Source: a virus. From it: 34,988 bases of DNA. A model generated the notes under the pieces. The model searched no databases, had not been told where the DNA came from, and saw nothing but the letters and a program-made list of their open reading frames with translations. How positions within the stretch are numbered: the stretch's first letter is position 1; every line of letters begins with the position of its first letter. A program made the position numbers and the translations under genes. Shown one piece after another: positions 1 through 34,988 of the stretch. The stretch spans positions 1 to 34,988 of the IMG/VR virus record IMGVR_UViG_3300046533_000103; one strand, written 5' to 3'.

Positions 1-8
1 GAGCAGTA

Positions 9-386
9 TTGGACAATCCAGTAAAGGAACCGTACTTCCCATACGAAGTAGTAAGCGGAGATCAGCTTCGTGAGATTCTCAAGCGTTACGAAAGAGAATG
101 GGAAGTAGATCGTCCGAATGAAATGACATACCTTACTAATGGATTCATGTCAGCCTTTGCCGTCATAGCTGCAAACACAAGTGTAACCACAAATCAGCTG
201 GAAGCACTAAGGAAAACAGGATCACAGAAACGAACATGGATTTCAGCAAAGACAGCCGATATCATTCTCACAGAGATTGGCTTGTCTCATTATCTAAGCG
301 ATGGTACTTTACCCATAGTTCCGAATCCACATATTACAGCAGAGAGGTATGCAGCATGGAGGAAAGAACGCGGATGCCATGACTAG
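9..386 (+). CDS. Hypothetical phage protein, 5' end at window edge
   Basis: The function is not recognised. The reading frame is open to the first base of the window, and the only start seen is a TTG at 9, so the true start may lie upstream. The product from the TTG is 125 residues. It is soluble and mixed in charge. A central stretch (about residues 60-95) of short helices ending in a Ser-Asp-Gly turn looks compatible with a small helix-turn-helix fold, but no diagnostic motif is present. The stop codon overlaps the preferred ATG of the DNA polymerase gene by 8 nt, so the two are probably translated together. The location suggests a role linked to replication or early regulation; this is inference only. 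Confidence 0.6.
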   Translation: MDNPVKEPYFPYEVVSGDQLREILKRYEREWEVDRPNEMTYLTNGFMSAFAVIAANTSVTTNQLEALRKTGSQKRTWISAKTADIILTEIGLSHYLSDGTLPIVPNPHITAERYAAWRKERGCHD

Positions 387-2835
387 CATCATAGTCCCAA
401 CCAAAAAGCATCCTTTGGCAAATTGTGGGGAATGTCCTTTGTACAACCAAAGATGTGCACCCACAGCAGGACCTTTGGATGCGAAGATTGCAGTAGTATC
501 AAGGAGTCCTGGTAAATGGGACGTTCTACATAAAACTCCATTCGCAGGGGAGTCTGGTAAGGTTCTCGATCACTTACTAGGTTTGTATGGAGTGAATAGG
601 GAAGAAGTAATCACCACGAATGTCGTGTTGTGTAAAACGGACGATCCGCCAAAGGAAGCAATCAATGCCTGCCGACCACGACTTGAATCTGAAATTAAGA
701 ATTGCACCACCGTTATCGCTGCGGGAGTTGAGGCGGTTACAGAACTTACTGGAAGAAAAGGATTGGGCGGTACGAGAGGTTACGCACACTTGCGTTATTC
801 TAACGGACGGACCCAACGTGTTATTGCTACTAACAATCCAGCCATCGTTCTAAGGGATGATTCGACATTCAATAACTTAGTCAAAGACTTTGGATTGGCT
901 TTAGCTCCAAAGCCTCAACCAAAACTCCCCCAGGTGAGGTGGACGAACAATGTCGCAGAGGCAAAACAATGGATCAAATCCACCGGAAGTAATCTGTATA
1001 ATCCCCTCGCGGTCGATATCGAGACAAAGGGTTTGCGGGCTGATGCTGATATCGTCGCTATTGGATTCTCTGCCGATGGTAGTAAAGCGTTCTCTGTGGG
1101 AGAATACCCCCTACGAGACGACGATTTCTTTAGAAATTATATTACCCCGTTCGTTAGCGGACAATCCAAGTATCTCGGCCACAATTATAAGTTCGATGTT
1201 AGGAACCTTAGGTGGCACGGAATCAACGCAAGAGTAGACCATGATACTATGCTGCTCTCCTGGGCATTGGATGAGCGCAGCGATGAAGAACAAGTCCATC
1301 GTCTTGAGTATCTTTTGATGAGTGAGTTTGGTTGGCCGAACTATGAGCCAAAGGAAGTTGTAGCATACAAGTCAGCAGTTAAACGACTTGAGAAAGAATT
1401 ACGATTTAAAGAATTAGCGGCGTTGGAAGTACCTGATGAACTTTATCGGTATAACGCCCTAGATGCGGCAGGGACAGCGCAGCTCTTTCCTCTACTAAAG
1501 CAGCGCGCTATAGACGATAACGTTTACCAGGTATATAAACGTTATCTGATCCCTGCCGCAAATGCTTTGATCAAGATGGAGTTGCAGGGAATAGCATACA
1601 ATACCGAAGCAGCGTTCGATCTGCTAGAGGAACAAGTATGGCCTGCACTTAACGAATTGAAAACACAGTTACAATGGATCATAGGTAAGGGAGACTACAA
1701 TCCAAATTCCGCCCCACAGAATGCTGCGTTGGTTTACGACGAATGGAATATCCAGCATGGCATTAGGCTTCCGCAGGGGAAAGAACGATCAGTTGACAAG
1801 TCGGTATATACCGAAATCAAAGCCGGAAGATTTGTTATTGGCGGCGGTGAGATTGAGACGAAGGCTGATCGTAAAGAAACTGCAATCAGATGGGCAGAAA
1901 AGTTCGCGGACTTCAAAGCATTAGATAAGCAACGCTCTACTTACATTGAAGGAATGATTCCAGTTGCAATCCACAACGGAGATAGACTGTTTACTAACTT
2001 TAAGTTGCACAATACCGTGTCCGCCCGACTCTCATCTAGCGGACCTAATCTCCAGAACATTACTAGAGTTAAACCAGAACTTCCAAATATCAGAGAACTC
2101 TTTGTTGCAAGTCCTGGATGTACTTTGCTCAATGCCGACTATAGCCAAGCCGAGCTACGAACTATTGGTAAACTGTCAAGTGACCCTGAGTTCAGGCGGG
2201 TCTACTCCGAAGGAATTGACTTTCACTCACTTGTTGCCGAGCGATTCTATGGCCCAGGATTCACCAAAGAAAACAGACAAACCGCCAAAAACATAAACTT
2301 CGGTGTTGCATATCAACAGACACCAGAGACGTTCCAAGAGAAGCATGGTATACCAGTTGAAGAAGCACGTCCATTCGTGGAATGGTGGTGGCAGAACTTC
2401 CCCACAGTCCGCGAATGGACCAACAACGTCACACTAGATGTACTTAAGGGTGAAGTTGTTAGTCCATTCGGGTACAAGCGTAGGTTCCCACTAATCACGA
2501 AAGAGAACAAGAATGCCGCTATACGTGAAGGTATTAATTTCTTACCACAGAACATCGCCGCTCAGCTTTGTCTCCTTGCTCTTGTTGAGCTTGTTAATGA
2601 GTTCGATTTTACCATTGCTGCCGTACTTCTTAATGTCCATGATTCTCTACTTTTTGATATACGAAGTGATCATCTTCTTCGGTGCGCTGTTCATATTAAA
2701 GAGGTCATGGAATCTGTAGCAAAGAGAGAACTAGGATGGACTGATATTCCATTTGATGTTGACCTGCAAATAGGACCTAACTGGGGAAACTTAGAACCAT
2801 ATGAAATCAATACACAAAAGGAGCGTCATGGATAA
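379..2835 (+). CDS. Family A DNA polymerase with N-terminal UDG-like domain
   Basis: This is the phage replicative polymerase. Numbering below uses the longer 828-residue form from the ATG at 349; the ATG at 379 (residue 11) is preferred because GGAGGAAAG lies upstream and it overlaps the previous stop by only 8 nt. Residues about 20-185 resemble family-4 uracil-DNA glycosylase: CxxC at C26/C29, then NVVLC (C95) and C108, the four cysteine positions that hold the 4Fe-4S cluster in that family. The usual GEAPG motif reads SRSPG, and HPS reads NPA, so glycosylase activity is doubtful. Residues about 217-390 are a DnaQ-like 3'-5' exonuclease with DIET (D223, E225), HNYKFD (about 278-283) and YNALD (368-372). 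The polymerase domain has motif A DYSQAELR (597-604), motif B RQTAKNINFGVAYQ (643-656) and motif C VHDS (763-766), where HDE is more usual. No 5' nuclease domain is present. The polymerase call is very secure; the role of the N-terminal domain is open. Confidence 0.95.
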   Translation: MTSIIVPTKKHPLANCGECPLYNQRCAPTAGPLDAKIAVVSRSPGKWDVLHKTPFAGESGKVLDHLLGLYGVNREEVITTNVVLCKTDDPPKEAINACRPRLESEIKNCTTVIAAGVEAVTELTGRKGLGGTRGYAHLRYSNGRTQRVIATNNPAIVLRDDSTFNNLVKDFGLALAPKPQPKLPQVRWTNNVAEAKQWIKSTGSNLYNPLAVDIETKGLRADADIVAIGFSADGSKAFSVGEYPLRDDDFFRNYITPFVSGQSKYLGHNYKFDVRNLRWHGINARVDHDTMLLSWALDERSDEEQVHRLEYLLMSEFGWPNYEPKEVVAYKSAVKRLEKELRFKELAALEVPDELYRYNALDAAGTAQLFPLLKQRAIDDNVYQVYKRYLIPAANALIKMELQGIAYNTEAAFDLLEEQVWPALNELKTQLQWIIGKGDYNPNSAPQNAALVYDEWNIQHGIRLPQGKERSVDKSVYTEIKAGRFVIGGGEIETKADRKETAIRWAEKFADFKALDKQRSTYIEGMIPVAIHNGDRLFTNFKLHNTVSARLSSSGPNLQNITRVKPELPNIRELFVASPGCTLLNADYSQAELRTIGKLSSDPEFRRVYSEGIDFHSLVAERFYGPGFTKENRQTAKNINFGVAYQQTPETFQEKHGIPVEEARPFVEWWWQNFPTVREWTNNVTLDVLKGEVVSPFGYKRRFPLITKENKNAAIREGINFLPQNIAAQLCLLALVELVNEFDFTIAAVLLNVHDSLLFDIRSDHLLRCAVHIKEVMESVAKRELGWTDIPFDVDLQIGPNWGNLEPYEINTQKERHG

Positions 2836-3007
2836 GCACGGTAATCCAGGCTGTTCCTGCGGCACAGACGAAGAACATGAAGCTCTAGTTGCTAGAGTTA
2901 ATGAGTCCTATCTGCAAGACGATGATCGTTACATATTGCGCCTAAAACAGAACGCATCCATACTAAGAGCTAAGGTAGTTATACAGTTAAATGGACACAA
3001 TAATTAA
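2828..3007 (+). CDS. Hypothetical 59-residue protein
   Basis: A small unknown protein. The ATG at 2828 is chosen because AAAGGAG (2817-2823) lies four bases upstream, and because the start overlaps the polymerase stop (2833-2835) by 8 nt, a junction style also seen between the first gene and the polymerase. An earlier in-frame ATG at 2801 lacks such a site. The N-terminus has two closely spaced cysteines (CSC) after a Gly-rich turn, followed by an acidic/basic helical segment; there is no membrane segment. It is probably co-translated with the polymerase. I do not recognise a family. Confidence 0.6.
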   Translation: MDKHGNPGCSCGTDEEHEALVARVNESYLQDDDRYILRLKQNASILRAKVVIQLNGHNN

Positions 3008-3018
3008 TTTCCTGAGTA

Positions 3019-3127
3019 CCTCTGTAAGGCTCGACGAGCGCCGCTACGGGGCGCGGCGGGCGGGACGTTTAAGGGTGTCAATTTGCGACAGCTTCCGCTC
3101 CTGGTCGCTCCTCGCGGCTTACAGAGG
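3019..3127 (+). ncRNA. GC-rich hairpin island (candidate structured RNA)
   Basis: The arms CCTCTGTAAG (3019-3028) and CTTACAGAGG (3118-3127) are perfect inverted repeats. The stem continues inward with CGACGAGCG (3032-3040) facing CGCTCCTCG (3106-3114), with one mismatch, giving about 19 pairs over 22 positions. Inside are further small hairpins: GCCGC (3040-3044) with GCGGC (3053-3057), and TGTC (3076-3079) with GACA (3087-3090). The island is much richer in GC than the genes on either side. No target-site duplication is seen at its edges. It may be a transcript structure, a small RNA, an origin-like cruciform or a relic of inserted DNA. The pairing is seen directly; the RNA call is inference. 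Confidence 0.45.
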
Positions 3128-3131
3128 CAGG

Positions 3132-3212
3132 ATGCCGGGGAATCCGAACGCGGATCGGGAAAGTATCAAAAGGAACGTACATATGTTCCTACGCAATCCT
3201 AAAGGAGAGTAA
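3132..3212 (+). CDS. Possible 26-residue basic peptide
   Basis: A short frame starts at ATG 3132, four bases after GAGG (3124-3127), and its TAA (3210-3212) directly abuts the ATG of the next gene, as expected for compact phage genes. The product is hydrophilic and rich in Arg, Lys and Asn. The Shine-Dalgarno-like GAGG lies within the 3' arm of the 3019-3127 hairpin, so folding could hide it. The same frame is open back to ATG 2991, but that longer version runs through the GC-rich island and lacks a ribosome site. Existence as a gene is uncertain and the function is unknown. Confidence 0.3.
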   Translation: MPGNPNADRESIKRNVHMFLRNPKGE

Positions 3213-3539
3213 ATGGAATATAAAACTCCTAAAGAATATGTCCCACTATCATTCTGCACCGGATGTGGATATGACTTTAGTGGTGATAATATGTTCGACA
3301 AACATAGAATCGGCGTCCATGCTTACACATATAATGAAGGATTAAAGCTAGATCCTATAAAAGAAGATGGACGACGTTGTATGACACGAGATGAAATGTT
3401 GAAGAAAGGTTGGAGACCATTAACGGATGAAGAGATGTCTAGCTCTCATCGTGACAGGCATCGAGTTGGGTTTGGTATAGAAATGTGGTTCGATCCAGCC
3501 GAAAGAGAAAGACTCAGTAAGAGCAAAGTTTTCGCTTAG
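3213..3539 (+). CDS. C2H2 zinc-finger-like small phage protein
   Basis: A 108-residue protein with a putative zinc-binding site at the N-terminus: C15-x2-C18 and H31-x4-H36, embedded in FCTGCGYDF and FDKHRIGVH. A DGRRC segment and a KGW segment follow, both recurring in a small protein family that I recall as common in actinobacteriophages. The start is clear: AAAGGAG (3201-3207) lies five bases upstream of the ATG. The gene sits one base before the resolvase gene, suggesting coupled translation and a role in nucleic-acid transactions. The family is known mainly by its zinc-finger signature, and the biochemical role is not established. Confidence 0.75.
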   Translation: MEYKTPKEYVPLSFCTGCGYDFSGDNMFDKHRIGVHAYTYNEGLKLDPIKEDGRRCMTRDEMLKKGWRPLTDEEMSSSHRDRHRVGFGIEMWFDPAERERLSKSKVFA

Positions 3540-3540
3540 A

Positions 3541-4005
3541 ATGCACAAGTATCTATCACTTGATCCTGGCGTAACGACTGGCTTCTGTTTAGCAATCCTC
3601 GATCAACGTATATTGTATGTATCATGTGACCAAGAGAAGTTCTCCCACAGGGAGTTGTGGGATTTCTTGAATGAGATTCAACCAGATCATGTAGTCTGTG
3701 AATCGTTCGAGTACAGAAACAATAACCACCGTGATAATCTCGAGCTTTACTCACTAGAGATGATCGGGATTACGAAACTCTTTTGCGATCCTGTAATGCA
3801 GAATGCTGCGAAAGGGAAGGGGTTTTATACAGACAATAAACTAAAGAAGATGGAACTGTATGTTCCAGGCAAAGGGCACGGTAGAGATGCCATGCGCCAT
3901 TTACTCCACTGGTTTACGTTCGGACCTGGATACAAATACAACATGCCAGATACTTATTTTTCGCTGGCACAATTCGAGACACTTCTCATTAAGGGAGATA
4001 TTTGA
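3541..4005 (+). CDS. RuvC-like Holliday junction resolvase
   Basis: A 154-residue RNase H-fold endonuclease that should cut branched DNA formed in phage replication or recombination before packaging. The acidic metal-binding residues fit the family: D8 in LSLDPGVTTG, E54 in VVCESFEY, and D116 in GHGRDAMRH near the C-terminus. The length matches small phage RuvC-like proteins. The ATG lies one base after the stop of the preceding gene and has no strong Shine-Dalgarno site of its own, so translation is probably coupled. The next gene starts in the last codons at TTG 4002. The fold assignment is good; exact substrate preference cannot be read from sequence. Confidence 0.82.
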   Translation: MHKYLSLDPGVTTGFCLAILDQRILYVSCDQEKFSHRELWDFLNEIQPDHVVCESFEYRNNNHRDNLELYSLEMIGITKLFCDPVMQNAAKGKGFYTDNKLKKMELYVPGKGHGRDAMRHLLHWFTFGPGYKYNMPDTYFSLAQFETLLIKGDI

Positions 4006-4187
4006 ATGCCCAACCTCCATATATCGAAGGCAACCTGATCCATGACCGATTAGGATGGACTTCTCCAGACTATCAGAGAGTAGGTCAAAAGTACGTCGGA
4101 AAATATGTTGCTGAACGTCTTTCTGATATTCCCGAAGGTGCTCTAGTCCGTATTACAATTGAAGTAATTGATCCTCAACCACACTAG
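4002..4187 (+). CDS. Hypothetical 61-residue protein, TTG start
   Basis: A small unknown protein. The TTG at 4002 is chosen because AAGGGAG (3991-3997) lies four bases upstream, and the next gene uses the same AAGGGAGATAT sequence. TTG overlaps the resolvase stop (TTGA, 4 nt). The nearby ATG at 4006 is in a different frame. The product is soluble, with a Tyr/Trp-rich N-terminal half and a beta-strand-like C-terminus ending in Pro-His. There is no recognised domain. It is probably part of the same early transcript as the resolvase. Confidence 0.65.
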   Translation: MNAQPPYIEGNLIHDRLGWTSPDYQRVGQKYVGKYVAERLSDIPEGALVRITIEVIDPQPH

Positions 4188-4203
4188 ATAAGGGAGATAT
4201 ATA

Positions 4204-4455
4204 ATGGCGCTCAGCGCAAAGTACGGAGAGGTTACTCTCCAAGAGAATTCAGACCTAAGTGAATCATCCGAGCCGGTATTTATTATCCGTGCTCAGGATG
4301 CGCTTGCTCTACAGATGATCCGCGATTATCGGTATGCGTATACCGATTACTATGGAGAAGAGAATCCATCGCTTGTGGAGGACCTGGAGCGCACTTACGA
4401 AGTGTTTGATGAGTGGCAGCAGAACAATGCAGATAAGGTTAAGCAGCCTGACTAA
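4204..4455 (+). CDS. Hypothetical 83-residue acidic protein
   Basis: A small acidic protein with the segment FIIRAQDALALQMIRDYR (about residues 26-43) followed by a Tyr/Glu-rich helix. I recall similar small proteins in actinobacteriophage early regions, but no function is established. AAGGGAG (4192-4198) is correctly spaced before the ATG. It lies 16 nt downstream of the preceding gene and is followed immediately by the 25-residue membrane peptide. There are no cysteines and no membrane segment. The high negative charge and helical character would suit a protein-binding role; that is inference. Confidence 0.65.
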   Translation: MALSAKYGEVTLQENSDLSESSEPVFIIRAQDALALQMIRDYRYAYTDYYGEENPSLVEDLERTYEVFDEWQQNNADKVKQPD

Positions 4456-4466
4456 TAGGAGGGCTC

Positions 4467-4544
4467 ATGGTAGTTAGAAGAGATGTTCTCGTAGCAATCG
4501 TATTCTTCATCATCGGATTGCTTGTAGCACATATTTGGTGGTAG
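4467..4544 (+). CDS. 25-residue single-helix membrane peptide
   Basis: This small frame encodes MVVRRD, then about 17 hydrophobic residues, then His-Ile-Trp-Trp and a TAG at 4542-4544. A strong AGGAGG (4457-4462) lies four bases before the ATG, which is the main reason for calling a gene of this size. The layout of basic N-terminus, one membrane-spanning helix and aromatic end is typical of small phage membrane peptides. It is the last plus-strand gene before the terminator hairpins. The function is unknown; it could act on host membrane proteins or as an accessory lysis factor. Confidence 0.6.
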   Translation: MVVRRDVLVAIVFFIIGLLVAHIWW

Positions 4545-4547
4545 AGC

Positions 4548-4603
4548 ATAGAAAGAGGGTAGTGGGAAGCCAGGGAGATAAGGCGCCACTACCCTCTTTC
4601 TAT
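4548..4603. terminator. Bidirectional hairpin at convergent gene ends
   Basis: A perfect 18-bp inverted repeat, ATAGAAAGAGGGTAGTGG (4548-4565) and its complement at 4586-4603, encloses a 20-nt loop that can extend by a GCC/GGC pairing. It starts four bases after the last plus-strand stop codon and sits where plus- and minus-strand genes converge, so it can act on both transcripts. No T-run follows on either strand, so it is not a textbook E. coli-type terminator. Strong hairpins without T-tracts are common in actinobacterial genomes. Confidence 0.8.
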
Positions 4604-4654
4604 GACGTAGAGGACTTACGCTACCTGCGGCTCAGGATAAGCAGCCTCTACGTC
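4604..4654 (-). terminator. Second hairpin, end of minus-strand operon
   Basis: GACGTAGAGG (4604-4613) pairs perfectly with CCTCTACGTC (4645-4654). Inside, CTTA (4615-4618) can pair with TAAG (4638-4641), and CCTG (4624-4627) with CAGG (4633-4636). It begins three bases beyond the last minus-strand stop codon (4658-4660) and abuts the 18-bp hairpin with no gap, so a minus-strand transcript meets two hairpins in series. A T-run is lacking. The elaborate inner pairing leaves open a stable 3' RNA end rather than simple termination. Confidence 0.65.
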
Positions 4655-4657
4655 AGC

Positions 4658-4981
4658 TTACGCAGAAGTATCTTCAGGCGGTGCTTCAGCAGGCGGTGTA
4701 ACAGCCGTCTGCATGTTATCTACAGCACTCTGAAGATCACTCTGCAAACCTTCGAGGGCAGAAGTTTCATCGCTAAGATCGACACCAGCATCAGCTTCCT
4801 CGAGCTTAGCTAGAACCTGCCCAACAAGATCAACAACCTGCTTTACGGTATTCTGCACACCCGTAATCACGGTGTCGAGACGTGCTTCCATTTCGCTCAT
4901 TTTTCTTCTTATCCCTTCTAGTTGGATAGTGATAGTATCGAGTTGAGGCGTAACATCTTTTGAGAAGATAACCCACTTCAT
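4658..4981 (-). CDS. Coiled-coil protein at end of lysis cassette
   Basis: A 107-residue protein beginning MKWVIFSKD, with a predicted coiled coil over about residues 15-65 (regular spacing of Leu, Ile and Val with charged positions between) and a Pro/Glu/Ala-rich tail. The ATG at 4981 is chosen because it forms a TAATG junction with the collagen-like gene. An alternative ATG at 4900 (MSEMEAR) follows an AAGGG stretch and would give 80 residues. There is no membrane segment. It is the last gene of the minus-strand operon, before two hairpins. The position suggests a lysis or late-assembly accessory role, but no family is recognised. Confidence 0.6.
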   Translation of the reverse strand: MKWVIFSKDVTPQLDTITIQLEGIRRKMSEMEARLDTVITGVQNTVKQVVDLVGQVLAKLEEADAGVDLSDETSALEGLQSDLQSAVDNMQTAVTPPAEAPPEDTSA

Positions 4982-5280
4982 TAGGGTGCCTCGTTCTTGA
5001 TACAAGTCAGGAGAGTTACATGACCACCAGGATGATTGATAATCAACTCTCCGAATTCCGATCCCGTAGGACATGATTCTGCACCAGGTGAGCCGTCTGC
5101 ACCAGCAGGACCTTGAGGACCTGATGGACCTGTTGCACCATCCTTTAATGTAATCGTGGTTGTTGTAGTGGGAGCTTGTGAGCTGCTAGTTCCTAATGCC
5201 ATAGCACCAAGGACACCAGTACCAGCAGCTAATAACGATCCGCTAGCTATCAGGATTGCTAGTCTCATGTTCGGATTCAT
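4981..5280 (-). CDS. Membrane-anchored protein with collagen-like repeat
   Basis: A 99-residue protein. Residues about 5-30 form one hydrophobic segment (signal or anchor), followed by a Ser/Thr-rich linker with five consecutive threonines. About seven Gly-X-Y triplets follow (GATGPSGPQGPAGADGSPGA, about residues 48-67), then a short C-terminal domain with two cysteines that could form a disulfide. Gly-X-Y repeats form trimeric collagen helices and are common in phage fibres, but a short one attached to a membrane anchor in a lysis cassette is unusual. GAGAGG lies just upstream of the ATG. The start overlaps the end of the 49-residue membrane gene by 38 nt, and the stop overlaps the next gene (TAATG). 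The role is unknown; a holin-related or exported envelope protein is possible. Confidence 0.7.
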   Translation of the reverse strand: MNPNMRLAILIASGSLLAAGTGVLGAMALGTSSSQAPTTTTTITLKDGATGPSGPQGPAGADGSPGAESCPTGSEFGELIINHPGGHVTLLTCIKNEAP

Positions 5281-5392
5281 CGTCCTCTCTTTTCTTCGTC
5301 GCCAGCTTATAAGCAGCTAAGCCACTTAATGCACTACCGACACCTAACAACATGGCGCCAAGGCCGGCGAGGGTGAAGCTCCAATATAACAA
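5243..5392 (-). CDS. 49-residue one-helix membrane protein, possible holin
   Basis: From TTG 5392, one base after the endolysin stop, the frame encodes a Gly/Ala/Leu-rich helix (about residues 5-30, with LAGLGAMLLGVGSALSGLAA) and then a highly charged tail ending ESEHETSNPDS. The frame closes at TAG 5243-5245. No ATG allows the full hydrophobic segment, and an upstream TGA in frame limits the start to this TTG. One helix with a charged C-terminal tail right after the endolysin is a usual place and shape for a small holin or accessory lysis membrane protein. The ribosome site is weak, so translational coupling to the endolysin gene is likely. Its last 38 bases overlap the collagen-like gene in another frame. 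Confidence 0.55.
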   Translation of the reverse strand: MLYWSFTLAGLGAMLLGVGSALSGLAAYKLATKKREDDESEHETSNPDS

Positions 5393-5393
5393 A

Positions 5394-6134
5394 CTATAGG
5401 TATCTCTTCACCGTGTATGATCCATGTCCGAATCTAGCTTGGACCGCAGTTTCCACAGACATACTCACAAGCTTCGGACCACTATCTGATCCGTGACTAC
5501 AGAGCATTGGATCATCACGATCTGAGATAGAATAGACGAGGGCTGTATGATGACCGGGCCACTTACCCCAGATCACTACATCAGCAGGGACAGCATTGTA
5601 AATGGCAATGGAAGTTCCGTTATCAAGCAACGTTCCTGTATAACCTTGCCCATTGTATCTCAGGCCATTAGGATCAGGTCCTCCTGCCCAACAATACAAT
5701 GTTGTAACAAACTCAGAGCAATCCGTGTACCACGGTAGCGCCTGTGGGGAAGTTAACTTATCCATCGGCCGAACTTGTGCATAGTGGATGGAAGGTTCGT
5801 TAGTAACTCCCCACTTCATATACTTCACAATCTTGTCACGGATTGCCTGACCCTTATCAATTACCTTAAGTCTCTTGTCACGAAGGATTTGATTCTCTTC
5901 CGGCAGCGGTTTCGCGCCAGTAAGATAATTCAAGAGAGTCTGTCCCCCACAGTGATTAATTTGATCGTCTGGATAACCTAGACGATACTTTGCGACAGCG
6001 CAAGCGTTACCTGTTGATCCTCCGAAGATGCCATCAATAGGTCCGTTGTATAACTCAGCAGCTTGCAAAGCTTTCTGAATCCTTTTAATCTCGTCTGCCT
6101 TAGCAAATGGATTTGTAACGCAATAAGTTTTCAT
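5394..6134 (-). CDS. Endolysin: PG-binding plus NlpC/P60 peptidase
   Basis: A 246-residue cell-wall hydrolase for host lysis. Residues about 8-72 resemble the PG_binding_1 fold (AxxIKRIQKAL, GPIDGIFGGST). Residues about 95-246 form an NlpC/P60-type cysteine peptidase: the catalytic Cys is C139 in YTDCSEFV, the histidine is in PGHHTALVY (H195/H196), and a SHGSDSGP segment follows near residue 214. Such domains cut stem peptides of peptidoglycan. There is no signal peptide, consistent with holin-dependent release. The gene leads the lysis cassette, with the small membrane gene starting one base after its stop. No mycolyl-arabinogalactan esterase (LysB) is visible in the window. Confidence 0.88.
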   Translation of the reverse strand: MKTYCVTNPFAKADEIKRIQKALQAAELYNGPIDGIFGGSTGNACAVAKYRLGYPDDQINHCGGQTLLNYLTGAKPLPEENQILRDKRLKVIDKGQAIRDKIVKYMKWGVTNEPSIHYAQVRPMDKLTSPQALPWYTDCSEFVTTLYCWAGGPDPNGLRYNGQGYTGTLLDNGTSIAIYNAVPADVVIWGKWPGHHTALVYSISDRDDPMLCSHGSDSGPKLVSMSVETAVQARFGHGSYTVKRYL

Positions 6135-6143
6135 GACTCTCCC

Positions 6144-6656
6144 TTACGTTGCTGGATAGATTGTTCTGTACCGCAATATTGATCCTGCCAGCAGATGATA
6201 CGTGTCTGTTCGTGATGTTCTTGTTCCCCAACGTACTACCCAAGTTCCACCTGCTCCTCCGTGAGCACCTTTAAATAGGATTGGGGTCTTAGCAGCAGTT
6301 AAAGAATAGTCTGTGACATATACTATTGGTTGGATTGTAAATCTATCTGTCTTATCTGTAGATCCACCTTCAAGATTGAAGCTACCCGCAGTAGTTGGAG
6401 CAGATGAATACATGAATCCTCGAGTAGCATCTGAATCTTCACCGAAGCCTGTAATTATTTGAGGATTAGTATCAGAAACTGCTGTGGCATTGAAGAACAG
6501 ATGTACTTCAATCTCATAGAAGTTTCCAGATACCGTAGTGAAGGACAATTCTGTAGCATCATGAAGTCCAGCTGAAGTTGGACTAGTTAATGTGTCTGTA
6601 GTAGCTTTGACTATTTCAACTTCCCAAGCTCCAGATAACATTGTAGGTGCGGGCAT
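6144..6656 (-). CDS. Virion appendage protein, third copy of shared domain
   Basis: A 170-residue protein consisting essentially of one beta-rich domain. It shares a clear pattern with the protein encoded just upstream (6656-7087) and with the C-terminal part of the one before (7087-8310): W-x-hydrophobic-K at the start, ELSFTTVSGNFYEIEVH, a GAHGGAGGTW loop and a closing AGSILRYR. The ATG overlaps the previous stop (TAATG). It lies last in the tail-tip group, next to the endolysin, where receptor-binding or decoration proteins are often found. The paralogy is seen directly; a binding role is inference. Confidence 0.65.
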   Translation of the reverse strand: MPAPTMLSGAWEVEIVKATTDTLTSPTSAGLHDATELSFTTVSGNFYEIEVHLFFNATAVSDTNPQIITGFGEDSDATRGFMYSSAPTTAGSFNLEGGSTDKTDRFTIQPIVYVTDYSLTAAKTPILFKGAHGGAGGTWVVRWGTRTSRTDTYHLLAGSILRYRTIYPAT

Positions 6657-7087
6657 TATACTAGTCTGTATCTCATGTATGAGCCGGCTTTAATGGTTGT
6701 AGTTCCACCGGCTGAGTTTGCTGCCCATTGCACTCTCCATACTCCACCAAAACCTAGAATCGAACCGTCAAGAAAAAGTGTTCTTACTGAAGTAAATGCT
6801 CCATAAGTAATAGCTGTTCGGATATTCTTGATATTAGTTCCGTGTCCACCATCAGTTGTTGTAGCTCCTGCGGAAACAACAAAACCTGTATCTGCATTTG
6901 TATTCTCTCCGATTTGTAATTTCAAATCTGGTGTTCCTGAACTCGACACATATGCGATTACTAGAACAATCTCATAAACTCGATTTGCTATAGTAGTAAA
7001 GAAGAAATTATTTTCATCATGTACAATAGTGCTAGATGTAACCTCATCCGACGGCTTGACAATGATTGCATCCCAGTAAGGTGTCAT
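6656..7087 (-). CDS. Virion appendage protein, second copy of shared domain
   Basis: A 143-residue single-domain beta-rich protein, paralogous to its two neighbours. It has the opening YWDAIIVKPSDE, the central NNFFFTTIANRVYEIVLV, a Gly-rich FGGVWRVQW loop and a closing AGSYMRYRLV. It joins both neighbours by TAATG overlaps (at 6656 and 7087), implying coupled translation and similar amounts. Identity to the neighbours is concentrated in these motifs, so the copies have diverged substantially. The placement between tail-tip genes and lysis genes suggests a tail appendage or host-recognition subunit, which is not proven. Confidence 0.65.
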   Translation of the reverse strand: MTPYWDAIIVKPSDEVTSSTIVHDENNFFFTTIANRVYEIVLVIAYVSSSGTPDLKLQIGENTNADTGFVVSAGATTTDGGHGTNIKNIRTAITYGAFTSVRTLFLDGSILGFGGVWRVQWAANSAGGTTTIKAGSYMRYRLV

Positions 7088-8310
7088 TAGTTAAGTAACC
7101 TGTATCTGAGGAATGATCCCGCATGAACAATAACAGGAGTACCGGAAGCACCACTGACAGCTTGACAAAACTCAAATCTGAATATACCTCCAGCACCCGC
7201 ATGAGCACCCCGTAGAATTGCGACCCTTTTATTAGTTGCTGTACCAGCTGCTCCACGTAATGTTGAATCCGTTAAAGTTGTACTTAACCAACCTCCAATT
7301 GGAGTTACCCTTCCAGTACCAAAAATATTCAAAGCACCATGCATCTGAGATGTGGATTCATACCCTCCCAAGGAAATACCACCAGCAGTACCTCCCGTGG
7401 GATTTGAATAAATAACCACAATATCTATTTCGTAAAATTTTCCTGACACTGTTGTGAAGAATAATTCATTATCATCTAGGATGCTATTGCCTCCAATAGA
7501 TCTATCAGCGGCTTTAAATATAACTGCTGTCCAAGGATACGGCTCCACTGTCTCTACTGATCGCATCAGTTGTTGCCATTCTCCGAATGCAAACCCCCAC
7601 AGTGCTTTATCACCGGTTCCAAACCTTGAAAATTCACGCCAGCTACCACCTGTAAATGCCCATACACTTTTTGCGGCAGGACCATGAAATGTAACATCGC
7701 CTACGGAAGTTACTAAGGCATCAGCAAATGTCGGCGGCATTGGGAAGACTCCGCCGTTGAACATACTAAGATCAGTAGAGGTATCATCAAACTTGAGAAG
7801 ATCGCTAGCACCATATGAAGTTCCGATTTTGATGTTTCTAATCAATACTATTTGATGATAGTCGTTAGAAGTAGAAGAATGCCCAATTGTCATTGTACCT
7901 GCTGCTGATGAAGTCGTAAAAGAGTAGGATGCAGTAACAGCACCGATTTTAGGTGCATGGCCATGAGCTAGCTCCACAGGTAGCCAAGTATCAGCAATAA
8001 TTGGTGTAGTGAATACATCGTTGGGAAATGAGGCATTTAAATATTGTACCCAAAAGATAGCAACTCCCGAGTCCGCTGTCCATAAAACTTCGATTTGACT
8101 CGACTCTTCTGCTCTGTGATCAAATATTTTTGTTCCGGTAATATGATCTAAATAGAGATCAATAGATGCTTGAGGTATATAAATTTCGAAATAGAAGTAC
8201 CACCCGGTAGCCATTGCAGGTAAAGCATGAAACAAAGCAGCACTAACCGTATCAGCATCCACATCGGGATCGTAGATTGGCACTGGATCGAATTCTATGT
8301 ATGTGCTCAT
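7087..8310 (-). CDS. Tail-tip protein with shared C-terminal domain
   Basis: A 407-residue protein. The ATG at 8310 is chosen over an upstream TTG because it gives an ATGA overlap with the preceding gene. Residues about 1-185 look like a lectin/concanavalin-type beta sandwich (GWYFYFEIYIP, VLIRNIKIGTS, LKFDD). Residues about 190-255 are a linker with two short Trp-containing repeats (SVWAFTGGSWREFSR, ALWGFAFGEWQQLMR). Residues about 257-407 are the first of three tandem paralogous domains (WTAVIFKAADR, ELFFTTVSGKFYEID, GAHAGAGGIFRFE, HAGSFLRYRL). It is probably a fibre or minor tail protein with a peripheral domain duplicated into the next two genes. Confidence 0.7.
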   Translation of the reverse strand: MSTYIEFDPVPIYDPDVDADTVSAALFHALPAMATGWYFYFEIYIPQASIDLYLDHITGTKIFDHRAEESSQIEVLWTADSGVAIFWVQYLNASFPNDVFTTPIIADTWLPVELAHGHAPKIGAVTASYSFTTSSAAGTMTIGHSSTSNDYHQIVLIRNIKIGTSYGASDLLKFDDTSTDLSMFNGGVFPMPPTFADALVTSVGDVTFHGPAAKSVWAFTGGSWREFSRFGTGDKALWGFAFGEWQQLMRSVETVEPYPWTAVIFKAADRSIGGNSILDDNELFFTTVSGKFYEIDIVVIYSNPTGGTAGGISLGGYESTSQMHGALNIFGTGRVTPIGGWLSTTLTDSTLRGAAGTATNKRVAILRGAHAGAGGIFRFEFCQAVSGASGTPVIVHAGSFLRYRLLN

Positions 8311-10652
8311 ACGTGTACCCAATTCCCGTCTACACGAATGTGCAATCCTTTAAGTGAGAATGATGGTAGAGGAGTAGTGGCTGGATAGATGCCCTCGATG
8401 ATCAGACTCCAATCACCTTCATATGCAAAAGCTGTCATGGTATCAACAGCAGGTGATCTACCACGACCCCCTGAAGTAAAATCGGAATATGATACTGATA
8501 TCGTCTCCCAAGTAGTTCCTCTATCTGCACTCATATAGATGACGATCATTCCAGGAATAAATCCAAATGATATCTCTCTATTCTGTACTACTTTAAATCT
8601 ATAGAACCAGTTTTCGGAAACCTGTAGAATATCCCCTGTCCCAGTAGAGTCATCAAATTGAATATACATTCCATTGTCGGTGATCTGAAAGAGGACTCGT
8701 AGTACTGGCATCTCGATACCACCAAAGGCTTCTATATTGAGATCCCTATATACAGTCTGAAATCCTTGAGCCTTTAATCCTATCTCGAATGTATGATCAT
8801 CAGGACCATAAGTATTTACTGGATCATAGTGTACATAGGTGGGAGCATCTGAATACCAAAGATCAATTCCACCATTGTCAGCATTATTACCTGGACTTAG
8901 TTTGATTCCTTCTGGTGTTAACTCTACGGTGCTAAGAGGATCATAAGAAGTATCTGCTTTCAACACTCCTAAATCTCCTTCAATGACATTCTGATAGGTA
9001 AAAGTATTTCCTGTCGGTGGTTCATGGCCACCTTGCCATAATGTATTCCAAACAGTACTCATTGGAATAGTTGGTGGAGCAATCCAATCATCAACTGAAC
9101 CTGAATAGTTAGCAGCACCAACATCGAAGTCACTCTTATAACGTATACCGATAGAATCTTCAACTTCAATCCAAGTCCAATGCAATGGAATTGTTGTTCC
9201 AGAACCAAACTGACCAAATCTAATTTGTGCTGGAGGGAATGGGATACCTGTTATCTGTGTTGGCAACCAAAAGAAACTCCAGGTTCTTGATCCGTAACCT
9301 GAAACAGTAGGTCCATATAGGGCTGAGATTGCTGTATCATTTCCATTCCCAACATGGTAGATAGAACCACTTGTAGGATCTAAACTAAAAACATATGGAG
9401 TAGTTCCAGTGACATAATTCTTTAGGGTCGTGCCTGTGTCATCTACAATATTATATGACCTTGATGAACTTGAAGAAGCAGAACACTTGAACTTCAAACC
9501 CCGAATCATTGTACCATCTGCTTTTTCAAGTGCAACAAAGAATTTAGATTCATCTCCAACGGTAGCAATGTTATCAAAGTCACTCCATTGAATCTGCCAA
9601 TTATACCATAGTCTCTGATCACCAGATGTATCAGAGTTAGTCCAGGGAACTACAATATCTCCTGCACTCGACGGATAGATTCTACTCGTAGCCACACCAG
9701 GATCAGGTATTTCAGGATTGGTTGCTACTATTCCCTGCTCAGGATGGAACCACCATTCTAGATTAAAATTTCCACCCCAGTCATCCATGATATCGGCTGT
9801 ATTTGTACCTCCATATTGACTTACTCCGAAATAGTAAGTTGTTCCTACTTCAACATATTGATCCAGAGTTTCCAGATAGCCATCATCGCCATTTATAGTT
9901 ATGGTTCCACCGAAATCAACAAATGCCAATTCTTCTAAACTACCTGGACTTCCCTTGTATGAACCCATAATTGCATCATCCAAGTCCCATCCTATTTGTG
10001 TCAATGTATCTCTAGGATAATGAGTCCTGAATCGAATAAGTCCATTTACTGTAGGAATGTATTTAAACCAAACTGTTGCATACCCGTAAGAATGACTATA
10101 TGGATTTGAGGGATCAGAAAGAATATCATCTGATTCGGGAGTAGCACCTATACAAGTTCTGTCAAATTGGTCACCTTCAACACCTACTAGTTCTTCTGCA
10201 TTAGCTACATCATCATTAGCTGGGGGAGCTGCATATTCCCAAGTATAAGAATATGTACATGGAATATTATTTACGGAGAAGATTTTGATTTTATAACTTG
10301 TTCCTGCCACCAGTCTTAGTACATTAAAATCTTCCGATGGATTCGACGAACTGGCTCCCGAACCTAGGACAGCAAATTGATTCGTAAAAGAACCCGCAGA
10401 AGTACTCCCTTCAAAGAAAAGTACCGCCATATACGCTGTTGGATATGTAACATGATCTATCTGGAAATGGACTTTGTATGTTCCTGTTACGGCCGGCGTA
10501 TACTCATACCATACAGACATGTCAGGACCAGGAGCATAGTAAATCAATTCTCCTGTTTCTGTAGTAGCCTCAGCAGTAGTTCCACTTACGGAACCACTAG
10601 CTCCAGTAAGAGTTATTCTGTTGGCATAATCGTCGTTAACCGGAGGGGCCAT
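8307..10652 (-). CDS. Large minor tail protein with paired NDD-type beta domains
   Basis: A 781-residue beta-rich protein. It begins with two related domains: PPVNDDYANRITL ... SVWYEYTPAVTGTYKVHF (about residues 3-140), and PPANDDVANAEEL ... TVWFKYIPTVNGLIRFRT (about 143-300). The NDDxAN opening and WY/WFxYTP core resemble the pre-peptidase C-terminal-like beta sandwich found in exported and virion proteins. The central part holds a carbohydrate-module-like region, and the C-terminal third (about 540-781) resembles the lectin-like domain of the next protein. The ATG overlaps the preceding stop (TAATG). Together with the neighbouring tail-tip genes it probably forms peripheral tail structures that contact the cell. 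The specific family name is uncertain. Confidence 0.72.
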   Translation of the reverse strand: MAPPVNDDYANRITLTGASGSVSGTTAEATTETGELIYYAPGPDMSVWYEYTPAVTGTYKVHFQIDHVTYPTAYMAVLFFEGSTSAGSFTNQFAVLGSGASSSNPSEDFNVLRLVAGTSYKIKIFSVNNIPCTYSYTWEYAAPPANDDVANAEELVGVEGDQFDRTCIGATPESDDILSDPSNPYSHSYGYATVWFKYIPTVNGLIRFRTHYPRDTLTQIGWDLDDAIMGSYKGSPGSLEELAFVDFGGTITINGDDGYLETLDQYVEVGTTYYFGVSQYGGTNTADIMDDWGGNFNLEWWFHPEQGIVATNPEIPDPGVATSRIYPSSAGDIVVPWTNSDTSGDQRLWYNWQIQWSDFDNIATVGDESKFFVALEKADGTMIRGLKFKCSASSSSSRSYNIVDDTGTTLKNYVTGTTPYVFSLDPTSGSIYHVGNGNDTAISALYGPTVSGYGSRTWSFFWLPTQITGIPFPPAQIRFGQFGSGTTIPLHWTWIEVEDSIGIRYKSDFDVGAANYSGSVDDWIAPPTIPMSTVWNTLWQGGHEPPTGNTFTYQNVIEGDLGVLKADTSYDPLSTVELTPEGIKLSPGNNADNGGIDLWYSDAPTYVHYDPVNTYGPDDHTFEIGLKAQGFQTVYRDLNIEAFGGIEMPVLRVLFQITDNGMYIQFDDSTGTGDILQVSENWFYRFKVVQNREISFGFIPGMIVIYMSADRGTTWETISVSYSDFTSGGRGRSPAVDTMTAFAYEGDWSLIIEGIYPATTPLPSFSLKGLHIRVDGNWVHV

Positions 10653-11263
10653 TATGTACCTGGAATCCCACCAATTACTACCGTGATAGAGAAATTTCTA
10701 GTGACAGTATCTCTATTAGCAATACCAAATGTAACAGCATCTCCCATAGCTGCCCATCCACCAAAGCTTAGGAATTCTGCTGGTGGAGTAGCTGATGTTA
10801 CTTGCCAACATTCTTGTGCTGCACCTAGATTCCCTCCTACATTAAAACCAGCATAATAAGATTTACCTGTTGTCAATACAGCTGTGGAAGAAAATAACGC
10901 CGTAAATACATAGAATCCAGGAATCCCAATTGTAGGTGCAGAGGGTATAGAAAGATCAAGAATAGCTGTTCCACCCAATGATGCCCATGACATATTTGCT
11001 CCGGCTCCTGCGCCAACTACAAGATCAGCAGAACCAGGAGTACTGTATTGAGTATTACTACCCGCAATACCAGTAGTAGGAGCATCACCTAATGCTTGCC
11101 CAATTACTATATCACCTTCGGCTCCTATAGGCATATGGTCTGCATCATAGAATCGAAGATTTGTAGACTTCCTGTTCTTGAGTGAGTTGACCTGTTGCTG
11201 AAGTTCCTTAACCTGTTTCATGAGAGACAGGATCGTATCGCTATCAACAGGTCTACTGGTCAT
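10652..11263 (-). CDS. Minor tail protein with N-terminal coiled coil
   Basis: A 203-residue protein. Residues about 8-32 form a short coiled coil (ILSLMKQVKELQQQVNSLK), a usual trimerisation element in tail proteins. It is followed by a DADHMPIGAEGDIVIG segment and a beta-rich remainder with small residues, in the style of a fibre head or tail-tip knob. It starts with ATG in an ATGA overlap with the preceding hub-like protein gene and ends in a TAATG overlap. The position between the hub-like gene and the large tail-tip gene supports a minor tail role. No enzymatic motif is seen. Confidence 0.68.
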   Translation of the reverse strand: MTSRPVDSDTILSLMKQVKELQQQVNSLKNRKSTNLRFYDADHMPIGAEGDIVIGQALGDAPTTGIAGSNTQYSTPGSADLVVGAGAGANMSWASLGGTAILDLSIPSAPTIGIPGFYVFTALFSSTAVLTTGKSYYAGFNVGGNLGAAQECWQVTSATPPAEFLSFGGWAAMGDAVTFGIANRDTVTRNFSITVVIGGIPGT

Positions 11264-12435
11264 GACTCTGCGTGGTACTGGTAGATTTGGTTGAGCTTAA
11301 ATGCAGCAGTAAGATTCCCCTGATTGTCTGATGTACCATCAATTGAAACAATCTCCTGTGCCGAATCAATTGTATGCCCTTCAAGATCAGCCGTAACCCA
11401 GATAGCTACACCAGGCTGGAATCTAGTCCAGAAATTAGTAATAGCTTCTGGTACGACCGTGACTTCAATTTCATGTACCGGATTCACTCCAAACAACAGT
11501 TTGTTTCGAGTCAATCCGATAACCTGATTCCTATCAATTATGCTATCGAAACTTGCTTCGGACTCGAGAAGTCTGTATGTAGCAGAAGCAGGATTGTATT
11601 GCCTAACAGATGCCAGCGTTGATGATTGGCTCTGACCATAGCCAAGAACTCGTGTTGCATCGGGGCCAGTATTCGTAAACGACACATAGAACACTCCATC
11701 AGTATTGGTATCTGTACTATCGAAAACCTTCTCTGCTAAGCTAGGAGTATTCCACACGTTAACATTGTATCTATGCGGAGCGGCACGACGCATTACTTTA
11801 TTGTTGTCCATCCAGAAATCGAACATACCTGGGTCTTGCTGTGCTAGGAACTGGAACTTACTAAGAATGTTCTCAGTGTCAAGATTACTAACTCCGAAGG
11901 TATCAATCGTATGCCCGATGTTTGCAAGTGAGTAGGTATAGTCCAATGTATTGACTGGATCGAATAACTGAAGGACATTGAGCAAGTCCTTCATAACGAC
12001 CATTGAGTCAACTGGAGTCTGTGTATAGTATGCAAAGTCAGTAGGAGGATCACCAAGCGTAGCAACGGATAGAGTCCCAACCTTTCTAGCCCACAGGTTA
12101 GGATCACTACCATCGAAGGGCCAGAATCTTCTCTCGAAGTAATGCAACCAGCCCTTACCCGCAATCTTAACGTGTTCCTCATTACTTGCCATAGAATACA
12201 TGGTATGTATTCCAGACATAATTGTTACAGGGCCGAACGTACTGTTGTCGATCAACTCAAAGTCAGTACGATATGGACCGATCATATCGGGACTTACTTG
12301 CGCCCTCGAGAGTTCGTAAGAAATATCGTGTGGACCGTTTTCACCCTTGTTCAATGTAAAGGCCAGATTCTCTGGCCTGAACGTGTTGATGACGGTTCCG
12401 TCATGCTGTTTATGTTTAACTGTGATATCAGACAT
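11260..12435 (-). CDS. Tail-tip hub-like minor tail protein
   Basis: A 391-residue protein. The N-terminal half resembles the hub fold found in siphovirus tail-associated proteins: RPENLAFTLNKGENGPHDISYEL, a SGIHTMYSM strand, then AGKGWLHYFERRFWPFDG. A long central domain follows (about residues 150-330), and the end has a beta segment (PGVAIWVTADLEG, IVSIDGTSD) like that of actinophage minor tail proteins. Position agrees: it is the second gene after the tape measure, where hub proteins lie. The ATG overlaps the preceding stop by 8 nt. No peptidase motif was identified. The exact family is not certain. Confidence 0.68.
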   Translation of the reverse strand: MSDITVKHKQHDGTVINTFRPENLAFTLNKGENGPHDISYELSRAQVSPDMIGPYRTDFELIDNSTFGPVTIMSGIHTMYSMASNEEHVKIAGKGWLHYFERRFWPFDGSDPNLWARKVGTLSVATLGDPPTDFAYYTQTPVDSMVVMKDLLNVLQLFDPVNTLDYTYSLANIGHTIDTFGVSNLDTENILSKFQFLAQQDPGMFDFWMDNNKVMRRAAPHRYNVNVWNTPSLAEKVFDSTDTNTDGVFYVSFTNTGPDATRVLGYGQSQSSTLASVRQYNPASATYRLLESEASFDSIIDRNQVIGLTRNKLLFGVNPVHEIEVTVVPEAITNFWTRFQPGVAIWVTADLEGHTIDSAQEIVSIDGTSDNQGNLTAAFKLNQIYQYHAES

Positions 12436-12916
12436 GCCACACGTAATCCGCGGAAGTATTCCGATAGAAGTACGGTCTGAAAGACTTGAAGGTCATTGTC
12501 ATCTTACCACCAGAAGGTGACAGTCCTCCACGAGGAATCGTGGGAGCAGATTCAACCACCACAGGGATCGTCCAATCCTCTGTAATACCTGCTGGTCTAA
12601 TGGTAAGTGTTCCTTGCGTTCTACTTGTCTGGACAGTAGTAGGAGCAACCATGAGCTTCTGCAACGTACTATGCCAGAACGTGTGAAAGTTCTGTGGGGT
12701 GTCGGCAAGCACATCAGCTTCGATATAAGTATGCAGCATAGTGTAGTAGGTGAAGGTTGCCCAGGAAGCATTCCCCTCCATGTGGGATCGGTCCGTAGAT
12801 TCCTCTCCCACTTCGTAATGACAATCAGTCAAGGCAATATAGCCCGATGATGTGATTGCCATTAGGAAGTCAACGGTCTGTGCGACGTTATTCGTGAACT
12901 GAAATTTATCGTACAT
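12428..12916 (-). CDS. Distal-tail-like minor tail protein
   Basis: A 162-residue protein encoded immediately after the tape measure (TAATG junction at 12916), the standard place of the distal tail protein that caps the tube. It is beta-rich, with an aromatic N-terminus (YDKFQFTNN) and an IALTDCHYEVGEE segment, and ends in a strand-rich tail (GKMTMTFKSFRPYFYRN). At 162 residues it is shorter than the two-domain distal tail proteins of many Gram-positive siphoviruses, so it may represent only the ring-forming part. The assignment rests mostly on order and size, not on a diagnostic motif. Confidence 0.55.
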   Translation of the reverse strand: MYDKFQFTNNVAQTVDFLMAITSSGYIALTDCHYEVGEESTDRSHMEGNASWATFTYYTMLHTYIEADVLADTPQNFHTFWHSTLQKLMVAPTTVQTSRTQGTLTIRPAGITEDWTIPVVVESAPTIPRGGLSPSGGKMTMTFKSFRPYFYRNTSADYVWHV

Positions 12917-15900
12917 TATTTCCGATTCCTGTAGAAGAAGTGTGTACGGCGCAACATATGTTGCAGACTCTCACCCTTATGCGAAGGATGGATATTGTAC
13001 GTTACACGGTTGTCATGCACAACATAGTTACCCTTACCCTTACCAGAAGCTCCGCCTCTACTATCAACTGCTGCGGCAGCTCCCGCCCTCGTTGGCTTAG
13101 TTGTTGCAAGCATATGAGTACCTGGGAACAACTTAGCAATCATCTTCTTCATTGCCATTTGTAGTGCAACATCTTCATCTCGCATACCTGCTGCAATAGC
13201 AAGTGCTACGGCCCTACCATGAGAGCGCCACTTCTTTAGCTCAGACTTTAGTTCAGCCATAGCAGCAACATGAGCGTCATGTTGCCCGCGCTTGAACCAC
13301 TTGACATACTTAGCAAACATTGCTGGACTCTGTTGCAGTAATACATCAAGCTGTTTCTGCGCCTCAGGACCTAGTTGTCTAATCTGACTAACTAGCTCAT
13401 CAGGTGCACCACGCTTGCGTAGCTTCGACAAAGAACCCTGGAACTTCTCAGCGTGCTGAACAGACATTCTCATATCTGTCAGCAAATCTTTTGGTCGAGC
13501 AGAGAATCCAAATTGCTGTCGCCTGCCCATGATAGAACCTGTCATCCACGGACCCTGGAAGATAGTTCCTAAGTCTGACTGATACTGTTGGAAGGCAGAC
13601 TGAGAAATCTGCATCAGGTTCGACATAACAGACTTCATCGTAGACTGTGCATCCTGTTGTCTCTTGAGCTGCTTCTTGTATTCTTCATCAATCAGTTTCT
13701 TACGCTTCTTGGCTTCGCTCTCTACGGTCTTGGTGCTAGTCTTTTCTAGTGCATCCTTAGCAGCGTAATAGTTTTCAGCGATAGTTTGCTGATCGCCATA
13801 CTGAGCTTTAGTTAATGCCTTCTCTGCGGCAGAAATCTTCGCTGATAATGCAATAGAAGGATGCTTAGCTAGTTCCTTGTTCATCTTCCTAATGTTCCCA
13901 ACCATCGCAGTAATCTGTGCCTGCGTATGCGTTGCTATACCAGCACCAAATTGATCCATCATCCCGAAAATTTCTGACCATGCCTTCTTTTGTTTTGCTG
14001 TCATATTCAATGTAGCCTTGGCCACATACGCATCATAAATCTGCCATGCTTTATATGCTTCCTCGGGAGATGATGCATTATTCAGATTTTGCTGTAACTT
14101 ATATGCCTTACGAAGTGCAGCAGCATATTGAGCAGAATCAAATTGTGTAGCCCACGATCTAGGAGCCTGTGATGGTCGATAACCTTCTCTTGCTACAAAT
14201 CCCGTTCCAGTCTTAGGTTGAATTGGATGTAATACTAAACCTAAGTGATGCTTCAATGCTGCAAAATCTTTTGGATCAATAATGTCTTTGTAGATATTCA
14301 GATCGGCCATACTCATTGCTCCGGCAGAAGCAAGACGGAACAGATTTGGAACATCAATGCTGGCTCTCAATGCTGCCTTATCTCTTCTTCTCGATTCAGC
14401 AGCCCAACCGAAAGTAAGCATATTAGCCTGCTTCGCTACTCCTCCAACATGTTTTGCTACTTCCGGCAAACTACTGAATAAGGCATTAGCTTCTGGGCCA
14501 CCGTGATCACTAATCCATTTTCGGAATTTCTTATACTGTGGAGTTTGCAAAATAGACACAGCAATGATAACCCCCACAGTAAGTCCGTTCAGTCCTAGTA
14601 ATGCGACTCTAGTAGCTGCTATTTCTCCCCTAGCTATCTTAGCCTGATTCCCCATCATAAGAAAGCTATTAATAATGGTTTGGATAGTCCAGACTGTAGC
14701 CAGTGCAGAAAGAACCTTCAGAATAGTATGTAGGCCACCAAGAGCGTCTGTCATTCTTTTAACTAGGCCAGGATTCTGAACGAACAAAAGAGTCAAAGCT
14801 GTAAGTGCAGCGCCAAGAATTCCCATTCTTGCAGAAACGAATCCTGCTTCTACACCTAGAGCCTTTAGTCCTGCGCCCCCACCAATTGCACCTTTTAGGG
14901 TTTTCATACTAATGATGAACAAAGCAAAACCACCAGCAATAGATGCAATAACACCTGCTGCTAGTGTGCCAATTGCGATCCACGCAGCCCAATGTCCAAT
15001 ATTCCTCTTCTGTGCATCTGAGAGATTATCGAATCCACGAGCAATATACTGTATGGGCTTAATTGCAGCAAGTAGCATTGGAATTACTGATGCACCAAGT
15101 TCCAAAGCAAGTGCGTGCATTTGTGTCATAAAGGTTGCCCACTTAACCCCAGGTGATTCCTGCATGGCCTTACGCGAACGTTCGAGTTCTTTTTGGTCAG
15201 CAGTTGTAGCTTTCAAGACACGCTGATATTCGGGGAACTGTAAAATAAATCCTTGTAATGCTCTACGTGCTTGAACAGTACCTTGATTACCAGATACAGT
15301 CTTGAAGAAGTTAGTTAACGTAACACCGCTTTTAGCGAGGTCCGGCATTCTGTTAATAAGGATTTGCAGAACTTCATTAAGTGGCTTCAAGTTACCACTA
15401 GTGTCAGTGATTTCTTTTGCAAGGTTCTCAAATCCGGCCTTTGGATTTGCTGCAAATCTTTGGAATTGTTCCATCATCCTTGCGATACCAGCAGCAGTAA
15501 CTCCTGTAGACGGAAGAAGCCTAGACAAGAATGCGAGAGCACCATTCATCTGCTCAATCGACTGATGTGCTCCGTGAAATGCAGGAGCCAACTGGTTCAT
15601 TGTCTGTGTATACTGATCGACAGTTAGGCGACCAAATCGAACGGTAGCAAGTGTCGATGCAGCAAGCTTCTGAAAACCCTTCATATTGTCGCCGGAAATC
15701 TGCCAGTTGTTGGCTAGAGTAATAAGTGCATCAGATACGTCCTGAATCGAACCCCTCATCCCACCTGCAACCCACACGTCACCAAACAACTTAAGCAGTT
15801 TTGTACCGCCACCAAAAGTTACCTGCATAGATGAATAAATGTTATAAAGAGCATCTGTCAGGTCAGTTGAACTTGCAGGAACAGTTTGCATTGTTTTTAG

Positions 15901-17163
15901 GACAGCAGTTTGGATCTTAGCAGCGTTGTTTACAACAGCCTGAGCTGACTGATTAATATTGCCAGTCTGTGTTGCTACATTAACAGCTTGGCTGTTGAAC
16001 TTTGCAGCAGCAATTGCCATTGCACCAAAAGCTGCAACTCCGATGAGTCCAGTAGCAGTTAGAACTCTACCAATATGACTTGCAGTTCTTGCGACAGTTG
16101 CAATTTTTTCACCGCTTTGTGCAGCCGACAACGCATTAAATTCCATCAGCTGTTGATTGTACATCTTCTGTGTTTCAATATTATGGCCAAGAGCTATTGC
16201 AGCTTGTTCAGCTACTTTTACTTGCTTTGCCCATTCAACATTGGCAATTTGAAGATCACGAGCTGTTAACTCTATTGCTTTATTTAATTCAACCTCAGTT
16301 CCAGCAACAGCAGCAGACCTAGCCTGTAGTCCTGCTAACTGATGTTCTAACCCTCTTACAGTTTCAGCAAGAGCTTGTGACGCAAGTTCTGCTTTCTGTT
16401 CCGCTATTCTTAGTTCTCCTAATTGTCCCTTAGTCTGTACAATATTTCTTTTAAGGTCGTCTCCCACAGAAGCTAGAATTCTACCTTGCCCAGGAAGTTC
16501 AGCACGAGCCATTTGTGTCTCTGTAAGTCTACGTCTAGCAATAAGCTCAGCGTCCATAAGATTCTGCATTGACCGACCTGAAACTTTTTTACTGACTCCC
16601 CTCATGCGAGCAGATTCAGCTTTTCTTACCTGCATTTCTCTTTGAATTTCCTGTGTCTCTAATGCATGTGCCGTACGACGAAGTGTATCTACCTGTTGTT
16701 GGTTTCTTAATTGTGTCGTTCCAATACGACCAACCTGATTCATGATTCCTGCACGCCTAAGTTCGATTTTTTCTAGCTGTGACTCGATACCGAGTTCCTG
16801 TTGAAGTATTCTAATTCTTTTTACTTCGAGATTGCTTTCTGCTCTTGCAATTGCTTCGCGCCTGATATCGAGATTTGCAATCCTGTTACGAATATTAGTT
16901 TGATGCAATAAGATACGATCAATTGCCTGCTCATGTTGAAGTCTAATTTTACCGTTCTTGGATGCAACACTCTGAATCTTTCCGATTTGCTGTTGCATCG
17001 TTAAGGCATTCTTAGCCATGCGGTTAATGACCTGAGAACGTTGCATCTCAAGGTTCCGCTGGTTCTGAAGGCGTCTGAAATCACGGCCTACTCTCCCGAG
17101 TAGGGCCGATGCTTGATTCTGTGCTCTAACAATTAAGAGCAGTTCGTGTGCGCCAATAGCCAT
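12916..17163 (-). CDS. Tape measure protein
   Basis: At 1415 residues this is one of the two longest genes, and the one expected between the tail chaperones and the tail tip. The N-terminal 350 residues are strongly helical, rich in Gln, Arg and Ala (coiled coil). Hydrophobic segments that could cross a membrane lie near residues 366-390, 720-755 and 855-870. A helical region with KKRKKLIDEEYKKQ is near residue 1170. Such proteins set tail length and can insert into the host membrane during DNA entry; at about 0.15 nm per residue a tail of roughly 210 nm would be expected. The ATG overlaps the stop of the frameshifted chaperone (TAATG). No peptidoglycan-hydrolase motif was recognised. Confidence 0.9.
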   Translation of the reverse strand: MAIGAHELLLIVRAQNQASALLGRVGRDFRRLQNQRNLEMQRSQVINRMAKNALTMQQQIGKIQSVASKNGKIRLQHEQAIDRILLHQTNIRNRIANLDIRREAIARAESNLEVKRIRILQQELGIESQLEKIELRRAGIMNQVGRIGTTQLRNQQQVDTLRRTAHALETQEIQREMQVRKAESARMRGVSKKVSGRSMQNLMDAELIARRRLTETQMARAELPGQGRILASVGDDLKRNIVQTKGQLGELRIAEQKAELASQALAETVRGLEHQLAGLQARSAAVAGTEVELNKAIELTARDLQIANVEWAKQVKVAEQAAIALGHNIETQKMYNQQLMEFNALSAAQSGEKIATVARTASHIGRVLTATGLIGVAAFGAMAIAAAKFNSQAVNVATQTGNINQSAQAVVNNAAKIQTAVLKTMQTVPASSTDLTDALYNIYSSMQVTFGGGTKLLKLFGDVWVAGGMRGSIQDVSDALITLANNWQISGDNMKGFQKLAASTLATVRFGRLTVDQYTQTMNQLAPAFHGAHQSIEQMNGALAFLSRLLPSTGVTAAGIARMMEQFQRFAANPKAGFENLAKEITDTSGNLKPLNEVLQILINRMPDLAKSGVTLTNFFKTVSGNQGTVQARRALQGFILQFPEYQRVLKATTADQKELERSRKAMQESPGVKWATFMTQMHALALELGASVIPMLLAAIKPIQYIARGFDNLSDAQKRNIGHWAAWIAIGTLAAGVIASIAGGFALFIISMKTLKGAIGGGAGLKALGVEAGFVSARMGILGAALTALTLLFVQNPGLVKRMTDALGGLHTILKVLSALATVWTIQTIINSFLMMGNQAKIARGEIAATRVALLGLNGLTVGVIIAVSILQTPQYKKFRKWISDHGGPEANALFSSLPEVAKHVGGVAKQANMLTFGWAAESRRRDKAALRASIDVPNLFRLASAGAMSMADLNIYKDIIDPKDFAALKHHLGLVLHPIQPKTGTGFVAREGYRPSQAPRSWATQFDSAQYAAALRKAYKLQQNLNNASSPEEAYKAWQIYDAYVAKATLNMTAKQKKAWSEIFGMMDQFGAGIATHTQAQITAMVGNIRKMNKELAKHPSIALSAKISAAEKALTKAQYGDQQTIAENYYAAKDALEKTSTKTVESEAKKRKKLIDEEYKKQLKRQQDAQSTMKSVMSNLMQISQSAFQQYQSDLGTIFQGPWMTGSIMGRRQQFGFSARPKDLLTDMRMSVQHAEKFQGSLSKLRKRGAPDELVSQIRQLGPEAQKQLDVLLQQSPAMFAKYVKWFKRGQHDAHVAAMAELKSELKKWRSHGRAVALAIAAGMRDEDVALQMAMKKMIAKLFPGTHMLATTKPTRAGAAAAVDSRGGASGKGKGNYVVHDNRVTYNIHPSHKGESLQHMLRRTHFFYRNRK

Positions 17164-17800
17164 TATTCTTTAGGTGGTGGCCCTTGGTTGTTTAGAGAAC
17201 GCTGATCATCCTCGCCCTTAATACGCATGATGGTTTCAAACCTCTTAATGAGTCCGTCCGGCTGATCCACTATGGCACCAGGGTAGGGAGGCATACGAAA
17301 CTCACGGCTTAGGTGATAAAGCCGAAGATAATCCTCAGCATCCTTTAGGTCGTCGTGGGTGGGACGGAAACCTCTGCCTTCTGCGATCCGTTCCCAATTA
17401 CCGTCGAGGATGATTCGGACGGAGTGGTAAAATTTTCAGAGTCGAAATCCGTAAGATTCAGCTTATCAATCTCGTTCTCAATCTCTGCTGCAATCTTCGG
17501 ATCAAGAATGTCCAACGACATTGCATTCGAGAAATCCAGCTTGTTACCACTATCATCCTCGAGGTTGTGATCAATGATGCAATGAGCGAAGTCGTACTTG
17601 CGGCTTGCCTCATTGAGAATGTCGATTGTAATGCGGTTAGTGGTATCACGTCCTGTACCAAACTCCTGCATGTACTTAGCTGCCATATCACGACGCTTCA
17701 ACATTTGACCGAAGGACAATTGCCGGAGGGTGACAAACCCTCCGGGGCATGTCCTTAGATCAATCTTTGTGCCGTCTGCATTGACTGTAGCCTTAGGCAT
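17163..17800 (-). CDS. Tail assembly chaperone, -1 frameshift product (GT type)
   Basis: Ribosomes starting at ATG 17800 can shift back one base at A_AAT_TTT (17429-17435), in frame with the GAA AAT TTT codons. They then read YHSVRIILDG ... NWERIAEGRGFRPTHDDL ... to TAA 17165-17163, which overlaps the tape measure ATG by 1 nt. This gives 124 residues from the zero frame plus 88 from the -1 frame, 212 in all. The -1 frame has no start codon of its own and is closed by TGA just 5' of the slip site, so it can be made only by frameshifting. The G/GT pair directly before a tape measure is conserved in long-tailed phages, where it loads the tape measure for tail tube assembly. Confidence 0.85.
17345..17800 (-). 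CDS. Tail assembly chaperone (G type)
   Basis: The zero-frame product has 151 residues, beginning MPKATVNADG. The ATG at 17800 is chosen because AAGGGAG lies just upstream; an ORF extension to 17851 would overlap the major tail gene and lacks such a site. It contains a beta-strand N-terminus (KIDLRTCPGGFVTLRQLSFGQ), a helical middle and an acidic, Ser/Thr-rich tail after the slip site. It works with its frameshifted longer form on the tape measure protein and is not expected in the mature virion. It follows the major tail gene by 23 bases. Confidence 0.85.
   Translation of the reverse strand: MPKATVNADGTKIDLRTCPGGFVTLRQLSFGQMLKRRDMAAKYMQEFGTGRDTTNRITIDILNEASRKYDFAHCIIDHNLEDDSGNKLDFSNAMSLDILDPKIAAEIENEIDKLNLTDFDSENFTTPSESSSTVIGNGSQKAEVSVPPTTT
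17429..17435 (-). other. Programmed -1 ribosomal slippery heptamer
   Basis: On the minus strand the heptamer AAATTTT reads A AAT TTT in the zero frame, a perfect X XXY YYZ site. After slippage the codons AAA TTT are still matched by the same tRNAs. The shifted frame stays open for 88 codons and ends at the tape measure start. Confidence 0.85.
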
Positions 17801-17823
17801 GTTATCTCCCTTATTCGTTACTG

Positions 17824-18837
17824 CTAAGTGATGGCTGCTGTGGACAGACACGTAACCGTGTATGCATTACCACCAGCGATACCAATTGCACGACCCTCCA
17901 CAGTTGCCATGATCAGATCGGCCATACCCGCGAGGTTGACTGTGTAAGTGTTGTAGACTGAGTTGTTAACGTCGATGCGAACACCAGAAGTAGCAAGTGC
18001 CCATGTAGCACCACCTCTGATAGTTTCAAGTCTAACAGCACGCTTTGCTGCGGAAACCATGTTCGTATACTCAGTCTTATCAACGAAATCAAGCTCCGTG
18101 CTGTACGTTGCCTCAGTCTCACCATACGAGATATATGTAGCAGCACGACTAGGTGTAAGACGATTCTGAGCAGAAGCATTGAACGAACTGTTGAACGTGT
18201 ACCCGTTGAAGTTAAGATCAGGAGTTGCGAATGTAGGAGCAGTACCAGCGGTATCGACATAAACCGCCTGAGTAGCCGCACCAAACAGGATAGGATCAAT
18301 CCATGCAGGAGTACCCAATGCAGCAGGAGTAACTTCGCTCAATCCGAAAGCATTGAACGTAACCATAAGAACACCATTGTCAATAGTGAACTCGTAGCCG
18401 CCCATCACGCAACCAGCGTAACCGAATCCGATTCCGTTACGAACAATGGTAATGCTGGCTGTACGAGGAACTGCTCCTGATGCTGCGGTACTCGCTGAAC
18501 CCTGCGAGCCAGGAGAAAAATTGTAGAGAATCTGTGGAGTATGTGTCGCAACGTCTTTGGTAATGATATGTCTTGCACAGTACATGAAGTAAGGAAGGAA
18601 GTTAGGATCAACTTCCATGTGGATATCGCCCTCGATGTGATATGGAGCCTGCTCAACATCGGAGACGATAGTCTGCTGTCTAATCTGAGGAGAGTAGTAC
18701 CTATCCTCATTGTAGACAAACGACTCGTCTAGGATAGGCACCCACACGGTTCCCGCTGTGTTCGGGGGAAGATAAGTGCCCATCGTAGCTTCGTGCTTAA
18801 TGGCTAACCAACCGCCACCGCCAAGACCTGCTGGCAT
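17824..18837 (-). CDS. Major tail protein
   Basis: A 337-residue protein, the expected tail tube subunit. Its place just before the tail chaperones and tape measure, and after the tail terminator, is diagnostic. The N-terminus has the Gly-rich GLGGGGWLAIKHEATMGTY segment and a conserved-looking WVPILDESFVYNEDRYYSPQIR stretch. The remainder alternates beta strands with Thr/Ala-rich loops, as in the tube fold. It is longer than the approximately 200-250 residues of minimal tube proteins, so an extra surface domain near the C-terminus is possible. The ATG overlaps the preceding stop (TAATG). A 23-bp gap follows before the chaperone gene. Confidence 0.82.
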   Translation of the reverse strand: MPAGLGGGGWLAIKHEATMGTYLPPNTAGTVWVPILDESFVYNEDRYYSPQIRQQTIVSDVEQAPYHIEGDIHMEVDPNFLPYFMYCARHIITKDVATHTPQILYNFSPGSQGSASTAASGAVPRTASITIVRNGIGFGYAGCVMGGYEFTIDNGVLMVTFNAFGLSEVTPAALGTPAWIDPILFGAATQAVYVDTAGTAPTFATPDLNFNGYTFNSSFNASAQNRLTPSRAATYISYGETEATYSTELDFVDKTEYTNMVSAAKRAVRLETIRGGATWALATSGVRIDVNNSVYNTYTVNLAGMADLIMATVEGRAIGIAGGNAYTVTCLSTAAIT

Positions 18838-19190
18838 TATCCATCACCTTCCTCTGTGGGAGGTGTCTCTGTCGTTCCTGTCGTTCCTGTAACTGTAGTT
18901 CCGAATGATGGAGCAACAGGTTGTTCAACCTGAGGTTCCTCGGGCTGTTCAGGAGGCACAGGTGCTTCCCAACCCTCAGGAGTCTCAAACTCTGCACTAC
19001 CCGAAACTTCCATCTCTTCCATCTCACCTAGTACATTCTCGATAGTGTTGTTGTTCATGGTGAAGAACACCTGTTCCATATTTGGATCGACCTCGATGCT
19101 TCCACCATTCTCAACAACACCAATCCCTACGATACCCACAGGGATTCCTTGTGGGTATGCAGACAAGTCTACGCTCACGTTAAGGCCCAT
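18837..19190 (-). CDS. Small tail-region protein with Pro/Glu/Thr-rich tail
   Basis: A 117-residue protein. The first 70 residues form a compact domain (GLNVSVDLSAYPQGIPVGIVGIGVVENGG). The rest is low-complexity and acidic, rich in Pro, Glu and Thr (PPEQPEEPQVEQP, TGTTGTTETPP), and probably disordered. I recall similar small proteins between the tail terminator and major tail genes of other actinophages, without known function. It overlaps the tail terminator gene by 11 nt and the major tail gene by 1 nt (TAATG). A role as a minor tail component is inferred from context. Confidence 0.6.
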   Translation of the reverse strand: MGLNVSVDLSAYPQGIPVGIVGIGVVENGGSIEVDPNMEQVFFTMNNNTIENVLGEMEEMEVSGSAEFETPEGWEAPVPPEQPEEPQVEQPVAPSFGTTVTGTTGTTETPPTEEGDG

Positions 19191-19650
19191 AAGGAAAACC
19201 CTTTCGCGATTCGATTGCGATCAACATTTGCGTACCAACTACATTATCGTTCGTAACTCTATCACGTCCGTAAATAGGAGCCGTTTGGGATACATACATG
19301 AACACTACTCTTTCATCCATGTTCATTGCTCCACGCTCTAACCAGTTCTCGATTTCTGTAACTAGATTAAGATCAGCGTCCGTTCTGTCTGTATGTGTAA
19401 TATCGAATTTTGCGTGATAGACCTCAACCATGACTTCCATAGTTACTGCAAATATATGTGTGCCATGTAGGGTTTTCTGTTTTCCTCCAGACAACACAAC
19501 AATTGCAGGATACTGAGGTTTCAATCTTTCGTTTAGTCCCAGGAAGTTGATTCCGAACTCATCTTTCTTTTCTGCGATACGATCATAAATCCATAGGGCA
19601 GCTTGTTGTGGCTCAGTGATTGTTTCGTCTATGTCAACAAAGACGCTCAT
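19180..19650 (-). CDS. Tail terminator protein
   Basis: A 156-residue protein in the position of the tail terminator, between the virion-morphogenesis-like gene and the tail tube gene. The N-terminal helix (EPQQAALWIYDRIAEKK) and the central mixed strands (PAIVVLSGG, IFAVTMEVMVEVYHA, NLVTEIENWL) fit the alpha/beta fold that caps the tail tube and joins it to the head. It starts with an ATGA overlap and overlaps the next gene by 11 nt. Sequence conservation of this family is low, so the call rests on size, fold pattern and order. Confidence 0.68.
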   Translation of the reverse strand: MSVFVDIDETITEPQQAALWIYDRIAEKKDEFGINFLGLNERLKPQYPAIVVLSGGKQKTLHGTHIFAVTMEVMVEVYHAKFDITHTDRTDADLNLVTEIENWLERGAMNMDERVVFMYVSQTAPIYGRDRVTNDNVVGTQMLIAIESRKGFPYGP

Positions 19651-20315
19651 ACGCCTCTTTTAAGCTGATCACGAACAGAGGCAGCACGAGAAGGATCACT
19701 TGCATGAATCCTCTTTGAGATACGACCAAGTGCACCACGTTCCATTGGGATGCCAGTTGACCGTTTAGGCCAAATGACTTTAAGCCATCCTTCTACATAG
19801 TCGTCGAATGCCTCAATTAGATCGAAGGCAATCGCTTCTGACATACCAAGGAATTCACGCTTAGGAAGCTTCTTACCTCTGCCAACCGTGCTACCAACAT
19901 TATGAGCGTGCCAATAAACAGGCCAGCCTCTTGTATTAATAGATAGGGTCTTTGCTGTAACCTTGTATGAATCACGATCTGTTACGGCTTCGATTAGGTG
20001 ATAGTCTTTCTGTAGAATTTTTCTGCCCTTATATCCAGTCTTGTTTAGTTGCTTTAGGTACTGAGGATTTCGTGGTGGCCAAGGTACACCGTTCAGGTCA
20101 ACTTCTCGATCAAAACGATCCTGCATATCTTCGATAAGAAATTCCCTGGCTACGGCCATCATTGGTTCCATATCATCGACCACCAAACCAATATTCCTTA
20201 GTTTGTTAGCAATGATTGTTGGTTCTTTTTTATTTGGACCCCAACGGAATTCGAGCGAGCCAAGAAGATAATATTGGGCTATGGACTCGACAGGCGGGAA
20301 TGGAATGTAGCTCAT
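19647..20315 (-). CDS. HK97 gp10-like / virion morphogenesis protein
   Basis: A 222-residue protein. The segment DRFDREVDLNGVPWPP (about residues 66-81), followed by a TGYKGRKILQ stretch and a region rich in aromatic residues and histidine near residue 134, matches the head-tail joining/virion morphogenesis family (gpG/gp10-like), which acts as neck adaptor or tail completion protein. The order (connector, this gene, tail terminator) agrees. It forms a TAATG overlap with the connector gene and an ATGA overlap with the tail terminator gene. There is a basic C-terminus (KRIHASDPSRAASVRDQLKRG). Confidence 0.72.
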   Translation of the reverse strand: MSYIPFPPVESIAQYYLLGSLEFRWGPNKKEPTIIANKLRNIGLVVDDMEPMMAVAREFLIEDMQDRFDREVDLNGVPWPPRNPQYLKQLNKTGYKGRKILQKDYHLIEAVTDRDSYKVTAKTLSINTRGWPVYWHAHNVGSTVGRGKKLPKREFLGMSEAIAFDLIEAFDDYVEGWLKVIWPKRSTGIPMERGALGRISKRIHASDPSRAASVRDQLKRGV

Positions 20316-20752
20316 TAGTATGGATCACTCATCTTGAAGAAGTTGTCAGGTAACGTGTTATGGTTAGGCCAAAAGTCTGCTGAGGTAAGTCGATCAGTAG
20401 TTGGTTCTTCAACACCTTCAACTACGATCGACCCATTCTGAATTCCCTGCAACAGACTAATGGCCTCGTTGTACTTGTTCTGTGCGTATTCTGGATCATC
20501 TAACGAGTCCTCGCTATATCGTTTACGATACACGAAGGCGGCGATAAGCCGCCCTGTGATCGAACGAATAAGTCCCGGTGTTGAATCAGGATCAAGCCAC
20601 AGGGACATTGTGGTAGCGGGATAGTAAGTGGCAAGGTAGCCGCGAATAATCCTCTCAGCATCAAGCTGAGTCTCATCAAACTCGGCTGTGTCAACAACTA
20701 CCTTATCGTTAGGTAGATGTAGGTTAGCGTCGTCAAGAGTCGCTAGTGCCAC
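20315..20752 (-). CDS. Head-tail connector protein
   Basis: A 145-residue protein if started at GTG 20752 (VALATLDDANLHLPNDK), which I choose because the family usually begins at this motif and because it leaves a 20-nt overlap with the previous gene. An ATG at 20866 would add 38 residues that are merely the alternate frame of that gene. A nearby GTG at 20761 is also possible. The central helices (ERIIRGYLATYYP, IRSITGRLIAAFVYRKRYSEDSLDDPEYAQ) are typical of the helical adaptor that sits below the portal. The C-terminus is acidic and then aromatic. Good context supports the assignment; the start is less certain. Confidence 0.7.
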   Translation of the reverse strand: MALATLDDANLHLPNDKVVVDTAEFDETQLDAERIIRGYLATYYPATTMSLWLDPDSTPGLIRSITGRLIAAFVYRKRYSEDSLDDPEYAQNKYNEAISLLQGIQNGSIVVEGVEEPTTDRLTSADFWPNHNTLPDNFFKMSDPY

Positions 20753-21134
20753 TTGATCCACTAGGGGCGCTAGGTGCCCTTGCAGGTGCCTTGATTTCCT
20801 CAGTCTCCTCAGGAACAAGCTCACCCTCATCATCGAAACGACGAAGAAGATCCTCAGTAGGCCCACTCATGTTAAAGCCTTCCTGAGCATCAATGAGCTT
20901 TAGCTGCATCAACTGACGAGGACTAGCAGTTGGGTCCTGTAGTCCTTCTGGCATCTTCACTTCACGAACAACGCCATCATTGACCCAGGATTCCCACTGT
21001 TCATCATCAGCGCCTGTATCATCCTGCGACACTGAATCGTTAACTTCAAACGCCTTGGGACCGAGAACATTACCATTATCGTCTGTCTCTGCCCCATAGA
21101 GGATTCTCGACCATGCGTACATTGTTTCAGCCAT
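20733..21134 (-). CDS. Hypothetical head-region protein
   Basis: A 133-residue acidic protein between the major capsid and connector genes. It opens with MAETMYAWSRILYG, continues with Asn/Asp-rich turns and a WESWVNDGVVREVKMP segment, then a LMQLKLIDAQEGF helix, and ends in a Ser/Ala/Pro-rich tail. I recall similar proteins in the same place in actinophage genomes, without a defined function. It might be a minor head or head-tail joining protein. It follows the major capsid gene by 9 bases and overlaps the connector start by about 20 nt. Confidence 0.6.
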   Translation of the reverse strand: MAETMYAWSRILYGAETDDNGNVLGPKAFEVNDSVSQDDTGADDEQWESWVNDGVVREVKMPEGLQDPTASPRQLMQLKLIDAQEGFNMSGPTEDLLRRFDDEGELVPEETEEIKAPARAPSAPSGSSGTSDS

Positions 21135-21143
21135 TATCCCTCC

Positions 21144-22160
21144 TTAGAAGGCAGTAGAGGACCAAGCGGTCTTGATGATGTAGCCAGCAGACGAGTTAAC
21201 AACCTTGATATCGTATTCCCAGGTCTGACGGAACAGGTCTGACTTACGAGCCTCTTCACGCCACCTGTCGATAGGCTTCAACTCTCCACCGAGCTGAGGA
21301 TACACAAACGTCTTCATGAACGTCTGAATGTTCATGCCGTCACCAGGATCAACATAGGCAAGAATGACGTCCTTGCCCCAGAAACTACCCGAAGCAAATG
21401 TAGCGTCAATGTTATCTGCCGTGTTGTAGATATCGTCACCAACACCAACAGTAACAACCTTACCCTGGAATCCAGTCAGGAGCAGGAAAGCATCAGGAAT
21501 CTGGAGTGAGAAATTCTGGAACCGCTGAACAACACGAGGATGATTCTCGATGTATGAAAGACCTGCATTCGGAAGCATGAGAAGGTTAGGAGGCTGACCA
21601 ATAAGACCTGTAATCTTACGAACACCAGCAAGAATAGCTGACACAGGATCGGATACCGAAGTAACACCGTTCGTGTAGTCATCCCACTGCTGTGAACCAG
21701 CAAGAGTTACAGTATTTCCTACTGGATATGTTGCGGTGTTGCGTGCAGTATCAGCAACTAGCTTCTCGTGCTTCCTCTGCAAAGAACCGACGATCACTGC
21801 AACAGCGTCAGTTTCGACGTTGATGTTAAGACCGCCACCGAAAGCGGGATTAGAAAGACCACCAGCACTTGCATACTCACGACGCTCTTCGTCAGTGACG
21901 AATGTCTGAAGTGAATGCTGCTTCGTGCTGAAGGTATCCTCTGACCACTTCCTACCCCTAACTTCGTTCGCCACAGTACCGGGAGCACGAAGGTCAGGGA
22001 AGATCAGACGGTTCGACCTATCGAACACACGATACTTACCGGATTTTGTCTGCACCGTTGTAGGTGGTGCAAGAACGTCTGCGTAATACTGCGGATCACG
22101 ATATCCGGTTGCGAAGTTAGTTAAATAGGGGTCTACGTAAAGATCGGATGCGTCATACAT
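21144..22160 (-). CDS. Major capsid protein (HK97 fold)
   Basis: A 338-residue protein following the decoration protein, as usual for this head gene order. It has an N-terminal arm (DPYLTNFATGYR), a peripheral-domain-like stretch with RREYASAGG near residue 94, a NLLMLPNAG segment near residue 194 and a C-terminal segment rich in charged and aromatic residues (SDLFRQTWEYDIKVVNSSAGYII). That segment recurs in capsid proteins of related phages as I recall them. No delta-domain scaffold is fused to its N-terminus, consistent with the scaffold-like part being on the protease instead. The ATG is well placed, 12 bases after the decoration gene. Confidence 0.85.
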   Translation of the reverse strand: MYDASDLYVDPYLTNFATGYRDPQYYADVLAPPTTVQTKSGKYRVFDRSNRLIFPDLRAPGTVANEVRGRKWSEDTFSTKQHSLQTFVTDEERREYASAGGLSNPAFGGGLNINVETDAVAVIVGSLQRKHEKLVADTARNTATYPVGNTVTLAGSQQWDDYTNGVTSVSDPVSAILAGVRKITGLIGQPPNLLMLPNAGLSYIENHPRVVQRFQNFSLQIPDAFLLLTGFQGKVVTVGVGDDIYNTADNIDATFASGSFWGKDVILAYVDPGDGMNIQTFMKTFVYPQLGGELKPIDRWREEARKSDLFRQTWEYDIKVVNSSAGYIIKTAWSSTAF

Positions 22161-22172
22161 TTACGCCCCCTA

Positions 22173-22550
22173 TTAAATGATATTGCCTGGGAGACCCAGC
22201 TGGACAGAAGCACGGCCGCCGGTCGCTGCACCCTGTCTGAACATACCGATAACACGATCACCAGTAACGGCATCATGAACAGTACCATCGGCATTGAGTC
22301 CAGCAAGTGCACCTACGGTGCAAGTACCATTGGCTTCAAACTCGGTTGCACCCATAACACGAATGCTTGCGAGCTTACCCTTTGTAATCTCACCAGTAGC
22401 GACGGCGTACTGTGCAACACCAGCAACCACATCAGTCTTTGCGGTAACAGGAGTTACAGTCTCTTCTGCTGAGAACTTAACTGCCCTGTACTTCGTAATT
22501 GCCACGGCAGCCGTATAACCCTTATCGAGTACGAAGTTACCAGTTGCCAT
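22173..22550 (-). CDS. Capsid decoration protein
   Basis: A 125-residue Gly/Ala/Val-rich beta protein with FVLDKGYTAAVAITKYRAVKF, repeated short strands with Thr and Ala, and a KGKLASIRVMG segment. It matches the general type of small head decoration proteins that bind the outer capsid surface after expansion. The place between the protease-scaffold gene and the major capsid gene is the usual one (as lambda gpD lies before gpE). The ATG overlaps the preceding stop (TAATG). Confident as to role class; exact family not certain. Confidence 0.75.
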   Translation of the reverse strand: MATGNFVLDKGYTAAVAITKYRAVKFSAEETVTPVTAKTDVVAGVAQYAVATGEITKGKLASIRVMGATEFEANGTCTVGALAGLNADGTVHDAVTGDRVIGMFRQGAATGGRASVQLGLPGNII

Positions 22551-23977
22551 TACCTATTCCTCCCAGGGATAGAAGCCTGGTACGCGTCGAACAGATCAGG
22601 ATACTTCTCTGCGGTAATCTTAGTTGCAGTGTTGTAATCAACCTGATCATTTTCCTGCGTCTCAAGAACCTTATCTGCAAATGCCTTGGCACTGTTCTTA
22701 GGAGTAATGTTATCCATGTACGAATCAGTACGTGAAGAACCCTGCTCCGCAAAGTCAACCATGCCAGTCTTACCAATAAGCTCAACCACTTCAGTGAAGT
22801 CAACCACGTTAGCATTGCCTTCACTGAACTTCTTGTGAACTTCCTCGAGCTTATTGATCACTACAGCAGGAAAGCCCTTATTCGTAGGCTTTCCACCATC
22901 ATCATGAAGCATACGAAACTGCTCAGAGAACGCCTTTGCGTTGCTCTCCTTATCCTTAGCCTCAAGGCGTGCAAGCTTCGCAGCCTCAGCAGGATAACGC
23001 TCAGCAAAGGACTTGCGCTCACTGTGTTCCTTAGCTGCTTCACGCATTGGCTTAACTTCTGCCATCACGTTCTCGACCGCCTTGATGATATCAGCATCAG
23101 GATCAAGTCCGAGGACTTCCCTAAGCCTAGCATCAACAGGAGTCTCTAACGGAACAAACGGTGGTGTGTCCACACGCGATCCTTCCGAATCGTCGGTATT
23201 TGCACCTTCGAGCGGCGGATTCTGATTTGTGTCAGGGTCAGCGTGCTCTTCCGGCACATGCTCATCAACTACGGGATTCTCGTCCATATTAACCTCGCTG
23301 TTCATCTTCTCAACGTACACATCAGAGAAGTTTAGCGGGACCATTCCTTCTTTTACGTATGGCTTGTTAGTAAGGGCTCCTCCGCTAAAGACCAGGTTAT
23401 GTACCTCTCCAGTGTGGGGGTTTTCCCACTCATCATAATGTTCACCGGAGAAGTATCTCCATTCACCTTTACTGATCTCTTCACGCGCTGTCTCTGTAAA
23501 GCGGATGAGTCCCCATAATCCATCGTCACGTACTTCGACCTGTTCGTACCATCCTGCGGCTTTTCCACCCTTAGCTGGGTCGAGGCCGTGATCGTATGAT
23601 ACGACGTATTCCTGTTCTCCGTAATACTTACCATCGAAGCTCTCCTTTAATGCTGTAGCTGTTTCTTCGTCGATGGTGGTATCTGAAAACAGTGGATGAG
23701 TCCAACTGCTGAATGGATATACCTTTACCCATTTCTTGTCCCCGTCAATCCACTCATCACTGAATGACTTAACGAGACTTACAACAGCTTGTTCATTATT
23801 CATTTTCCCACTCTCCGATGCGTAGATTGCTCGCATCTGCGCGAGTGCTTTTGCTCTTGATGAATGGCATCTGTTATTGAGAGTTCCTGTTTGTTTATTG
23901 AAAACACCCCAAGGCTTTTTGGTAGGGCATGATGGAGTTTTCCTTGCTATGTAAGTTGAAGGAGGCACGCTACGCAT
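22550..23977 (-). CDS. Head maturation protease fused to scaffold-like region
   Basis: A 475-residue protein. Residues about 14-55 are a small Cys-containing module (CPTKKPWGVFN ... CHSSRAKALAQMRAIYA) like the short domain often seen in phage head proteins. Residues about 60-225 resemble the Mu gpI-type protease: VVSYDHGLD supplies the His (H130), and WRYFSGEHYDEW the probable catalytic Ser (S177). Residues about 228-285 are acidic and disordered, followed by a long helical, charged region (about 290-400) as in scaffolds, and an Asp/Lys-rich end. A protease-scaffold fusion would build and then clear the procapsid core. The TAATG junction with the portal gene supports the start at 23977 over ATG 23803. 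Confidence 0.8.
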   Translation of the reverse strand: MRSVPPSTYIARKTPSCPTKKPWGVFNKQTGTLNNRCHSSRAKALAQMRAIYASESGKMNNEQAVVSLVKSFSDEWIDGDKKWVKVYPFSSWTHPLFSDTTIDEETATALKESFDGKYYGEQEYVVSYDHGLDPAKGGKAAGWYEQVEVRDDGLWGLIRFTETAREEISKGEWRYFSGEHYDEWENPHTGEVHNLVFSGGALTNKPYVKEGMVPLNFSDVYVEKMNSEVNMDENPVVDEHVPEEHADPDTNQNPPLEGANTDDSEGSRVDTPPFVPLETPVDARLREVLGLDPDADIIKAVENVMAEVKPMREAAKEHSERKSFAERYPAEAAKLARLEAKDKESNAKAFSEQFRMLHDDGGKPTNKGFPAVVINKLEEVHKKFSEGNANVVDFTEVVELIGKTGMVDFAEQGSSRTDSYMDNITPKNSAKAFADKVLETQENDQVDYNTATKITAEKYPDLFDAYQASIPGRNR

Positions 23978-25335
23978 TATGCTTGTGTTGGACCTTTGGT
24001 TGTGTTACCCTGCCCACCATTAGCAGAAACATCTGCTGTGGGTGCAGAATTGGAGTTGTTATTTGTAGGACCTGGAGGAACAATAGGAGTCTGTTCCTTT
24101 CCTTTCTTGAGCGGAATATCGAACAGCTTACGCATGTACTGTTCTGTGTCGATATCTGGCGTCAAGATATTGTTATGGAACAAGTTAGCCATCGCTGCGG
24201 CAGACTGTTGCATATCGCGCGCCTGACCAATGTTCCGAACTTTCATCTGTGGGAATACGTCCGTCTCGAAGTTGAACTTGACTAACTTCGGAATGAGGAA
24301 CATATTGAAGAAGTCACAAACAGCTTCTGCAATGTACCAGACTGACTTATAGAACAAGTCAGTCTGTGCGCCTGACGTAGCTCTACCTCCGCCGGCAGAC
24401 AATCCTAGCATCATGAACTCTGCAAAGACATTGAGCATGATGAGAATGTCATGATGGTTCGCTGAGCCTAGTACATCAACTAGGTTCGTATGAATCTCTG
24501 CGAACTCAATCTCGTAACCTGGTGGTAGCGTAATGAAGCTGCGCTCATTAGTACGCAGGTTACTGAGCATCTCATTCATTGCATCTTTGTCTGCCTCACG
24601 ATAACCAGGAGGCAACTTACCCACAGGGACGCCGATGCCGTGCCTTTCTTTCTGAATGGCATCTACTTTGTACAGGTGAGTCTTATAGTACCAGTGAGGA
24701 TACGCGGACCGTAGTAATGATTCTCCGAGATGATCGTCACTGTCTCCAATAGAGAATATAATTGCCTTCTCGATTGGTATGACGATTTCATCACTCTTAC
24801 CGTCGCCCCTGAGGGCAATCTGATAAATGTTCTGCGGTCCGCCATTTTCATCATACTCGATCTTCTGAATCGTAGGCCCTGGTCTATAGGCCAGTTTCTT
24901 AAGTAGGTTGTACTTCTTACGGTTAGCCATACTTCTATGAGGCGCCCATGAACCTGTTGTGTAAACTGGTTCGATGACGGCGCAACCATGTTGGTACATC
25001 TTCAAGACCCTATTCAGGACATACTGCCAAGGTGAAGATAGGTTCTCGAAAAGATTGAAGTGAACAAAGTCAGCAACATCTTCTGCTTGTTGATCTTCAC
25101 CAATAGGATCAATATAGAAGTCTGCTGATTGGATCGGTGTCTTGCCTGCACGAAGGCTTACGGAAATCACAGCGTCAGTCTTGTTCATGTAGTCATACTG
25201 ACGTAGTGCCTGTACTCTGTTAAAGAGTGTAGGCACCATATCCCTTAATTGCAGGGAGATGGACGAGCCTAGCTCATTTGTGAAAGAGGCAGGAACCTCC
25301 TCAGCACCCCTGGATACGTATTTTGTCTCGCTCAT
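23977..25335 (-). CDS. Portal protein (DUF935 / Mu gp29-like)
   Basis: A 452-residue portal subunit, which forms the ring through which DNA enters and leaves the capsid. Features fitting the family include the N-terminal crown and stem region (MNKTDAVISVSLRAGKTPIQSADFYI), the LKMYQHGCAVIEPVY stretch, a conserved AIIFSIGDSDDHLGESLLRSAYPHWYYK segment (about residues 190-220), KERHGIGVPVGKLP, and the helix around NVFAEFMMLGLSAGGG. The C-terminal 40 residues are a Pro/Asn/Gln-rich disordered tail. It lies between terminase (5-bp gap) and protease (TAATG), the standard order. Confidence 0.87.
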   Translation of the reverse strand: MSETKYVSRGAEEVPASFTNELGSSISLQLRDMVPTLFNRVQALRQYDYMNKTDAVISVSLRAGKTPIQSADFYIDPIGEDQQAEDVADFVHFNLFENLSSPWQYVLNRVLKMYQHGCAVIEPVYTTGSWAPHRSMANRKKYNLLKKLAYRPGPTIQKIEYDENGGPQNIYQIALRGDGKSDEIVIPIEKAIIFSIGDSDDHLGESLLRSAYPHWYYKTHLYKVDAIQKERHGIGVPVGKLPPGYREADKDAMNEMLSNLRTNERSFITLPPGYEIEFAEIHTNLVDVLGSANHHDILIMLNVFAEFMMLGLSAGGGRATSGAQTDLFYKSVWYIAEAVCDFFNMFLIPKLVKFNFETDVFPQMKVRNIGQARDMQQSAAAMANLFHNNILTPDIDTEQYMRKLFDIPLKKGKEQTPIVPPGPTNNNSNSAPTADVSANGGQGNTTKGPTQA

Positions 25336-25340
25336 GGTAC

Positions 25341-26762
25341 TTAATCGTATCCTATCTTAGTATCGAGTACCATCTGTGTCTTTTCCGTAAAGTAGCTATG
25401 ACTTTCCGACCGATCAGTAGGATGGTACACGTCACTCAGGCTTGACCCAGCTCCGAGAATATAATATTGCGAATAGAAGTATCTCAAAGCGTCCGGGCCA
25501 TGATCGTCATAGTCAACCTGTCCTTCTTTAGGATTCAGGCCCTCTTTCTCAGGCTTTCTGCGTAGGCCCATCATTTGCCTGATTAGCTCAACGCAGCCTC
25601 GATCAATGTAAAGTTTAGGTAGTCCATTAGGCTGAATTTTCAATCCACGCCTAACAGCTTCTACTCCCTGTTCCCAAGGTACTTGAGCAGAGAAAATCTG
25701 ACCTAGCACTAAGGTAAGGTTAGCAATAGAATCCGCACCAGCAGGGTCAGCAAACATACCATCGAGACGCCAGTTAGGAGGATTCCATCTATTCAATAGT
25801 GCGTGACCGTGCTCCCAAGAGGACAGATACTTAACTTGATATTCTCTCCATACATACACGTTGTCGTCTGGATCGACCATGATATCAAGACATACGAAGG
25901 GTGCGGTAAAGCCGTGATCGAATACCCAAAAATTTTTCCAGGCAGGGTTATATTCGATGTCTTTGACATGGATTCGTTCGTCGAACTCGTCATATATCGA
26001 ACCAGCGATATTTGTGAACTTAGCTGCATACTGTTGCTCCCAGTAACTTCGGCTCACGATATTGAAGATGCGTACAAGCTCCTGGTTACATTCACAGATA
26101 CCAGGAATATGTAGACAATCTTCTCTAAAGCCGCCGGGGAATTTGGCATTGTTCAACCATGTAGGATACTGCCAGGATGCGTAGTCTTTCATGTTCGGCA
26201 TCTGACCGAATTGCCATAGGGCATGAATCCAGTTGAAGCCCTTAGGTGTAGTTGGGAATGTAGCCCAACCTAGATTATCTGAGAGCGCCGGCTCAACTCT
26301 ACTCTCCCATGTTTCTAGAGAGTGTTCAGCAGCCTCAGACATAATTACTCCGTGCAATCCCTCACCCAGCAAGGAATCTGGGTTCGTAGCACTAACGCAT
26401 TCAACAACAGTATTCCATGGAAAGGTAATTCGCATGTCTCCTTGCTTAACATTATTGGAACTCTTGATCTTGTCAGACATATTAAGCTTCCGTCGATCGG
26501 TAAAGGCATTATGGACAATGCGAAACTCCTTCTCGGCCAGCTTATAGGTAGGCCCACAAATCCAGTAGTAAGCATCTGGAATGAAGCAAGCCTCGATTAA
26601 GTCAATCGCAGCCATAGTACTCTTACCGAATCTACGTCCACATACGGCAGAACGAAATCTCGCTCCCGAATCATGGAATTCGTACTGTGCAGCGCTGTGG
26701 GGTGTGTAACCTAATTTCTCCCACAGGACCTCGCGATTGATAGTTGATTCTTTACGCGACAC
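25341..26762 (-). CDS. Terminase large subunit
   Basis: A 473-residue packaging motor with ATPase and nuclease domains. Walker A is GRRFGKST (residues 42-49). The Walker B region reads LHGVIMSEAAEH (about 136-147), with Ser in the place of the usual Asp before the catalytic Glu (E143). A coupling-type TTP follows near 171. The RNase H-like nuclease begins around WVFDHGFTAPFVCLD, with further acidic residues in FADPAGADS and DYDDHGPDALRY (D417-D424). The start is GTG (26760-26762), abutting the preceding TAG, with GAAGGG nine bases upstream. No small terminase is visible in the window. Confidence 0.88.
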   Translation of the reverse strand: MSRKESTINREVLWEKLGYTPHSAAQYEFHDSGARFRSAVCGRRFGKSTMAAIDLIEACFIPDAYYWICGPTYKLAEKEFRIVHNAFTDRRKLNMSDKIKSSNNVKQGDMRITFPWNTVVECVSATNPDSLLGEGLHGVIMSEAAEHSLETWESRVEPALSDNLGWATFPTTPKGFNWIHALWQFGQMPNMKDYASWQYPTWLNNAKFPGGFREDCLHIPGICECNQELVRIFNIVSRSYWEQQYAAKFTNIAGSIYDEFDERIHVKDIEYNPAWKNFWVFDHGFTAPFVCLDIMVDPDDNVYVWREYQVKYLSSWEHGHALLNRWNPPNWRLDGMFADPAGADSIANLTLVLGQIFSAQVPWEQGVEAVRRGLKIQPNGLPKLYIDRGCVELIRQMMGLRRKPEKEGLNPKEGQVDYDDHGPDALRYFYSQYYILGAGSSLSDVYHPTDRSESHSYFTEKTQMVLDTKIGYD

Positions 26763-27074
26763 CTATACATACCCTTCTACTGAGAATCGGATTGGTCCTA
26801 ATCTTGGAGCCTCTGCTGTGGGAAGGCCAGTAAGCGTAAGGTACAACTCGTAATCGTTCCTTCCACCCCAAGCCTCCACAGGCTCAATCAAGCACTTTAC
26901 CCTCATGCCGTCTACGATCACGTCGTTAGATGCCGTTACAACTTTCTCAACGTAACCGGAATCCCAAATGTCGAAAGTTGCGGCAACTAGCTCTGTAACC
27001 TCTCCTAGCGTTTCTGTAACATCGACAATTAGGTACTCGCTTGTTCCCATGTTGAACTTCAGAATCTGACTCAC
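26763..27074 (-). CDS. Small structural protein ending in PRLGP motif
   Basis: A 103-residue protein with a GTG start in a GTGA overlap with the preceding gene, and AAGGAG eleven bases upstream. It is beta-rich; the end YELYLTLTGLPTAEAPRLGP ... resembles the end of the protein at 33987-34283 (FRLFVHFTVGSETPRLGP ...). The pattern (about 100 residues, immunoglobulin-like strands, a PRLGP close) recalls small phage head-tail or baseplate spacer domains such as those binding fibres, but no precise family is claimed. The TAG stop abuts the terminase GTG, so it is the last gene before the packaging and head module. Confidence 0.6.
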   Translation of the reverse strand: MSQILKFNMGTSEYLIVDVTETLGEVTELVAATFDIWDSGYVEKVVTASNDVIVDGMRVKCLIEPVEAWGGRNDYELYLTLTGLPTAEAPRLGPIRFSVEGYV

Positions 27075-30000
27075 CTGTACACCAACTCCTTGGTTGCTTC
27101 GTTGGTGTGTTTAAACACCTTGTAATCATAGTGTTTCCCACCCTTAGTGAGGGTCACATGTTTATGGGCACTGACCGTATAGGCTGCCACTTGTACCTGA
27201 TACGACCAGTGCCTATAAACATGTACCTCAGTGACAAGTAGCGCAATCGCTGTCCTCTTGATTGCGAACTCAGTTGCATGGCCTGTGTCTGTAACAGTGA
27301 TGAAAGCACGCAGTAGTGATGTATCAGTTCCGTGTGCTGTCTCGGTACCATCAATGGGGAGGTTAGCGTAACCAAGTTCTGTAGCTGTACCGAAGTCCTG
27401 GACCCTAAGCGTAAGTAGGTTAGTCTCTGTGGTAGTCCCACTATCTGCAAAGCTAAAGGTAGCCGTGAGTGTTGCTGTCTCTGTGCTAGTGCCTGTATCG
27501 GATGAAGTAGCTGCACGGCTTCCTGTTTCACTTGAGGTTCCTGACTGAGCATCACTAATTGCTGCGGCAAGTACCTGTGCTTCACTATCCGTTCCTGTGT
27601 CAGTACCACTTACATTGATGACACCGATTGCAACGGAACCACTCTCACTATCCGTTCCTGTATCAGTCGTTGTAAGCGATGCATGTAGTGACTCTACATC
27701 ACTCGCGGTACCTGTATCCGTTGCTGTAGCCGACTCCTTAACTGTTGCTGTCTCTGTAGTGGTTCCGGTATCAGTCGTATTGACTGGTATATTGTTGGTC
27801 CCTTGATCGAACCCGCTACCAGTATCAACGTTGCTGATTACTGCCGTAAGTGTGAAGGCTTCGCTATCAGTTCCCGTATCGGGAGTAGAGATAGCAACTG
27901 TGAGTATTTGAGTCTCTGTAGTTGTACCAGCATCCGGTAGGAAGATGTAACTGTGTCCGGCCTCGGAAGCTGTCGACGAATCGCTATCTGTAATAGATAC
28001 ATGGAGCGTGATGGTGTCAGAGGTGGTTCCCGTATCTACTGTAGCGAGACTGATCGTACCATTCTCAGATGACGAACCAGACTCAGGATTCGAGATAGTA
28101 GCTGTTAATGCTGTTGCATCACTAGCCGATCCCGTATCACTACCACTGATCGGGATATTGTTGGCTGATGCTGTTTCACTAGTCGTGCCCGTATCAGAGC
28201 TAGTCAAAGAGGCAGTGATAGTTGCCGCATCACTACCACTGCCTGTATCACTAGCGCTGGCTGTTGCAACTAGTATAGTTGCTTCGCTAGTTGTCCCACT
28301 GTCCTGGTTAGCTAGATAAGTCTGCGTATTCTCGGAAGATGTGCCTGTATCTGTTCCTGTAAAGGCGGCAGTGAGTACATTAGCTTCACTGTCGGAACCT
28401 GTATCGCTCGAGGATGGGCGTGCTACTTCACTAGCTGCCTCGGTAGCAACATTTGTACCACTAGCTCCGGCAACGTAACTTGCGAGGACTTCTGATGAGC
28501 TAAGGATCGTACTGTAGATGATGGGCTCATCAATTGTCCCATCGAACGAGTCAATCCCTGCTGTAGAACGCCGGCCGACAACAAAGTTACCGGGTGCTGC
28601 GTTAAAGTCGAATGTGAATGTCTTGGTACCCTTCGACACCCCATTGACATACAGTTCGGCTACCTTTGTGGAGCCGTTGAATGTCAGGACAATATGTGCT
28701 ACCGTGCCAGTACCAATACCTACTGATGACCATGTTTGATTTGTCTGATTCGAGTCCGTCCAGAAGGAGATATTGTCGGTTGTAGCATCAAATCTAAGGA
28801 TCGGTTGGTTGAGGTTTGCGTCGCCACCGAAGATAGCATCATTACTAGTATTCGTATTCCGCTTAATCCAGAACTCGAATGATCTAGTTGATAGCGTCGC
28901 AAATGGGTTGTAACCAGATGTTACACATTGGTTAGAGCCATTGAAAAGAATAGATGCGTCGGAATCACTTACAAGAAGTGAAGCAGCAGTTACAGGAGAT
29001 AGGACATATGTTCCTACTCGATTATTCCCTGACTTATCTGCTGCTGTACCTGTACCCGGTACTGCTTCATCGAACCGCCAGTAAAGTAATGGACTACGCG
29101 ATAGGACAAGTGCAGAGTAGTTCGGGGCGTCTACATTAACTAGAATAGCAGTTAGTGTATTAGCCTCAGCATCAGTACCAGTATCCGGTAGGACGATCTT
29201 ACGATCACTGATTGCTTCTGTGCCAGTACCACTATCAGCATCACTAATGACACGATTGCCTGTAGCATCTGTGCCTGCGCCCGTATCTGCTGAAGATAGG
29301 ACAACAGTAAGGATCGTTGTCTCACTGGTAGTTCCTGTATCCGTACCAGTAACGGAGTTAGAACCTATCCCCACAGAGCCAGTGTCGGATGCTGTACCTG
29401 TATCTGTGGAAGTGATTGCTACAGTGAGCGTGATAGCTTCACTGTCAGTTCCACTATCGCTGCTTGATGCCGTTGCTGTAAGTGTAGCAGCTTCACTATC
29501 TGTACCCGAATCTGTATTGCTGGCGGATGCAGATAGTGCAGTTGCCTCACTGATTGTTCCAGAGTCCTGGTTAGCTAAGTAGGTCTGAGTGTTCTCACTC
29601 GATGTACCTGTATCTGTGCCTGTGATTACGGCAGTAAGTGTGGTAGTGCCTTCAATCCCTGATCCGGTATCGGGTGTAGAGATAGCAACCGTGAGTGTCG
29701 CTGTTTCACTTGTCGTCCCTGTATCTGTTCCTGACTTTGCTGTTGCTCCAGTGTTAAGGGATTCTGGATCGCTTCCTGAGCCACTATCCGTAGATGTAAT
29801 CGCGGTCTTGAGTAGTCCGACTTCCTTACGGACGCCACCACCAGTAGCATTATCAATTGTAAGAGTATTGGAGTTGTAACCACCGAAGCCTACGTATGTT
29901 CCAGGAACGTTGAGTGGTGCTGAGTCAGTATACGGGTTGAAACCTGCAATAGCAGAACCGTCAGTAATAAGGAAGAAGTCTGCTCCAACCTTACGCAACG

Positions 30001-31336
30001 TGATAGTAGTACCTGCTGTATAGGCAATGCCTGAGACACCTTGGAGTGTCGTATATGCGTTTGCAATTCCTCGATAAAGAGTTGCCGTCAGCGAAATCAG
30101 GCTGTTGAACACCATGACCAGGACATAACCATCAAAGTTAGATGATCCTGGATTAAGTATCTGCACAAACAGCCATAGCTCAGCATTACCACCACTGCTG
30201 ATATCGTCCGGTGTTTTGATCGTTACGCTTATTTCCTGGTTGCTATCGAATGTAGCAGCATTCCATGCAGCCGAGTATCTTAATCCTGCACCAGCAGCTT
30301 TAGCTTCGTTGTTGAGAACGGACCAGCTAACAACTCCCACAGAGGGCATGATAGTCCAGTTGCCACCAAGTGTTCCAGCATTAGCACGATTGAAGTCATC
30401 TAGAAGTGTAGAGGAAGTTAATTCAAGACCATCTGCTGTGGGCTTTGATAGGATTGTATAATCAGTAGCTGATCCTGTATCAGCAGAGACACGTTTAATT
30501 GTTCCTGTTGTATCACTACCCGTTCCGCTATCAGTATCAGATTTAGACTGATTTAGAATGAAGACTGTGGCGACCTCTTCGCTAAGGCCGCCGACATAGA
30601 AATTATCAACGGTTAGGGTAGCAGAGTTGTATCCCCCAAAACCGGCAAATGTTGAAGCACCATTAAGTGCCGCTGCATCAGTATATCCGTTAAGACCTGT
30701 GATTGCAACGCCGTCAACAAGGAAGTATAGTAGATTACCATTCTTACGAAACGTAAAGACAGAACCCGAATGATAGCTAATTGCTGAAATACTCGGAAGA
30801 GGAGTTCCTGTACCAGAATTGAACCGATATAGACTTGCAGTAAGGGATGAGCTAGTGTCAAAGTTTAGGTTAAGAGAATATCCAGTAAAGTTAGATGAGA
30901 GGGACGATGTTACTACCTGTAGAAGTAGTTGGAATTGTGCAGTACCACTACCATCTACAGTTCCAAGTGTTACACTTACCTGCTCGTTACTAGTATACGT
31001 GTTATTAAACCAAACATTAGCATAAAATATACCTAACCCCGGAGCAATTGCCTGGTTGGAACTAATGCCCATAGTGGCACTTCCACCTGACAATGAAGGT
31101 ACTGCCGCCCAGTTAGCACCTAGTGAAGAACTATCTGCACGGTTGAAATCATCCCTAAGAACTGGGCTATCGAAGCTGAAAGTAACATCTTGTACTGTAA
31201 TAGAGATCGAGGCAACCTCGGTAGTTGTACCGTTGGTATCCGTACCACTAATAGGTGTACCGGGAGGCGATGCTGCATACCGCGCCTGCGGCATGATAAT
31301 TGGTAGTACAGGTACGCCTCTACCGAGTATTGCCAT
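27071..31336 (-). CDS. 1421-residue fibre-like protein with DTGT repeats and LamG domain
   Basis: The longest protein in the window. Domain order: a short N-terminal segment with a TDTNG repeat unit; a lectin-like beta domain (about 61-250, LRDDFNRAD ... FGGYNSATLTVDN); two to three repeat units; a second copy of the same domain (about 312-500, LLDDFNRAN ... FGGYNSNTLTIDN); about 12 repeat units (510-735); a LamG/concanavalin-like domain (about 739-960, LLYWRFDE, DGTIDEPIIY); about 22 more repeat units (970-1365); and a basic C-terminus. Repeat units follow [S/T]-D-[T/S]-G-[T/S]-x-[S/T]-[E/D] with a hydrophobic strand between. The alternating acidic residues might bind calcium; that is inference. 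Probably a capsid or tail fibre for surface attachment. It has a TAATG-free start 15 bases after the preceding gene. Confidence 0.75.
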   Translation of the reverse strand: MAILGRGVPVLPIIMPQARYAASPPGTPISGTDTNGTTTEVASISITVQDVTFSFDSPVLRDDFNRADSSSLGANWAAVPSLSGGSATMGISSNQAIAPGLGIFYANVWFNNTYTSNEQVSVTLGTVDGSGTAQFQLLLQVVTSSLSSNFTGYSLNLNFDTSSSLTASLYRFNSGTGTPLPSISAISYHSGSVFTFRKNGNLLYFLVDGVAITGLNGYTDAAALNGASTFAGFGGYNSATLTVDNFYVGGLSEEVATVFILNQSKSDTDSGTGSDTTGTIKRVSADTGSATDYTILSKPTADGLELTSSTLLDDFNRANAGTLGGNWTIMPSVGVVSWSVLNNEAKAAGAGLRYSAAWNAATFDSNQEISVTIKTPDDISSGGNAELWLFVQILNPGSSNFDGYVLVMVFNSLISLTATLYRGIANAYTTLQGVSGIAYTAGTTITLRKVGADFFLITDGSAIAGFNPYTDSAPLNVPGTYVGFGGYNSNTLTIDNATGGGVRKEVGLLKTAITSTDSGSGSDPESLNTGATAKSGTDTGTTSETATLTVAISTPDTGSGIEGTTTLTAVITGTDTGTSSENTQTYLANQDSGTISEATALSASASNTDSGTDSEAATLTATASSSDSGTDSEAITLTVAITSTDTGTASDTGSVGIGSNSVTGTDTGTTSETTILTVVLSSADTGAGTDATGNRVISDADSGTGTEAISDRKIVLPDTGTDAEANTLTAILVNVDAPNYSALVLSRSPLLYWRFDEAVPGTGTAADKSGNNRVGTYVLSPVTAASLLVSDSDASILFNGSNQCVTSGYNPFATLSTRSFEFWIKRNTNTSNDAIFGGDANLNQPILRFDATTDNISFWTDSNQTNQTWSSVGIGTGTVAHIVLTFNGSTKVAELYVNGVSKGTKTFTFDFNAAPGNFVVGRRSTAGIDSFDGTIDEPIIYSTILSSSEVLASYVAGASGTNVATEAASEVARPSSSDTGSDSEANVLTAAFTGTDTGTSSENTQTYLANQDSGTTSEATILVATASASDTGSGSDAATITASLTSSDTGTTSETASANNIPISGSDTGSASDATALTATISNPESGSSSENGTISLATVDTGTTSDTITLHVSITDSDSSTASEAGHSYIFLPDAGTTTETQILTVAISTPDTGTDSEAFTLTAVISNVDTGSGFDQGTNNIPVNTTDTGTTTETATVKESATATDTGTASDVESLHASLTTTDTGTDSESGSVAIGVINVSGTDTGTDSEAQVLAAAISDAQSGTSSETGSRAATSSDTGTSTETATLTATFSFADSGTTTETNLLTLRVQDFGTATELGYANLPIDGTETAHGTDTSLLRAFITVTDTGHATEFAIKRTAIALLVTEVHVYRHWSYQVQVAAYTVSAHKHVTLTKGGKHYDYKVFKHTNEATKELVYR
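27244..28429 (-). repeat. Second DTGT-type repeat block (about 22 units)
   Basis: Codes for about residues 970-1365 of the 1421-residue protein. Units of about 14-20 residues start with DTG/DSG and a Ser/Thr-rich, Glu-containing loop followed by an LTA-I/V-type strand. One stretch (TDTGTSSENTQTYLANQDSGT) also occurs in the first block, with several synonymous codon differences. Confidence 0.85.
29132..29809 (-). repeat. First DTGT-type repeat block (about 12 units)
   Basis: Codes for about residues 510-735 of the same protein, between the second lectin-like domain and the LamG-like domain. Units are of the same type as in the second block. At the DNA level the block shows recurring CTGTATC-like and CAGT-rich words on the plus strand. 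Confidence 0.85.
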
Positions 31337-31350
31337 TACTTAGTTACTAC

Positions 31351-31827
31351 CTAGCAGCGTCTTAGGTCCATTGTTGCACGGACGTTAACAGCCGCCGGCG
31401 CTGTGAATCTTACTGCAAAACCTTCCCCTAATGCTGTATCATATTCATCACCTAATGGAATGTCGTACCATAGGACACCCATAAAGGCAGGGATCAGGCA
31501 TTCGTCAAAGACCGTAATGGTAGTAGGTTCATTTCCTGCTGTCCAGTTCTTACCCATCGTAAAACCAGCAGTTAATGGCCGACCTGACTTCTGTGCTACT
31601 GTTACGGAGGTACTACTTGTACCAGGAGGGTTAGTACCGAACGTGCAGTAACAAACCTCCACAAGCACAGGGATTGCGTTAGACGTAACACCATCAAAGC
31701 CAACCTTCAGCTTCTCTAGCATCAAGCCAGAGTTAGCATGTGCTTTAGCTCCAATAACTGTCCTAGCAGTTGCAGCAGTTAATCCTGTTGCACCTCCTGT
31801 AATTCCAGAGTACAAAGGTGCTCCCAT
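31351..31827 (-). CDS. Hypothetical structural protein
   Basis: A 158-residue protein with Gly/Thr-rich beta pattern (APLYSGITGGATGLTAATARTVIGAKAHA), a CYCTF segment and a DECLIPAFMGVLWYDIPLGDEYD stretch near residue 108. It looks like a small head or tail decoration subunit. The ATG overlaps the preceding stop (TAATG), and the gene lies 14 bases before the large fibre-like gene, so it may be an attachment or stoichiometric partner. No family is recognised; the function is unknown. Confidence 0.6.
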   Translation of the reverse strand: MGAPLYSGITGGATGLTAATARTVIGAKAHANSGLMLEKLKVGFDGVTSNAIPVLVEVCYCTFGTNPPGTSSTSVTVAQKSGRPLTAGFTMGKNWTAGNEPTTITVFDECLIPAFMGVLWYDIPLGDEYDTALGEGFAVRFTAPAAVNVRATMDLRRC

Positions 31828-32018
31828 TATGTAACTCCATTCCTTCGTGCTTCGGATTCCTCATCTGAGAATACACCTACGACAATTAGGTTATTGAATT
31901 CTGCATCATGATCGGCTTGTGCCTGAGCATCTTCTTGTGTAGAGAAGCCAGCCCGACGTTCACCGGGCCAGGGTACACCATCGAATTGCTCATCAGCGTA
32001 ATGGACCCAGTAACTCAT
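31827..32018 (-). CDS. Hypothetical 63-residue protein
   Basis: A small acidic protein, MSYWVHYADEQFDGVPWPGERRAG ..., with a helical Asp/Glu/Ala-rich middle and a VVGVFSDEE segment. It fits the layout of many small phage proteins with a Tyr/Trp-rich start. It lies between two virion protein genes, joined to the next by TAATG and 10 bases after the large 584-residue protein gene. There is no membrane segment and no cysteines. The function is unknown. Confidence 0.6.
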   Translation of the reverse strand: MSYWVHYADEQFDGVPWPGERRAGFSTQEDAQAQADHDAEFNNLIVVGVFSDEESEARRNGVT

Positions 32019-32028
32019 ATCTTCCTTT

Positions 32029-33783
32029 CTACCAGTATGCAGCTCTTACCACAGCAGAATTAGGACCGATCATTGGCATAGGTATTGGTTGAGCAAAAGC
32101 AGGTACTTGTTCTGTTACTGCGGCAGGTAAGATAACGTATGTATCGCCGGCTGCGGATGCAGTTGCCCCGTTGTAAGTAACTGTAACGTTACCGCCACTG
32201 GCTAATGCACCAGACCCACAGTCATCTACAAAGATACGGAAGCGCAATCGCTGACCTGCTGAAATGGATGTATCATCACCGGATACCCATGCAAAGTAAG
32301 CCGTATCAGAGATGTTAAGCTCGCCTACTAATCCGTATGTCGTGATCGCTTCAACGTTTGCAATCCCCCACACTGTAGCTCCTGAACCATCTCCTGCTGT
32401 AATAGCAATCTCTGCTTTGAGGCTTGCATTTAAGGTAGCGGCTGCTTCTAGGCCACGAATGTTAAACTTGGCTTTACCACCCAACGAAAAGGCATTCAAT
32501 GGTGGTGTATACCATTCGATTGCAGTACCACCTGAGGTTGCAGTTACTTGGATCGGTGTTACTGGCCCTGATGTAGCGTTCGTGACTGAGTTTACAGAAC
32601 CAGTACCAGGAGTTGTGAGTGCTTTCTTTTCAGTAGCACTACCTGGATTGATTGTTTCGGCGGTGTCGGTCAGGTAGTAGGTAGAAACCGAGCCAGCTAC
32701 CGACAAACCGAGCCAGTTATTTCCACCCGTCTCTGGTGTCCAGGTACTACCATTCCAACTATCAAATGCATTCCAACCTGTAGGTGATGAAGAAGAAACC
32801 CTAAGCCCAAAGGAGTTCACGCTGTCAATACCTCCTGTGCGCCTAAAGACAATCCAATATCTCGTTCCTACTACTAATGCGACATTACAGTTCCATGCAT
32901 AGAGAGTCGAAGTTGTCGTAAGAGAACTTCCTGCTACTGTCGTTACGGACCCTAAAACAGTCCCGGATGGGACTCCCGCACTATCTCCTTGAACTTCAAC
33001 AATCATGTTGTCAGTAGGTGATCCAGCTTTGTACGCAAACGCTGTAACTAATCCCAAAGTACCAAACGAGGAAACGAATGACTGGGCTAACATCGTGCGA
33101 CCACTCGCTGCTCCAAGAGCGACATTGGCGTTTTGTGTTCCCAGTGAACTCTGCTCAGGGCCAGGAGGATCGCCAGCAGACTCAAACGTTAGGTTCTCGG
33201 TGAACTGTATCCATGAATCACCTGCTGTTGATGCTGTGCTGCGATCATAATAAAATCTAGCCGGACCGGGACTAGCCATTGTTCCTGCATCATCGAAGTA
33301 AATGCGGATACGTAATCTATCTCCACGTTTACATGCTGTTGATGTTGGGGTAGCAGTAAAGTTAGCAGCAATAGGAGTCGTTAATGCCTCTTCGGTTATC
33401 CTAGCTGATTTAACGATCTGTGTTAATGTTCCATTAGCACCATCAATTTTCTCAATTACAAAATTAACAGCAACATTATCATTCATCGACGTCTCTGCTG
33501 CCCAGAGATTCGCAGTCACCGTTCCACTAATTGTAAAATCTCCACTGAGCGGTTCACTAATCCACTCAGCAGGTTGAACAGTAGAGATACCAATTACTTC
33601 CAAACCATTTGTAGGTCCTGTCACAGTAGTTACTGAGGATGCTCTATTGCCTGTTGTATCTACACCACGTGATTCGGACAATGCCAGTGCCTCCCAAAAT
33701 ACAGCAGTTCCTATGAGGTTAGCATCGTTATTTCCTCGGTGTATCGAAGCCTTAGCACTCGTAAACCACATCTGTTTAGCCAT
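32029..33783 (-). CDS. 584-residue virion protein with duplicated flanking domain
   Basis: A beta-rich protein of three parts. Residues about 60-200 and about 390-560 are related domains: each has an opening PAEWISEPLSGDFTISG / TAIEWYTPPLNAFSLGG, a middle RGDRLRIRIYFDD / AGQRLRFRIFVDD, and a closing STASTAGDSWIQF / ATASAAGDTYVIL. The central part (about 215-375) is a different beta sandwich with GRTMLAQSFVSS and RYWIVFRRTGG, like the choice-of-anchor/LamG-like domains. The protein is probably a tail or capsid appendage. The start overlaps the preceding gene by 8 nt. The duplication is seen directly; the function is inferred from context. Confidence 0.68.
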   Translation of the reverse strand: MAKQMWFTSAKASIHRGNNDANLIGTAVFWEALALSESRGVDTTGNRASSVTTVTGPTNGLEVIGISTVQPAEWISEPLSGDFTISGTVTANLWAAETSMNDNVAVNFVIEKIDGANGTLTQIVKSARITEEALTTPIAANFTATPTSTACKRGDRLRIRIYFDDAGTMASPGPARFYYDRSTASTAGDSWIQFTENLTFESAGDPPGPEQSSLGTQNANVALGAASGRTMLAQSFVSSFGTLGLVTAFAYKAGSPTDNMIVEVQGDSAGVPSGTVLGSVTTVAGSSLTTTSTLYAWNCNVALVVGTRYWIVFRRTGGIDSVNSFGLRVSSSSPTGWNAFDSWNGSTWTPETGGNNWLGLSVAGSVSTYYLTDTAETINPGSATEKKALTTPGTGSVNSVTNATSGPVTPIQVTATSGGTAIEWYTPPLNAFSLGGKAKFNIRGLEAAATLNASLKAEIAITAGDGSGATVWGIANVEAITTYGLVGELNISDTAYFAWVSGDDTSISAGQRLRFRIFVDDCGSGALASGGNVTVTYNGATASAAGDTYVILPAAVTEQVPAFAQPIPMPMIGPNSAVVRAAYW

Positions 33784-33982
33784 TATGCCACCACCTATGC
33801 TTACGTGTACCTACCACATACCAAGGCGGCCAACCATCAATGCGGAACCATATCCGTTGATAGAGTGGGGTATTCCTAGTGTCGATCATTTTCTCGAGCG
33901 TGCGGATACGCTCCGCTTGGGTTTCGACATTCACCCACAGTGAGGATATCTCGGCCTGTGCACTAGGGTCACGTATGGTCAT
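33776..33982 (-). CDS. Hypothetical 68-residue protein
   Basis: A small protein from ATG 33982 (MTIRDPSAQAEISSLWVNVETQAERIRTLEKM), chosen because the longer reading to 34009 uses TTG and lies inside the preceding gene. The first half is a coiled-coil-like helix. The second half is rich in Trp, Arg and Lys (RIWFRIDGWPPWYVVG). It might be an oligomerisation or attachment adaptor for the large virion protein whose ATG overlaps its stop by 8 nt. No family is recognised. Confidence 0.55.
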   Translation of the reverse strand: MTIRDPSAQAEISSLWVNVETQAERIRTLEKMIDTRNTPLYQRIWFRIDGWPPWYVVGTRKHRWWHNG

Positions 33983-33986
33983 AGGG

Positions 33987-34283
33987 CTAACTAACCAGCT
34001 CAATCCCAAACGGACCCAACCGTGGCGTTTCTGAGCCTACTGTAAAGTGAACGAACAAACGGAAGTTAACGTCGGGTGCCGCCGGCCATGTTGTTGTATT
34101 TACTAGGCAGTAAATGACCATGCCGGTAGCACTAGCAGCTACGTTAGTAACTACAGCAGTTCCGTCTAGTTTCGTAACATCGAACTGTGGACTACTGCTT
34201 GCAAGGTTTGTAATAGCACCTGAGCTATCAACTACAGTTACTTGCACACTCTCGATAGTTCCTCTGACGAGTCTAATTGACAT
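33987..34283 (-). CDS. Small structural protein, paralogue of 26763-27074
   Basis: A 98-residue beta-rich protein that begins with MSIRLVRGTIESVQVTVVD and ends with FTVGSETPRLGPFGIELVS. The end resembles that of the protein encoded at 26763-27074. The size and strand pattern suggest an immunoglobulin-like or BppU-like N-terminal domain, a type used to join fibres to virions. The ATG overlaps the preceding gene by 11 nt. The role is inferred; there is no direct evidence. Confidence 0.58.
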   Translation of the reverse strand: MSIRLVRGTIESVQVTVVDSSGAITNLASSSPQFDVTKLDGTAVVTNVAASATGMVIYCLVNTTTWPAAPDVNFRLFVHFTVGSETPRLGPFGIELVS

Positions 34284-34611
34284 TTAAGACCGCCGATACC
34301 CATCGTTGGCTATCAACAGAGTCCATAAAGCGACCTGTTGTTTCAGCTGGTGCGAGACTCCATTTACCTACCAAGTCCCCCACAGGAGTGATGTTCAGGA
34401 TCAATACTGCTGGGATAGGGGTTTCACTAGCTGTACCTACGTCAGGCATTTGGTATTTAATGTTAACCTGGTCAGTCCCAGCTCCTGTATCCAGGGTTGT
34501 TGAGCCTGACTTGGTAGAAAGGTCTGTAGCCGACCCAGTGTCAGGGGATATGTATTTTATACTGTATGTTTCTAGTTCAGACCCTGCATCACTACTTGAT
34601 ACGCTTGACAT
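34273..34611 (-). CDS. Virion protein carrying the DTGT-type repeat
   Basis: A 112-residue protein. The first 65 residues hold about four copies of the repeat seen in the 1421-residue protein (SSDAGSELET, SPDTGSATDL, LDTGAGTDQV, PDVGTASETP). The remainder (ILNITPVGDLVGKWSLAPAETTG) is a short beta segment, and the end overlaps the next gene by 11 nt. It looks like a shortened relative of the large fibre protein, either a split-off fragment or a partner built from the same unit. The repeat similarity is seen directly. Confidence 0.65.
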   Translation of the reverse strand: MSSVSSSDAGSELETYSIKYISPDTGSATDLSTKSGSTTLDTGAGTDQVNIKYQMPDVGTASETPIPAVLILNITPVGDLVGKWSLAPAETTGRFMDSVDSQRWVSAVLNVN

Positions 34612-34629
34612 GGCAAGAGGTTGTGTAAG

Positions 34630-34988
34630 TTACGAGAATGTAATCTGACCAGTAAGGGTCCACGTTCCAGTAGCCTTCGTACCGAGAGCGGCTACCTTAC
34701 GGTTAAGGTTAGTCGTACCAGTGGTGAATCCCGAACCCGATGCAGTAGTAGCACCAGCAGAGATGCTCCACTCTGCCCAAACGTAGTTAGCCTCAGTCGT
34801 AGTAAAGTCAGACTGGAAGGATGAGGTCTGTGAGGAACGGGAAGGGAACGTAGAGTTCATGGCCTTATAGAACCTGTTTGTAGCAGCCTGCAATTCAGTC
34901 TGTGTAGCTGCCTCTGCGGTAGAAGAATCTCCCACACCAAGGAAGGAGTTACCCGTAGACCAAGGGTTGCCTGCTGTCTGGTTGTTCG
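34630..34988 (-). CDS. Partial virion protein, continues past window
   Basis: The frame is open to the last base of the window (NNQTAGNPWSTGNSFLGVGD ... reads through the edge), so the N-terminus is missing. A GTG at 34935 is probably internal and not the start. The visible part has a helical ELQAATNRFYKAM segment followed by a beta region ending GTKATGTWTLTGQITFS. I recall this general pattern (LGVGDSST, then WxEW, then GTWTLT) from small virion proteins of actinophages. It lies 18 bases upstream of the repeat-bearing gene. Function is not established. Confidence 0.6.
   Translation of the reverse strand, partial: NNQTAGNPWSTGNSFLGVGDSSTAEAATQTELQAATNRFYKAMNSTFPSRSSQTSSFQSDFTTTEANYVWAEWSISAGATTASGSGFTTGTTNLNRKVAALGTKATGTWTLTGQITFS

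Follow-up and report, generated by a model that had tools for sequence, protein, structure and literature searches.

The stretch of DNA analysed here, referred to as the window, is a soil phage sequence of 34,988 bp in which the heptanucleotide CCCACAG, or CTGTGGG when read on the opposite strand, occurs 26 times as an exact match (17 copies as CCCACAG and nine as CTGTGGG on the plus strand). A preliminary description had reported 24 copies (16 and 8); the enrichment stands while the figure itself is corrected, and the first and last positions then given (460 and 34,385) are borne out by the exact count, in which the first copy begins at 460 and the last occupies 34379-34385. The left end of the window lies within a replication module, and the genes and word copies are as follows.

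1..24, plus strand: last bases of the predicted AEP primase-DUF3987 gene (whole gene, 738 aa, on contig L046:3835-6051)
349..2835, plus strand: DNA polymerase I-type replicase with N-terminal uracil-DNA-glycosylase domain; replication module, near the primase
460..466, plus strand: CCCACAG copy
1094..1100, minus strand: CCCACAG copy
1713..1719, plus strand: CCCACAG copy
2401..2407, plus strand: CCCACAG copy; L045, a relative, has the word at the corresponding position
3644..3650, plus strand: CCCACAG copy, common to relative G001
5742..5748, minus strand: CCCACAG copy, common to G001
5946..5952, plus strand: CCCACAG copy
7596..7602, plus strand: CCCACAG copy
12090..12096, plus strand: CCCACAG copy
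12692..12698, minus strand: CCCACAG copy, common to G001
14573..14579, plus strand: CCCACAG copy
16463..16469, plus strand: CCCACAG copy
18854..18860, minus strand: CCCACAG copy
19135..19141, plus strand: CCCACAG copy
24036..24042, minus strand: CCCACAG copy
24247..24253, minus strand: CCCACAG copy
24620..24626, plus strand: CCCACAG copy, common to G001
26695..26701, minus strand: CCCACAG copy
26720..26726, plus strand: CCCACAG copy
26816..26822, minus strand: CCCACAG copy, common to G001
29370..29376, plus strand: CCCACAG copy
30336..30342, plus strand: CCCACAG copy
30436..30442, minus strand: CCCACAG copy
32215..32221, plus strand: CCCACAG copy
33934..33940, plus strand: CCCACAG copy
34379..34385, plus strand: CCCACAG copy

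Contig L046 overlaps window positions 1-2062 at 98% identity, and each of the 15 contigs carrying the replication module encodes a primase of approximately 730 aa. The N-terminal domain is RepB_primase-like in each of the seven proteins scanned, at a relaxed E value and with that of L046 falling below Pfam's cut-off. Specifically, the protein is predicted to be an archaeo-eukaryotic primase (AEP) with an RSF1010-RepB'-like fold, fused to DUF3987: Foldseek matches of an AF2 model comprised 3h20, 6zp9 and 3h25, RSF1010 RepB' being the best match (3h20, E 4e-6; 3h25) and the nearest solved structure, and the model also matches the AEP of cyanophage S-2L PrimPol. Model confidence is moderate (pLDDT 66.5), good for the AEP domain and helix bundle but not for the helicase part. 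Conserved within the primase are DLD, SSxxRxQ and LLRVP, and a glutamine in motif II has been reported for RepB'-like enzymes (PMC5862659). Sequence and model together thus indicate that the phage genome encodes a putative AEP-fold primase; family members themselves also encode a Sak4-type recombinase.

The expectation of three to four copies given previously is matched by each null. Dinucleotide shuffles yield 3.7 +/- 1.9 copies, with 26 reached in none of 100, an order-2 Markov model yields 2.9, and synonymous-codon shuffles, which leave codon-pair bias unpreserved, yield 3.7 +/- 1.8 with a maximum of 10 (n = 500), while 26 was reached in 0 of 300 shuffles of a second run. The word, present at approximately one site per 1.35 kb (0.74 per kb), therefore stays far above both the Markov and the codon-shuffled backgrounds against which its counting had been proposed; its excess is approximately 7-fold over chance, and O/E is approximately 9 under a trinucleotide model. 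Among all 7-mers it ranks first by over-representation (z = 10.7; across 300 codon shuffles the highest z reached by a 7-mer was 5.8), and no other 7-mer is equally enriched, the runners-up CCCCACA and TCCCACA being overlaps of CCCACAG and the remainder having other causes. One such candidate for a second dispersed word, CCTGTATC, was rejected because it reflects a repeated DTG peptide, encoded in a single frame of a gene at 27-31 kb. Since the single-base neighbours of CCCACAG are mostly at or below expectation, several being absent and none close to 26, each of the seven positions counts for the enrichment. A DnaA box was likewise considered and rejected: part of its core (CCACA) is shared with the word, but a conserved TTAT is missing upstream, and the count of TCCACAG exceeds expectation only weakly.

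All 26 copies fall within called ORFs, none being intergenic, and they show no tie to gene starts. As had been noted, the coding frame varies, with all six sense/antisense by frame classes occupied, and the initial dismissal of codon usage and paralogy as the cause is upheld. The rise in density described to the right of 24 kb, on the other hand, is not significant (this 31% of the length holds 12 of the 26 sites; p = 0.08), and the statement that neighbouring bases vary freely holds roughly, save for a weak extended context when sites of the close clade and relatives are pooled, consisting on the G strand of pyrimidines 5', G at +2 and a T-rich stretch 3' from approximately +4. Regular site spacing was not found in the window, G001 or G015, in all of which gaps look random. 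Enrichment is seen on both strands and is modestly biased (CCCACAG 123:74), and a strand switch that might mark an origin was looked for without a convincing result; the only clear switch, that of CTGTG in G022, coincides with a switch in gene direction.

Comparison with related phages, as had been suggested, reveals that the positions of the word turn over whereas the word itself persists. The same 7-mer is the top word of both G001 (32 copies versus 6.0 expected) and G015 (16 versus 2.0), yet 5 of 14 alignable sites are common to the window and G001; since sites turn over while density stays high, it is the word that is favoured and not its positions. In more distant relatives, the enriched words are variants of one TGTG core, namely CTGTGG (G003, G006, G007, G028, G032, G033), CTGTGC (G009, G016-G019), TTGTGG (G024) and CTGTG (G022), while family members G011, G021, G023 and G026 carry the AEP without the word. 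Agreement between the word and the primase/polymerase tree is not strict: wordless G011 neighbours G009/G016-18, and G019 has CTGTGC yet a G023/G024-like polymerase.

Beyond the family, [CG]TGTG[CG] tops the words of named AEP phages from eight host genera (Arthrobacter, Curtobacterium, Serratia, Pseudomonas, Mycobacterium, Brevundimonas, Gordonia, Yersinia). TGTG is among the top five cores in 11 of 16 AEP-bearing named phages versus 0 of 10 AEP-lacking ones (p = 0.0014, the AEP-bearing phages being phylogenetically non-independent). Similarly, in independent IMG/VR loci the median rank is 7 in AEP-bearing loci (19 loci beyond the initial set) versus 73 in T7-like loci (p = 9e-5), and CACA/TGTG is the core with the best mean rank in the former. 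Bacillus phage BSP7 encodes homologues of the family polymerase, Sak4, SNF2 and PD-(D/E)XK proteins but lacks both an AEP and a TGTG word (rank 131 of 136), and Xenia2, with relatives of these proteins other than the polymerase, is likewise without AEP and word; a search of IMG/VR for AEP-lacking control loci by way of the BSP7 Sak4 returned no relatives. Exceptions exist on both sides: the AEP carriers Satis, CN1A and Commonplace are without the word, CN1A having CGTGCG/CCGTGC instead, and AEP-lacking Wollypog (rank 8) and the T7-like L639 (rank 6) come near. The word class thus tracks the presence of an AEP primase across hosts, with several AEP-bearing exceptions. As a blind control, 19 T7-like loci gave GGTC as top tetramer (x1.35, up in 19 of 19) and GGTCT and TGGTC as top pentamers, such that the statistic recovers the known T7 primase site.

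Published AEP specificities resemble the word. The pRN1 ORF904 primase recognises 5'-GTG-3', its NMR template being 5'-CTGTGCTCA-3', and phage NrS-1 PrimPol recognises GTGA/GTGG and TTTGGTTA (PMC8718748, PMC8076596, PMC11009956); the first two bases of AEP primers pair with the two template bases 5' of GTG (PMC8718748, PMC11009956). The word fits this rule as CT-GTG-GG, as do its variants CT-GTG-G, CT-GTG-C and TT-GTG-G. Both enzymes thus share with the present case a GTG triplet preceded directly by the two template bases for initiation and a RepB'/PrimPol-type AEP fold in a plasmid or phage replication enzyme, but the putative site here extends further (CTGTGG/CTGTGGG, T-rich on the 3' side), varies between lineages and is enriched genome-wide. 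Taken together, the enrichment, frame independence, turnover, TGTG-keeping variants, AEP co-occurrence and T7 site recovery, all observed, and the predicted primase fold favour the reading that the AEP-type (RepB'-like) primase of the phage itself prefers 5'-CTGTGGG-3' as its site on single-stranded template and that the genome is stocked with this site throughout; to this reading we assign a probability of roughly two in three (0.68). We infer that the primase binds the word and that selection, or biased repair or recombination, keeps it abundant. GTG(G) would be bound by the helical bundle of the primase, and the CT immediately 5' would template the first bases of the primer (A-G...); the genome would have accumulated the site on both strands, at approximately one per 1.35 kb, allowing primers to be laid at Okazaki-fragment spacing on any exposed lagging-strand template.

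A parallel is offered by phage T7, in which the primase site is (G/T)2GTC and the genome has approximately 26 candidate active gp4 primase sites with a 3' A/T-rich discriminator (PMC12839067). As here, the T7 word is short and asymmetric and, judged with the same statistic, enriched in the genomes of T7-like phages, and the T-rich 3' context of the G strand resembles the T7 discriminator; in contrast, T7 gp4 is a TOPRIM/zinc-binding primase of unrelated fold, and the T7-like enrichment is weaker (GGTC 1.35x, GGGTCT approximately 2x, versus approximately 7x). RSF1010 RepB' uses ssi sites at the origin, unlike the word described here, which is dispersed over the genome. The literature searched, mostly outside subscription papers, gave no direct precedent for over-represented primase words in phages.

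Of the four roles initially offered for the word (Chi, primase or helicase, methylation or restriction, regulator), a primase word is favoured, restriction and a regulator are unsupported, and Chi is less likely. Like E. coli Chi (GCTGGTGG), the word is dispersed, G-rich, asymmetric, on both strands, in any frame and over-represented independent of position, with sites that turn over, and CTGTGGG might regulate a host RecBCD/AddAB-type enzyme and be carried by the phage for sparing and recombination. Chi is over-represented in phages without recombinases or RecBCD inhibitors (PMC3784561), and differing hosts would also predict variants that follow the replication genes imperfectly; even so, this explanation is unlikely. 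Members of this family carry their own Sak4-type recombinase. The O/E of the word is well over the 2.3-4.8 reported for Chi in lambdoids, and a matching host density was not found: all of approximately 960 bacterial genomes sampled (Verrucomicrobiota, Acidobacteriota, Pseudomonadota, Actinomycetota and 50 mixed) have at most approximately 0.30 copies per kb, versus 0.74 in the phage. A capsid-profile search of 84,980 genomes for a prophage or host gave no relative, and a host search by clustered words was set aside, repeats dominating among the matches listed. A Chi word would be shared by unrelated phages with a common host; TGTG words instead recur in AEP phages from no fewer than eight host genera, Gram-negative and Gram-positive, following the AEP-bearing replication module, and AEP-lacking phages from several of these genera have a lower TGTG rank.

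Less probable still is a site of another replication-module protein co-inherited with the AEP primase, for example a site for a single-stranded DNA-binding protein or the DUF3987/RepA helicase loader, or a Sak4 loading word. Because the module is co-inherited, non-primase genes correlate with the word too, and the three AEP carriers in which no PolA homologue was detected belong to the weakest; however, phages with relatives of the polymerase, Sak4, SNF2 and nuclease but no AEP lack the word (BSP7, and Xenia2 without polymerase), GTG is the published AEP recognition triplet, and the helicase partner differs in most named carriers, as the profile match is limited there to the AEP part. A restriction, methylation or repressor (stoperator-like) site is very improbable: some methyltransferases typically recognise asymmetric words of 6-7 bp, and some actinophages have dispersed operator sites, but the copies here are intragenic, in all frames and both orientations and unrelated to gene starts, over-representation is the opposite of avoidance, and none of the scanned proteins was recognised as a methyltransferase or repressor. 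That codon usage, repeats or composition produced the signal as a statistical artefact, for which uncontrolled codon-pair bias would be the opening, is scarcely credible against a 7-fold excess above every 7-mer in 300 shuffles, in all frames and at other positions in relatives.

To our knowledge, primase recognition sequences are known for a handful of enzymes only, all from biochemistry. If the word is a primase landing site, the sequence preference of the enzyme becomes readable from the genome. Whether AEP phages in general stock their genomes with precisely the word that their primase uses as template, with word and specificity drifting together and sites readable from genome statistics, uncultured phages included, is an evenly balanced question; CTGTGGG, CTGTGG, CTGTGC, GTGTGG and GTGTGC may be such drifting lineage words, and the site in this clade would, at seven bases, be longer than the GTG known for AEP primases. 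The recovery of GGTC in T7-like phages suggests that the principle extends beyond AEP enzymes. Position-free over-represented phage words need not be Chi or uptake signals, and if phages do keep their primase word over-represented, many phage primase specificities would be predictable from sequence and lagging-strand priming sites would be mappable in uncultured phages.

Initial counts placed the heptamer CCCACAG (CTGTGGG when read on the G strand) at 26 positions in the 34,988-bp window, 17 on the plus and nine on the minus strand, against 3.7 expected from dinucleotide shuffles, 2.9 from an order-2 Markov model and 3.7-3.8 from synonymous-codon shuffles, a null that does not preserve codon-pair bias. 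The over-representation reported in a preliminary description is thus upheld under all three nulls, the highest count in any shuffle being 10, and no other 7-mer proved equally enriched; CCCACAG reaches z = 10.7, against a maximum of 5.8 for any 7-mer across 300 codon shuffles. The excess is specific to the exact word, its single-base neighbours being without it and several being absent from the window. All 26 copies lie within called ORFs and, as the description had also noted, their frame varies, with all six frame/orientation classes occupied; the higher density it saw to the right of 24 kb falls short of significance (p = 0.08). Enrichment is found on both strands, and a search for a clean lagging-strand orientation switch revealed none.

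Other words were observed in passing. CGCCGGC occurs nine times in the window (2.5 expected) and 39 times in the related genome G022 (L262-L264; 11.6 expected), and words containing GCCGGC are over-represented in the window, G007, G015 and G022. CCTGTATC (15 copies, 1.8 expected) was rejected as a dispersed DNA word, as it lies mostly in one reading frame, coding for a repeated DTG peptide, in a large Laminin_G_3-containing structural protein (window 27071-31336).

The window derives from a tailed phage in IMG/VR, with PHROGs matches to large terminase, portal, head protease, major head protein and tape measure. Named phages are only remotely related to it at best, a capsid-profile search of a bacterial genome collection returned no relative, and the metagenomes holding its relatives are, we presume from the IMG sample numbers, largely soil and rhizosphere. 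Two features of its replication module are relevant here:
Window 349-2835: DNA polymerase I-type (family A) replicase with an N-terminal uracil-DNA-glycosylase (UDG) domain (PHROGs, Pfam)
Window position 24: 3' end of the primase gene, read from the overlapping contig L046 (98% identity to window 1-2062)

CCCACAG/CTGTGGG is likewise the top word of the related genomes G001 (46 kb; 32 copies, 6.0 expected) and G015 (31 kb; 16 copies, 2.0 expected), and L046 carries nine copies in 8.1 kb (0.5 expected). The proposed comparison of positions was run: five of 14 alignable window sites are common to G001, where random 7-mers are conserved at 15%, indicating that the word is kept while most positions turn over. 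In more distant relatives the enriched words are variants of one core, TGTG: on the G strand, CTGTGG in G003, G006, G007, G028, G032 and G033, CTGTGC in G009 and G016-G019, CTGTG in G022 and TTGTGG in G024. A clear TGTG word was not found in family members G011, G021, G023 and G026. Pooled G-strand flanks carry pyrimidines on the 5' side, a G at +2 and a T-rich stretch from about +4 to +7. At about 25.1 kb in G022, near a flip in gene direction, CTGTG on the plus strand goes from 35% to 72%. G009 (L035-L037) additionally holds ACGGGAG/AACGGGA (37 versus 12), partly intergenic and enriched in this one relative; the word is perhaps a repeat with a regulatory or ribosome-binding role. The top words of G023 (L265-L267), a carrier of an archaeo-eukaryotic primase (AEP), are CAAGTC (65 versus 27) and AACGTT (104 versus 52); neither contains GTG, which could reflect an altered specificity of the primase.

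Every contig holding the replication module encodes the same protein of ~730 aa next to the polymerase. Pfam RepB_primase was detected in all seven primases scanned, the match of the L046 protein falling below the curated cut-off, and DUF3987 in six; conserved primase motifs are DLD, SSxxRxQ and LLRVP. In an AlphaFold model of the L046 protein the AEP part and following helical bundle have good confidence and the helicase part poor, and its only PDB matches with E < 0.001 are the RSF1010 primase RepB' and the S-2L PrimPol AEP domain. Among characterized AEP primases, pRN1 ORF904 requires 5'-GTG-3' in the template, primer nucleotides 1-2 pairing with the two bases directly 5' of this triplet; NMR work used 5'-CTGTGCTCA-3' as template, and the first substrates were ATP and dGTP (PMC8076596, PMC11009956). 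NrS-1 PrimPol prefers GTGA/GTGG (PMC8718748). CTGTGGG and the main family variants match this layout, [CT or TT][GTG]. On sequence grounds, we predict with a probability of roughly 0.68 that CTGTGGG is the template site of the phage's own AEP primase.

Searches with the family primase matched AEP-domain homologues in 132 records of named phages, and all 136 tetramer cores were ranked, by each core's best hexamer against codon shuffles, in 16 carriers and 10 phages without AEP. Carriers include Satis, classed by a tblastn match that the local profile search missed, and Shrew, picked as a control, found to carry the domain and reassigned before the test. TGTG ranked 1, 1, 1, 1, 1, 2, 2, 2, 2, 2, 5, 22, 34, 51, 115 and 118 in carriers, some of which lack a TGTG word, versus 8, 12, 37, 54, 58, 60, 71, 103, 120 and 131 in non-carriers (Mann-Whitney p = 0.0014, the carriers not being independent samples). 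Hosts of strong carriers are Arthrobacter, Curtobacterium, Serratia, Pseudomonas, Mycobacterium, Brevundimonas, Gordonia and Yersinia. The carrier Clavibacter phage CN1A (L432-L434) has CGTGCG (107 versus 55) and CCGTGC (101 versus 60) on top, with a GTG core and, at the start position, C in place of T. Bacillus phage BSP7 (L478-L480) has relatives of the polymerase, Sak4, SNF2 and nuclease and lacks both AEP and the TGTG word; its own strongly over-represented word, CCGCAG/CTGCGG (56 versus 18), could be recognized by a different primase.

This spread of the word class across host phyla argues against a Chi-like recombination site of the host, an unlikely reading, though one with which the imperfect tracking of the replication-gene tree by the word variants agrees. 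None of the ~960 bacterial genomes sampled exceeds ~0.30 copies per kb, versus 0.74 in the phage, and Chi in lambdoid phages has an observed/expected ratio of ~2.3-4.8 (PMC3784561), compared with ~9 here under a comparable trinucleotide model. Slightly less probable still is a site for another protein of the replication module; a restriction, methylation or operator site, or an artefact, is poorly supported.

The strongest support for the predicted recognition of the word by the AEP primase is provided by independent IMG/VR loci together with a blind control. Retrieval by primase profile yielded 29 loci after dereplication, 19 not used before, with median TGTG ranks of 9 and 7, respectively, versus 73 in 19 T7-like control loci, all from one clade (p = 1e-4 and 9e-5). 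CTGTGG and CTGTGC were the hexamers ranked first in the new loci. When the statistic was run blind over all tetramers in the T7-like loci (L575-L654), GGTC came first, up in all 19 dereplicated loci, with GGTCT and TGGTC the first-ranked pentamers; the second tetramer was TGAG/CTCA. GGTC, GGTCT and TGGTC agree with the established recognition site of T7 primase, (G/T)2GTC (PMC12839067). That GGTC tops the T7-like loci in the same codon-shuffle statistic shows that enrichment of primase words is not confined to phages with AEP primases.
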